A stretch of 64,000 nt of DNA from Hyaloscypha bicolor E. Lineage: Eukaryota; Ascomycota; Leotiomycetes; Helotiales; Hyaloscyphaceae. This document shows positions 1 through 64,000 of the stretch, piece after piece (positions within the stretch are counted from its first letter, which is position 1; every line of letters starts with the position of its first letter). The translations under genes were made by a program, and so were the position numbers. Under the pieces are notes generated by a model. That model was not told the origin of the DNA and did not search any database. It worked only from the letters and a program-made list of their open reading frames with translations. The stretch is taken from contig NW_020194626.1 in NCBI RefSeq assembly GCF_002865645.1, forward strand, positions 806,001 to 870,000, written 5' to 3'.

Positions 1-2966
1 GATATCAGTCTGTTTAGTGGCCTCGCACCAAATTTCGGGTCGTAACCTCTCTCGGCCAGCCATGATCGGACGTGGTCGTCGACTTCCAGGGTAATCCTTC
101 TATCTTCAAGACGGGTCTGAAGCTCCTTTAGACGAATGTCAACGATGTCCCGTAAAGCTTCTGTTGATAATCTCTTGAAGATGATGAATTCGTCGATCCT
201 GTTCATGAATTCAGGGGCGTAGTTGTGTTGCACGATATTCATGACGGCGTCACGAACTTGAGGAGAAACGTCCCCATTTGGCTCTTCGCGGTATGGATGC
301 ATGGGATCATTGCCACAGAGGATGTCTGCGCCCAAATTGGATGTGAACACTATCAAGACGTTCCTGAAGTCAACCTTGTGTCCCTGAGAATCCGTCAGGA
401 AGCCTTCATCCAGTACCTAAGAAACGAAGTCAACAATTGCTCGATCAAATCAATTCAGAGTAAGTGAGATATCGTCTCAGAGGTGTATGAGTGTTTGCAT
501 ACCTGGAGAAGGAGAGCGGAGATGTCACGGTGAGCCTTCTCGAACTCATCGAATAAAAGAACAGCATATGGCTTTCTTCGAACAGCTTCAGTCAACTGAC
601 CAGCATCATCATAACCAACATATCCCGCGGGACTTCCAATGAGTCGTGAGATCGTATGCTTTTCTTGAAACTCGGACATGTCGAACCGCACAACAGCGGA
701 CTCAGTCGAGAACAGGTAATTTGCAACCTTCTTGCAAAGTTCAGTCTTTCCAACTCCCGTAGGTCCTAAAAAGAAGAAGGAAGCCAGAGGTCTGTTCTCT
801 CCATTCAGGCCAGCACGCTGCATTCTGATCGCATTTGATACAGCCTTCAGGGCTTCTTCTTGCCCACGGACCGATTGTCGAAGGGCGTCCTCCATGTTGA
901 TCAATCGCTCAGCATGGCCGGAGGTAAGCTTGTTGACCGGGATCCCCGTGACCCTTGAGACCACGGCGGCAATATCATCTGCGGTGACCGATTCGTGGAT
1001 GAGACTGCCTTCAGAAGTTTTGGCGGTAGCTTCGCCGTCTTTTGGTAGTTTCTCTTCCAAAGAAGGAATAATAGAGAATCTCAATTCACTTGCACGGCCA
1101 AAGTTGTTTTCGCGCTATGACTTGTTAGCGCGAGAGGCCAGAAGATCAAGGCGTGGTGGAGAATTGTGCATTTAACAGATCTTACTTTTGCCTGATCGAG
1201 CTCCACCCTAGCCTTTTCTAAGTCTTCCTTTGTTTTCTTGATTGCATCAATCTCGGCTCTCTCTTTCTCCCATTTCTCAGTCAATTTTGCAGCTTCGTCT
1301 TGACACTCCTGAAGGGTTGACTGAAGTTTCTCCCGCCGTTCTTGACTGGCAATATCGGTTTCCTTCCGCAAGCTTTCCAGCTCGATTCGAAGCGTCATGA
1401 TCCTCTGATCAAGACGAAGAATATCCTCAGGCTTGCTCTCTTGCTGTAACCTCAACGCACTAGCGGCTTCGTCCATCAAATCGATAGCCTTATCCGGGAG
1501 GAACCGGTCAGTAATATATCGATTACTGTACGTAGCGGCGGCGACAAGCGCTCCGTCCGTTATCCTGACTCCATGATGCACCTCACTGACGGAAGATTTG
1601 TGAGTTAGCATTACTTCTTTGCAATGGATTTGAGAGGATCAAGTTTGATCCAAGAACAGCTGACATGGTTTGGGAGGAGGAACATGTCTCACAGCTCCCG
1701 AAACAATCTGGAAGGAGACGGAATAACTCAGAGAATGCCTACTATTTCTCCTTGATGCCGCGGAGTATACTAATTGTATCGGCAATATTTGGTTCATTGA
1801 CTTGGATAGGTTGAAATCTTCTTGCAAGAGCGACATCTATGAGAACCAGTCAGTCGACTTGGTCAGAAAGACAATATGATATAATGAATGTTATGTTCTG
1901 AGAAATATTTTGGGAGATCATCATCCGATAATTTCAAGAAGTAAAGTGAAAAGAACAAGCAGTGTCCGACAACATGTCAAAGGGGCATCCAGCAAGTTTA
2001 CAGAAAACAAAAAGCACAGTCGGTGAAATACGAAACGTTATTGTCTGAGCCATACCCGGGGCAATAACGGGCATTTGAGAACAATGGCCTGAAGCGCAGG
2101 TCTTTTCCCAGCTGGGAGAGTACCCGACGTCCTTGAAGAAGAGAATAATGATTTCAAGCCCAGACTTAGCTAAGCAAATTAAAACTTGCCCTTTTCAATC
2201 AGTCTGTACTCGGTCAAAGTTGTTGCGCCACAACATTGAAGCTCGCCACGGGAGAGTGCTGGCTTTAGCAAATTGCTAGCATCGATGCTACCCTCGGCTT
2301 TTCCCAATCCAAGAAGACTACCCTTCCAATTAGCACTGGAATTCGAATCAGGTACGGTATGACTGACCTATGTAATTCGTCGACAAATAGTATGATGCCG
2401 CCATGTGCTTCCTGGACTTCCTTCAATACAGCTTTCAGGCGCTCCTCGAAATCTCCTCTGAATTTGGCCCCCGCAATCAATTGTCCAAGGTCAAGTGATA
2501 TAACCCTCTTATCTTTGATGCTCTCGGGAACATCGCCTCGAACTATTCGCTGAGCCAAACCTTCGAGGATAGAAGTCTTGCCTGTTCCAGCACTGCCAAT
2601 AAGCACAGGATTGTTCTTCGTCCGTCGAGACAACACTTGTATAGTTCGATGAATTTCCGAATCCCTGCCAATAACTGGGTCGAGTTTTCCAGCTTTGGCA
2701 CGAGCAGTCAGGTCCACGCCATATTGTTCCAGGGCCGATTTCTCCTCTCCTCCGCTCATGTCCATACGGTGAGTTCCTCCCGGGGGGTGAGGACGTCCAT
2801 TGGCATATGTTCGAATTGAGAGAGTTGGTAGAGTAATTCGTTGTCCAAATCCGAGATTCCCCTGCGCAGCTGCAATTCGAAGATGATGTCCATCGACTCT
2901 GAGAGCTCTGTTAGCAGAAGTGGTGATGCGCCATGCAGGAGCCCGAAGTTGTCGGATTGAAATCAT
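1..2966 (-). CDS. HSP78: Mitochondrial Hsp78/ClpB disaggregase (3' end outside window)
   Basis: This is an AAA+ protein disaggregase of the mitochondrial matrix that works with Hsp70 to rescue aggregated proteins. Exons on the minus strand are 2368-2966, 2190-2317, 1743-1836, 1186-1585, 503-1114 and 416 to beyond position 1. The N-terminus is basic and Arg-rich like a matrix presequence and there is no ClpB N-domain, as in fungal Hsp78. NBD1 has Walker A GSAGTGKT and Walker B ILFVDELH. The coiled-coil middle domain lies in exon 4. NBD2 has GPTGVGKT and [11 protein letters not shown]. About 749 residues are visible, so the extreme C-terminus is missing. The second intron (1837-2189) begins GCAAGT, a GC-AG intron, and at 353 bp is the longest in the gene. 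The GTCAGT donor of intron 1 (2318-2367) is also weak. Family identity is very secure. Confidence 0.95.
1837..2189 (-). other. 353-bp GC-AG intron of HSP78
   Basis: Joining at this GCAAGT donor and the ATAG acceptor restores IEKDVALARR, the sequence expected in ClpB proteins. A GT donor is not available at the junction. GC-AG introns are a minor class in fungi. The intron is several times longer than its neighbours, and I saw no feature inside it. Confidence 0.85.
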
Positions 2967-3494
2967 GTTTTTGAAGCTTGTTATGACAATCTTGAAGAAT
3001 ATGTCCAGAAGAAAGGAGAGAGGGAACGCATTTCCAAGGGCGGTGCGGGTTTGTATGTGGCTATGATCTGATTATTGAGTTGATTCTCGAAGCTCGCTCA
3101 TGGACGGAAAAAGCGGCACCCATTCTCAATTAATCAAGTCAAGTTGGTCATTCCACACAAAATTTCTTCTAATGTTTCTAGAACAGTCAGAGGCTACACA
3201 TTCAAATATCTTAGTAGTTAGAAAGGGTTAAATCATTGAGTCATTGCCCCTCCAAACCCAGATAAATGTCCAATTTCGACCGAGAACGTTAATACTTGCC
3301 GCTCTGAGTCACGCCATGTGCAAAGCCTCTGGGTCACGCCGCTTTAGTTTTAGCCTATCACAAGCGTAGCCGCACTCTGCCACAACAACCATCGACATTT
3401 TTATTTTAAGTTCTGGCCGACCTCAAAATTTCGAACCCCACCACACAACTACATCGAACTTCTTTACAAGACCTACCATACCAAATCGATCACA
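2967..3494. promoter_or_regulatory. Shared upstream region of HSP78 and EFB1
   Basis: These 528 bp between two divergent genes hold the promoters of both. A stretch near 3103-3155 (GGAAAAAGCGGCAC onward) loosely resembles the end of the inverted-repeat element at 18448, at roughly 65% by eye. I cannot tell whether this is a relic of that element. No RNA gene was seen. Confidence 0.5.
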
Positions 3495-4637
3495 ATGGGA
3501 TTCACCGACCTTCTGACGGATGCTGGCCTTACCGGTAAACTCCCTACTCCAGTCGAGAATCCAAACTCGACCGCAACTTCGAGATCGCGAATTGACTTGA
3601 CTCAGTGCTGAACAGCTGGTTGACCACTCGCTCATACATCGTTGGGTACGTACATATCCTTTCCATCGCAAATATGTGCCCCAAAGAAGGCGGCAGCTGC
3701 TCGCAGAAACAGCATGGCAAGATCAGAAGCCGTCGCAATGTGCTGCCAGCTATCACCTTCAAATCCCTTTCATGATGAATAACATTTGGTCCGTGTTTCA
3801 GAGAGGCCTCAAGACCCTCAAATGACGACCTCCAAAGCATTCAAGTGCATTTCTGAATTTTACTTCTTTATCATTCCTACTTAAGTAACCCGAGATGCCC
3901 TGCAGAAGGCTAACCCAATGGACAGATACGCCCCCTCCCAAGCTGATGTTGCTACCTTCAAGGCTCTCAAGTCGGCACCAGCCTCTCCAAAATATCCCCA
4001 CGCTGCACGATGGTACAAGCACATTGCTTCCTACACCGACGAGTTCGCCACTCTGCCAGGTGATGCTTCCAAAGCCTATACAACCTACGGCCCTGAGGTC
4101 ACTACTGCCACATTGAACCCAGCCAAGGCACCGGCTGCGGAGGAGGATGATGACGAAGTCGATCTGTTCGGCAGTGACGATGAAGAAGAAGATCTTGAGG
4201 CTGAGAGAATCAGAAATGAGCGCTTGGCTGAGTACAAGAAGAAGAAGGAAGGAAAAGTCAAGCCTGCTGCCAAATCCGTTGTCACTATGGATGTCAAGCC
4301 GTGGGGTACGCTTTACCTCAAATATATTTGTTTGTTGATTTACTAACAATAATTTAGATGATGAGACAGATATGAAGGCTCTCGAGGCTGCAGTCCGTGG
4401 CATTGAGAAGGATGGTCTTGTCTGGGGTGCATCCAAGCTCGTTCCTGTTGGTTTCGGCATCAAGAAGCTGCAAATCAACTTGGTTATCGAAGATGATAAG
4501 ATCGGTCTTGATGACTTGCAAGAGGAGATCCAGGAGTTTGAGGACTTCGTCCAGTCTACTGATATTGTAAGCTTATTGGTCTGCTCGATCGCTGGAACAA
4601 AACTGACTCTTTTCAGGTTGCCATGCAAAAGTTGTAG
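3495..4637 (+). CDS. EFB1: Translation elongation factor 1-beta (eEF1B alpha subunit)
   Basis: This is the guanine nucleotide exchange factor that recharges eEF1A with GTP during translation elongation. Exons are 3495-3534, 3606-3645, 3926-4305, 4358-4566 and 4617-4637, giving 229 residues. The N-terminal GST-C-like segment starts [18 protein letters not shown]. An acidic linker ([17 protein letters not shown]) follows. The C-terminal exchange domain contains [21 protein letters not shown] and the end DIVAMQKL. Intron 2 is long (280 bp). The intron at 4306-4357 has a perfect TACTAAC branch motif. The two small 5' exons were found by matching the conserved fungal N-terminus. Assignment is secure. 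Confidence 0.95.
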
Positions 4638-5000
4638 AGAGTTATTGGTTTATTAGACCTTTCGGATTCGAAGCAATTGCCAGCATTCATGATTCCACGC
4701 CTTTTACGCTAGCTTTCTACAGGATGATGACACGAGTATGCTAAACGCATAATGATCATCATGGCTAGAAAAGGAAGAGAAGAGAAATACGAAAAATTTC
4801 TTGCAAATCCAATTTAATGAGCTTGTAAAACTGTGAAAATATACAACTGAAATGCCCCTACCCTTGCCCCGGCAAGAATGTCCCATCAGAACGCGCTACG
4901 AGTCGCTAAAACACTGCGGCCGGGAGGGCCAGCCATGATTAACACCCAATACTTCACTGCAGTTGACACGTTCTCACATCGACACTCCAACTCAGTAAGG
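4638..5000. other. Intergenic, EFB1 3' end to EMC5
   Basis: These 363 bp hold the EFB1 3' region and the EMC5 promoter. Open reading frames here are short, and the plus-strand one only extends EMC5 upstream without homologous sequence. Nothing else was seen. Confidence 0.5.
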
Positions 5001-5516
5001 ATGACCTGGATATCTAAATCTGTCACCGGCCTAGGTCTGCTGTTACTCACGCATGCGTAAGTTGTCATTAATGTAGCACTCTCCTGCCCAAATGCTGACG
5101 AAGCTCGCTCGGGGAATAGTTGCTACTCTGCCCACGAACACTCTGCTCTCCACTCAACAAGCACCGCATCCTTATCATCCATGGCATCGCATACAGCGGT
5201 TGCATCGACGGTCGCCTCTCTACCGATCGATATATCAATCGAAACTGTTGTAGCCGTGTTCGTCATTTGCTTGGGGCTGGTGCTTGGAACTCCAGAATTA
5301 AGACCAATACAATGGCGCGTCTGGGCTGGCAAGATCGAGCGTGAAGGAGAGAAAGGCTTCACAAACAGTGATGGAAATGTAGATAAGGACTATGTGGGAA
5401 ATCCATTCAGGATGTTGGAGAGTCGGCCAGGCTTCATAGATATCCGGAAGCAAAGGAAAGAGTTTGCAGAGTGGGTCAGGGAAGGAGGAGGGACTGCTGG
5501 AGCATCCAAAAGCTAG
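5001..5516 (+). CDS. EMC5: ER membrane complex subunit 5 (membrane magnesium transporter family)
   Basis: This is a small two-TM subunit of the ER membrane protein complex (EMC), which inserts tail-anchored and multipass proteins. It was earlier described as a Mg2+ transporter. Exons 5001-5056 and 5120-5516 give 150 residues. The first TM includes GLGLLLLTHA. The junction restores THACYSAHEH, typical of the family. The second TM is VVAVFVICLGLVLG. The conserved tail carries RPIQWRVWAGKIEREGEKGF and a GNPFRMLESRPGFIDIRKQR segment. I chose the ATG at 5001 because the frame upstream lacks family similarity and the N-terminus then has normal fungal length. The intron is 63 bp. Confidence 0.88.
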
Positions 5517-5859
5517 ATTCTGCAGAGGATGCCTATATTGGGTTTGGAACATCGAGTCAGATGGAAGCTGGAACGAGGTATGCTAGGAAGTCTTCTGAGT
5601 CCATCAACCCACGATCCTGTTTGTCGAAAAAGTCATTCTCGACAGATGGTTGGGAAGCTTGCGTTGTAATAAAAGTCAGATAATTCTTGCATATTTTAAT
5701 TTCTTCTCGTTGATTTTCGCGCTATTGCTCATAAGTCAAGAGATTGTTGGCCTTCGAGCAGACTGCTCCTTTTGGCGAGTGTATAAATGCCGCTTTCACC
5801 AATTTCTTTCTCAACCTCGTTAATTCAACCAAGCCATCTTCAGCCCCAAGTAGCTTGAA
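5517..5859. other. Intergenic, EMC5 to MSH5
   Basis: These 343 bp between two genes on the same strand contain the EMC5 3' region and the MSH5 promoter. I see no further gene or clear motif. Confidence 0.5.
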
Positions 5860-8800
5860 ATGGCCTACAAGCGTCGCCGACTGGGCTCTGAGACCTCATC
5901 ACGAGCGCCATCATCCTCTCGTCCTCAGACGTTCTCTCGATTGAGCTCTGTTCCCCGAAGTCTGCAAGCATCATCACCGGCTCTACCAGCAGCCTCACAG
6001 CGAACAAGAATTTCCCTTCGACCGCAATCTTCTCAGTCGTCAGTCAACTCATCACGACGAGATGGACATGTCATCGGAGCTGAAATCGTCGAATCCGATG
6101 CAGAAACCCAGATGCGAGAAGACGCTGACGCCATGAATGAGATCATCATGGCCGTTGATCTGCGGGATCGTGGTACAATTGGCTGTGCATATTATGTTGC
6201 AAGGGAAGAGAAATTATGCCTAATGGAAGACATCAAGATGGGTGGCCTCGATATCATCGATACCTTGAAGATACATGTACAACCTACTGTCATTTTAATC
6301 AGCAATCGATCGGATGAAAAGTTGGAGGAGCATCTCAACAGGGAAGCCCGCGGCATCGACCGAGGAGATGAAGCAAGTAAGTAGATACCACTTGGTTATT
6401 GTACTGGTCTGACAACCGTGTCCTAGATGACATCTTCGGTTCTTACGTTCTTGACTCTCGACCTTCCTCTGAATTCCACTATGAGAATGCCAAAAACAAG
6501 TTGGTCAACCTCGAACTTAGTGCTGATGAAGTACCCAACATCATATTCACAACCCCCGGAGACGAGTTGATTGGGAAAGCCGCAAATGGCCAGGTTGAAC
6601 TAGCTGGGCTCGGCCGCCAGGGGAGGCTGATGAGACTAGCTGGCTGGATTGATCTTGACAGCAGACTCACCGTTCGATCATTTTCTTGCCTCTCCATATC
6701 TATAAGCACTAACAGGATGTACAGGTCGGATGTGCTGGAGCGGTATTACAATATATAGGACGTCAGAAGAACATCGAATACCTCCCAAATGATGGAGCTT
6801 CTCTCGTCGCCTTCCGGATTCGCACAATTGAGATGTTTACATTGTCAGACATGATGTTTGTCAATGCAGACACATTAGCGTCACTCCAAATCATACAGTC
6901 TGAAAACCATCCAAACTCGCATATGCAAGGACCTAACAAAGCGACTTCTGGTGCCAAAGAGGGACTTTCTCTCTATGGGTTATTCTGTCACCTAGCATGC
7001 ACTCCACAAGGCAAGCAGAAACTTCGACAATTGTTCCTCCGACCCAGTACAGATTTGGCAGTTATTGAAGAGCGGTTGAACACCATCAGCGTTATGCTCA
7101 GACCGGAAAACTCGCCGGCCCTCGAGCAGATTAGTAGATGTTTGAGGAAAGTTAAGGATATTCGCACGGTCGTCATCCACATGCAAAAGGGCATCAGCGG
7201 TGTGGGTAAAGGAAAGATTGTTGGACGGGGTGTATGGGGCAACATCCGGGTCTTTACATTTCAAGTGCTGAAAATTCTCGAGGGTATTCATGAAATGAAT
7301 GGCAGCTCAGCACTCACCATTACTAGCAAATTATTGACCAACATACATCCTTTGCGGATCCGCGAGATATGTCAGATGATTACCGACGTCGTGGACTTCG
7401 AGAGATCTGTGGATCAGCACCGTCCGGCGGTTCTACAGGGCGTAGACGCAGAGCTGGACAATTTCAAAAGAACATACGATGGCATGGACAGCCTCCTTAC
7501 CCAAGTCGCCACCCAGCTGTCCAATGAATTGCCAGAGTGGGCTCGTCAATATGTCCAAAACTGCATATTCTTCCCGCAACTGGGATTTCTCACGGTGGTC
7601 CCACTCGATCCAGACACGGGCAATGGAAAGTATGAAGGAGAAGGAATCGAAAATGATGTGTGGGAGAAGATGTTCGTGAGCAATGACATGGGCTACTACA
7701 AGAATCACCAGATGAAAGAGATGGACAGCTATTTTGGTGACATGTATGGAATGATCGCCGGTGAGACTTACCATGATACCGTCAGACGATTAACTAACTA
7801 GTTGCTTCCGCAGACCGAGAAATTGAAATCGTACATGCCTTGGCGGTTAGAGTTCTGGAGCACGAACGGATCCTGATCGCTGCCTCGGATCTTTGTGGAG
7901 AACTCGACTGCCTGGTCGCATTGGCTTTGGGCGCCCGAAAATATCAATTCAGCCGACCGCAAATGACCACATCCAATGTCATACGAATTGAAGCCGGTCG
8001 TCACCCGTTGCAAGAGCTCACCGTTCCGGTGTACATTTTAAACGACTGCTTCGTTGCTGGTGGGACTGGAGACGATGAAAATGCCAGCCCTGGCTTGGGA
8101 TCTCAAGCGTCGGCTGTCCAGGAAAGCATTGAAAGTCCAAACGTTCTTATGATGACAGGCCCGAACTATTCTGGAAAGAGCGTGTATCTCAAACAAAACG
8201 CCCTCATCGTGTATATGGCACACATTGGCAGTTTTGTGCCTGCTGAAAAGGCCACGATTGGATTGACGGACAAGATTTTGACCAGGATTGCAAGCCGGGA
8301 GAGTGTTTCCAGGAATCAGAGTGCCTTCATGATTGATCTCCAGCAGGTGGCCTTGATAATGACCCTAGCCACAGAACGCACCCTCGTCGTCATCGATGAA
8401 TTTGGCAAAGGCACCACAGTCTCCGATGGGGCTGGTCTTTGTTGCGGTGTCTTCCAATACCTCCTTGATCTGGGCGTGCATCGGCCGAAAGTTCTTGCTG
8501 CAACCCACTTCCACGAGATCTTTGAAAATGGATTCCTGCAAGATAGACCGGAGCTGACATTTGGACATATGGAGGTTCGCGTGGACACGCACGCCGAGGC
8601 TGTCGAAGATCAGATTACGTATCTATATAACTTCATGCCAGGACGTAGTACGTCAAGCTTTGGTACTTGCTGCGCCTTGATGAACGGCATTGACCCAGCG
8701 ATTGTGGAAAGAGCAGACGAGTTGATCCTCTTGGCAGCGCGAGGTGAGGACCTGATCGCAGCTTGTGCCAAAGTCTCGGAAGAAGAGACCAAGGAACTAG

Positions 8801-8925
8801 AGGATGCAGAACAGATCGGAAGGCAGTTTCTAGAGCAAGAATTCCCGCGCCCAGAGGACAAGCAGAGTTGTGGCTTCGACGTCCGACGTATTTTGAAAAA
8901 TGTTCTCAATGTGGGGCCGAGTTGA
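5860..8925 (+). CDS. MSH5: Meiotic MutS homologue MSH5
   Basis: MSH5 pairs with MSH4 to form a clamp on Holliday junctions that promotes meiotic crossovers; it does not act in mismatch repair. Exons 5860-6376, 6427-6671, 6725-7760 and 7814-8925 give 969 residues. An unconserved Ser/Arg-rich N-terminus is followed by the MutS connector, lever and clamp regions and the ATPase domain. The ATPase has Walker [10 protein letters not shown], the [13 protein letters not shown] segment, Walker [12 protein letters not shown] and the ATHFHEIF region. The second intron uses a weak GTTCGA donor but restores [15 protein letters not shown], and GCACTAACAG precedes its acceptor. All ATPase motifs are intact, which suggests a sexually competent lineage. 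Identity is secure. Confidence 0.93.
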
Positions 8926-10097
8926 GATAAGTTGGGCTGAAACGGTGCTTCAAATTTGCCATGGAGTATTGCACTGGTCTTGCACATTCAGAACACGCTA
9001 GCTGGTCCCAATTATAGAACAGCATGGCGCATGTAGCGTGCAGCTGTGCAGATCACGAATGCTTAAACAAGTTGCAACTATGCCGGCATTCAACCATTTG
9101 TGAGCCTCATGGCCGCTAAGTATCTGTTTGTGATGGGTCGATGTTTCTATTATACTAATGCGAAACATCTAGTGTTTTCTAGTGGGTGAGCAATCTGTCA
9201 AGGAAGGAAGCACTTCGTCAAAACTGGCTGGAAATGACTATTTCCCAGAACTACAAATGACTCGAGAGTCTTAGTGAACGATGCCAATGTCTTGACATTG
9301 GACAGACTTTGGCGATCATTCCGTCAAACAAAAGTACTAAAGGCTTGAGATCTTGACGCCCCAACCGCGCTGCGGTGATACGGGGCGGGTTTCAACGACG
9401 ACGTTTGGGTCCAGGCCACTATCCCTTTTAGGTGGAGCTTTAAGAACCCCCCAATCAGGGTCTCTCATGGAGTGGCACAATTCAAGCCTCGCTGCCCCGG
9501 CATGCAAGGCTCTCTTGCCGAGCTTGTTTCAACTTCTCCATGCATCCTCTGCCTCCGTCAGTTCGCATCGACCACTCCAGTCGCTAGCCCTACTCATCCA
9601 CCACCAATTCTGGGGTTGACACTCCGTCCCGAGCAACCAGCAACTCCCCAGACTCTGTCTCGCACACAAGTAGCGGCGAAGCTCTGTGCATTCTGTCGCC
9701 GTTTCAACGGCTGCACCTTCGATCTCAAGTGAGAAGTATTGTACGGAGTGTGATTGGTAGATGTCGATGTTTCCATAATTGGCCGATGTCGTCGTCTGAA
9801 TGTTTCTTCGCAAGGGTGCTAGCTGTCATGGCATGATATGATGCCTTCTGAAGTCGCCTCCCAACAGGTATGCCGCAGATCAGTTACGTGGTCTGCCAAG
9901 AATAGCCTTCCATGCTCACGAATCCAGTCTCAACTTGCCAGAAGTCTGGCGAAAAGCACTTCAGCGTCTTCGTTTGAGATCCCCTAGGGAGACCCGAGGT
10001 GGACTGCCGTCCCAAGAAGGACGTACCCAGTCAATGGACGCCGATGAGAAAGACAGCGTTTTGTGGAGTCTGAAACTTGCCTAGGGCCTGGTTCTCG

Positions 10098-10105
10098 ATT
10101 ATAAG
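10098..10105 (+). promoter_or_regulatory. TATA-like box upstream of the small secreted protein
   Basis: ATTATAAG lies about 170 bp before the start codon. Position and sequence fit a core promoter with a long, A/C-rich leader typical of abundantly expressed fungal genes. This is an inference from sequence only. Confidence 0.4.
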
Positions 10106-10142
10106 TATTGGCTTGAGAAATCTTTTATCCAGCAGCAATTTC

Positions 10143-10144
<2 letters not shown>

Positions 10145-10174
<30 letters not shown>
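10145..10174 (+). repeat. (TCA)10 microsatellite in 5' leader
   Basis: Ten uninterrupted TCA units lie about 100 bp before the start of the small secreted protein gene and probably inside its 5' leader. Length variation between strains is likely. Confidence 0.95.
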
Positions 10175-10175
<1 letters not shown>

Positions 10176-10272
10176 ACCTCTATCTATCAAGCAACATCCC
10201 AATCATCAACTATATCTCCTACAACCAAATAAACTATTTGATTCACCAAATAAACCACACAAAAAGGTCAAA

Positions 10273-10650
10273 ATGCAATTCTCAAGCTTTTTCCTCGTTG
10301 CTCTCACAGCCGCCACTGTCTACGCTCAATCAGAGGTAATCTTATCGCCGAGAACACAATCCGAGCCATCGCTGACAAAAGAACAGTCTTCTACAAAGGC
10401 CGAAAAGACAAAGAGCACGGAATCTGGGGCAGCAAAAGCCACCGACAAGACCAAGTCAAACTCGACAGCGAGCGGAAAGGCATCCTCTACCGCCAAGGCC
10501 ACTGCAACCGGCAACACAAACTCCTCCTCATCGACGACCACTGGCGGAACCGCAAAATCCACCACTGCCGGGGCCCCCGCATTGCTCTCACAAAACGGCG
10601 GATTAGTCACGGTTGCCGGACTCGGTATCGTGTTCGCGGTATTCATGTAA
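10273..10650 (+). CDS. Small Ser/Thr-rich secreted, probably GPI-anchored protein
   Basis: This single-exon gene encodes 125 residues. The first 18-19 residues form a signal peptide (hydrophobic LVALTAATVYA, likely cleaved after VYAQ). The middle is almost only Ser, Thr, Lys, Ala and Gly, a typical O-glycosylated spacer. The C-terminus ends in a small-residue patch (TAGAPALLSQNGG) and a hydrophobic tail (LVTVAGLGIVFAVFM), the pattern of a GPI-attachment signal. It has no catalytic domain and no cysteines, so a wall or surface structural role is the modest inference. The AAAATG start context and A/C-rich leader suggest strong expression. The family is not recognised. Confidence 0.75.
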   Translation: MQFSSFFLVALTAATVYAQSEVILSPRTQSEPSLTKEQSSTKAEKTKSTESGAAKATDKTKSNSTASGKASSTAKATATGNTNSSSSTTTGGTAKSTTAGAPALLSQNGGLVTVAGLGIVFAVFM

Positions 10651-11255
10651 ACATTTTGACGTGGTAGTAGATATGGGAATGGGCATTGCACATATGGTAT
10701 ATAGATCTTGGGCCCAGCGGCAAGGGCCCAGAGTGCTTCGTGTTGGGAGGAGCAGGTCTCTGGTGGCATTATAACGGCAGCACTCTCATTAAATTGCATT
10801 TGCATGGCGCTTATAAACAATGAAATATCCCATAAACGCTAGCAGTGTCCAATCTCGAGTTATGTTCCTCCCTTGAGCTTCATAATTCAGATTACCCCTG
10901 AAGTCCAGATAGAGTAACCCAATACGAGCTTCGGGAAGAAAAACGTGAATGTCACTCGCTGCAATTTCTTGACAGAAGGATATCCAAGCGGTTTGGCTTC
11001 TGGAACATGTCCAAAAATAGCATGCGAACCCGAGGATGTTCCAGACGTTGCGAGTACAACCTTGACTGGAAGAAATTAAAAGAGAAATTGAAAAAGGATA
11101 AGAACGCACATCTTTTCCCGAAGAGGCTAGAATCTCTTAAATCCTTGAACAATCTGCAAGTTTTTGTCCTTTCGCAACGCAAGAGAGCAAGCCATCACCA
11201 CGTGATTGTGGCGTTCACGTGATGGTGAGAGCAAGGTGGAGGAGCTAACTGCACC

Positions 11256-11501
11256 TACCCGTTCGTACCTTCCACAAGTTACCACTGGTGGTTCGTGAAA
11301 GCGACTGGGCCATACTAGCGACTGGGCCAAGTATTTCACATAGTAAATTTGTATGGGAGATACTTCTAGCCAACTCGTCTATACTGGTCTGTGCTACAAA
11401 TTTAGCGAGGAACACCAAATTTGCGGGTGGCCCAGTCGCTAGTATGGCCCAGTCGCTTTCACGAACCACCAGTGGTAACTTGTGGAAGGTACGAACGGGT
11501 A
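11256..11501. mobile_element. MITE-like element with perfect 74-bp terminal inverted repeats
   Basis: Positions 11256-11329 and 11428-11501 are exact reverse complements over 74 bp, separated by 98 bp. Each arm contains GCGACTGGGCCA twice. The spacer has a further pair, TAAATTTGTA and TACAAATTTA. The outermost bases are TACCCGTTCG, and I see no clear target-site duplication. Length (246 bp), long perfect repeats and lack of coding capacity fit a non-autonomous foldback or MITE element. The perfect match between arms argues for recent insertion or ongoing arm conversion. It lies about 830 bp upstream of the ABC transporter start. Confidence 0.85.
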
Positions 11502-12175
11502 TCTGGCTCGTCAAGGAAATTCGAACTTATAGGATGACCAATGCCCAGTCGGTGTGATGAGGGGAACGGACAAGCGGCATCAAAGTCCGTCCTTGAGATT
11601 TTTCATCAATTGCTCCCCCGACAAATGGCGCAATTGCAGGGCTGTTTCAGAGGGAGAGAAATACGGAACTGTGGAGACCTTTTCAATGCAGCCAAGAGGT
11701 TGAGTCATGAACAAGATTATTTGAAAGTGTGGCACTGGGAGCATTGCTCAGTGCCCAACGTCTTAACTCCGATAAAACACACAAACACCGCTGACTACGC
11801 AGCTGGGTTGCAGCGCCGCATATCAAAAGTTTTAAGGAATCGGCAATGCGCTCGATAGCTGATTGGACTGGAGTGGTGGAGCAACCCTATTGCCTCGGCG
11901 GTGAATTTTCATCACTCTTTGTCATCGACCTCAACAGTCACCAACTGGACACTGCAATGGCGCTAGCCTCCGACGACTTCGAGGACCAATGATGCCTCCT
12001 GCATCCTGCTTATGGGCTCTCAGCAGAAAGGTACTCAGATTGCAAACTCCAAAGTCCGGCACTTATCCCGTACAATCGACAGCAGTCCCACTCTTTCCGT
12101 CTCTCCTGCCCAGTGACCGCACAGAGCTAAGCCCTCGTCTTCACCTCGATGGCCCCTTTCACATTTCCGTTTTCC

Positions 12176-12184
12176 TATTTATAA
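12176..12184 (+). promoter_or_regulatory. TATA-like sequence upstream of ABC transporter
   Basis: TATTTATAA lies 146 bp before the start codon and is followed by a pyrimidine-rich tract (CTTCTCTCTCTTCTTCTC), common near fungal transcription starts. Confidence 0.45.
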
Positions 12185-12329
12185 GCTTCGCCGGAAGATT
12201 GGGTGTGGCTGCGCCAGTGCCTAGCCAAAGTCGGATCTAACATCATCTTTGACGTCTCAATAAAGATCCAAGTTGTATCTTCTCTCTCTTCTTCTCTTAC
12301 TCTTTCCCTGTGCCTGCAATACCTCCACC

Positions 12330-15300
12330 ATGTTTTATACAAAGTCGGACCGCATGTTCACTGAGAACGCGGAGGGACCTGATGGCACCAGCGTTCCTCT
12401 TCACAACATTGACAATACCGGCGAGCGTCCACATCAGCCTGAGGAGGCTTCTTCCTCTACGAGTGATGTCGACAACAATGGAACATGGGGCGAGCGTGAT
12501 ATTGGAGTGCCAGTCAATCTCCGTTCAGCTATGAGCGAGTATGAGGAAATGCGCCGGGAATTGACCGCTCTTTCGAAAACTCGCACCGAGAAAAGCATTA
12601 AAAGTAATGCAACACGAGAAAAATCTAGGCTAGGAGGGATCTCGGCGGCTGGAAGTCGTCGTTCTCGTGCAGCTTCCGATGCTCGCAATGAACTTGAGCG
12701 AAATCTTGAAGCTCAGGAGGGAGAGAAGCCTGAGGAGGGTAGTGAGGGTGACTTCGAATTGGATGAGTTCTTGAAGGATGGCCACTTTGAGAAGAGACGG
12801 GCTGGAATGTCAACCAAGAAAGTTGGTGTCGTCTATAAGAATCTTACAGTGAAGGGAGTGGGAGCGACCACTACCTTTGTCAAAACCCTACCATCTGCTG
12901 TTATCGGGGTAAGAGCTTTGGATTCCCCCAAGAAATGATTTAAGTTGTTTCCATTGCGAAGGAAATATCTGCAACGAAATAAATGCTGACCATCTTGCAG
13001 ACTTTCGGCCCAGACCTTTACAACTTACTTTCCAGATTCATCCCTGGGTTACCAAAACCTGGCTCTGTAGGAGAGAAGCGAGACCTGATCCGTGATTTCA
13101 CCGGTCTTGTTCGAGATGGCGAGATGCTTCTGGTCCTCGGGCGGCCAGGAAGTGGATGCAGTACGTTCTTGAAAGCTGTTAGCAACAAAAGAGCGGCCTT
13201 CGCAGGCGTCGAAGGCGGGGTGTTTTACGGAGGCATTCCGGCCAAAGAACAAGCAAAACATTACAAAGGAGAAGTCAATTACAACGAAGAAGACGATCAG
13301 CATTTTCCAACTCTGACTGTGGAGCAAACACTCGAGTTCTCACTCCTGAACAAAACGAAGAAGCACGAGAAGGGAGATATTCCGATTATCATTGGTGCGC
13401 TTTTGAAGATGTTTGGGATTTCCCACACCAGATACACATTGGTTGGTGATGTAAGTGTTCTAGTGTACTGCTTATTTATGGTACATTATTGCTGACCTTT
13501 TAGGCTTTCGTCCGAGGGGTTTCTGGTGGTGAGCGAAAACGTGTTTCCATTGCGGAAACACTTGCGACGAAATCTACAGTCGTTGCTTGGGATAATAGCA
13601 CCCGTGGCCTGGACGCTTCAACGGCTCTCGATTACGCCCATTCGCTTCGAGTCATGACCGATATCAGTAACAGAACAACACTTGTAACGTTGTACCAGGC
13701 CGGGGAGGGCATTTACGAGCTTGTAGACAAGGTTCTCGTTATCGATGAAGGCCGAATGGTGTATCAAGGACCCGCAGGCGCTGCCAAGAAATATTTCCAG
13801 GATCTTGGGTATTACTGTCCAGAGAGACAGACAACAGCAGATTTCCTAACTGCTTGTACTGACCCGACTGAGCGAAGATTCCGAGACGACTTCGATGGGC
13901 CGATTCCGAAGGGCCCAGTTGAGCTCGAGAAGGCCTTCCGGGAGAGTGAAGCGTATAAACTTGTCCTTCGGGATGTCGAGAATTATGAGAAAATGCTTCA
14001 CGAGACCGATCATGCCGATGCCAGGGAGTTCAAGCAGTCCGTACAGGAAACAAAGTCCCGAACGGTGTCAAAACGATCAAGCTACACGGTTTCGTTTGTT
14101 CGACAAGTCCTTGCTTGTACGAAGCGTGAGTTCTGGCTGACGTGGGGCGATAAAACGACCCTTTACACGAAGTTTTTCATTATCATCTCGAACGGCTTTA
14201 TCGTTGGGTCTCTATTTTATGGACAAGGTACCGATACTGCGGGTGCATTCTCAAGAGGTGGAACACTCTTCTTCTCTATCTTATTTTTGGGATGGCTTCA
14301 GCTGTCTGAGCTGATGAAAGCTGTGAGTATTGATCCGCTTGTAGCAACGTCCAACAGCTCTTGGAACATCCTACTCCAGGAATTGCCTGAAAGAAGCATG
14401 CTTACCCCGATTTCTTGGCAATAGGTTTCGGGTCGCACTATCATTGCCAGACACAACGACTATGCTTTCTATCGACCTTCCGCTGTGGTTATCGCTAGAG
14501 TCCTCCAGGATTTCCCTATGCTGTTGGTTCAGGTCATCCCATTCTCGATCATCATGGTAAGCGAGTCCCAACTTCAGAAGGACGGAACTGATATTCTTCA
14601 GTACTTCTTGACCGGTCTGGACGTAGATGTCTCCAAATTCTTCATCTATTTCCTGTTTATCTACGTAACGACACTCTGCATTACATGCTTGTATCGAATG
14701 TTTGCCGCTCTGTCTCCTGGCATCGATGATGCAGTACGATTCTCTGGCATTGCGCTCAATCTTCTGATGTAGGTTGCTTTCCCTGGCTCGAGTATCCCAT
14801 TTTTGCCCCCTCCCTACTGTACAATAACCTTGTTGAAACTTTTGATTAGTACCTATACCGGATATGTTATCCCCCGGCCGCAGCTGCTTTCCAAATATAT
14901 CTGGTTTGGATGGTTATACTGGGTCAACCCAATTGCTTACAGTTTCGAAGCTGTCATTACAGACGAGTTCTACGACCGCACACTCACTTGCAACCCATCT
15001 GAGACTGTGCCAAACGGCCCTGGCTTTGACAACACTTTATATCAGGGATGTGCCTTTACTGGAGCTGAGGTTGGATCTCTGAATGTTCCAGGATCAAGAT
15101 ATTTAAACGTGTCTTTCAATTATTCAAGAAGTCATCTTTGGAGAAATTTTGGTGTTGGTAAGTGATAGCTCTCACGCTTGAAATCCTGGATATAGCTAAG
15201 ACCGGTTCAGTAATCGCCTTCACCGTTCTGTATATCGGGATCACGATGATTGCATCTGAGCTCTTCAATTTCAATGCTAGTGGTGGCGGTGCTCTCGAGT

Positions 15301-18187
15301 TCAAAAGATCGAAAGCCACAAAGAAGAAGGTCAAGGCAGCGACTGCTCCTTCTGATGTTGAGAAAGGAAACAAGGAACGCATTCCCAGCGATTCATCAGG
15401 ATCTAGCGACATTCTAGGGGTGCAAGAGGAAGAGGCCCTCCAACAGATCTCCGGCTCCGAAAGTATCTTCACCTGGGAGGATGTAGAATACAGTGTTCCG
15501 TACATGGGAGACGAACGAAAACTCCTGAACAAAATCAGCGGCTATGCTAAGCCTGGAGTCAGTAAGTAAACAATGTTCATATTTGGTCCCCCCCAATTGA
15601 GTGATTCAAATACTGACAAAACTTTTAGTGATTGCACTTATGGGCGCGTCGGGTGCCGGTAAAACGTAAGTCCCAACTTCTCGGAACTTAATCCGTCTTG
15701 AAGCAAGGTTCCACAGCTCCTGCGACATTCTACTAGCAATGTCCAACAGTACCTGGAACACTCTACTCCCAAAACACTTGAACGAAGTACACTGACTCAG
15801 ATTTCTTGGAAACAGAACTCTTCTGAATACTTTGTCTCAGAGACAGAAGATTGGAGTTGTATCTGGGGATATGTTTGTCGACGGAAGACCCCTAGACACT
15901 GAATTTCAACGGGGCACAGGGTTTTGTGAGCAAATGGATCTCCACGATGGCACTGCAACTATTCGAGAGGCTCTGGAGTTCTCAGCCATTCTTCGACAAG
16001 ACCGCAACATCTCAAAAGCTGACAAAATCGCCTACGTCGACAAAATCATTCATCTTCTAGAACTCCACGATATGCAAGACGCTTTAATCAGATGCTTGGG
16101 AGTTGAACAGCGCAAGCGGGTTACTATCGGAGTTGAGTTGGCAGCCAAGCCTAATCTATTGCTCTTCTTGGATGAGCCCACCTCTGGGCTTGATTCTCAA
16201 TCGGCATACAGCATTGTTCGCTTCCTGAAGAAGTTGTCGCAAGCCGGGCAAGCAATCATCTGTACTATTCACCAACCATCTTCAGTCCTTATTCAAGAAT
16301 TCGACATGATTCTTGCTTTGAATCCTGGTGGACACACCTTCTACTTCGGTGCTGTGGGAGACAATGGCAGTGCGGTAATCAAGTACTTTGCCGACAGAGG
16401 CGTCCAGTGTCCACCAAACAAGAATGGTAAGTCGCTCTCCACAGACTTGAACAATATCCTGACGGCTAGAACAGTGGCTGAATTCATTCTTGAGACTGCG
16501 GCGAAAGGAGGCAGACGATCAGATGAAAGAGATTCAACTGGAACGACGAGTGGCTCAATTCAGAAAACGCAAAGGAGGTCAAGCAAGAGATCCAGAGAAT
16601 CAAGACCGAGCGAAGCAAAGTTGAAACTCGAGCCGCAGGCGATCAGCATGAATTTGCCTCACCTGTAGCTTTACAGACAACGGAGCTCACGAAACGCTTG
16701 TTCATCCAATACTGGAGAGAACCAGCATACCTTTACGGCAAGCTCTTCGTCTCGGTCATCATTGGTATCTTCAACGGCTTCACGTTCTGGAAATTGGGTA
16801 ACCAACCTATTTCTTTGTCCTATATCCCAAGCTCCTTACCTCACTGGTCCGGGGGATGTTTCATGCTCTCGTCTCTTTCCCTAAAGAAATACGTAGCTAA
16901 TTCATTCGTAGGTTACACCGTGGCCGATATGCAAGGTAATCCAAATTGCTCTTTTTTCGTTCGAGAGCTCAGCGCCGGGAACTTCACGGGAGCCTGGATG
17001 CGCATTTGTCTCGGGAGCATAGCTCCTCGGCTCCTCAGCTCCTGAGATCTCTCCCTTATTTTAGGAAACTTCCATACTAATTCGACGAATAGACAGAATG
17101 TTCACCTCCTTCCTCATTCTCCTAATTCCTCCAACTATCGTCAATGCCGTTGTACCAAAATTTTACCAGAACCGAGCTCTTTGGGAGGTGCGAGAACTTC
17201 CTTCCAGAATTTATGGCTGGGTTGCATTTTGTACGGCCAATGTTGTCGCTGAGATTCCAATTGCAATTCTCGGCGCAACAACCTATTGGGCTCTGTGGTA
17301 CTGGCCCACTGGTCTCCCGACTGATTCATCAACATCTGGCTACGTTCTCCTGATGACCATGCTTTTCGTGAGTCTCCTCTTTGTCCATTGCATTTTGAAT
17401 TCACCTAATAATAACAGTTTTTATTTCAATCAGCATGGGGGCAATGGGTAAGTTTATTTCCGTAACGAATTGCTATTTTCTTCTGTTGGAGCTGGGAGCC
17501 TGGGAGCGGGAGCCGGAATACGCATTCCTGTCTCGCGAGCTTGGCTCCTCAGCTCCTGAACTCTCTTTAGTAATTCAGCGAAACTACATACTAATTCGAT
17601 GACAGATCTGTGCCTTCGCTCCCTCATTCACAGTCATCTCCAACGTCCTCCCCTTCTTTTTCGTAATCTTCTCCCTTTTCAACGGCGTCGTGCGTCCCTA
17701 TGCCCAGCTCTCCGTCTTCTGGCGGTACTGGCTCTACTACCTCAACCCCTCTACTTACTGGATCGGTGGCGTCCTCGCTGCAACACTGAAAAACACCCCC
17801 GTCCGGTGTGCGCCTCAAGAAGCAGCATACTTCAACCCGCCCCCAGGCTCAACCTGCTCCTCCTACGCTCAGGCATTCGTGGACTCAGCAACTGGATACC
17901 TCACCAACCCCGACGCGACTACAGACTGCGGATACTGCCAGTACAGCTCCGGCGTCGACTACATGCGCACTCTTAACATCGAGCCCAAAGATAAGTGGAG
18001 ATATTTTGGAATATTCCTGGCGTTTTGCGTCAGTAATTGGGCGCTGGTCTACTTTTTTATTTATACTGTAAGGATTCGGGGGTGGAGCTTTGGGTTTGGG
18101 TATGTTTTTGGGGTTGCGGGGAAGGCGGGCGGGGCTGTTAAGGGGGTATTTAAAGGGAAGGGGAAGAAGGAGATTAAGGAAATTTAG
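12330..18187 (+). CDS. PDR/SNQ2-type full-size ABC transporter with an apparent frameshift
   Basis: This is an ABC-G drug-efflux pump with (NBD-TMD)x2 topology. Exons: 12330-12908, 13001-13450, 13504-14322, 14425-14556, 14602-14768, 14850-15157, 15211-15561, 15629-15665, 15816-16426, 16475-16797, 16912-16935, 17093-17367, 17418-17447 and 17606-18187. NBD1 has the PDR-specific degenerate GRPGSGCST, signature [10 protein letters not shown] and [13 protein letters not shown]2 has [20 protein letters not shown] and [18 protein letters not shown] segments follow both. Exon lengths total 4688 nt, one short of a multiple of three. Near 16524 the frame shifts: the expected D-G-K-R-F-N-W-N reads only after restoring one base, otherwise translation ends at 16668. 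Thirteen introns is many for this family, and five resemble introns elsewhere in the window. The start has a CACCATG context. Class is secure; substrate and function of this copy are unknown. Confidence 0.9.
14323..14424 (+). repeat. Intron of group 4 (related to intron 15666-15815)
   Basis: This is a 102 bp intron of the ABC gene. From GCAA[C/T]GTCCAACAG to its acceptor (GATTTCTTGG[C/A]AA[T/C]AG) it aligns over about 80 bases with the second half of the intron at 15666-15815, with only a few short gaps. Splicing here restores [17 protein letters not shown]. It is a candidate copied intron. Confidence 0.8.
15666..15815 (+). repeat. Intron of group 4 (related to intron 14323-14424)
   Basis: This 150 bp intron splits the NBD2 Walker A right after GKT. 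Its second half matches the 102 bp intron upstream. Its first 20 bases share AGTCCCAACTTC with the short intron at 14557-14601 of the same gene. The intron is therefore related to other introns of its own host gene. Confidence 0.8.
16798..16911 (+). repeat. Introner-like element, group 2 (copy in ABC transporter)
   Basis: This 114 bp intron starts GTAACC. The first 50 bases differ at only two positions from the intron at 35395-35511 of the unrelated HeLo gene. The two also share TCATGCTC and CCTAAAGAAATACGT in the second half. Together with the next element it brackets a 24 bp exon. Confidence 0.92.
16936..17092 (+). repeat. Introner-like element, group 1 (first copy in ABC transporter)
   Basis: This is a 157 bp intron. 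It shares GGGAGCCTGG, a CGCATT-[T/C]-GTCTCG block, CTCCTCAGCTCCTGA and CATACTAATTCGA with the 158 bp intron at 17448-17605. The correct acceptor is AATAG at 17092, restoring MQDRMFTSF, because the more obvious GACAG four bases later breaks the frame. The repeated GGAGC and GCTCC blocks can pair within the intron. Confidence 0.88.
17448..17605 (+). repeat. Introner-like element, group 1 (second copy in ABC transporter)
   Basis: This 158 bp intron starts GTAAGTTTATTTCC. The 5' part aligns with the verprolin introns at 40432-40576 and 39859-40033, and its 3' part with the intron at 16936-17092. A GGAGCTGGGAGCC stretch near its start and a GGCTCCTCAGCTCC stretch near its middle are nearly complementary, predicting a hairpin. 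Confidence 0.9.
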
Positions 18188-19043
18188 AGATAGAGAGGTA
18201 GAAATAGATTTGGGTTTAGCGATGAACTTGAGATTGAATTAATTAGTACTAGAGCATGTTGTTGGTTGAGTCTATGATCTCATCGTCTAGAATAAAGGAA
18301 CTGAGCATATTTCAATGTTTTACTCGAGAAGGACATCAACGACTATGAAATTAGAATGTCCTAAATAACTCGGGACATTCGAGGACCGAAAAAAAGTTAT
18401 TCAGTTACCATTCCGTAATCTTCCACTTTTTGCATAGGCAGCTAGTAGACAGGAAAAGCGGCACTGAATCTCCAATATTCCAAATCTAGCTGGTACATTT
18501 GACTAGGCTGGAGGACATCCGAATATTATTGTTCTGGATTCTCGAGATAGTCCAGGAGGGAGATTTTGAATCTACTACAAGTCGAAGGAACATTCGCAGG
18601 GTGCCTTTCTAAAATGTACCAACTAGATTTGGGATATTGGAGATTCAGTGCCGTCTTTCCTGTCCACAGCGAAATAGGTAAGAGATCACAATATTCTAAT
18701 CGAGAATCAAGTTTGTTATACCTCCCAATGCGAAGAGCCTTCAGTGATCAAGGTGCTTCTCGCATTACGAGGACAGCAGTTTCTATTTATAATCTTGTCT
18801 CCGTGTTTGGAGCAGCTGTGGCGACGCCACTGCATCCTAGCGCAGAAAAAATCCGGGGAAGCTTGCCCCTGTTCGCTCCAGCCAACATCGGCCCATCACA
18901 TGTCAGCACAAACTTTCTCCTTCATCACCTCTTTCGAGGTCTTTTCATCAGCATCACCATTTCTGCTACAAATGCCTCGTACCTTCAACTACGAGGCTGT
19001 ACCGTCAAAGAGGGGCTTCTGATTCTAAGCTTGTCATTGTCGA
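18188..19043. other. Intergenic region with an inverted-repeat element
   Basis: Apart from the element at 18448-18664, this holds the ABC transporter 3' region and the patatin gene promoter. A palindrome AATGTCC-N11-GGGACATT occurs around 18356-18380, like those near 33794 and 36622. The ORF at 18566-19243 overlaps element and promoter in a frame different from the gene and is not credible. Confidence 0.45.
18448..18664. mobile_element. MITE-like element with 53-bp inverted repeats
   Basis: Positions 18448-18500 and 18612-18664 are reverse complements with 4 mismatches in 53, all transitions. They begin GACAGGAAA and surround a 111 bp centre with no coding capacity. It is a different family from the element at 11256. 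All-transition differences fit either normal decay or mild RIP. It lies 380 bp upstream of the patatin gene and may contribute to its promoter. Confidence 0.8.
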
Positions 19044-20894
19044 ATGCCTTTCGGAATGGCGGGAGTTCTCAAAGCAATTTGGGGGATGCTGGTCGATGTG
19101 CTCCTGTTTTGGCAAATCAGGTTCTCCAGATGGTTGACACGCAAGAAGCCTGTGGAGGTTTGGTTCGAGATCCTGAGGAACGCGAAGTCTTACGAGGAGT
19201 GGGAGGAGGCAGCTTTTCAATTGGACGTGCTCTTGGGAAATGACTTGTGGTATGTCGAAATGTACTGGGAAGAGTGTGGACGTATCTAATATGTTAATGC
19301 ATAGGCGTCAAAATCCCACCTCGAAATACTACGATTATCGACTGATCCACGACCGGCTCCAATCTATCATCGTTGCCCGCGAAGAGGGCGATATCCTGCA
19401 GCTTGTCAATCTGCTACGGTCTGGTCTTGTGCGGAATCTGGGCAATATCTCCACCCCTCGACTGTTCAATCGAGCATTTGCTGGGACGAAATTATTGATC
19501 GAAGATTATATTACACAAGTTGCGCAAGCCATTGCAGATGTCACGAAACTGCCGACGTCCCCTGGTGCAGATGGCAATGGTGTGATACCAGGATTCAGCA
19601 GTCAGGCGAAGCTTGATTTATTACATGATACAAGACAAGCTTTTGGAAGAAGTACCTTGGTCCTCCAAGGTGGCGCCATTTTTGGTTTGTGCCATTTGGG
19701 AGTTGTGAAGGCTCTCTTTGGGCGGGGCTTGTTACCAAGGATTATTACGGGAACTGCTACTGGAGCCTTGATCGCGGCTTTAGTTGGAATACATACCGAA
19801 GACGAGCTCCCAATGTTTCTGAATGGCGATAGCATCGACCTCTCTGCCTTTGCTGGCAAGAGCTCAGCTGGGGAGAGCGGACAGGAAGAGAGAGGGTTTT
19901 TCGATGGTTGGTGGGATACCTTGACAAGAAGAGTTCGGAGATTCCTCCGAGAAGGCTACTTCTTGGATGCAACAGTGTTGGAGGAATGTGTGAGAACAAA
20001 CGTGGGTGACCTGACGTTTGAGGAGGCATACAACAGAACAAAGCGGGTTCTCAATATCACGGTTGCGACTACTGGAAGGGGGGGAGTTCCCAATCTTTTG
20101 AACTATTTAACGGCTCCCAACGTTGTTAGTAAAGTCGTTCACCACAACCAATTCTGCGAACTAATTTTCTATAGTTAATTTGGTCGGCAGCAATAGCTTC
20201 CAATGCCTCTTCCCCATCTCTGTATGGACGCTCAATTACTCTCAGATGTAAGGACACCTCCGGCGCGGTAATCCCGTGGTCTGTGGCATCCGACACGACA
20301 TTTCGACCTTGGACTCATGCTTCCTACAATGACAGAGATTCACCATTATCTCGAATCGCGGAGCTTTTCAATGTCAATCACTTCATTGTCAGCCAAGCTC
20401 GGCCATACCTCGTACCATTCCTCCAATCTGATATGCATGGCCCCTCACCACTTTACACACGCGGCGGACGAACGTCATTGACTGGTGGTCTACTGAGACT
20501 CATGACTATGGAAATTCATCATCGACTACAGCAACTCGATAGTCTTGGACCCCTTCCTTTGTCGATTAGGCGATTCCTAGTGGATGAGCATATTCCTGCA
20601 GCTTCAGTGACTCTTGTACCTGAGCTATCCGCAAGCGACTTTGTGCGTTTACTGGAGACACCTACTCAAGCTAGTCTTGATTACTGGATCTTGCGGGGAG
20701 AGAAGAGTGTTTGGCCTGCGGTTGGTGCTTTGAAGGTCAGATGTGCCATCGAATCAGAACTAGATCGTGGCTACCAGTTTGTGAGAAGGAGGAAGGCAGG
20801 AGGCTTGCGACGGCGAGGCAGTGCAGTTGATACCAATGGCAAACAGGCCGCAAGAGAACGTGAGCGTGCCAACAGCGCCGGTGCGAAATGGTAG
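19044..20894 (+). CDS. Patatin-like/DUF3336 protein (triacylglycerol lipase or phospholipase family)
   Basis: This belongs to the fungal family related to Tgl3/4/5 lipid-droplet lipases. Exons 19044-19249, 19305-20124 and 20175-20894 give 581 residues. A hydrophobic stretch (AIWGMLVDVLLFWQI) near the N-terminus could bind membrane. The DUF3336 region (KPVEVWFEILRN, EEWEEAAFQLDVLLGNDLW) follows, then the patatin core with oxyanion-type GGAIFGLCHLG. The nucleophile motif expected as GxSxG reads GTATG (TGTATGALIAA), so the usual serine is absent. I recall the same replacement in homologues, which would make this a distinct subfamily rather than a local mutation. An in-frame MPRTFNYEAVPS upstream is separated by stop codons and could be an unmodelled first exon. 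The start is therefore uncertain, the family secure. Confidence 0.85.
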
Positions 20895-22227
20895 GATCTG
20901 GGGAGATACGTTGCATCATCGGGCGTCCAACGTTGCGGGGTATTGAGCCGAATATCGAGCTTGAAGGATTAGGCAACGCCCCTAATGTAAGCAACTTTGT
21001 TCAAAATGCGACCGCGGCTTCAGCACATTCGCTAGATTCGAAACACATGATCGAGAATTCATGTGGCAGGGGACCTGTCTGGGCCGAAATCTGATAGGGC
21101 TGACAGATACAGCATCGAACGGGATCCTCGAGACAGTCCTCTAGACACGTCGAAGCTCTCTTGCATCTACGAGCTGTTGCTTGTGGGAGCTAGCATGAAG
21201 ATGGTGTGCAACTACCCCGCTATAACATCGCTTGGAGCCTCGATTGTGGAACATCAGCGAGGTCGGCCAGTTGGGGCTATGCAACAGCATTGTCAACTGA
21301 GTAGGGTTCACCTCGAAACATTCGGTTACCGGCGAGGACCGCCATGGCCCGAAGAAAATGAGTCAGTGTTTCGGGCCGGATTGTCTGGAACTTGTTCCGT
21401 GTTGTACGGAACCAAAGGTTGGTTCTCGAGAGTGGTATTGATGGGCGACCACTCTCACGATTCACGCTTAGATGCGGTGAAAGCGTGGAGGCTGAGCGAG
21501 CCGCTCTCTACTCGGCCTGTAGAACCCTTCCGTCCGCAAAACCTTGGAACTTGGAACAATGTGATATTATAAATCAATCCTTATCTTTGAGTTTCGTCGT
21601 CATGACTGTTGCTGAGGTGTAACTCTTCACACCAATCCTCCAGGTCACGACGTTGTTGGATAGGGGAGGACGTCGGAGAAGAGGAGCCGACGCTGGCCGC
21701 GCGACTCTTGCTCTTCTCATTATTCCGAATCCAAAATTCTCCGGACAACTTTGATTTGTTGTTTAACTTGAAAAAGTCGACCTTATTTCATGCTAATCTG
21801 CAGATACAACGGTTCGACGATCGCCCGTGGAGCTCAGCCCCACACGACAGAAGTGAGGCTGCCTAGCTGTCCTGCAAAGTGGTTGGCGTTGGAGTGGCCT
21901 TGTCTGGGAGATCTGTGGAATCTACATCCTATTTGTCGAAGCTTTAGGAGCTTGGACCCTGGGCCCCTTTTCACATGCCTTTGTGCAAGAAGTCCCAAAC
22001 TGTCAAGTCGGGCGTACTGCGTCATGCACAGAGATCTTGGATGATGCGAACTCCAAAAACGTGGTTCGCACATAGTGACAAGGGCACCAGAAATCAGTCC
22101 GTAAATCGGAAGTATCAGCCAGCTGATCCAAGCCATGAGCGGTCAACGTGACGCCGTGTCATCGGCTTAAGTTTGAGATGAATTGTTCTTGACCGTAGGA
22201 TGTTTGACGGATGGGCTTGGGGGGGTC

Positions 22228-22233
22228 TATAAG
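22228..22233 (+). promoter_or_regulatory. TATA box of the 246-aa protein gene
   Basis: TATAAG follows a G-run and precedes a CT-rich segment, about 340 bp before the start codon. This fits a core promoter followed by a long leader. Confidence 0.5.
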
Positions 22234-22492
22234 AGCCTCCCTCGCTCCTGCACCTTTGCCTCCACAGTCTCATTCTCATCATTACTGTAACGAATTGATC
22301 TTGCATTGAATTACTGTTTCTATTCATTTCTAATCTAACTTCCTTTCTGCTCGCGAGTTATATGCCACTAGTTTCCTAATCGTGCTTTTCTCTTCAATCC
22401 TACGAACATATCTTTTATTGATTCCAAAGAGCATTGCCCAGTCTGTCTTCGCTATTGATCAGCCTCATTATTCTTCAGCAGCTCCCTACCCC

Positions 22493-22540
22493 GTAAGTCA
22501 CATCATCCCTATATTACAAATATCAATTAACACACCACAG
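22493..22540 (+). other. Probable 5'-UTR intron
   Basis: This 48 bp segment starts GTAAGT and ends CCACAG with TATCAATTAACAC before the acceptor. It lies 34 bp before the start codon of the downstream gene. Removing it does not extend the reading frame, so it would be a leader intron. Confidence 0.5.
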
Positions 22541-22574
22541 CTCTCTTTGGCCATTTCGACTTCGCGCATTCAAC

Positions 22575-23315
22575 ATGCCTCACCAGAACCATGACATTGA
22601 CAATACTGATCAACCATATGAGGAGATTGATCAATGGGAACTGGCGTGCTTTCAAAGCAACAAACCCATATCATCTGATCGTCCTCTAAACTACAATTGT
22701 GAGCATTTTAGCTCCGTCGAGGTTGGAACTCATTCCAATGGCGCCGGACACCCAATGGTTCGCGAGCAGCCAATGTACCACTATGGAACAACAACTCAAA
22801 CTCAGTACCACAACCAAAGTCCTCAATCCTATGCATCATCAAATCTATCGGGTCCCTGCCCTGAGGGCCCAGAAAAAGAAGATCCCAACATGCACTTCGC
22901 CCCTACCTATCTTCCTTTGGGACCTCCCATCGGATTGAATGAAGTTCAGCATCAACGCACCGCATCTTTCAACTCCGATTATTCCGTACCAATGCTTCGT
23001 TTTCTCGGCGGACGTGACTACCCTGAGCACTACGCCACCGAGCATGCACCACCATTGGAGACCAGGTTTCTCCCTCAGGATCCTTACATCCAATCCTCGA
23101 AGAAAGGCCACGCGTCAACGAAGCGCAGTAAAGAGAGCCACATGAGCATGCAGAGCTGTGGCAGCCATGAGACGGGATATGATAGCTGGGGTCTCATGGA
23201 TCCGGTGGCGGAAGTTGGATCCTGGGATCGAGAGAGTGGGAAGCTGCGTCCTGGTGACTACGCTTTGGCTTTGAGTGGACTTACGGAATTTCATATTAAC
23301 GACGACATGAAGTGA
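22575..23315 (+). CDS. Hypothetical hydrophilic protein, 246 aa
   Basis: This is a single-exon reading frame with good start context (CAACATGCC) behind a clear promoter and leader. The protein is polar and low-complexity, rich in Gln, His, Pro, Ser and Tyr. It has no signal peptide, TM segment or recognised motif. A basic patch (KKGHASTKRSKESH) near residues 175-190 could act as a nuclear localisation signal. The order suggests a disordered regulatory protein. I do not recognise the family. Confidence 0.6.
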   Translation: MPHQNHDIDNTDQPYEEIDQWELACFQSNKPISSDRPLNYNCEHFSSVEVGTHSNGAGHPMVREQPMYHYGTTTQTQYHNQSPQSYASSNLSGPCPEGPEKEDPNMHFAPTYLPLGPPIGLNEVQHQRTASFNSDYSVPMLRFLGGRDYPEHYATEHAPPLETRFLPQDPYIQSSKKGHASTKRSKESHMSMQSCGSHETGYDSWGLMDPVAEVGSWDRESGKLRPGDYALALSGLTEFHINDDMK

Positions 23316-23943
23316 TGAGTTTGACCCTCCGAACTGGAAGGGCATACTGAAGGGGGTTAAATATAGACTGTACGAGGTTGATACCCGAGGCTTTCACAGG
23401 CCTCTTTTATGGGGTTCGGAGTTGCTGGGGATGTGCTTTTTTTCTTTCGTGTATACGCTACGATGTGCTGGGGCAGCTATCTCCTGTTGATGCTTTGATT
23501 CCTGTTTTGCTTCGCTTTGTTGGTGTTTGACCGGCTGGGATTCTATTAGCGATCGCGATACTTCATGTCTTGTGAACTTAGCGAGGAGTACCGGTTCACA
23601 GTATCTTTTTACAGCAGCAATTATAACCTTAAAATGCATTGATCATGACACCGCTGCATCCCCTCGTTCTTCTCCGCCAACCCAATTTTACCGTTTCATG
23701 ATCGCTATAGATTCAACGCCGATATCACACTCTACCATTAGATGACGAAAGCAGTATAGTGACTGCACCTCTTGACTTGGGAAGTCCGCTCATTCCTTGT
23801 AATGAGTTCTATTTTCCTAGTGCGGGCGGCAACTAGCCACTTTTCTACTGTGTTCATTTTGATGATCCTTTCTAATCCTAACTTACAGTTGAGGGGGAAG
23901 GTATTTGCTGAATAGCTCCTGGAACACTCGGCAGCACTATCTC
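23316..23943. other. Convergent 3' intergenic region
   Basis: These 628 bp lie between the stops of two convergent genes (the 246-aa protein and LEO1). I see only 3' regions and no RNA gene. Confidence 0.45.
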
Positions 23944-25314
23944 TCACTCATCATCGTCATCCTCAATGATATTGCGTTTTCGTCCTCTGCCAACCGCAGG
24001 CTCGACAACAGGTGCTGCTGGAGCTTCATCGTCATCGAGGTCTGCTTCGGCATCGGCATCGGCATCACTCGTCTCCTCTGGCTTCGACAGCTTCAGCTTC
24101 TTGTGTTTTGGTTCATCCCTCTCGCTCTCTTCGTCCAGCATCTCCTCTTCGTCCTCATCATCATCTCCGCCTCCCTCCTCCAGGTCTTCGTCACTAGAAG
24201 CAAGGAAATCGTCCTCCTTGTCATATTCGTCTTCCCTGTTTCTACCGCCTCTCGGGAGATCATCGTCCGAATCATATTCTGGTCTATGTCTCCGCTGCTT
24301 GGCTGGCTTCCGGGCTGAGCCTGGTGCTCTCCGGCCGGACCGTCCTTCTAAGTCATCCACACTTAATCCACCGCGTCCACTTGTCGGTCCTCGCAGGCCA
24401 GCCTTTTCTGCTGCTGCTTCGCGACGACGTTGGGCTCTCATCCGTTCTTTCTCAGCCAATTCGGCTCGCTTCTTCTGTAGTTCGGGGTCTTGTGTGTTGG
24501 TAATAAGTTCAGGTCCATTCTTGTCGTCACCCTTATGGCCTCCGCGAGTTGCTGCAGCCAAGCTTCTCTGCAGCTTTTCAAGAGCATCATCCTCGACCTC
24601 CTTGTTGGGTCGAACAGTATACTCGTTCGTCATATGTCCAACCATAACGAGAAGCTGGGAAACAAGCGATGGTGTAGCCACATACGAGTGGGAGTCTTGA
24701 ACTTCCTGATAGGTTTTGTTATCTCGAGGAGGGGCAAGTGGTTTGGTTTGCAGCTCGTAATGTTGGTCTCCAACTGACAGTGTGGTACTTCCGTCACTCC
24801 ATCTGTACACAACGGTATTGCTCTCGAGCTTGCCAGTCGCAGGATCTTTGCGGTAGCGCATTGTGGAAGCTGCAACAGCACTAGCTGAAAAATTCGCGGA
24901 TTTCGTGTCGCTATGATGATCAGCAGCCGGGGGTTTGAATGTTTCTGGCTCGAAAATATGAGGTTCTATGCCAAGGAATTTTGGGAGTCGTAGGGAGTTC
25001 AACTTGGACTTTGTCAGCGTTATCCTGATGGAAAGGATATTCGATCTCACCTCTCCGTCGACTGGCTTTGGAACTGGATGTCTCCAGACGGTTGATTCTT
25101 GAATCTGAACGTCTCGTCCATCTCCATAATCTATCTCCTCAGCATCATCCCTAGGCGCTCGATCATTCCGTTCCTCATCATCTCCGGAGTCCAGCTCTCT
25201 GTCACTCAATTCTCGAACCCTTTCCGCAGGCTCCTCCTCATCATCATCGCCAAAGAGATCATCTTCAAGTTCTGCTGCATTGTCCATCACGTCTTCTTCT
25301 TCTGAGGAGGCCAT
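23944..25314 (-). CDS. LEO1: Paf1 complex subunit Leo1
   Basis: Leo1 is part of the Paf1 complex, which travels with RNA polymerase II and supports histone modification and elongation. The open frame of 456 residues has the family layout. An acidic N-terminus (EEEDVMDNAAELEDDLFGDDDEEE) is followed by the conserved core (TVWRHPVPKPVDG, LRLPKFLGIEPHIFEPETF, TMRYRKDPATGKLESNTV, VYRWSDGSTTLSVGDQHYEL). A charged C-terminal tail of Arg, Asp, Glu and Ser runs comes last. Residues VRSNILSIRITLTK sit inside the core without family counterpart and are flanked by GTGAGA and ACAAAG. An in-frame 42 bp intron at 25009-25050 is likely. Divergent from MOB2. Confidence 0.92.
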   Translation of the reverse strand: MASSEEEDVMDNAAELEDDLFGDDDEEEPAERVRELSDRELDSGDDEERNDRAPRDDAEEIDYGDGRDVQIQESTVWRHPVPKPVDGEVRSNILSIRITLTKSKLNSLRLPKFLGIEPHIFEPETFKPPAADHHSDTKSANFSASAVAASTMRYRKDPATGKLESNTVVYRWSDGSTTLSVGDQHYELQTKPLAPPRDNKTYQEVQDSHSYVATPSLVSQLLVMVGHMTNEYTVRPNKEVEDDALEKLQRSLAAATRGGHKGDDKNGPELITNTQDPELQKKRAELAEKERMRAQRRREAAAEKAGLRGPTSGRGGLSVDDLEGRSGRRAPGSARKPAKQRRHRPEYDSDDDLPRGGRNREDEYDKEDDFLASSDEDLEEGGGDDDEDEEEMLDEESERDEPKHKKLKLSKPEETSDADADAEADLDDDEAPAAPVVEPAVGRGRKRNIIEDDDDE

Positions 25315-25704
25315 GGTATGTATCGTGGAGGGTGGAAGAGCTGGCGAAGGATGTTCGTTGAATGGTTTGGATGAGGGAATTATTAAAGTCTCGCCGTTCT
25401 CTTGCGACAGCCCTGGGATGAATGTTCAAGCCAAATTCGAGGCAGTAAAATAAACAATAAAGTTCGATGCCGCTTTAGATGGTTTCTACTGCACTGTAGT
25501 ACCCTTAGGGCGGCCGCCAAGCTAGTGCACACCGGTATTCGTCCCAGATCCCCTATTCCTAAATCTATCATCAAACTTCCACCTCAGATCCTCTTCTCTA
25601 CAACAACACGCTTCCTCCCCGATACAATAACCATTAGCTCGGCTGTCCATTCACCACTCGTCGAGGAGCCGCTTAGGGCTCTGATCAGCTGACTGTCAGC
25701 CAGC
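25315..25704. promoter_or_regulatory. Bidirectional promoter region LEO1/MOB2
   Basis: These 390 bp separate the start codons of two divergent housekeeping genes, so both promoters lie here. No TATA box was obvious. Confidence 0.55.
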
Positions 25705-27457
25705 ATGTCGAACTTGTTCTCAGGGATGTAGGTATCTTTTTCTTGTCCACATTAAATTGGGGGATGGGAATTTGTTATTGGTGTTCACTGTAGTTGAATT
25801 CCTTGAAGCTACATTCTGGTTTACATTTAAAATGTGGCATCAGTGCAATACTACTTGGGCTAGTGGCTCAGCCGCGATTTCAAGCTGACGGTGACCTCTG
25901 ATCCGAGAGCTCTTCCAAAGCTATTCCTGCCCCTCACGCATTAGACACTCTCAACCGAGTGTATTCTACGTTTGATTGGCCTAGATCTTCCATCCCTCCC
26001 CTCAGCTTTGTACCAGTATTAGGTGTTCTCAAGCCTGCCCTTTGTTCTCTGTCTGGGAAACTAGATCGTTACTACAAGTTGCTGGATTTCTGACAACTGG
26101 ACGCCAACGATCTTTCTGAAGTCTCAGTCCTCTAAAATATTGTCGCAATGAACTTCTTTACTGTCATGTTTTCCCGGTGTTTTGCCGAGCTAGCTATCCT
26201 CCCCCCTCGTTTATGTATGCCACCTCGCCCGATCTCGGAACTTTTGCTAACGAACTCTTTTACAGCAGTGGACGCTTCCGCGGTGGTGGTAAGAACGGTG
26301 GTACCAAGAGTCCTGGACCGCCAAACGGAGCACAGCCAACATCACCTACAGGCACATTACAGAGCGGTTCATCGTCAACGAGCTTAGCACCCAGAATGCC
26401 CCCCTTGCCCAGCTCCCCGTCGCTTTCACAAACCCTATCAATGGATGACTCAACTGGAAGCCTTCCCAGCGGTGACGCTCTCTCCTTCTACAACCTTCCC
26501 CGCCCCAAGCCCATCTGGCTGAATGATTCCTACGCCAAGCACATCGTCAAAGGCAACTTCATGACATTGTCGGCTCGACCAAAGACCGTAGAGCAAGGTG
26601 AATGGATCGCACATCAAGGTGAATGCTTTAGATCGTTCTCTGTACTAGCCCTGCTAACACATTTTTTGCTCAGTCGTTGAGCATTATCGCAACCTCTGGA
26701 ACTTTGTACGCGTTATCCATGACAAGGACGAAGAGGGCACTTCGATCTGTAATTCTCAAACTTGTCCCCGCATGTCTGCTGGCGCGTAGGTCTCCTCCCG
26801 CAGCCCTTTCTGCTAATCGATCTAATTCCTTCTAGCAACCATTCGTTCACCTGGCTGAACGCCAGAAAAGAGCCTGTTGAGGTCCCCGCCCACGAGTACA
26901 TCTCTCTGATGCAAAGATGGATCTCCGGCAAGATCGACAACACTGCCATCTTCCCAACCGATCCAGCAGGTGTCTCATTCGCTTACAATACTGGCAATCC
27001 CGACATCGCTAGTGCTACCTATGCTTCTGGCGGACTGAACACACCAGGTTCCAATACGCCCATCCCAGCTGGACCAACTGCTTTGACCACATCACTTTCA
27101 CAACTTGCTGGCCCTGGCGATTGGGTTGGCAAGAGTAGCGGGTTCCCAGTCGATTTTGTGGAGGTCTGCCAAACAATCTTCCGTCAAATGTTCCGTGTTT
27201 ACGCTCATCTCTACTGGGCACACTTCATTGATCCGTTCTATCATCTCAGCCTTGAGAAGCCAATGAACAGTTGTTTCAGTCACTTTGTTCTCACTGCTAC
27301 TGAGATCGATATGCTGAAGCCTCACGAGTTGGAGCCAATGCAACCGTTGATTGATCTCTGGGCTGCGAACGGAACCTTCCCTAAGGAGTCAAAGGCGTAC
27401 GCTTGCGCAAATCTTAAAGCCGGCGAACGATTACTTTCTCTTGCTGGTGTCAACTGA
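25705..27457 (+). CDS. MOB2: Mob2-type kinase activator
   Basis: Mob2 binds and activates the NDR kinase of the morphogenesis (RAM/COT1) pathway controlling polar growth and septation. Exons 25705-25727, 26266-26618, 26674-26785 and 26836-27457 give 369 residues. The 23 bp first exon encodes MSNLFSG, and the junction MSNLFSGISGRFRGGGK matches fungal Mob2 N-termini. The Mob domain has FMTLSARPKTVEQGEWIAHQ, the zinc-binding Cys/His set (CNSQTCPRMSAG; HLYWAHF), VEVPAHEYISLMQRWI, and a Gly/Ser/Thr-rich insertion near residues 225-265 that is usual in filamentous fungi. Intron 1 is 538 bp, long for this genome, with GCTAAC near its end. Family secure; the first exon rests on N-terminal similarity. 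Confidence 0.9.
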
Positions 27458-27819
27458 ATACGGAGACTCAAGGGCTGGTTATTTATAAACTTGATGTTGA
27501 TGAGAATGAACAGGATGCTTTTCAGATCGCGCTGAGAGGGAACAGATTTCCTGAACTCTGTTTTCGGTGAAGTTTATTTGATTTTCCCGCGTGCATATGG
27601 AAGGAAGTTGATAGCATGAAACAGCGAGGAAATTTCCGGTTGGCGTTTCTGATTTCAATAAGAAGGTTCTTGCGCGTGCTAGAGGGCAAGGCTGGTTAAT
27701 TATGGAACGAAGAGAATAAAAGCCATTCATGCATTCATGCTATGGACTGCGGGTTTTAGTAAGCTATTTGAAGAAACATCATGATCCGTCTTCCATCCTC
27801 ACTTGCGTCGTTTCCTTCT
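27458..27819. other. Convergent 3' intergenic region
   Basis: These 362 bp lie between MOB2 and the convergent DUF3237 gene. Nothing beyond 3' regions was seen. Confidence 0.45.
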
Positions 27820-28796
27820 TCATTGAGCAGCCACCTCACTGATTTTATACCTGGATAACTTGAAGTTAGTATTACTTGGGTAAGAAAACTTCAATGCCCT
27901 AGACTCTGGGGGGTAGTGAAAGGAGAAGACTTTGAGTGGACACAAGTCACGAGATATCGAGACTGGGAAAACAAGCCGAACGTGATAACGTACTCAACAA
28001 CGGGAGGTTTGCCAGCCTCAATGATGAATCTTCCACTGGCAACATAAACCTTCTGCTCCATGAGCTTCAACTCATCACTTCCGGTTTCGAACAAGACATG
28101 GGTCACTAAAATAAAGGGGAGGTTTCAGACAGACAGGCTAGGTAATGTCCCAGAATACTTACGAACATCACCAAACTCCGTAGTCTTTGCGTCCTTGCTT
28201 CCAGTCAAGACAGCGGTTGGTCTGGGGCGGAGTCAGCACTTGGTCCATACAGATTGTTCCAAACGAACCGGAACATTGTCTGGAAGGAAATCATGAGACG
28301 GTCAGAGTTAGGAAAAAGGGACTTCTCCCCCAATACCTACCCTGGCTTCATCTCAATAATACCACTGTATTTGTAGCTGATGATGGCACCGCTTTTACTG
28401 TCCTTCAAGACGGAGTTAACGTCCAACCGAACGTGCTTGCCGCTGGGATCACCGCGAATGAAGTCCGATCCGTGAACAAAGGTGGCATCAACTTTGACGG
28501 GATAGCCTGGCTCAGAACGGAGGAAGCTGTTCTCGGAAATGAATGGGACAACTGTAAGTGGACCGCTCTTGGAGACGCTGCCAACTGAGAATGGTGGGTC
28601 GAGGACGATCTGTGTGAGTTTTAACAATCATCACGATGCAGAGCGTTCCATGTTCAAGCCTTTGCCGATTGAATGACGGGAAATGTTGGTATGCATTTGA
28701 ATCATAGTATGACTTGCCAGTGTGCCGAGGTGGCACGAGAAGGGATGCTCTTACATGGGTAGTGAAAGCGGGAATGAGCTTTGGGAAGCCAGACAT
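27820..28796 (-). CDS. DUF3237 family protein
   Basis: This small cytosolic beta-barrel-type protein belongs to a family found in bacteria and fungi with no firm biochemical role. Exons 28755-28796, 28341-28609, 28163-28221, 27994-28105 and 27820-27850 give 170 residues. Family signatures are DPPFSVGSVS at the N-terminus, DFIRGDPSGKHVRLDVNSVLK, ISYKYSGII, AKTTEFGDV, and the end GSDELKLMEQKVYVASGRFI followed by VVEYKISEV. All junctions restore the frame and family pattern. The last intron uses GTACGT and joins GA to G to give EYK. The intron at 28222-28340 belongs to a repeated intron group. Five exons in about 980 bp is intron-dense. Confidence 0.85.
28222..28340 (-). repeat. Introner-like element, group 3 (copy in DUF3237 gene)
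   Basis: This 119 bp intron starts, in gene orientation, GTAGGTATTGGGGGAGAA. It shares this start, GTCTCATGAT, an AGACAA block and TTTGGAACAATCT with the intron at 35206-35309, and TTGGGGGAGAA, CATGA and AGACAATGT with the intron at 58617-58733. The three hosts are unrelated genes. Confidence 0.88.
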
Positions 28797-29643
28797 CTTG
28801 AAAATCGGCTGTAGACTTGTTGGAGGCTGAATTGGGTGGATTGACGTTGAAGGGGAGTTGGCAGAATTGCGATGTTCAAAGACCGTGGTGAAAAAGAGGA
28901 GAAGGGGTGGTTGGTGGCAGGTTCGGTTACAATGCACCCGGAAGCGACTGTTCGGTGTAACTTCATCTTACCCCTCGCACCTTCCCGTATAACGCTATCG
29001 ACCCCACATGAACTGTGATTTGCGCCATTAGGCTTACGAGCGACATCCAGTGGCGGAATTGAAACATGAGAAATTAAGCTTGTAAAAGCTGAGCTGGTGC
29101 CTTGCCCTGGACACAAAAGCTGCGTCAATTTCCCATGTCCCAGGTCAAAGTAGAACACTGATGGAGGATATTCAAAACATGCGGCTTTTTCTGTCAAATG
29201 GCGAGGGTTCTGGCTTCCAATGTCCCAAGTCAAATTGGTCACTCGCAAGACTTCCCTAACAAAATTTCCCTCTGATTATCGTGTACTGAAATTGTGCTCA
29301 CTTGGAACAAATCGACAGCGTTGGAATGTCTGAGTTGTCTGAGTTTCTCTCCTTCCTGGCTAAGAAAAAAGTCCAAATTAACTAGGTCCATCTAAACATT
29401 CATACCGCTTTTCAGCTCACTCGACAGAGGTTTGATTCTGCTGCGTTTCCTACCGATTACCCGCTTTTGCGTCGATCATCTTTAACAATACCCACCGTGA
29501 GTATGCACAGGAGCTCAAACAGGTTGAAATCCATATTCACAAAGACCGCACTGTTTCATCTTCAACCATTCTCAGGTATCATTGACCGGTATTTTTGTGC
29601 CCTCAACGCCTATGCTTTGAGCAATAGCTACAACATTTAGATA
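28797..29643. other. Intergenic, ERB1 3' end to DUF3237 promoter
   Basis: These 847 bp have no supported gene. Two related stretches, CATGTCCCAGGTCAAAG near 29133 and ATGTCCCAAGTCAAATTGG near 29220, look like a diverged direct repeat. The minus-strand frame at 28751-29248 is an upstream shadow of the DUF3237 region. Confidence 0.45.
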
Positions 29644-32021
29644 TCACATCCATAATCGACAAGTACCATCTGCACCGGCACTCACAAGCCAGGGCTCCCT
29701 CGGATGCCAGTCTACGTCCATAACACCCAAAGCACTCTTGACCTTGTGCCCCTTCAGTACTTTGACTGGTACGATAGTGGCATTTTCCATCATATCACTG
29801 ACAACCTTGCCATGAAATATTTGCAGGCTCCCGTCGTCACTGGCGTCTGCAAAAAGGGGGAAACCTCCCTTGTGATATTTCACCGCACGAATAGCTTTCG
29901 AATGGAATCTCATAGTCTTATAAGGTCGTGTAGAAAGGTCAAGATCGTGCCAGAGTAGTCGTCGATCGTAGGATCCAACAATCAGATTATCTCCTCCAGG
30001 ATGTATATCAAAGGAAGAGATCCATCGAGCTCCAGGCTGGATAATTTTGACAAGTTCCTGCTTTTGAAGGTCATAGCTTCGAATCGTCCGCTGAGTAGCA
30101 ACGAAGAAAAGGGGCCTCGAAGGGTGAAACTGCACAGTTTGCGGTATGCCAGGTAATCGGCGGAAGGGAATTTGGGTGAGGTGTTTCGAGAGGGTGTGGA
30201 TTGCAACAGCGCTCTTTTGTGCTGTTGGAGAAACGGTTGAAAAGAAGTCTCCTCTTCGATGCCAGCTTATGACTTTGACAGTGGTTCGGACGGTGATCTT
30301 AATGAGAACACCTTCATCTTCAAGCCGCGATCCAGGCCGAGTCCATTTTGCTGCGGGGTCTTTCCTGGCTCCATTCGCTGTGAGAGCTTGTGTAGCATTC
30401 GTTGCATAGCCAAATCCTGCATCAAGTAATTCTCGACTGGAGGCATCTGTTTCTGGATCTGTGACTGGAGGCACCAGGAGGTAGATATCTTCGCCGGCTG
30501 CTGCGGATAGGATGACTGCATCCTTTCCTGGTCGCCATCTGACAATGTTGACGGCCTCACCATCGCCAATCTTTGCACTCCAGATTTGTCTGCCGGTCAA
30601 CAGCTCCCAGACACGGACAGTGCCGTCATCTCCACCGCTAGCCAGCCAGATTCCTGAGGGATCAATCGCCAAGCTCCTGGCACGGCCCTCGTGACCACGG
30701 AATAAGGTAGAGCAGACTGTTGGAAATGGTTTGAGCTCTTCAGGCCGAGGAAGTTTAGGGAGTAAGGATGCAGGATCGATGTTGAGTCTATTCTTGCGTA
30801 CTCGGGGTGCAAGATACAGGTCTAAGGAGCGTTCGAATCTTTCTTTGACAAACTTCTCGTAGCCTGGGACTTTCCGCAAGGAATCGTAACCAGTCGGTAA
30901 GTAATCCCTTTCTCTGTCTTCTGGGTCGGTTGATTCCCAAGTTTGCTTTTCTGCTTTTGTAGGGAGGTATTCAGGTGGTGGGTTATAACTTAAGTCATAA
31001 CCTGGCGGAAGCATTTTTGGAGCCGGAACATTCATGATGTTGTCTGGACGAGATTGTTCATCCTGCCAAATATCGTAGTGTATTTCTTCCTCCTGTTCCT
31101 CTTGCTCTTGAGGTGGCCTATACGGAAGTATTCTGCCTTCTCGTATGGCTCGCACAATCTTCATTATTCTCCTGGCTTCATGCTTTGAAGGAAGGAAGCG
31201 TCGTTTCGGTTCAGGCGCAGCACTTAAAGGCATGATCTCCTCAATTCCAGTGAAATATTCAACGGTAGCCTAATGGTGTTAGTGAAATCATAAAAGGTCC
31301 ACTGCATATGGCTTACAGGATATGGATCATAGCCCTCCTCCGGCAGCTCATTCGTTTGTATTCTTCGCAAAATCTCAAGCTCATCTTGGCTGAGATTGAG
31401 CGGCTTCCCTGTTGCTGGATCCGTAAGTCCAGTCCATCCGTTGGGGACATCAATGCTGTCCAACAACGCATCCAATGCTTCCCCCTTGGCAGGCCGCATT
31501 ATCTTCTTTCCATTGATATCATAGCCAATGTGTGGGTAAGAATCGTAGAACGTAAGGGGGATGTTGCCAATAGTGTTGGTAGTCCCTGGTGCATCTGAAT
31601 CATCCGAATCATACACCGGATCTATCTCACCGTACACATATCTCTCTCCACCATTGGCATCTGTGGTGATTGTGTAATTAGGCTTGTCTTCCTCTAGTGA
31701 TGACGGCGAGACCAATTCCGGAAGAAGGTTTGCCTTGGTGCCATTGCTCTTCTTCAGACCATCATTCGTTTCCTCTCCCTCGCTCTCGAGATCGTCAGAC
31801 GGGATTTCATCGCTATTAAGAGTCTCAATTTCGTCTAGTTCGTTGTCTTCCTCTTCTTCGTCCTCCGAGCCCTCGTCACTTCCATCGTCTGAATCCTCGC
31901 TTTGCGACAAAATGCCTTCCAGGAGTCCATCCCCAAACTCGGCCTCAGACTCAGCATCCGAGGTTTCAGGAACATCCCGAGTAACGGCCTTGCGCTTTCT
32001 GTCAATGGTGGTGGGCGCCAT
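29644..32021 (-). CDS. ERB1: Ribosome biogenesis protein Erb1 (Bop1)
   Basis: Erb1 is the scaffold of the Erb1-Nop7-Ytm1 (PeBoW) complex needed for 27S rRNA processing and 60S subunit maturation in the nucleolus. Exons 31317-32021 and 29644-31269 give 776 residues. An acidic N-terminus ([20 protein letters not shown]) leads into the BOP1NT domain ([59 protein letters not shown]). A C-terminal WD40 propeller ends [13 protein letters not shown]. The ATG at 32021 (ATAATGGCG) is the first in frame; the open frame extends 45 bp further only through a TTG. The intron is 47 bp. Very secure. Confidence 0.95.
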
Positions 32022-32265
32022 TATTGCTTCGAAGCTGTTGAAGGAGAGCTTTGAAGATTTTCCCAAAATATTTCTCGATGTGCTTAACCTTATCTCTTAT
32101 CTTAGCGCCATTTGGACGTGAAGGCTGGTTGAGCTGTGCCGCAGAAGTGTCACCTTGTTGCCTCACGCTGGCAGTGCCGTTCTCTACAGTAAACAATGCA
32201 TCTGACATCTCACGACCTTTGACTTACGGAATCTCGAACCCAAGTGCTGCGGTGCTCTTGTCGTG
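32022..32265. promoter_or_regulatory. Bidirectional promoter ERB1/Zn2Cys6 gene
   Basis: Only 244 bp separate the divergent start codons, so both promoters must lie within it. No TATA box is evident. Confidence 0.5.
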
Positions 32266-33660
32266 ATGCCTGAAAAGACGGAGACGGTGGTCAAGCACAG
32301 AGCCTGCGATGAGTGCAGTCAGGATCCATGTTTCTGATCGGGAGCAGGACCTCGATTACTGATCCAAATTCAGGAACTCGAAAGCTTGCGTGCTCGAAAG
32401 ACCCAGACGGATGCGAGCGGTGCAAAAAGGAGAAAATCGTGTGCCACTACTCGGAACAGAAACCGTACGCATATTTCAGAGTCCATGTTGCATGTCCCAA
32501 TAATATACGACGGAGTACTAACTCCAACATTGTCCAGTATGGGAAGGCCGAGGAAACGTCAGTTCATTGAATCAACAACTGACGATGTTGCCCCCGACCA
32601 AGTTGATCCCCTTGACTTAGGCCCTATTCCTTTCGGCGACGGTGACTTCGACTCCTATATGGACGGCATGCTAACGGAGCCTTATTTCACGAATCCATTG
32701 TCAGCTTTGACACTCCCGCCAGAGTCCACGATTCCTGGGCCAGTACCAACAGCTGAGAATGGACACGGTGCTTGGAGCTTTGGACACCAAGATATAATGG
32801 GAGTACCGCCGATCAACTTTGGAAACATTGATTTTGGGACCGTAGACCATACACCTCCTCTCGACCCAGCGCCGCAACTGTCTACGGACTCAAATGCAAC
32901 AGTCTCGAGTGAGAGTTCACCGCCCCAGTCTACTGGAGGCCCTGGCTGCAGTTGCTTGGCATCAATGTATTTATCATTGGCGTCGATGCAAGAGTTCCCC
33001 AGCGATATTGTTAAAGCCCTGAGAACTGTTCGATCCGCATGTGCAACAGCAGCTGCGACTATATGGTGTCAAAAATGCGGTACTGTTCTCCTTGACAACC
33101 CAACTCCTCCCATCGAGGCCTTCCAGAATGTTATGCTTCTTGGGACTATCTTACCCATCATCGCAAATGGCTACCAACAGCTTCTCCAAATGATAGACGA
33201 TGAGACGACTAGGGCAGAATCGCTTGGGCAAACGAAAACCTTCAGATTTCACGACTATGGTGGGCTGTGTGGCCAACAGGTCATTTCAGATAAAGTGGAT
33301 TGTGCTGAGACCGCCAAGCTCTCCCGTCCTGTTGAGATGCCTCCCCAACAGTGGCGGACTACCGTGAGAGCTTTATTGAGAGTGGACATATATGGCCATG
33401 AGCAAACAGGCTTTAAGCATAAAGGCTTGAAGGACTTGGTTGCTGAGATGGAAAACCGTCAGAGGACCCGTCATGAGATGTTGGACGCTCGTGCCGCTGT
33501 TCTAGGCACAGATTCTGTGGAGATGGGTCCGTTCGGTTCCGCCAAAGCTGGTGTTGGGGGACACGGCCACACAACATGTGCTCAAGGAGCACAACCTCAT
33601 GCATGTTTGCAGATCTTGCAGGTAGCTAAGTCTGCCATCGATAACCTCACCATTGCTTAA
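32266..33660 (+). CDS. Zn2Cys6 (C6) transcription factor
   Basis: This encodes a fungal-type DNA-binding regulator of 421 residues. Exons are 32266-32317, 32374-32464 and 32538-33660. Both introns fall inside the zinc cluster region. Splicing gives RACDECRTRKLACSKDPDGC then ERCKKEKIVCHYS, a complete six-cysteine binuclear cluster, followed by the basic KPMGRPRKR linker. The second intron has a TACTAAC branch motif. The C-terminal part (GGPGCSCLASMYLSLASMQEFP, CATAAATIWCQKCG, LLGTILPIIANGYQQLL) has conserved cysteines typical of AflR-like C6 proteins and lacks the long fungal TF middle-homology region. No metabolic cluster lies beside it, so its target is unknown. Confidence 0.88.
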
Positions 33661-34007
33661 GAGGATCAATTGTTGAGCTCAGCGACCCTACGAGCTCACC
33701 TCGGAGTGAGCAAAGACTGCGCACTGGAATTTCAACGTCCCAAGTGACGTTAGTCGTTTAGCCTTATATGGACTCGGAACGAGAAGACTTGAATGTCCTA
33801 GAACTCCAGGGACATTTGAAGACTTAGCCCTTAAATGTACGATAGGTCCAGGGAACCTTTGAAATGTTCAACTTGATGTGGGACATTGAAAAATGATCGT
33901 CGCTTTTCGTGTTCACTACGAGCCCGCATTGCTGCAAGATCGCCAGGACCTATCAAGACTTGGATTCCGGGTTAGCTTCAAAGTCTAGATTTCGTTCTAA
34001 TGACGAA
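33661..34007. other. Convergent 3' intergenic region with palindrome
   Basis: These 347 bp between convergent genes contain AATGTCC-N11-GGGACATT at about 33794-33818, resembling copies near 18356 and 36622. No gene seen. Confidence 0.45.
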
Positions 34008-35985
34008 TTATACACGAAGGGTCTCCAACGATTCCACAACATATTCCATCAGCTGTCCGGCTTCTTGGCCTGGGAGATCTTCTCTGGCAAAGATGCATCG
34101 CTCGACTACCTCCCTATACATCCTGCCAGTCTTGCTATTCAAATTTGGTATAAGATTCTGGACTACAACCTTATCTCGGAACCTTTCTGCAGAGTAGTGT
34201 GGCTTGTGATAAAGTTGAAGAACTTTCCACAAACCAATCTCTAACAGAACAATGCCTAAGCTATAAATATCGAAGCTCTTGCAATATGGCTTCCTTGACA
34301 TTCCGTTCAAGGAACTAGGATGGCGGTGGAGATCGGAGGCAGCTGGATTCTTGCTCCCTACAGACATTTCACCGATACCGTCGGGCCGCGAGACATCGAA
34401 GCCTAGAAGATATGGGGATGATATATCTGGTATGCTCGCAGCTGCCGCGGTGGTTTTCGTGGCTGAACTCGAGAACGCCGAAGGGAAGAACAAGACATTC
34501 GAACTGGAGAAAGATTTATGAAGCCAATCAAGGGAATGTAGGGACCATAGAGCAACGGCCAAAGTGTGGGCCAGCTTGAATCGGTCGCCAAGATCTGGGG
34601 TCCTGAACTCGTTGCTATTTATGAGTGTGTTGAGGTTCGAAGACGATGGCTGGGGGGCTTTATATAATAATCCGTATTGGTTCACTGTGGTGTCATCTGT
34701 ATAGCCCAAGCAGTCTCTGGATAAGAGAGGAGTCAGCAACTGCTCCTTGACGATTGTCCCCAGAAGATTGGGACTTTGTCCGGAAGTGTTTAAGAGTGAC
34801 TTTCCCTCACTTACAGCGTGTGGAGATCTGGATGTCGATTAGAAGCACTATGAATGCATCTTGCGAGGTCATCCACTCTTCTAACTGTGTTTAACCTCGC
34901 ATCGAGATCCTCTTTATCATATTCTACCCACTCAACAAGAACATTTTCGATACTGGATGTTGATGGATTTTTATAAGCACCGTGATTTCGTCTGACGTCT
35001 TGACCTGAGAACGAAAGATCCGTTCGTTGTATTTTCAGAGCATACGTTGGCTTGAAATGCGCGGTGGTTTTGGTGTCGAGATTGATTTTCAACTGCTTCA
35101 GGCTAGCGGAAGCGTTCAATTGAGGATATACCCCACTTGAAGCAGTTTCCAGCAAGCTCAATTTAGCCAGATCCCTTTGTGCACTTTGCAGAAGCTCATT
35201 CGTCCCTGATGTGATCGGCGAATTAGCAAGATTGTTCCAAAATAATCAAGATTTTGTCTCGGAGGTATCATGAGACTGGCCGGGTAGGGTTTCTCTCCCA
35301 GTTACCTACATGCTCTCTGAACGCTGGCCAGCCTCGAAGGCGGAAACAACTGTTCAAGCCCATCGTTATAATCCTTCAAGTCTCTTAAAAGCACCTACCA
35401 ACCAATTAACAACGTATTTCTTTAGGAAGGAGAGAGCTGGGAGCATGAGATATCTTCCCACCCAGTGAGGTAAGGAGCTTGGGATATAGGACAAAGAAAT
35501 AGGTCCGTTACTGTAAACTTCTCCTTGTCGGCGATAACCCATTTCGCACGCAACTGCAGCTCATTCCTCAATCTCCCCGCTACACTTGAACTATCCGTCT
35601 TCTTCGGTGCGGGCAGCTTCTCATCAACAGGACTCATAAGCTCCTCTCTTAACCCATACCTATCCTGCAACTTATTAAAATCCGTAATCGTCCGATGCAA
35701 TTGCGTCAAAATAGAGACAGCAAGCTGCCTCAACCTCTGATTCCCCGAATTGCTCTCAGCCTGCAAATGAGCTTCCAGCTTTCCCTCGACAACGCCCCAT
35801 TCTCGTCCCCAGACCAGCAACCGCATTTCTTCGATGCGGATCTTGCAGACGAGTCGCTCGCTATCTCGCCCGAGGTTCGCTGCCGTGGTGAAGAAGGCGT
35901 AGGCCTTTATGCATCCGTCGAAGGTCTGAGCCAGGACCCCGACAGCACCTACAAGACCTAATGCTGTTCCCAGTGCTTCGGCCAT
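34008..35985 (-). CDS. HeLo-domain protein with degenerate C-terminal kinase domain
   Basis: Exons 35512-35985, 35310-35394, 34815-35205 and 34008-34716 give 552 residues. The N-terminus (MAEALGTALGLVGAVGVLAQ, FDGCIKAYAFFTTAANLG, CKIRIEEMRLLVWGREWGV) is a HeLo (prion-inhibition) domain, the helical-bundle cell-death execution domain known from HET-S. The last 230 residues resemble a protein kinase C-lobe (LAHTLAVALWSLHSLDWLHK; FDIYSLGIVLLEIGLWK). However, the catalytic-loop HRD and Lys read HKSFSSSN, and DFG appears as GFD, so catalysis is unlikely. HeLo plus pseudokinase parallels the animal necroptosis protein MLKL. I infer a role in nonself recognition or regulated cell death. Two of three introns are repeat-group members. 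The first ATG is 35985; the frame upstream opens only with TTG. Confidence 0.85.
35206..35309 (-). repeat. Introner-like element, group 3 (copy in HeLo gene)
   Basis: This 104 bp intron opens GTAGGTAACTGGGAGAGAAA in gene orientation. It aligns along its length with the DUF3237 intron at 28222-28340, including GTCTCATGAT and TTTTGGAACAATCT, and carries TGCTAATTC near its end. Confidence 0.87.
35395..35511 (-). repeat. Introner-like element, group 2 (copy in HeLo gene)
   Basis: This 117 bp intron starts GTAACGGACC in gene orientation. It matches the ABC transporter intron at 16798-16911 at about 48 of the first 50 bases and shares CCTAAAGAAATACGT near the 3' end. The exon sequences around the two copies are unrelated. 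Confidence 0.92.
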
Positions 35986-37028
35986 TCTGAAGGCAAATGT
36001 ACGGCAATATAAAGGAACACTCAAGTCATATGTTCAGCAGCAAAATCCCCACTTCTCGGACCCCGCAGCATCACGTGAAACGTGGGTTTGGGATACCTAA
36101 AATAGACAGCATTTTGGATCTTCGGCGTTGGCAGAGGATGAAAAGGATGGAAAAGGTTGAAAACGAGAAATATGAAATTCACATGCAGGCCATCATTTGC
36201 CGTTATGGAGTTCCCTTGCCACTTGCTGCCGAGCTTATGCGCGTGGCTGTGTTGAAAGGCTGAAAGGACGTAGCATATCACGTGCTGGCCTCAAACGGAG
36301 GTCCTAGAGAGCTCTTTACTCTCTTTATTATGCGATGTCTATAAAAGACTCGTATATTTCTCACTAGTTTTAGATCTTTAGTGATCATATCGAGCTTAAA
36401 CAAGCCGTTGGGATGGTAGCTAATTGGACTGGATACCGTGGCTTCTTGAAGCAGACTGACATCTAGGATCTCGCGCCAAGAGGCGGAGGTGGCTGCTTCC
36501 ATCAGGAGAAGGGTACAAGAGGGGTTTAAGGGACTGAAGCGTTCCCAGGACAATCTAGAAAGTCTGAATGCTTCGAAATGTTCGCTCGAGTAATGGCATA
36601 TTCCAAGCCTAGTCTTTTCAATGTCCTCGAAGTTCTGGACATTCGAACCCCCCGAGAAAAATATCTACAGTAATATGAATTGGTATATTGAAATTCGGTA
36701 CATTCTTGAAGATTCATGTTTCTCTATGCGACTCAGGTGCCAGATATGATGTCTGCTTCGATGAGCTATTTTTAGTTACTCGATACTCTCAATATATTAT
36801 GTTGATGGTCATAGGAGGGTGGAAATTCACATGATACGATTGATGCTTTAGAATTTACATTTGGAAGATTGCTATGCGCTGAGAGAGGTGGCAGAGACAT
36901 CTTGTCTCCCCTCGTAAAATGACTGAACTTTCAATACCTTCGCCAGTAACTCCACCAATGCAAGGCACCTATTTTCTTAATTTTCTTAACCTTCGTTCTG
37001 GTATGGCTCTCCTGCCATTCCCTGACGC
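35986..37028. other. 1.04-kb intergenic region
   Basis: This holds the HeLo gene promoter and ERV29 3' region. Reading frames here are short and overlapping. AATGTCC-N10-GGACATT lies at about 36622-36645. No gene is supported. Confidence 0.45.
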
Positions 37029-38152
<1,124 letters not shown>

Positions 38153-39490
38153 GATGAAATCTCAGTCCTGCTGGTTGCGCACCAAAATACTCAGTCTCTG
38201 CAATGGATTCGACTTGGAATATGGATTGCCAGCAAAAGAAGCAGCAGCGTTGTGAAGGAGACGTGGTTCGAAAGGATGTGGTGGTGCAGGAAGGTGTTTA
38301 TAGATGAAAGCTTACGGCTCGGCAATCCAGTCCTGCAAGCTGGCCTCAGAGCAAAGATCGGACCGTGGGGCTTAGCGGATGGGCCTCGCCAAAGCGGACG
38401 GTTTCCCCACAAGGTGGCTTTGTGAACTGAACACCTTTTGTATTTTACCGAAATATTAACTTCAGGTGGGAGAGTGAATTATTTTCTCAATTTGCAAAGT
38501 TAGGAACCGCTAGAAGATCGAAGACCTGGTTTTGTTACTTCCCCATCATGAACATCTTCATGTGCTCCTGAGTCCTGCATCATTATTTCAGCTTGATCAG
38601 AAGTCAAAGAAACTCACCAAAGGAAGGAGCTCGAACTTCTAAAACTGAATGGGACAATTTCATTTCAAACAGCTTTCTGAAAATATCAGTGGGTTTATTT
38701 ATCTATCACAAAGACATCTAACGACTTGACAATTATGCTCACAGGCCCCATGAAGCTCTTTAGCATATATATTCGGATCTCTTGAAGAAGAAAGTAAAAG
38801 GACATTCATCATTTATTATCCATGAGTCCATCCGGATTCTTCGGTCATAAAGAGCAAAGGGACCAATGCTCTCTGAAAACAGCGCTCATAGCGATGCACA
38901 TGTTAGATATATTTACACATTCTCATATTCCAAATTGTTGGCCATTTTTTAAGCAACAAAACACTAGGAGCAAGGAAGCACTTGGCGATCTTCCAAGCAA
39001 TGGTGATTGCATATCACGAAGTCGAAAAGTGGTTTGTGGTGGACAAAAAAGGGCATTAGGGTCCGAATGTTCCAGACGTTGCAAAGTGGGGCTTCCTTTG
39101 GATATTCCATCAGGTGACGTACTGAGTCTTCTCCCTTCAAGTGTCCTAACTTACGTTGGAGACTCCAAGTACTTCACTTCTGGAGACTCTCTGACATTAT
39201 GGCACATTCAAAGACGACTCTCCCTTGATATCTCCGAGGAGTTCCAGAATATCATTAACATCCTCTTCCTTCAATCTAGATAAATGTCACAGGCTGGACT
39301 GGGGATATCTGACACCATGCTGCTTTCACTGTCCATCGCAAGATTGGAACTAAGCATCAGTCATATAATACGTCTGACACCCTTCATTTCCTAAGTACAA
39401 GTGTCGAATGCCCATTCCTAATTGTAGCGTTTTCGCTCGAGCGCCGACCCTTGCCTCCCATCCCTACCAGTCAGGCCATTGAATAACTCC
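38153..39490. other. 1.34-kb intergenic region
   Basis: This holds the promoter of ERV29 and the 3' region of verprolin. A 153-codon plus frame at 38822 has no domain, biased composition or splice logic and is probably chance. ATGTTCCAGACGTTGC near 39065 repeats a string found near 11034. Confidence 0.45.
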
Positions 39491-41447
39491 TCAATGGAAA
39501 GCGCTTAAATCTAAAGGTACACTGCTCCCACGTCCAGCCCGATACCTCTTTGGCCCTCCGTGAAAGTCTCTCGGTTTTGGTAACATGGATTCGTCTTGGA
39601 ACTTCCATCTCGGATCGTTTATGACTAACCTCCTTGATGGCTCAGAATTTCTATGGGGACTAGGATTTTTAGGTAAACCTCCGTTCGAGGATAGAGTGTA
39701 AGAACTTGGGTCTAGCATTGATCTGATAGGTTGCTGGGCTGGAGGTGGCCTGGACGTGGTCGGTATTGGGGAAGCTGAAGGAGGGCTAGTGTTTGGGGGA
39801 GGTGGTGGTGGTGGTGGCGCTGCGGCTGGAGAATTTTGACTCGCTGCACGAATAGCGGCTGCCCAACAAATTAGCACTGTCAAATTCTATAAAAATTGAA
39901 GAGCTCAGAGCCTCAGAGTAGTCTCAAGCTGCCGGGAAAAAGGAACAATGGGGTGGTGACAGCTCTTGAAACAGCTCCCAAGCTCTCAACTCCTACTTGA
40001 AAAGGCAGCAAATTAGTATGAGAATAAGCTTACCTTGCATTGCAAGACTTTGGCCTGAGCCGTTCGTTGATGGAGGAGAAGTTGGTGGGGGAGGGGGTTG
40101 TGATCGGGTCGAACTTATGGGAGGCCGTGGTGCTAGACAATGAATTAGCATAAAAATTTCTTATTTTTGAGGAAAAGCTCAAGAGCTGGGAAGCATTTAC
40201 TTACCAGCAGCAGGAGGTGGTGGAGGAGCAGATGGAGGAGAGGGTGCTAAGTAGTGAATCAGTATATAATTTTCAATTTCTACCAAGGAAGCTGGAAGCT
40301 AAGCTCTCAGGTCAAATGGCGGCTCCTGAGAAGAACCTTGGCTCTGAATCCTCGAAAACAGCGGCATATCGGCACGGACATAGACTTACCAGCAGAAGAT
40401 GGCAGAGGAGGAGCAGATTGAGGAGCGGGTGCTATATAATGAATTAGCATGGTGATTTCTGAGTCCTGAGGGATTCTGAGGAGCAGAGCCTTTAAGACAA
40501 GTGACGACTGTCAAAAAATCCTTGGCCTTGAGCTCTTAAACAAGAAGATAGCAAATCAGTATGGAAATTGGCTTGCCTGAAAAGGGAGGCGAGGGCGCAA
40601 GTGTGGACGGCTTCCTACTGCCTGGAGGCACCGGGGGTTTCTTCCCAATCGGAGGAGGAGGACCTTTCATGGACGCAGCTGACATTGGCCTTGGCGCATT
40701 GAAGCCCCCAGTTTTCCTCAGATTCGCAATAGAAGGGGAAAATGTAGGACCTAATCCATTCTGCGAATTTGGTATTGGCGGTGCAGCAGTTGGTGGTTTT
40801 GGCGCTGCCATTCCTGGTGGCCTCGGTGCAGAACTTGCAGACGACTCTGGATCCGATGTGTACGATGATTCCCGGTTCGCTGTCTGTAATCAGAAAAAGT
40901 GTCATGTCTTAAAATGCTAGAACTCACCTCCTGTATCAACTCCCCCGCCACGCTTCTTCAATTTCGGTATTCCACCTGCAAACAAGCCTGCTAATTGCGG
41001 TGGCTGCTCCATCCCCGATGTACCTCCGGAATCTCTGCTAGTCTGATCGCTATTGCTTCTCGCTCTATTTCCTCCTCCAGGGACAGGCGGTGCAAGTCCT
41101 CCAGGCGCCTTTAGCATTCCAGGTACCGGTGGGGCTCCAGCTGATGGCGCTGCTGACCCTCCAGATGTCTTCCCAATTATCGGCGCTGATCGATCATTCG
41201 TGACCGCTTTCTTAAGCGCTTTACCTTTTGTGATGTCTGATAGTAAAGCTCCCTATGGTAAGGTTAGCATCCTGAAGTGACTTGTTGTAAGCCCAAGGAT
41301 TGAGTAGGGCATAGATACGACTGGTGGGGGCTTCACCCTGTTTGCGGCCGGAGGTCTTGAAGGATGATTTCCAGGAGGTGGAGGAGGCGGTGGAGGAGGC
41401 CCACCCATCCCAGGCATGGGCGGAGGGGGGGGAGGAGGGGGAGGCAT
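39491..41447 (-). CDS. VRP1: Verprolin/WIP-like WH2 actin regulator
   Basis: Verprolin binds actin and WASP (Las17) and is needed for endocytic actin patches. Exons 41337-41447, 40928-41252, 40577-40879, 40390-40431, 40205-40246, 40034-40132 and 39491-39858 give 429 residues. The N-terminus is a polyproline tract, followed by the WH2 motif GALLSDITKGKALKKAVTND. Pro-rich spacers follow. The C-terminus RWKFQDESMLPKPRDF and KRYRAGRGSSVPLDLSAF is the WASP-binding end seen in WIP. Exons 4 and 5 are both 42 bp, 36 of 42 identical by eye, phase-symmetric, and encode Pro/Ser/Ala repeats. Introns 3, 4, 5 and 6 belong to or resemble repeat group 1, and intron 3 starts GCAAGC. Confidence 0.88.
39859..40033 (-). 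repeat. Introner-like element, group 1 (verprolin intron 6)
   Basis: This 175 bp intron starts GTAAGCTTATTCTCATAC in gene orientation. It shares TTTGCTGCC-TTTTC and GGAG[T/C]TG[A/G]GAGC[T/C]TGGGAGC with the ABC intron at 17448-17605. The acceptor is TTGGGCAG, restoring MQAAIRAASQ. Complementary GAGCT/AGCTC blocks suggest folding. Confidence 0.85.
40133..40204 (-). repeat. Shortened relative of group 1 intron (verprolin intron 5)
   Basis: This 72 bp intron follows the second 42 bp exon. Its end, ATGCTAATTCATTGTCTAG, matches the end of the 145 bp intron at 40432-40576. Its middle lacks the long stem region, so it may be an internally deleted copy. Confidence 0.65.
40247..40389 (-). repeat. Introner-like element, group 1 (verprolin intron 4)
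   Basis: This 143 bp intron lies between the two duplicated 42 bp exons. It opens GTAAGTCTATGTCCGTGC in gene orientation and closes TACTGATTCACTACTTAG. Similarity to the other group 1 copies is clear at both ends and weaker in the middle. Confidence 0.75.
40432..40576 (-). repeat. Introner-like element, group 1, GC-AG (verprolin intron 3)
   Basis: This 145 bp intron opens GCAAGCCAATTTCCATACTG in gene orientation and continues GATTTGCTATCTTCTTGT, closely following the ABC intron at 17448-17605 (ATTTCCGTAACGAATTGC and on). The donor is GC rather than GT. It ends GCTAATTCATTATATAG. Confidence 0.87.
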
Positions 41448-41815
41448 ATTGATTCGAGGCTGCTGAGATGGAGTTCGTTGTGGTTTAGAACAAGCCCGCA
41501 GTTAGGCGTTGGAGGGGACTGCTATTGAATCATGGAAGAATCGTCGATCAATTCAGCGGATGTGTCCTTGCAAAGAAAGAAGACCTCGATATGTCCCTGG
41601 AAGCGCTTGGACAGTTGAAATATTGAGGTGCCTGGAGCATTTGCCATGGGATCGTCGTAACGCTGTGGCGCGGCTATCTTCACTTAGTCATCCAAACAGG
41701 GGACACTTACAAGGATTAACTACAATGCTAATTCAACGTTCAACATCGGTTTTTCGATTCTCGATAGCTATGTGATTGAATCAGCGACAGCAATCCCTTC
41801 AACCCTTCCCTCCGA
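41448..41815. promoter_or_regulatory. Bidirectional promoter verprolin/mitochondrial protein
   Basis: These 368 bp lie between divergent start codons and hold both promoters. A short plus ORF at 41509 is not supported by homology. Confidence 0.5.
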
Positions 41816-43084
41816 ATGTCTCGACGTGCTCTCCGGCCCCGAGCAGATGTCTGCCAGCTCTGCGAATCTATGGGAGCTCGACAACCTGTCAGGCAAACCT
41901 TCCGAACCAAAAAGTCTTCCCCAACTCCCCGCGCATCCTTAAGCAGTGGAACGAGACTATACTCTCAGAAACTGCGGACATCAAACGGGCCAGGGATTAC
42001 TGTCGTCAAGACGATCCCATCCAATTCAATTGCTAGAAAGCCTCAAAGGGGAAATGAGGGACATGCGACGGAAGCGGCGCTTGAGAAAGCTTTGGAAGAA
42101 GTGAAGACGACGGCCAATGCACTCCGATCTTTGGAAAAGATTCCTTCGGAGGCAGACACGAACTATGCTCTAGGACGGTGCGAAGTTATGGCCAAGCTCC
42201 TCGTCTTAGAGCCACCTACACCATCCTCGGAGAGCAAAAATGGTGCCACATCTGCTCTCCTTTCCCTAGATGAATCGAGCGCCAAAAAAGTACCTCTCCA
42301 TAAACTTCCTCCAGCTATTCAGCGGATGGTCGATCAATTGTCAAATCTTGCATATTCCATTATCAAGCATCCGCCGATCTTCATCACGCCGGCAGCCTTG
42401 GAAATGTACGTGGAGATTCAGGCAACTCTAGGGAGATCACAGACATTTCCGGAAGTTTTCCATTTGTATGCTTCCAAGCCGCTACCGAAAGAAGGCACCT
42501 CTCCAATACAATACACCGAGCAGAACCCTAACAAGGCCGCCAATGCCATTACGATCCCTGTAGCCGATCGAGCTCTGCAAACTGCTATCAGTGCTAAACA
42601 CTTAGTCGTAGCTATGGATATCATCGAGGCTGCATACACGACTAAAGCTTTCCAGAGAGCTAAGTTTGTCCGAAAAGGCTTGCTTCCAGCCACGGGTCTG
42701 GCAGTCGCTCCGGTGGCAGCTTACACCATCGCTTCACAGCTCGCAATTCTTCAAACGACCATGGATTCTGCTATGGCCACCAATGTTGCTTTTGCTGGCA
42801 TACTTGCCTACGTCGGCTTTACGGCCACGATTGGTGTGGTTGCAGTGACCACAGCCAATGATCAAATGGATCGCGTGACTTGGGCTCCAGGTGTGCCTCT
42901 GAGAGAACGGTGGATGCGCGAAGAAGAACGGGCTGCAATCGACAAGGTAGCCGGCGCCTGGGGATTCCGTGAAAGCTGGAGGCGTGGCGAGGAGGAGGGC
43001 GAGGATTGGGACGCTTTGCGAGAGTGGATTGGTCGAAAAAGTATGATGCTTGACCGCGTGGAGTTAATGGAGGGTATGGAGTAA
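41816..43084 (+). CDS. Conserved mitochondrial membrane protein of unknown function
   Basis: This single-exon gene encodes 422 residues. The first 60-70 residues are rich in Arg, Ser and Thr with few acids (SRRALRPRADVCQ, TRLYSQKLRTSNG), a likely mitochondrial presequence. A hydrophilic helical middle follows (EAALEKALEEVKTTANALRS). Around residues 285-345 lie two hydrophobic segments (LLPATGLAVAPVAAYTIASQ; FAGILAYVGFTATIGVVAV) that look like paired inner-membrane helices. The C-terminus is charged (WMREEERAAIDKVAGAWGF, RESWRRGEEEGEDWDALREW). I do not recognise a named family and infer only location and topology. Confidence 0.7.
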   Translation: MSRRALRPRADVCQLCESMGARQPVRQTFRTKKSSPTPRASLSSGTRLYSQKLRTSNGPGITVVKTIPSNSIARKPQRGNEGHATEAALEKALEEVKTTANALRSLEKIPSEADTNYALGRCEVMAKLLVLEPPTPSSESKNGATSALLSLDESSAKKVPLHKLPPAIQRMVDQLSNLAYSIIKHPPIFITPAALEMYVEIQATLGRSQTFPEVFHLYASKPLPKEGTSPIQYTEQNPNKAANAITIPVADRALQTAISAKHLVVAMDIIEAAYTTKAFQRAKFVRKGLLPATGLAVAPVAAYTIASQLAILQTTMDSAMATNVAFAGILAYVGFTATIGVVAVTTANDQMDRVTWAPGVPLRERWMREEERAAIDKVAGAWGFRESWRRGEEEGEDWDALREWIGRKSMMLDRVELMEGME

Positions 43085-43400
43085 CAATGGGTCCCGAAAC
43101 TGTATGCATCAGTCGAGTCATATGAGTGTAGCGTAGCCCTACCTTACCGCCCTACCTTGGTCCTAAGTATGGTTGACATATGTCATAAATTGTGAGCCCT
43201 TCGCACCTTCCCACACACTCCCAAAAATAGTTGAACTTGGTTGCTCTCCTCTTATTGAATGTCTTCTTCCAATCATTCTTCACCTTTTTCATGTTGCTTT
43301 AATCCCCCATTCATAGAAAACTAGATCTTTCGTTGACAATATCTCTCTTCAATATTCTTATACCTTTACTGCCTTTAATCTTCGGTTACCAATCCACAAG
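43085..43400. other. Intergenic region
   Basis: These 316 bp hold the 3' region of the mitochondrial protein gene, including a short repeat CCCTACCTTACCGCCCTACCTT, and the promoter of the next gene. Confidence 0.4.
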
Positions 43401-44389
43401 ATGCCTTGGAATAAGACGATGGAGGGCCTGTTGGACGACGCGAAGGAGAAAGCTGCGTGCGATCAGAGGGCATGCAATAAGGCTACAATTATGGCGCGCC
43501 TCACGCGGGGCGAAACAGAAGCTGTATTTTGGTCCATGGCTGTTGCAATTATCATGGCTGCCGGATACGCTGGCGTGATATATTCACTAGAAGAAAAAGA
43601 ATACAGGTAGGGTCTATCTCCTATCATCCCCTATTATCTGAAGGGCCATGCTGTTCCCATCTATTTTTAAAATACACAAAGCGATCAATGCTGATTTTCT
43701 GTAGGCTGTATAAAGGAGAAGCCGAGATCTTCAAACGGAAAAGAAATCCAACCGCGAAAGAAAAGGAAATATTTGAAAAGAAAAGGGAAGAACACAAACG
43801 CAGTGTTCATTGGTGCCTGATCAATACTGGCCTTTGCCTGGTGTTCGCCATCGCATGTAATGTTTTCCAAGTCTTGGCCATCATCTCTCTCCAACATTGC
43901 TGGCATGAGGACCTTCTTGGCCTTTACTGGCCGCTCTGGACACTTCTTGGTCTTGGCTCTACCATCGCCATGCTTGGAGTTGTAATCAATCAAATATATG
44001 GCTTGCTGGAACACGAGCTTCCCTGCTTTTCCGTAGGGATGGGTACTCCCGTGCTCGTTGTTTGTGCTATTATACATCTCATTTGGAGCATGGCCACAAA
44101 GAAGATTAATGAGCGAAGGAGTGAACGATCCGATAGAGACGCAGAGGAAGGGTAAGTTACATACTTGCTCCCGCGAATAATTAGAATATTAATTGGGTTT
44201 AGTAGGGTTTTAGCATCGGCTGGGAGCCAGGAGAGCAATCATTCTGCCGCTTTCGAAGCAACAACTCTGTCGCTGGAGGATGGGCCTATCCTTCAGATTT
44301 GGCACTCAAAGAAGCCTCATCCTCCAAATACCACGGTTGTTGGTGAGACCTCAGCGGGTGCTACTCTCCTAGTGCATGTGACAAGATGA
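43401..44389 (+). CDS. Hypothetical protein with four predicted TM segments
   Basis: Exons are 43401-43606, 43705-44151 and probably 44203-44389, giving 279 residues. Without the last splice translation stops at 44155 after 218. Hydrophobic segments are VFWSMAVAIIMAAGYAGVIY, INTGLCLVFAIACNVFQVLA, WTLLGLGSTIAMLGVVI and TPVLVVCAIIHLIW. A charged loop (KRKRNPTAKEKEIFEKKREE) lies after the first. The last exon is supported by a good GTAAGT donor, GGTTTAG acceptor and an open, in-phase frame, but its soluble tail has no domain I know. The family is not recognised. A membrane protein of unknown role is all that can be said. Confidence 0.65.
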
Positions 44390-44686
44390 AGGCGGCCAAG
44401 AACTCTGCAATATTTGCTCCAGAAGCAGGAAGCCTTCAGTTGCAGAGGCCTCCACCCCTCCTTCATCCCCGTCCCGGAACCAGGCCGTTCCGAGAGAAAA
44501 TTCTTGAAGCTGCCTTAGTTTCAATACCTCGCATGTCGAAGATGGCGAGTGGGAAAGGGGCAGGCCGTAAGTCATCTGAACAATGTCATCAATCAATGCT
44601 ATGGCACTTAATTCGGCTTTCTTCAATGCTTCTTCGTTGAAGACCAGGAGAATAGCTCTATTTCGGCAACTTCTTTTCAACCTAGC

Positions 44687-45776
44687 TTAAAGAGCTCTTC
44701 CGGCTTTGCCAACTTGGATAATTTCGCCAGTCCTTTGCTCATCACTTCTCAGCACCGGCCACGAACTACCATCCGCCTTCACAAAGGTCACCTCCAACTT
44801 CGTGCCCATAATCTTGAATGCCGAGGCTTCGGGGTCAATCGGACCAAACAAAGGAACTACTGCCTTGTATCTCTTGGGAGGTGTGTCGGTGGTGATAAGG
44901 TCGAGGTTGGTTTCCGTGTGGGCAAATTCTACTTTTGCAGTGTCTTTATTGATTTTCTTGAGAAAGAAGGAGGCGATGACTGTGCTGGCCGTTTGGTAGA
45001 AGTCGTGCCTGTGCATAATATTAATATATACTTCCTCCGAAACAATTTTCTCACAAAGGTGATTTTACCGAACGGTCTCCAACAACTCCTCTCCACCACT
45101 ATTGCCGCCACCCTTCTTCTTACCGCTGCCCACAAATAGATGGTGGTCCTTCGTCTTACATCCTTCTATCTTCATGAATTCGTCGAATTCTAGTACTCTC
45201 CTCTTGCAACACGTATAACCCTTGCTGCCCTCATGAAATATCGGTACACCAGGATGGAAAACACACTTCTCGCCCTCTCGGCCCTCGCCCGTGTATCCTT
45301 GTCCACACGCCCTCCGTCTACATGTGTTGCCTTTCGGGATCTCTAAGTTGGGATCATCATCCTCTGACTCTGGCGGGGGAGGGGGAGGGGTAGCAGTCGG
45401 CTGTGGAGCTGAGACAGGACCTCGCGAAGCTTCAGGTGTAGGAATAGCTGGCCTGGGGATCGCGATATCGTCTGAAGCTTCGACCTGCTTCTTCTCGATT
45501 GTAGGGGGAAGGTCGGTGGTGGAATGTTTGCCGGTTGTGCAAGGCGGGATGGAGAGGAACTCGTCGAAGGTCAGGACGCGGGGTTTGCAGCACTTCCAGC
45601 CTGCCCGGGGAGATTTAGTTAGTCCTCGTATTCGAAAGGAACCTTGAGAGAGTAGCAAATCATCTCTTACCCTTCTGCCCCTCATGGAAGATCGGTGGAC
45701 CAGGATGGTATTGGCATTCCTCTTCCGGGTCTGAGTACATCTTCCCGCAAGACTGGTGAACACATTTTTGCGCCAT
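44687..45776 (-). CDS. CHORD-CS domain co-chaperone (Rar1/CHORDC1-like)
   Basis: CHORD proteins bind Hsp90 and Sgt1 and help fold signalling clients. Exons 45671-45776, 45069-45600 and 44687-45008 give 319 residues. CHORD I at the N-terminus has [30 protein letters not shown] and VLTFDEFLSIPPC. CHORD II has CRRRACGQGY, CVFHPGVPIFHEGSKGYTCC and VLEFDEFMKIEGC. A Pro-rich linker joins them. The C-terminal CS (p23-like) domain runs from HDFYQTASTVIASFFLKKIN to the end. Introns of 70 and 60 bp restore the zinc-ligand pattern and the CS start. Both CHORDs appear complete. Confidence 0.93.
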
Positions 45777-46093
45777 CTTGAGCTGCCCGAAGCTGAAGAG
45801 ACTTAAGCTGGGAAATTGGTTAAGTTTATCTCATGAAGGTTGAGAAGGGAAGGCTTGTTGTTTACTTTGAATTGACGTTTGGAATCTGCCAGAAATTTTG
45901 GCCGCCTCGTCCGCCGCCGCTAAATCTGTCGACCCCTCTAAAGGACGCTAAAACCCCGGCAAGGCCAGGAGATTGCCCTGCAAGCCACTGAGAGTGAGCA
46001 AGGGAAGCGGAAAAGACGTCGATTGGCCTTTCGAAGACATTTCTAAACTCAACGAACTTTTCTTCCCTCTCGATCTCGAGAACGTCGCACGGC
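45777..46093. promoter_or_regulatory. Bidirectional promoter CHORD/glutaredoxin-like
   Basis: These 317 bp between divergent start codons contain both promoters. Nothing else was seen. Confidence 0.5.
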
Positions 46094-46475
46094 ATGTATC
46101 CTTCAGTAAGACTGCTGCAGCATGCTTGCCGGATCACTCTTTTTACTCGAGCCAACTGTTCTCTTTGCGCAAAGGCCAAACAGACTTTGTCTGAGGTCTG
46201 GGATGTCAAGCCATTTGAATTCAAGGAGATTGATGTTATGAGGCCTGAGGAGAAGAATTGGCGTAATTTATACGAGTTTGATACGCCCGTAGTAAGTCCA
46301 TTGTTCCTCGTGTGATCAGCAATTAGATTTTAATTCTGAACAGATTCACATCAATAGTTCGAAGAAGGGTGATGAGCTCCCAGAGCTTGCTTCACAGGCG
46401 AAGAAGCTTATGCATCGATTCAGTGCTGAGGAAGTGAAAGCAAAGATGAATGTTGTTGAGAATGAAACTGTGTGA
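46094..46475 (+). CDS. Glutaredoxin-like protein (YDR286C/DUF836 type)
   Basis: This is a small thioredoxin-fold protein. Exons 46094-46291 and 46344-46475 give 109 residues. The start RITLFTRANCSLCAKAKQTL presents a CxxC redox motif (CSLC) at the beginning of the first helix. EIDVMRPEEKNWRNLYEFDTP then leads to the cis-proline TPVIHIN loop of glutaredoxins. The Cys-x-Leu-Cys motif and length match the yeast YDR286C group, usually mitochondrial or cytosolic with unproven function. The intron is 52 bp. Confidence 0.85.
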
Positions 46476-47901
46476 GAGCCGTGTGAGCCCTCTTATTAAA
46501 TCAACCCTGTCCTGTGGAAGACGGACAAGTGCCAAGCGATGTGTCGAGGAATCGGATCGTGGTCTCTTGATTTGACCAAAATGGCTGCGCAGCGAAGTTA
46601 AGAACCGGGAGACGTCCTTCAGCAAGGTTTTGAGAGACTTGGATGTCAACCAGAGGACGGAATACGATATCTGACTGCACTGGACTTTATGGCACGTGAG
46701 CGGCCAACTCTGCGGCTATGACAGTCTCCCAATACGTCTGCGTCTTCTTCGCTTGCTAGTCGCGGTGTATGTCTGCCTCCTCCGCTAGGATTAGATATCT
46801 CCTTCAATACGCCTCATCGAGTCGTCAATAAAAGTCCTTTGTTAATGGGATCTGGGTTGTAGTTGACCTGCTAGGACTCGGGAACTCAGAGAGGCATGGA
46901 CATAATGTCGTTGCGTGGCACGAAGAACACTCCGACATTATCTCAATGTCTGTTTTCGATCGGATGAGATGTAGCATGTCTGCTTCCTCTCGCCTCTCGC
47001 CTCGCTTTGGTAGATAGGTTTATAGCAGTATGTTCTGCGAGCTTGAATCGCCAGAAACGTCGCTGCAAAATATAATAAGCTTTGGCCAATTGAGAGAAGA
47101 GACAGCACGAGAGAGGGAGAAACGGAATGGCGAACGGGGTACGAAGACTCACAATACCAGATCCATTGGGCTTAACTTGGCATTCCCCTTGCTCAAACTC
47201 CTGCCACGATTCAGCATCTTCTTCACATTGAACTTCGCTGGTCTTCCAAGGGTAATGATATTAATTGGCGTTGGATGTTCGGAGTAGGATCTCCAGATAA
47301 TTTTTGTGCTGCTTGAAGATTGGGCCCCCGGGGCTCTTTCCGTAAAGCTCAAAGTCGGGTTTCCTACTACCGTCTTGATGGCGTATCATCTCCTGCCGGT
47401 TATAGAGATTTGTGAGAAGCATCACCGACACCACAGGAAACATCAACATGATAAAGCGCATCGATAAGCTCGCTGGGTTGAGAGTTTCCAAAACCAGTAC
47501 TGAAAGGTTTTAGCTTAGCTCTCAGATTATGAGTTCGGTGTCTAAACCATGTTCCTTCAAAGGGGGCTATTCAAGTACCAAAAACGTGTGGAAGTCCAGG
47601 GAGCCAGATGGTAATCGATACAACGCAAGTACCCGAACCTCTTGAGGGAATTCCGTGAGGATTTCGAAGATTAACTGAGCATGTAACAAGCGCATCAGTC
47701 CATCGTCCTCCTGATGCCGAAACCACATCAAGGCAATGTGGTTGTTTTTCCAAATGAGACAACTCTGCTACGCCTTCAATTTCTTCACAACGGATTGGTT
47801 CCCCTTCATGAATTGAAAGCCCAAGTATTCCAAGCTTCCATCCTGAGGGGAACAAGGTGTTTCTATCTCAACTGACAAATTCGATATTATGATACAATGC
47901 C
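46476..47901. other. 1.43-kb intergenic region, possible unmodelled small gene
   Basis: A minus-strand frame at 47261-47491 encodes a hydrophobic helix (RFIMLMFPVVSVMLLTNLY) and a polar tail. It opens only with TTG and would need an upstream exon. It could be a small membrane protein, but I could not build a model. The frame at 47571-47855 has no features. Confidence 0.35.
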
Positions 47902-49097
47902 TTATTTTCCATAAGGCCCCATCAACTTCGGGGCAGGTCCCAACCCCTTCGCCGTACTAAGAGCTTCCATAACACTCGCCTGTAAAATAAGTGTATCAGT
48001 CGCAACACTAATCATGTGAAACCCGGCTTTGGCATAACCATTCGACTGTTCACCGCTCGTACAAAAAATCCCGGCTTTCTTACCCGCCTTATTCGCAGCC
48101 CTCAGAACCTGTGCAATAGCAGCATGTAAATCATCATGCATCACACCATTGATAATTGGATGGCCGATATTATTCCCAAGGTCAAAGGGTCCGACGAACA
48201 GGACGTCAATTCCAGGCACAGCTGCGATGCCGTCGACGTTCTCGAGGGCCGCTTTCGTCTCAATTTGTACTATGGTTAAGAGGGATTCGTTTGCTTGTTG
48301 CAGGTAATCTGTTGATCCTAGGTCGGGATGGAATCTCTCTTGCGGGAAGGGAGAGCCGAATCCTCTGTGGCCTTGAGGAGGGAACTTCGCGCTGAGTACG
48401 AGCTTCTCTGCATCTTCCACAGTGTAGAGGAGTGGGACAATGACCCCATGAGCTCCTGAATCAAGAGCCCCTTTGAAGCACTGTCAATTTTCTCATATTT
48501 TAAGGAGAATTGAGGGACTCACGCTTGACCATAAAACTCTGGTTATCAGGTATCCTGACAATTGGACTCACCCCGCAAGCTGCTATGGCTGGAACAGCTT
48601 CATGCATTGCCGCGTCTAGATGAAGTGAAAGTTAGAAATGATGAATAGTGTATAACACTGCAAACATGTCTCAACTAGAAGAGTTTTCGAGTAGGACTGG
48701 ACTGAATTCTTCACTTCAACATTCCTGGTTGCTCAGATATTGACGACAGTCCTTGTGAACCCATTTCCCAAAAGAAGCAAACCGATTAAATGACACGAAT
48801 CGGAGATACTGACTCACCATCCATATTTCCATGCTCACCTGATCATACTGCCATTAGTTGGTGAGCCAGAATGTCACAGCCACGGCGCGAGACTTACAAT
48901 CCACAACAACCCAATCCACTCCAGTTCTGGCCAGCGTCCTCGACACGTTACTTCCTGGAATCATTTGCCTGCTCAGCCATTAACGGCCGTCTGAGGCTCT
49001 GAGCTCATGGAGTCCCCACTCACCAACATCCCATGCTCGGTCCCTTGCCCTCATCAAACGCCACCATCAAACGATTCGCAGCCTTCATTGACGCCAT
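47902..49097 (-). CDS. HpcH/HpaI-family aldolase
   Basis: This is a class II pyruvate/2-oxoacid aldolase of the HpcH/HpaI family (TIM barrel, divalent metal). Exons 49024-49097, 48898-48968, 48818-48838, 48523-48615 and 47902-48470 give 275 residues. Family marks are SRTLARTGVDWVVVDCEHGN, ACGVSPIVRIPDN, DSGAHGVIVPLLYT, the metal Glu in LLTIVQIETKAALENVDGIA and VLFVGPFDLGNNIG. Exon 3 is a 21 bp micro-exon encoding the EHGNMD segment, which contains conserved active-site residues, so it must be spliced in. The last intron ends CAAAG rather than at the earlier GACAG. Substrate cannot be set from sequence. Confidence 0.9.
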
Positions 49098-50888
49098 TGC
49101 TGTTCGATTTCGGTTGCCCGAATGATATAAAGCACTATGTCTATTACTGATTCCGGAAAAGAAAATATAGAACGACTGTTTTGGCAAGGATCGAGAAGCG
49201 AGTTTGGTGAAAAGGGGGAGGGTCGTGTGAGCCGTGATGCGTTGCACTACTGTTCTGGAAGTACCGTAGCACGTTGAATACTCATCACCCCACCTGCCCC
49301 ACAGTTTTTAGCTCGCCCGCGGTGATCCTCGAAAGGAGGCAAGCTTTCCTTGAGCTTGTCATCACGTGAAATTAAAATTGAAATGGAATTCCTTCGGTCT
49401 TGACTACATCTCAAGAGAGGGAAGCAGAAGTAAGCTAATACAATACTAGTGGTACCGATTGATGCCCGGAACACTAGTTCCGGCGTGGGGTTGAAGAGTC
49501 CAGACGTCTTCTAAATGCAGTAATTTTCTACGAGATTGGAGAATTACTGTTTCCGGGCTTCCCTGCGGACTGCTCTAGCGGTGTGCTCTCCTGAATCAGT
49601 GATGCACCTGTTCAGCCACCTTTTGAATCGGTCGTTGAGGGCTGGAGCAGAGTGGATATTGCACTTAGTGTTGAGAACTGTCAAGGCAAGATGCTTGCTC
49701 GGTAGAGCATCCAGTAAGTGGCAATTCCCGAAGTGTTAAGCTCTGGATTGTGTTCAAATGCAATATGTCGGGGCAATGTGTTACATCAGGAACCCAAGGA
49801 ATCATTGGCAGTAACTTCCTGCATGTCGCCATGTTGGGAGAGCCAAACCCCTCAATATGTATACATCTCCGCAAACCAACTTGGTAGGCGTCTGACGTGC
49901 TCCCGAGGCGAGTCAGTGTCCCAGGAAATGGCGGAGCTGGGGCTCGACGGGATAGCCACGGTTGTTCCGGATTCTAGATTGGCCGACATTCATCCAAAAT
50001 GATCAATTCGGCGAGATCTCTCGTGCCGTCGATGCTGCCATTCTGGAGTCCACGCTGCCAAACCTCGAAAAGTTTGGGGGGGAAAGTTGGGGGCAATCCG
50101 ATTTGTGGAGCAGTGGAGGGAGATGGGGCATGTGGCTGGAGCTGGAACTGGAACTTGCTGGACGGGGGACGGCCAGCTGTTAAATTCTCTCGGAAAAAAG
50201 AAGCGGTGTGCCGTAAGAGCCTTTTCTCAACCATCTAAGCCCACAACTGAGCAGCAAATGAGAAGAGCGTCTGCTGCTGCTGCAATTCATGATCGTTTGT
50301 TACATTTTGGCAGGAGGGGAGGGGTCGAGGAGGTGGAGTTCGAATTTGCATGGCTGCATGGGCCACTTGCTGTTGACCCCCACGCCACCCGCGCTAAGGG
50401 GAAAGCCACCAGCATGGATTACGATGGCACGTCTCGATCGGACAGGCACGTCAACGGCAAGTCCTGACCATGTAACCACGGGCTTGGGTGGAGGGGTCAG
50501 AAGAAGGGGTCAGAGTCGAGGACGTCTCGGTCTTGAAAACGGCAGCCCTTCCCAAGGTGAGTCTTGCAAAGGCATTAATATTCGCATCCGCACGTCACTC
50601 TGCCTCTGGCATTGAATTGAGCACGGCCGGCGGAGACAGACGCAGCAATTTGTGCGGGTTCTCCGATGTCGTTGTTGGGATTCTGGGACGCAATATTCGT
50701 GGCAGGCATCCCACGTTTGAGATCTCGGCTGTGCGAATGAGGGGGCGGGAGAAATTGGTTGAAAAAATGGATCCAGGGATTCCAGCATTTGCGGATCCTC
50801 GAGGGACGTGGACTCGGCTCGCCAGCGAGCTTTCAAAATAGCTCTGGGACACGAGCGCAGGAGCGCTGCACCGAGATGCACCGAGCAG

Positions 50889-50918
50889 CACCGCACCGCA
50901 CCGCACCGCACCGCACCG
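50889..50918 (+). repeat. (CACCG)6 tandem repeat
   Basis: Six exact CACCG units are preceded by two diverged CACCGAG units from about 50875. The repeat sits in the GC-rich gap and is probably unstable. Confidence 0.95.
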
Positions 50919-51884
50919 AGCATCTGTTTGTGAGTGGCCGGCTGACATCATCCTCACAACGCGGCACGCGCAGGCTGCCCCCCGAATCGCCCGTGTCGGC
51001 AATCGACTCCTCAGTCACGCACTCCCTCTGTCCCTCCGTCCCTCCCTCACGGTGGATGAACGAACAACACCCTCTGTGCGGCAAAGCAAGTGCAATTCTT
51101 GACATGAAAATGATGAAAGCCCAAGCCCAAGCCCAGCCCGGCCCAGCCCAACCTACGCACCCCCCGCCGTTCCAGCCGATGGCCCCCTCCTCCGTGGCAT
51201 CCGGTCCGTGTTCTGCGGGCTCCCAAAACGAGCGAGACGAATCCCCCCCCCCTCACCCAGTGCCACCACAGCCACCCCCCGTGACCCTTCTCGTCCTCGA
51301 ATCACGACGCCCGGCTATTGACCTGTCCCCTCGCAGAGTCCAATAGCCGCCCGAGAGCGAAAAGCGCTGCCCTTGACGGGGTTCGCGACCCACATCCCGC
51401 CGCGGAGATTTTGGCTGCCAATGAGGTGCCGGCCTGGCTCAGGTCGAGCCCAGATCGAGTGCGCGCAGGCAAAAAGGAACGAGGCGGCTTTTTTCTTCAG
51501 TCATTTGGGATGTTGGGACGCACCGATCCTGCTTAGTGGTGCTTGCTTCATGTCCGGCCCACGGCCCTAGTGTGGGGCAGACTCTTTGCAGGCCCTGATC
51601 TTGTGTGCAACGGCGGCGAAGAATGCTTGCTGCCCTTCTGCCCCCTCTGCCACTCTCCACTGCCAGAGAATCCTGGAATTCATAAAGGAAGCCCAGGGCC
51701 CCGCCACATCGTGAGTTTCTTAATTGCCTCATTTTCTTGTGCTCGGGTTGCTCGTCAGAATACATAGCAAATGCTATGAGCCTTCTCTCCACTCCTGTTT
51801 GCTCTTTCCATCTCTTCTCCTTGACGTCAGCTTGACTACTGTCTCGTGCCTTCACATTCTTTGACTCAATCGCTGTCCAAAGCA

Positions 51885-51891
51885 TATATAA
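51885..51891 (+). promoter_or_regulatory. TATA box of gluconokinase gene
   Basis: TATATAA ends only 20 bp before the ATG at 51911. If it sets initiation about 30 bp downstream, the transcript would miss that ATG and start at the in-frame ATG at 51941. Confidence 0.55.
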
Positions 51892-51910
51892 CGGCCCAAA
51901 AGTCTCTTCA

Positions 51911-52662
51911 ATGATGTTGTCATACGAGAACCGACCAGCAATGACTCGCTCCACCCCCACAACCTCAGATCTCCTCCCTCTCTCACCATCCGCCTCGAAT
52001 CTTACCAATGGCTCGTCTCTCACGAACGGCCATACCACCAAGTCCAACCAGCCCGAGACCACGCACCACCACATCTGGCTCATCACCGGCCCAGCTGGCT
52101 GTGGCAAGAGCACCGTGGCCCAGTTCATTGCCAAGACCATGAACCTGCCGTACATCGAAGGCGACGAGGTACTTACCCCTCTGCCACTGTCCGTAACTCC
52201 ACTAACACCTCGCAGTACCACCCAACAGCCAACGTCGACAAGATGGCAAAGGGCATACCCCTCAGCGACGCCGACCGATGGGACTGGTTGACCAACCTGC
52301 GTGAAGAGTCGATCCGCAAGATCCAAGCTGGTGCGCAAGGAGTCGTCCTCACCTGCTCAGCCCTCAAGCGTAAATACCGCGACGTCATCCGCGTAGCACC
52401 TTACTACTCCCACGATGTCCTCGTACATTTCGTATACCTACATGCTCCAGAGGAGGTCCTCATCGCTCGAGTCGGAGCCCGGAAGGGCCACTACATGGGA
52501 GCGAACATGGTTCACAGCCAATGCATGATCCTTGAGCCGCCGGGAAAAGAGGAGACCGATGTCATTACCGTTGACGTGAGCGCCTCGATAGATGAAGTTG
52601 AGGCAGAGGCATTGGCCAAGATGCGAGAGGCCGTCAAGAGAGAGTTGATTCGCGATTCGTGA
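51911..52662 (+). CDS. Gluconokinase
   Basis: This enzyme phosphorylates D-gluconate to 6-phosphogluconate with ATP, feeding the pentose phosphate pathway. Exons 51911-52168 and 52216-52662 give 234 residues, or 224 from the ATG at 51941. The N-terminal 50 residues are Ser/Thr/Asn-rich and not conserved. The kinase core has P-loop GPAGCGKST, YIEGDEYHPTANVDKMAKG (substrate site), GIPLSDADRWDWL, VVLTCSALKRKYRD, and the lid GARKGHYMGANMVHSQ. It is complete and of usual size for fungal GntK. The intron is 47 bp and splits the GDE-YHP motif. Confidence 0.93.
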
Positions 52663-53285
52663 GGGGTGCGGTAATTCGCCAAATGGCGTTGGAAAACATC
52701 GGGTTGGGCGTTATGGTCTGCTTTTCTGCACACAACTGGTAGCCTATGGCTGAGTGTTTCGGGTGTCTTCCTGCATGGTTCTTTCTTAATACTGGGATAC
52801 CACTTCTCTTTCGGGTCTTGGGTGCATAGGGGCTATGAGGCATCATGGGGGTTACAAGCAAAAAGGCGCTACGTTCGTGGGCTTGCAAGCATTTGCTATT
52901 CGCGGTTATGCATCAGACCGGGTTCTTGATCGAATAGATTCGGCCATCACAAGACCTTAGATGAAAAAATGCACAATTTTCTGGTCCCTATTCTTTTTTT
53001 CTCTCGAATGGCTTCTCATATATCAGTCTATCAGTCTATCACTCTTTATCTTATCCACAATCACCACTCCCTGTTCCCACCTCACCATTGCGGGGTAGGC
53101 TCCCCGCATCCCCAGCTTTGTGTGACAGCCATCAAAAAGTGAGGCTGAGCCAGAGATTCGGTCATTGGCCATGACGCTCCTACCAACCAAATACCATGAT
53201 CACCCCACACCCAGACCGCTATCATTCGTTTTGCACATATGCTGTGCTGTGAATACCCAATATCCCACAACGTGACGAGAGCTTC
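52663..53285. other. Convergent 3' intergenic region
   Basis: These 623 bp between the stops of gluconokinase and BCKDH E2 contain pyrimidine-rich stretches (CTATCAGTCTATCA at about 53023). No gene is supported. Confidence 0.4.
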
Positions 53286-54780
53286 CTAACGCAGATGCAT
53301 CACCATGCTATCCGGATCCTCCACAAAACTCCTCACCACTTCGGCCGCCCGGGCCATGGTCGCACCGTCGATCACGCGGTGGTCAGCACTCCAACTGAAG
53401 TTGCAGATTTGCTTCTTCACCACCGCGCCATTCTCGTCAAAGGCTGGGATGGTTCTCATCTTTCCCATCCCCAATATGGCAACCTCCTTCTCGACAATGA
53501 CCGGTGAGACATACGTGCCTCCAATGTTGCCGATATTGGAAACAGTAATGGTACCACCACTCAAGTCTTTGCTCGAAAGTTTGCCCGTAGTAGCGAGTGC
53601 CTGGAGTCGGTTGAGCTCGGCTGCAATCGATGCAATGTCGAGATTCGATACATCTTTGATCACAGGGACCATGAGTCCGGACGGTGTATCGATAGCGATA
53701 CCAATATTGTGTTGACTCCTCATGATAAGGATTGGCTTCCCAGATTCTGGGTCGGTATCGACCCTGGCGTTCAGGATTGGATACCGCTGAATTGCCATGG
53801 ACATAGCCTTGATGACGAATGGTAAGAAAGATATCTTTCTGATCTCATTGATCGGAGACTTCGCCAAGCCCTTGTTCAGTCTTGCACGCAATTCCGAGAG
53901 GTTGGAGAAATCGATCTCGTCTGCATACAGGAAATGAGGAATTACCAGAGAGTTGGTCATGGTCTTGAACATCTGATACTGGGTGTTTGAGAGTTTGGTA
54001 GGCGTCTCTGTTTGAGGGCCTCTGGGTGCGCTTGGGGAGGATTGGAGTTGTGCCGGAGCGGTATCCCTCTGCTTTGCAAACTGATAGACATCGTCTTTCA
54101 GGACTCGGCCATCCCTCCCTGTTCCATTGACATCTTCTATTCGGACATCTAACTGTTTCGTGAGGTGCCTGACAGCTGGGGTGGCCAATGTAGCATGCTT
54201 TCCCTTCGGCGGTGATACCTTCTCCGGAGCCGAGGAAGCCTCTGGAGGTTGTATACTTTCGGTGAATTGAGCTTCCAGTGGTTTTTTTGCCTGGTCTTGG
54301 GCTTGGATTTGCGATATCCCCCCAGTTCCTGGTTCGGTCAGAGCCGCCAGATCCTCCTCCTTAATCTCGCCTTGGATGTCTATATCCACGAGAGCTTTTC
54401 CCACTTTGGCCATTTCACCGGCCTCGTAGTAAAGTTTCTTGATGACGCCGTCGAATTTACTCGTGATCTCCACGGACGCTTTGTCGCTTTGTACCTCACA
54501 TAACTTGTCCCATTCCTCGACCCTGGCTCCGGGTTCTACGAACCATTGAATGATTTCGCATTCTCGGATTCCTGATCTCCTAGTCAGAAATATGCCAGTG
54601 AGTGTTCTAATGATAGCGACATTTACCTTCTCCAATATCTGCCAAGAGAAAGGGCTTTATGACCTGTGCCCTGGCTGTTGCGTGGAAAGTCCTGGCTGAG
54701 GGGAACTGTCTCGGAAAGTTGAGCCCGCTATAGACACTGCCTTGCCGTAATAGAAACCGCGAGTACAGATGTAGCCGCAT
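53286..54780 (-). CDS. Branched-chain 2-oxoacid dehydrogenase E2 (dihydrolipoyl transacylase)
   Basis: E2 is the core of the mitochondrial branched-chain 2-oxoacid dehydrogenase, transferring acyl groups from lipoamide to CoA in valine, leucine and isoleucine breakdown. Exons 54627-54780 and 53286-54571 give 479 residues. It has an Arg-rich presequence (RFLLRQGSVYSG, ARTFHATARAQ). The lipoyl domain carries the acceptor Lys in CEVQSDKASVEI. The peripheral subunit-binding domain is LATPAVRHLTKQLDVRIEDV with GTGRDGRVLKDD. The catalytic domain ends in DHRVIDGATMARA with active His and Asp. The IGEGIRECEIIQWFV start favours BCKDH over the PDH and OGDH E2s. The intron is 55 bp. Confidence 0.93.
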
Positions 54781-55007
54781 GGTGAAATCCAAATCCTCCT
54801 GGTCCTCCAAGTCGAAGGAGAAAGAGTTTGTGACTTACATTCTCCAGGAATTCGAGTTTGTCAATGTTTAGATTCTGGGGTTTGCGGAGAAGAATGGGCG
54901 GCTATTCACGGCCCATTTGACAGAGGCAAGCTCGGCATTTCCCGACTGGGAAATAAGGTCAATTTTCTTGTTCGATGTCCACAATTCAATGAGACGAAAC
55001 CAACGTC

Positions 55008-56084
55008 ATGATTCGATCACGAAGGCCAATACGGCCTGCCAGTATCAAATTTGATTCAGCAGCTTGTCTGCTTTGTCAATGGCGCGCATTCAGTACTTCG
55101 TATCGCCGACTCGCCGAGATTGAAGCTCCAGCACCTCCTCCTAAGCCTTCAGGCCCCCTCGACGATGCTCCAAGATCTTACGGCAAAGCGGTCTCCGAAT
55201 TTACCCCTAAGCCGCTCAGTAGGCCTATAGGTCTCCCGAATCCACCAAGGCCCGGAGAGAATACTGGGATAGACCCGAGGACATGGAGACAAAGGAGGGC
55301 CGATTTTGTGGATTACGACAAACATCTGATAAGGAGGAAAGTGCTGTGAGCATTGCCTTGACTCGATCCTGCGAATAGAATGTTGACAACTTGTGGCAGT
55401 ACACAAAAGATATCAACCCCATATTTTCGAGAATGGAGCAACATGCGCATGCACAAAGGGAAATCTTTCCTTGCTCCCCCAGGGCTTTTCAAGCGAGAGA
55501 AAGCTCTATATTTCCCAAATTTCTATGGGCAGACGTTGCTTAAGGACAAAATCCACCGAGACACAACTCCATTACTGGAAGACAAGATCTCCATTGTGAG
55601 CGTTTTCAGTAGTGCGTGGGCTGAGAACCAAGCAGCAACTTTCGCGTCACAGAAGAATAATCCGGAGCTCCATGACGTTGTCAAGAATAGCGGTGGATTG
55701 GCACAAATGGTTCAGATCAATGTTGAGGAGAATGCTCTGAAGGCAATGATTGTAAGGTTGTTCATGCCAGGTTTGAGGAAGAGACTTGGAGTTGACAATT
55801 GGGGCCGGTATTTCCTGGTTCGAAAAGGCATCTCGGATCAAATCAGGGATGCGGTAGGGTTACTGAATAGCAAAGTTGGATATACGTACCTATTGGATGG
55901 AGAGTGTAAAATTAGATGGGCAGGAAGTGGTCCTTGTGAAGGGGATGAGAAAGAAGGCCTGGTCAGAGGCACCAGGAGGCTGATTGAAGAGATGAAGACC
56001 AAAAGGAAAGAGAAGCCGACGCCGCTCCCACAAAGGCAGATTCGGGAAGGACAAACCCAGAAAGCCGCAGCACCTGCGGCATGA
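55008..56084 (+). CDS. ATP10: Mitochondrial ATP synthase assembly factor Atp10
   Basis: Atp10 chaperones subunit 6 (Atp6) into the Fo sector of ATP synthase at the inner membrane. Exons 55008-55345 and 55400-56084 give 340 residues. It has a basic presequence, a Pro-rich segment (APAPPPKPSGPLDD), then the conserved block STPYFREWSNMRMHKGKSFL with APPGLFKREKALYFPNFYG, typical of Atp10. A thioredoxin-like region with SIVSVFSSAWAENQ and a C-terminal GYTYLLDGECKIRWAGSG follow. A charged tail ends the protein. The intron at 55346-55399 uses GTGAGC and the junction restores VLTQKISTPYF. Secure. Confidence 0.9.
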
Positions 56085-56168
56085 TAAATTATCGGATATA
56101 CCCATACTTGTACAACAATGCTTGGCTTGCCAGCCACCGAACGCCATGCTCTCAGCGTGATGTTCAAC

Positions 56169-56944
56169 TTATGAGAAATACAGGAACGCCAGAAAGCAGA
56201 GTGCAATGAAGCTTCCCATAATAATCCCATCCCTCCTCTTCTTAGCAGATATCCTCCCAATCAAACTATTCAGTCCCGGAACTTGTGCTGCAGCGCCCGT
56301 AATCCGTCGGTTGATGCTCAAGAGCGTCTCTCTCTGAAGCCCAAAGCTCTCATTCACAGCATACGCTTGGCTAAGCACACTATCCGCCATGTTATGGCTG
56401 TTGTCTATTCTTGATCTCTCACCAAGCATGTAGTCCGCTTCTGCCGCTTCGGGGTTGTTCGAATGGTAGGCATCAATGTCACTCCTGACATTTGACAATA
56501 GGTTTGCGCGGTTCCGCGCATCTTGTATCTGTGACTTTAATCGGCTGAGTTCCCGTCGATGCTCTTGGAGAACTTCTTTGTGCCGTGAAAGGTTGTTTTG
56601 CTTGAGGGCCGAGGCTGTGAGGGTTGCTTCTGAGTCGAGTAAGCGGGACAGTTGTGCTATAAGTGTTTCTCGCTGGGGACAGTCAGAGAAGTCTTGAGCT
56701 CAAGAGGCAGAAACCTTCCTTCTCTAATAGATCTTGTAATTTAGATTCCGTACTCCTTTCATCTTCTGAGGGTTTGGCGGGTATGTTTGGTACCGAGGCG
56801 AATTGGGAGTAGGTATGGAATAGCGTTTCGGTCTGGAAAGTTGTCAGTTCAGCTCTTTGTGCATCTCCCAGGAAATCGTACTTGACTTTCTAATGATCTA
56901 GCTTGCTGCCGAAGCTGAGCCCATCCTGTTCCTGTTGAAGACAT
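56169..56944 (-). CDS. GOS1: Golgi Qb-SNARE Gos1 with a defective-looking 5' splice site
   Basis: Gos1 (GS28) is a SNARE for intra-Golgi and ER-Golgi fusion. Expected exons 56882-56944, 56719-56832 and 56169-56672 give 226 residues. The N-terminus MSSTGTGWAQLRQQARSLES is typical. LRQQARSLESQTETLFHTYS and a long coiled coil with the SNARE motif follow. PGLNSLIGRISAKKRRDGII leads to the C-terminal anchor GSFIALCFLAFLYFS. For intron 2 the protein requires GAGAAG to join CGAGAA. However, the intron then starts GAAGGT, not GT. The nearest GT, 4 bp on, shifts the frame. One missing T (GTAAGGT to GAAGGT) would explain it, by error or real lesion. Identity secure; integrity uncertain. Confidence 0.88.
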
Positions 56945-57201
56945 TGTTTTTTGAGTTGTTGCACAGTGGCCGTTTGAATATTAGTAGCTCTCCTCTTGAT
57001 GTTTCCAGGCACTGGTGGGACAATCAACGGGCCGCGCTTTGGTCGGGACTTGGCCTCCAGAGAACTCGCTAACCAACCAATCAAATGCTAGAGCATGCAA
57101 GATCTCCCACCACGACAATTTTCATTTTGATCACGAATTCAAAAGTTCGCGAAGACATCAACGACGACCGGTACTCCACTTGACCCCGTCACACCTTTAC
57201 A

Positions 57202-57840
57202 ATGGTAAGGAAAAGCCCTATCGGTGGAAGATACACGGGCGCTCGATTCGAGGACAATGGCTAACCCACGATGCGACAGTCGACATCAAAAGTCAAAACC
57301 GGCCAACTCTGGTCCAAGAGCAAGACCGATCTGGCAAAGCAACTGGGAGAGTTGAAGACCGAGCTGGGTCAACTTCGTACACAAAAGATTGCAGGAGGAT
57401 CAGCATCGAAGCTCACAAAGATGTGCGTATCTTCTTGCGTCAAGTACCACTCAATTTGTCGCGAGACTTGGGCACTCAATCCAGAACCCCAAACACCATT
57501 TCGCGAAATATGGACAACTAATTTCTCTGCGTCTATAGCCATGATATCCGAAAGTCCATCGCCAAGGTCCTCACAGTCATCAACGCCAACCAACGAGCAC
57601 AACTCCGCCTCTTCTACAAGAACAAGAAATACCTCCCCCTCGACCTCCGACCGAAGCAGACCCGTGCCATCCGAAGACGCCTGAGCAAGCACGAGAGCGA
57701 GAAGGCCTTGTTGAAGACGAAGAAGCGGGCGACTCACTTTCCCCAGCGGAAATATGCCATCAAGGTACGCATTCAAATACATTGGTGAAAATTAGGGGAA
57801 TTAGGGGAAAGAGGCTAACGGGACACAGGCTGAGGCTTAG
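57202..57840 (+). CDS. RPL35: 60S ribosomal protein uL29 (L35)
   Basis: uL29 lies near the peptide exit tunnel and forms part of the docking site for nascent-chain factors. Exons 57202-57204, 57280-57422, 57539-57764 and 57829-57840 give 127 residues. The first exon is only the ATG and the last only AEA-stop, an arrangement common in ribosomal protein genes. The body [60 protein letters not shown] and [17 protein letters not shown] is unmistakable. Introns are 75, 116 and 64 bp. They may affect expression, as in other fungal ribosomal protein genes, but this is an inference. Confidence 0.95.
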
Positions 57841-58519
57841 ATGATGTGGCGCGGAATGAGTTGATTTCTGGCATGGATTCTTTGCAGTCGGTCTTGATTT
57901 TAAAGGGTCATGGTGTATCATCGAAAATAGCATGGCTGGCATGGAGTCATCCCAAATAAATCACGACATTGAGCAATCTTTCGATTCTGGATGGATGCCG
58001 TGACTTGCAAAGGGCATGGATGTGTTTTGCCATCTCATTTCCGTGCAGTTTCTCAAAATTCTGTGTCTTCCGAAAAGTAACGAAATTCGAGGCCGGAAAT
58101 TGGCTGGGAAAGTTTTCAGTCTGGCAGTACCCAGTTGTCTTGTCATGGCATGAACATATCTTTCCCATGTTGACCCCAGAGAGGATGTTGACTTGTGTTG
58201 CCTCTTTTAAGCACCTTTGTTGGGTTTAAGAATGCTACCTTGAATCAATAAAATGAAGCCGAGTCTACATTTATCTTCTAGAGTATGTCTCTTACATATG
58301 CCTTACCATAGTCTTCGATGATGAAGTTAGGTCTCGGGTGGTGTAGAAAATGATGGATGCTCCAAGAGGCTCCATCCCGCCGTTATTTGATCAAGCACTA
58401 CGGTAAAGCCAGGGATCTCATTAAATACTTCAGTTATCGCTCTCAACCTTTCAACTATTCCTAGACGACAACGTCAATCCCACGCAAAAGTATCATGAAT
58501 AGCCAACGTAACCGAAATC
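57841..58519. other. Convergent 3' intergenic region
   Basis: These 679 bp lie between the stops of RPL35 and the zinc-finger gene. I see 3' regions only. Overlapping short frames around 57950-58230 on both strands are not supported. Confidence 0.4.
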
Positions 58520-60941
58520 TTAATTATCAGACAGAAGATCCCCTTCAACACGCCCATCAATCTCTGTCTTTGTAACCGTAGAATCAGACTCCGAATTGGC
58601 TGCTTTAAGTCGCTTCCTGGGTAACGGGGGAGTTAGCATTGCTAGATTGAGATTGTTTCGGGAGAGGACATTGTCTTAGGAGAAAGTCATGAAACAGCCC
58701 GTAATAGGAAAAGGTTTCTCCCCCAACACCTACCTCTCATGCGTAATTGCGTGACGCTTCAGCTGATCCAAACGGTGAAATGACTTGCCACATCCCTCGA
58801 AGTTACATGCATGCAGCCCTTTCTCTCCGTGAATCTTTCGATGTTTAGACAAATTTGAAGACTCGGAGAATTTCTTGCCACAAATTGAACATTCCAGAGG
58901 CTTCTCATTCGTGTGTGTTCGCTCGTGTATAGCTGTAGGAGTTAACGCCCTGATCCCGAAAGATCACTTTAGATTTACTCACTGCATGCACTTTGTTGCG
59001 GAAATGCTTTGCCGCAATGTTTGCACTTCCATGGTTTCTCGCCAGTATGAAGGAGTCGATGCTGCTTCATTGACTGTGGAGCAGAAAACTTTTGACCACA
59101 CACATCACATATGGAACATTTGACTGCAAAGAATCAGTTTCGATCTATAATAATAGGATTCCCTTACAATTCGTGTGAGTAGCCATGTGCCGCTCGAGCT
59201 TTCCCCTTTGTGAAAACCCTTGTTTCTCGCGCGGCATCTCCTTTCGTTTACAGTCTTCCCACAGACACTTGTAACCTGAACGTTTATCAAGAGAATCAAG
59301 GTGGCTGCACTTGATGTGGGTTTGAAGCTCAACTTCTGATTGGCATATTAAACCACAAACTTGGTTGTTCACCTTCCACATGCACCCGTGGACTGTCTCA
59401 TCGCCAGAAGACGTACCACCAATCTCAGCATCTAAAATGTTTTCTATTGATGAATGGTCGGATTGGATCGGTGCGGTTGGACCTGGTGCTGTGGGTAGCG
59501 AGAGGTCAATGTCCTCATCTTTTAGTACAAGAGGGAGCTGATGCTCCTCGTTGATATGGGAGACAAGCTGGCTATAATCCCCGAAGAAGTCGCATGTCTT
59601 TTCTAGACGACATCGCAGACCTCCCTGAGCTGGAGTAGCATGAGCATGGTCGAAATGGTTATGAAGCATCGCTGGATCGCAAAAGGTCTCTGTGGGAAGG
59701 CAATTTGGAGCGGGACAACTAACGTTGTTGGTATCCATGTCGAAATTGAAGCCATGATCTGTTTGCAGATGATCCAAAGGATTGGTGCTAATAGTCTGTG
59801 GGCAGTTCTCTGCTTGAATGGGGCATCCAAAGACCATCTGAGGGTCGACGTGATCCTTATGGAGATGCGGGAGCCAATCTTCGTAGCTCGGGAAAGGCAT
59901 ATAACATCCATCCCACGTACATTGAAACATCGAAGCACTATTAGTATCATTTGATTGGGTGAACTCCTGATCTGCCCATATCTGAGACAGGGAATTGAAC
60001 ATAGCTCCCGTACCGGATACGACGTCCCCTGAATGGGTGGAATAAACAATTTGGCCGGGAAATGGACCAAATTGAGAACTAGGCATTCGAGGATTGGCAG
60101 AATGCGGTGCAGATACATTGATCCCCATTGATGGCGTGGTTGGTGTAGGTGAGGCAGATGCGGAAGCAGAGGCATACTCTGGTCCATCAAAGATGTTGAG
60201 GACTGGATCCAGGATTCCATTGAGGGAAGCCTTTCCCATCCGAGACTTCTCTCGAGGCTTCTGAGGATTCCAAGGAGGCTCAACCAAATTTGACATTACC
60301 CTCTCTCTGGGCACGATGCTTCGGTGCAGCAGAGCCTGCTGGCTTTGAATGCCAGTACTGAGACATTGATCTGTGCAAGCTGGCTGTTCGCACTCTTTCT
60401 TGTTGCAGGGTATAACTTCGATTGTTTTACTGTTGCATTCGGGTTCACTACAGGGAGCACAATCCGGGCTGGCGCATGGTATCCCATCAGAGCAGCTGCT
60501 ACAACACTCACTCTCTGATCCCGCAACCGATTCTTCGTCTTCTCCCCCATCCATCTCTTGTGCAGCCAGAGTTTCGTAGCTTGAGCTGATAGGATGGGCG
60601 ATTTTCTGGCGCTTGTTCGGTTGCTGAGTTCGTGATATCTGAGCAGATCCTCCTCGTTGCCACTCTACCAAGTCGATCGCATTTGGCTGGCTGGCCGAGT
60701 CAATTCCCTGCGAGGTCCGAGTTTGAGAAGGCAGCTTTTGGGGAGAGCCTGTCGAAGAAGGCTTTGGAATTGGCACATGTCCATAACCCGAAAATTGGAA
60801 AAAGGGTGCAGCTTGGGTTGGCAGGGCTTCGTTCGAGGAGGAAGCAAGCTGCCCATTATAGCTTTCCCAAAATTTGTCGAAGGTAATATTCGAAATCTCA
60901 CTCGGGAGAACTTGCGCATAGTTGAAGCTGTCGTTGTCCAT
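58520..60941 (-). CDS. Zap1/ZafA-like zinc-responsive C2H2 transcription factor
   Basis: Exons 59168-60941, 58983-59123, 58734-58932 and 58520-58616 give 736 residues. The N-terminus is disordered. A Cys-rich segment near residues 190-245 ([35 protein letters not shown]) resembles the metal-responsive region of Zap1-type activators. C2H2-like fingers follow ([57 protein letters not shown]). A tight C-terminal array comes next: [60 protein letters not shown] and [19 protein letters not shown], with TGEKP-type linkers. The arrangement matches ZafA/Zap1, which activate zinc uptake genes when zinc is low. The first ATG is 60941; the open frame upstream starts only with TTG. Intron 3 is a repeat-group element. 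Confidence 0.82.
58617..58733 (-). repeat. Introner-like element, group 3 (copy in Zap1-like gene)
   Basis: This 117 bp intron opens GTAGGTGTTGGGGGAGAAAC in gene orientation. It contains TTTCATGACT, CTAAGACAATGT and GAAACAATCT, collinear with the same blocks of the DUF3237 intron at 28222-28340, and TGCTAACTC before the acceptor. Splicing restores [10 protein letters not shown] at the end of the last zinc finger. Confidence 0.87.
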
Positions 60942-62001
60942 CGAGACTGGTGAAATTTTGTCCGGCGCTCCTCTACAGTGTGACAACGCACGAAGTTGAT
61001 TGCTGGGGCGGAGGGTTAAGATACACAACTTTCTTCCTTGGTGAATAGTGACTTCTTGGAGAAGCAAAGTTTCGGTTGTCTGGAAGCGACCGGGGGGAAG
61101 TGGTGGGACAAGATGCGTGGGTATGGAGTGAGATGATATCAGGTAGCCATCGCCATCCGGGTACCCAAGGAAATTTGAGATCGCCAAAGAGAATTATCGA
61201 GCGCCAAATGCACGGGGGGAAAGCGGCGGGCGCAACTCCGATGGATCGCAACTTGCAGAGTGCAGAGATTTCGTCAATTGCAAGAATTCTGGCTGGCTGG
61301 TGAGAGGATCGCAAATATGTAAATCCAAACAGAGAGAAAAGGTTGATTGTTCTTGAGCAAACGCGCCGCAAGAATGTGCCTGTGAACATGGTGGCTCCCA
61401 TTGGTCTGTCAGCTCAACGTGACTCCGCAAAAGGCTGCGGTGGAGTGGAGTGGGCGGGCTTATCGATAATCATGAATTGGTCATGGACTAGAGCATGTAT
61501 TTTGTTATGGTACCTCCGTGGTCGACGCCCGATTGAACTGAACCCGGCTGGATGAGCGTTTAGTGGCAGTGAGATGAATAACGGAAGATTCAAGAGGTTG
61601 CCATAGAGTAGGAAGGGTTACATTACAAAGAGCAGCCAGTTCAGGTAAAGGTAACCACGCCAAGCCAGCAAACACGGGTCTCAGTCTTGCCCAAGTACGG
61701 GCTCCTTTAAGGACGATGCTGCAACTATAATTTTTTTTCGCAAAATCAAAATTACGATATTTTAAAAATGTGCTATTATTAATAGTCTAGCTAATTTCTA
61801 TGGTAGAATACAATTAAAACAGTCGATCTATATGGTGTTTTATCGCATTCCATGGTAGGAATGCAATAGGGTAGGAAAAATCAATAAAATGCACGTGATA
61901 TGCCCCCTGGCCTACTAGCCATCTGGCACACTTCGTTCATACTTTTGTTCCTACGTTATTATTTCTAATACTATTGATCTATTATCATTAAACTCTTTAT
62001 A
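60942..62001. other. Promoter region and transition to AT-rich DNA
   Basis: Up to about 61.7 kb this is the upstream region of the Zap1-like gene. From about 61735 the base composition turns strongly AT-rich. A near-palindrome GCATTCCATGGTAGGAATGC sits at about 61846-61865, inside the putative left flank of the transposon. Confidence 0.5.
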
Positions 62002-64000
62002 ATGGGTCGTTTCAAGATTAATATTATGTGCTATCAAGCCCATATTCTTTGTTTAATTGAGCAGCAGCTGTCACATGAGACTATTGTGGAGAGGTTAAAG
62101 CATGACTTTGACGTTGATATTTCCCTGAGAACGCTACGCAGTAGGCTTTCCGAATGGAAAACGCCCTCTAAACGTTCGATATTTGATCCTTCGCCGCAGG
62201 TGAAGGGTCTTATCGCCTGGTTCTTTTGTGATATCCATACGACTAATGCCAATATACTTACCAACCTCCGGAGCTTAGGATATGACATTCCTAATCTACG
62301 ACTATTACAACAAGCTCGCCGGGCTATGGGCCTTCGACGTCGAATGCTTAATTCGCAAGTTGAGCTAGAAAAGGAGCAACTTCGCCATATCCTCAAGCAA
62401 CACACAGTGGATAAAGGCCCACAAGGCAATACTAGAAGTTATGGCTGCCGGCTTCTATATACTTATCTCAACTCCCTAGGGGATGGCCAGAAGTTTTCTA
62501 GGAATAGAATAGCTTCTGTAATGCAGGAAATTGATCCAGAAAGTATATAACGTCGCTCGGAAGAGATGAAGGCAGCTAGGGGGGAATATAATATTTATGG
62601 GCCGAACTTTGTTTGGTCTATCGATGGCTATTGCAAGGTAAGTGCAGCATATACTTAACTTCAAAAATCATTATCTCAATAACTACTAATCCGTTTACTT
62701 AGCTACGATTTTGTGGGATTGAGATATATGCTGGTATTGATGCCTACTCACGGTTCGTACCTTGGATTTATATTGGAATCTCAAATGGTTGTGCTGTAAG
62801 TAGTAGTATTTCCTAATTCGGTATGAATACATTCCCTTGAAAATGCCAAAATTCACTTAGTCGTGATTCCGGCTATGTAATTCTGTAGTATTATAGAGAA
62901 CTAGTTGTTTGAAAAACCCTTAATTTAGGCGATAAACCCCCTGAATCTTTACACCACATTCTCCTTTAGGCTGATTAATATTATACTGATATACACTTAC
63001 TTATACCACTTTCCAGGTTGCTATCCTAGTGCAATACCTTGACTTGGTAGACGAAATGGAGGTTATTCCGCTCCATATTCGATTGGATAGAGGATGCGAA
63101 ACACCCATAGTTGCTAATGCCCATTATATCCTCCATAAAGCGACGTGCCAAACAAGGGGTATTGATCCATATTAGTTCTCAGATCTCTATTGGTTCGGGA
63201 CTAGTATAGCTAATTAACGAATTGAGGCATGGTGGGGGCAAGTTGCGAAGGTAATTTATCTATACTAATCCCATATAGACTTATTTAATTAGCTAATATT
63301 ATACAGGGCATGCTAAATAAATAAAAGATATTTTTCAAGTAACTACGCTCTCAAAGGCTTTACTCCCGCAAACTTCTCCCTGACTATATCGCTATGCTTT
63401 TCGTCTATTTACCTATTATACGGGAGCAAACTGAGGAGTTCGTCCGGGTTTGGAATATCCATTTAATTAGGAAATAGCCTAATCGTTCACATATCGTCCC
63501 TGGTCAACCATTCCAGAACTACATGTTTTCAGAGCAGATAGGGGTCAGGGACTACGGGATTCCTATTAATATCGATAAACTGAACGAGCTACGTGAAGGA
63601 TATGCTAGCTATAATAAAGACGCATATTTACCGGAGGTTACACTTGAGTGGTATGAGCAAGAGCTTAAGAATGCCGGCTTTATACTCCCAATTACGGAGT
63701 CTACACGTGACTCGAATAGGGATCTGAACCACCTAAGTACGTATATATATCTAAGGGAGTCGATTAGCGACCACCTAATTAATACGAAGAATACTCGTCC
63801 AAAGCTAGGGCTTTTATTAATACCTAAGGGTGTATATGATTGGAATCCATTACCAGAGGTAGCTGTGGGACTAGAAGAGGCAAGGCTAAAGGATTATAAT
63901 GATCAAGATGGCATTTAGTTCATTAATGAAGGGAGAGACGCTAGCTATAGAGATGAAGATCTCACCTATATTGGCTCTGATGACGAAGCGGAGGTTGAAG
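62002..64000 (+). pseudogene. RIP-damaged transposon with integrase core (continues past window)
   Basis: A decayed mobile element gene. The first frame (62002-62550) has a helix-turn-helix-like N-terminus (HETIVERLKHDFDVDISLRT LRSRLSEWK). The integrase-type core then continues through introns at 62638-62702 and 62796-63016 and one near 63251-63306: FVWSIDGYCK, GIEIYAGIDAYSRFVPWIY, IRLDRGCETPIVANAHY and RIEAWWGQ contain plausible D, D and E catalytic residues. In-frame stops occur at 62548, 63173, 63215, 63322, 63340, 63475 and 63916. Most fit CAA or CAG changed to TAA or TAG, the CpA-to-TpA signature of RIP. The DNA is AT-rich unlike its neighbours. Element ends and exact family are not resolved. 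Confidence 0.8.

Follow-up and report, generated by a model that had tools for sequence, protein, structure and literature searches.

The origin of new introns is a long-standing open question. In fungi, introner-like elements (ILEs) are known from Dothideomycetes such as Fulvia fulva, Dothistroma septosporum and Zymoseptoria tritici; regular fungal introns measure 50-55 bp (Collemare et al. 2015, PMC4457414). Ascomycete introners lack target-site duplications and terminal inverted repeats according to Gozashti et al. (2022, PMC9860276), in whose account they stand as an outlier without signs of DNA transposition. In the Hypoxylaceae and Xylariaceae (Xylariales), sequence-similar stwintrons are inserted seamlessly and carry near-terminal inverted repeats (PMC8469720, PMC12403724); the cited parts of these two papers report no bias of the neighbouring exon bases. 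The ILEs of van der Burgt et al. prefer AG/GY sites, as reported in PMC8469720; a base preference of some sort has thus been described before.

Here we describe introners in the 82 Mb genome of Hyaloscypha bicolor, a member of the Leotiomycetes (Helotiales). Compared by published descriptions, they resemble the ILEs of Dothideomycetes in being near-identical, presumably spliceosomal introns of unrelated genes, in exceeding regular introns in length, and in occurring as several families per genome with recent beside decayed copies. They differ in the class of the host and in number, dozens of copies having been found here as a lower bound, in contrast to the hundreds described for Dothideomycetes. 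As in the ascomycete introners of PMC9860276, neither target-site duplications nor terminal inverted repeats were found; the family-specific exon base described below is not mentioned in the cited part of that paper. A mostly open-access literature search, which left the species tables of PMC9860276 outside its scope, retrieved no earlier report on introners in Leotiomycetes, Helotiales or Hyaloscypha; PMC3510045 and PMC11889510, which combine the terms introner and Leotiomycetes or Helotiales, are, by their parts considered here, apparently not about introners of that class. Introner-like elements are already known as a kind, and the present ones are further members; what we would call new is that the families differ in their exon base. 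In this genome the family is compact and sharp-ended and has both near-identical copies and relatives with empty sites, and the exon-base difference provides a quantitative target for models based on reverse splicing, break ligation or a transposase.

Two similar introns in unrelated genes

The window, i.e. the whole stretch of DNA analysed, comprises 64,000 nucleotides. One of its reading frames, of 682 residues, matches Stipitochalara longipes at 77% and Hyaloscypha variabilis at 73%, the closest named relatives, and a protein from a JGI source at 99%. A preliminary description of the window had drawn attention to two introns, one at 16798-16911 (+) in an ABC transporter gene and one at 35395-35511 (-) in a HeLo-domain gene, and had attributed their likeness to recent copying. 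Both segments are present at these positions, each bounded by GT...AG, with lengths of 114 and 117 nt. As described, the first 50 bases are identical except at two places, intron positions 6 and 7, and CCTAAAGAAATACGT is common to both near the 3' end. Over the full length they are 82% identical (search of the 82 Mb genome, E 2.3e-25), a likeness far above chance. Upon excision of the introns, a single Pfam match spans the junction in both peptides, ABC2_membrane for 16798-16911 and HeLo for 35395-35511. Both copies belong to subfamily A of the family described below, and they are almost certainly members of a fungal introner family.

Copy number and anatomy of the family

A genome-wide search with the window introns had been proposed beforehand, and a result of two copies only had been named as evidence against copying. 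The first window intron retrieved at least 41 matches (40 of 48 candidates scored; two of the 41 matches are pieces of one copy) and the second at least 40 (40 of 42 candidates scored). Two further queries, a young copy and a member of another subfamily, yielded at least 40 matches each, these being the best 40 of 66 and of 70 candidates. Moreover, when three mismatches at most were allowed, a 19-base pattern occurred at 90 places in the genome, versus 17 for the reversed pattern. We inspected 80 loci, 66 of them obtained via similarity searches (window copies included) and 14 chosen by eye from the pattern list. All 66 similarity loci and eight of the 14 pattern loci were verified, so that the family, subfamilies A and B together, numbers at least 74 copies in the genome. 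In the other six pattern loci (L073, L074, L076, L077, L079, L080) no element was verified.

Boundaries were set by script and corrected by hand for eight of the first 40 copies and for L052; in the 34 later copies the acceptor was the first AG that the script met past the branch sequence, and the donor was shifted by the script to the closest GT where necessary, which concerned L045 alone. The consensus of subfamily A is 128 nt long and reads GTAACCAACCTATTTCTTTG ... AAAGAAATACGTTGCTAATTCGTTGGTAG, and subfamily B copies mostly end with TTG(A/C/T)AG. Every one of the 74 copies has a GT, at the projected first position in 71 and relocated within a few bases in L025, L038 and L045. An acceptor AG, either assigned manually or defined as the first one to follow the branch sequence, is found in 73 of 74, L033 having AA instead; in 69 of the 74 copies, the script places it at a distance of 14 or 15 nt from where the branch sequence starts. 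The copied unit extends from donor to acceptor, and similarity stops at both splice boundaries, as judged from flank comparisons of the first 40 copies. The first 40 copies measure 107-139 nt and four later ones 87-94 nt. For comparison, the 53 ordinary introns predicted in this DNA have a median length of 53 nt, a value conditional on the control itself, since its search terms, 45-95 nt and GT[AG]NG donors, set the length range.

Insertion sites

The preliminary description had also called the flanking exons of the two introns unrelated, which applies to the flanks wherever copies were compared. When the first 40 copies, flanks included, and the window (182 kb in total) were compared all-versus-all, 1418 matches were obtained, 11 of which lie outside the element. 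The four closest copies (L003, L008, L012, L015) are 91-98% identical and have dissimilar flanks. Such near-identical introns at scattered sites suggest new introns recently born by copying.

The length of the open reading frame around the junction proved a poor test, because the genes are intron-rich: at least 20 codons on both sides were open in 34 of 40 spliced and 31 of 40 unspliced sequences. We therefore applied a codon-usage test, trained on long open reading frames of the same loci and the window, with random sites from the same loci as control. After excision, the best upstream and downstream codon phases were equal in 55 of 74 copies versus 306 of 1008 random sites, the two wrong registers holding 10 and 9 copies. 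When both flanks scored above 1, phases agreed in 38 of 43 (38:3:2). The sense strand outscored the antisense strand in 61 of 74 copies. The 19 discordant copies could reflect neighbouring introns, or untranslated or non-coding sites.

Pfam searches were made with peptides from 20 of the first 40 copies, the two exon pieces being joined by XX. A match to one family spans the junction in nine of them, i.e. Glyco_hydro_3 (L003), Sugar_tr (L006), COesterase (L007), Hydantoinase_A (L010), AMP_N (L012), MFS_1 (L024 and L028) and, for the two window copies, ABC2_membrane (L001) and HeLo (L005); the matches of L003, L024 and L028 lie below Pfam's own cut-off. The other 11 peptides gave no Pfam match or a match on one side only.

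Sites without intron were found as well. The ABC peptide with both introns excised (86 residues; the second intron is described in the last section) has five related stretches in the genome at 30-40% identity, all in an open frame. Three cover residues 2-86 in 255 bases, one residues 2-84 in 249 bases and the fifth residues 33-86 in 162 bases; with three bases per residue, all five are uninterrupted at the intron site. These relatives argue against an intron of old, shared origin. The HeLo peptide had no match in the genome besides itself. The genes that harbour L019 and L026 are homologous (52% identity over 65 residues); the two copies sit at different positions, and each gene is uninterrupted at the insertion site of the other. 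Taken together, the at least 74 copies, the unrelated flanks and the intron-free ABC relatives support the reading of the preliminary description, i.e. recent copying of an introner-like element.

Exon bases next to the intron

Subfamilies were called from the element body without the last 30 alignment columns. All p-values in this section are nominal, since the patterns were noticed after seeing the data. Of the 33 copies of subfamily A, 25 are followed by G and 2 by T; of the 41 copies of subfamily B, 26 are followed by T and 7 by G (A versus B, Fisher nominal p 2e-7 for T and 4e-7 for G). Predicted ordinary introns are followed by T in 8 of 53 and by G in 22 of 53 cases; compared with these, B departs clearly (nominal p 1.5e-6) and A only moderately (nominal p 0.003). 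On the other side, the base preceding the intron is unconstrained in B (A/C/G/T = 11/10/9/11), and in A it is G in 16 of 33 copies, a share close to that of ordinary introns (24 of 53).

A longer second family, C, shows its preference before the intron: G precedes all 17 copies accepted by script (nominal p 2.8e-5 versus ordinary introns). Seven further copies were read by eye, with G in L088, L089, L093 and L102, A in L090 and L092, and L098 unreadable, which brings the total to 21 of 24. The base after the intron shows no clear preference in family C (A/G/C/T = 6/5/4/2).

Intron phases are distributed 21/17/17 over the 55 copies with concordant codon phase. Phase 0 is favoured in subfamily B (16 of 30) and disfavoured in A (5 of 25).

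Near-terminal inverted repeat

In copy L003, the stretch at positions 6-20 has its complement at positions 99-113 (of 128), the 3' arm ending just before the branch sequence, and an inner hairpin comes after this near-terminal stem. By alignment and pair counts, the arms of the first window copy lie at 16803-16817 (+; element positions 6-20) and 16882-16896 (+), the latter directly before the branch-point CTAAT (16897-16901); the fold of this copy alone (16798-16911) does not form the near-terminal stem. In the second window copy, the 5' arm is located at 35492-35506 (-) and the 3' arm at 35410-35424 (-) by the same evidence and by the predicted fold, which contains most of the stem (TATTTCTTTG with its partner). 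The repeat begins 5 nt inside the donor and ends about 15 nt before the acceptor and is thus not terminal.

Among 39 aligned copies, 84.0% of the cells pair, compared with 41-48% for slid partners. Shuffling the partners among copies left the mean at 84.0%, equal to the observed value, and so the stem looks inherited from a progenitor and not upheld copy by copy. Compensating changes were not enriched in the same 39 copies (three double-change pairs versus a shuffle mean of 4.4), and RNAalifold predicted no consensus structure. Five copies folded singly gave z values versus shuffles of -0.66, -1.06, +0.69, -1.94 and -4.72, i.e. four of the five fold no better or little better than shuffles. 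Given the lack of covariation, of a consensus and of strong folds in four of five copies, a role of the stem in spreading is hypothetical; in a model of the RNA, it could bring donor and branch point together.

Proposed mechanism of spread

We consider it highly probable that a new intron is created whenever a multiplying short spliceosomal intron lands in an unrelated coding exon, this judgement applying to the explanation as a whole, inferred RNA spread included. In the proposed mechanism, a short spliceosomal intron would multiply as a unit and land inside coding exons of unrelated genes. The intron would be spliced out and spread via RNA, and the near-terminal stem between the donor region and the branch-point region may hold the excised RNA compact or stable. 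A transcribed gene would take up this RNA, through either reverse splicing by the spliceosome or ligation at a DNA break, and the joined intron RNA would then be copied to DNA. The landing site would include one exon base by one end of the intron, both the base and the end depending on the family.

The RNA route appears to be the best-supported mechanism, because no target-site duplication is found and the ends of the copies coincide with the splice sites; taken on its own, we lean towards it by a little. Within the RNA route, reverse splicing and break ligation are about evenly placed. The family-specific exon-base preferences would not be predicted by a mechanism resting on the host spliceosome alone.

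As proposed by Fekete et al. for stwintrons, excised intron RNA could be ligated into DNA double-strand breaks and copied during repair, with no reverse splicing involved. The lack of target-site duplications and the good representation of all three phases agree with such a process, and the near-terminal inverted repeat is comparable to the NTIRE-10 elements of PMC12403724. The present copies share with stwintrons and their cropped sister introns, as far as these are described in the cited parts, both the lack of duplications and a near-terminal repeat able to pair as RNA. They differ in the position of the 3' arm, which lies between branch point and acceptor in the stwintron elements and upstream of the branch point here. 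Moreover, the neighbouring base is non-random here, unlike in the stwintron elements, for which the authors report no base bias in the passages cited, and the opposite phase leans of B and A also speak against such a process; ligation might nevertheless have an end preference of its own. Break ligation without any reverse splicing is thus a possible, rather doubtful account of the whole pattern.

Compared with spread by RNA, a non-autonomous DNA transposon, i.e. a MITE-like introner inserted by a transposase and spliceable by chance, as in algae and other eukaryotes, seems unlikely. Outside the ascomycetes, 78.5% of the judgeable introner families have duplications, terminal inverted repeats or both, as stated in the cited part of PMC9860276; furthermore, there is an inverted repeat near the element ends, and the one-base exon preferences could represent a short target site. 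However, a comparison of 40 copies in 30 registers, and another with 8-base windows at 25 shifts, revealed no target-site duplication, i.e. no match across the boundaries beyond that of shuffles. The inverted repeat is near-terminal instead of terminal, the unit that is copied has the splice sites as its ends, and coding flanks in sense predominate, all of which argues against a transposase.

The family-specific exon base might also be carried by the element, overwriting one base of the target, and not be selected at the landing site. This was examined at the junction residues of seven subfamily B genes. In three of them (L060, L065, L063) the residue requiring the T is the same in the aligned solved homologue, namely W in invertase, W in AlkB homologue 3 and V in Rsa4, which argues against replacement. 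The residue does not decide in the other four (L035, L044, L054, L061); in L035 it is F versus V in the yeast enzyme, where a replacement of G by T would fit. Overwriting is improbable on this evidence, and a target preference is favoured over base replacement, without proof. We tentatively propose, with less than even confidence, that each introner family carries its own target rule, consisting of one exon base on one side of the landing site. If true, the intron itself, beyond the host spliceosome, would help to choose the birthplace of a new intron, and closely related subfamilies would have switched specificity.

That old introns were carried along when genes or segments were duplicated, or through gene conversion among related genes, is hardly credible. 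Gene families do exist in this fungus, and copies occur in both members of a homologous gene pair, but those copies sit at different positions, and the flanks are unrelated even for copies more than 95% identical (the closest pairs, at 98.4, 96.1 and 95.3%, have unrelated surroundings). For the eight closest pairs, down to 90.6% identity, such an origin is refuted by the lack of any flank match.

A second introner family in the ABC transporter gene

The ABC transporter gene contains two copies of the longer family C, to which the label 'group 2' in the preliminary description may allude. The next intron of this gene, at 16936-17092 (+), is a copy of 157 nt with 16 genome matches including itself (HMM E 1.7e-38). 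A second copy of 158 nt at 17448-17605 (+) has 18 matches including itself, the others with up to 83% identity (HMM E 1.9e-42); both copies are part of the training set of the family C HMM. The exon at 16912-16935 (+) thus measures 24 nt and separates introners of two families. The ABC peptide without the two introns around this exon aligns gap-free to a CDR1 chain.

Decayed members of family C cluster elsewhere in the window on the minus strand. Degenerate copies are found at 40441-40574 (-; HMM E 8.8e-12) and 40256-40389 (-; HMM E 1.8e-10), and a degenerate partial copy at 39925-40033 (-; HMM E 2e-10). A weak partial match to profile positions 100-153 lies in the same cluster at 40142-40194 (-; HMM E 0.00074).

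Clustered and decayed introner copies

On the minus strand of the window, remnants of family C, the second and longer introner family, are clustered at 39925-40574 and comprise three degenerate copies (40441-40574, 40256-40389 and 39925-40033) and a fourth, weak piece (40142-40194). An all-against-all comparison revealed a 67-base direct repeat within this cluster (40199-40265 versus 40384-40450, 81% identity), which together with the clustering of the copies suggests that an exon was tandemly duplicated along with its introner.

Among the genome loci examined for introner copies, L055 contains a family C copy (1695-1852, minus strand) approximately 70 bases away from a subfamily B copy and thus represents a further stretch hit by both families. 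In L013, a family C match (4-123, E = 1.5e-14) and an A/B copy lie within the same fetched stretch. L048 carries a second, partial element-like match (1076-1172, minus strand), which a full copy adjoins in the same locus.

The copy in L033, whose acceptor end lies near position 1446 (minus strand), has AA instead of AG at the acceptor. Despite this, its flanks are in agreeing frame according to the codon-phase test. The AA may mean that the splice site has decayed, that the copy lies in a pseudogene or that the assembly is wrong at this point.

Other repeats

The all-against-all comparison also matched 46 bases of the window (33863-33908) to the flank of the L033 introner (321-364, 85% identity), the introners themselves not being involved. 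Downstream of the reading frame 17603-18187 of the ABC transporter gene there is a 56-base inverted repeat (18445-18500 and 18612-18667, 91% identity, spacing 111 bases).
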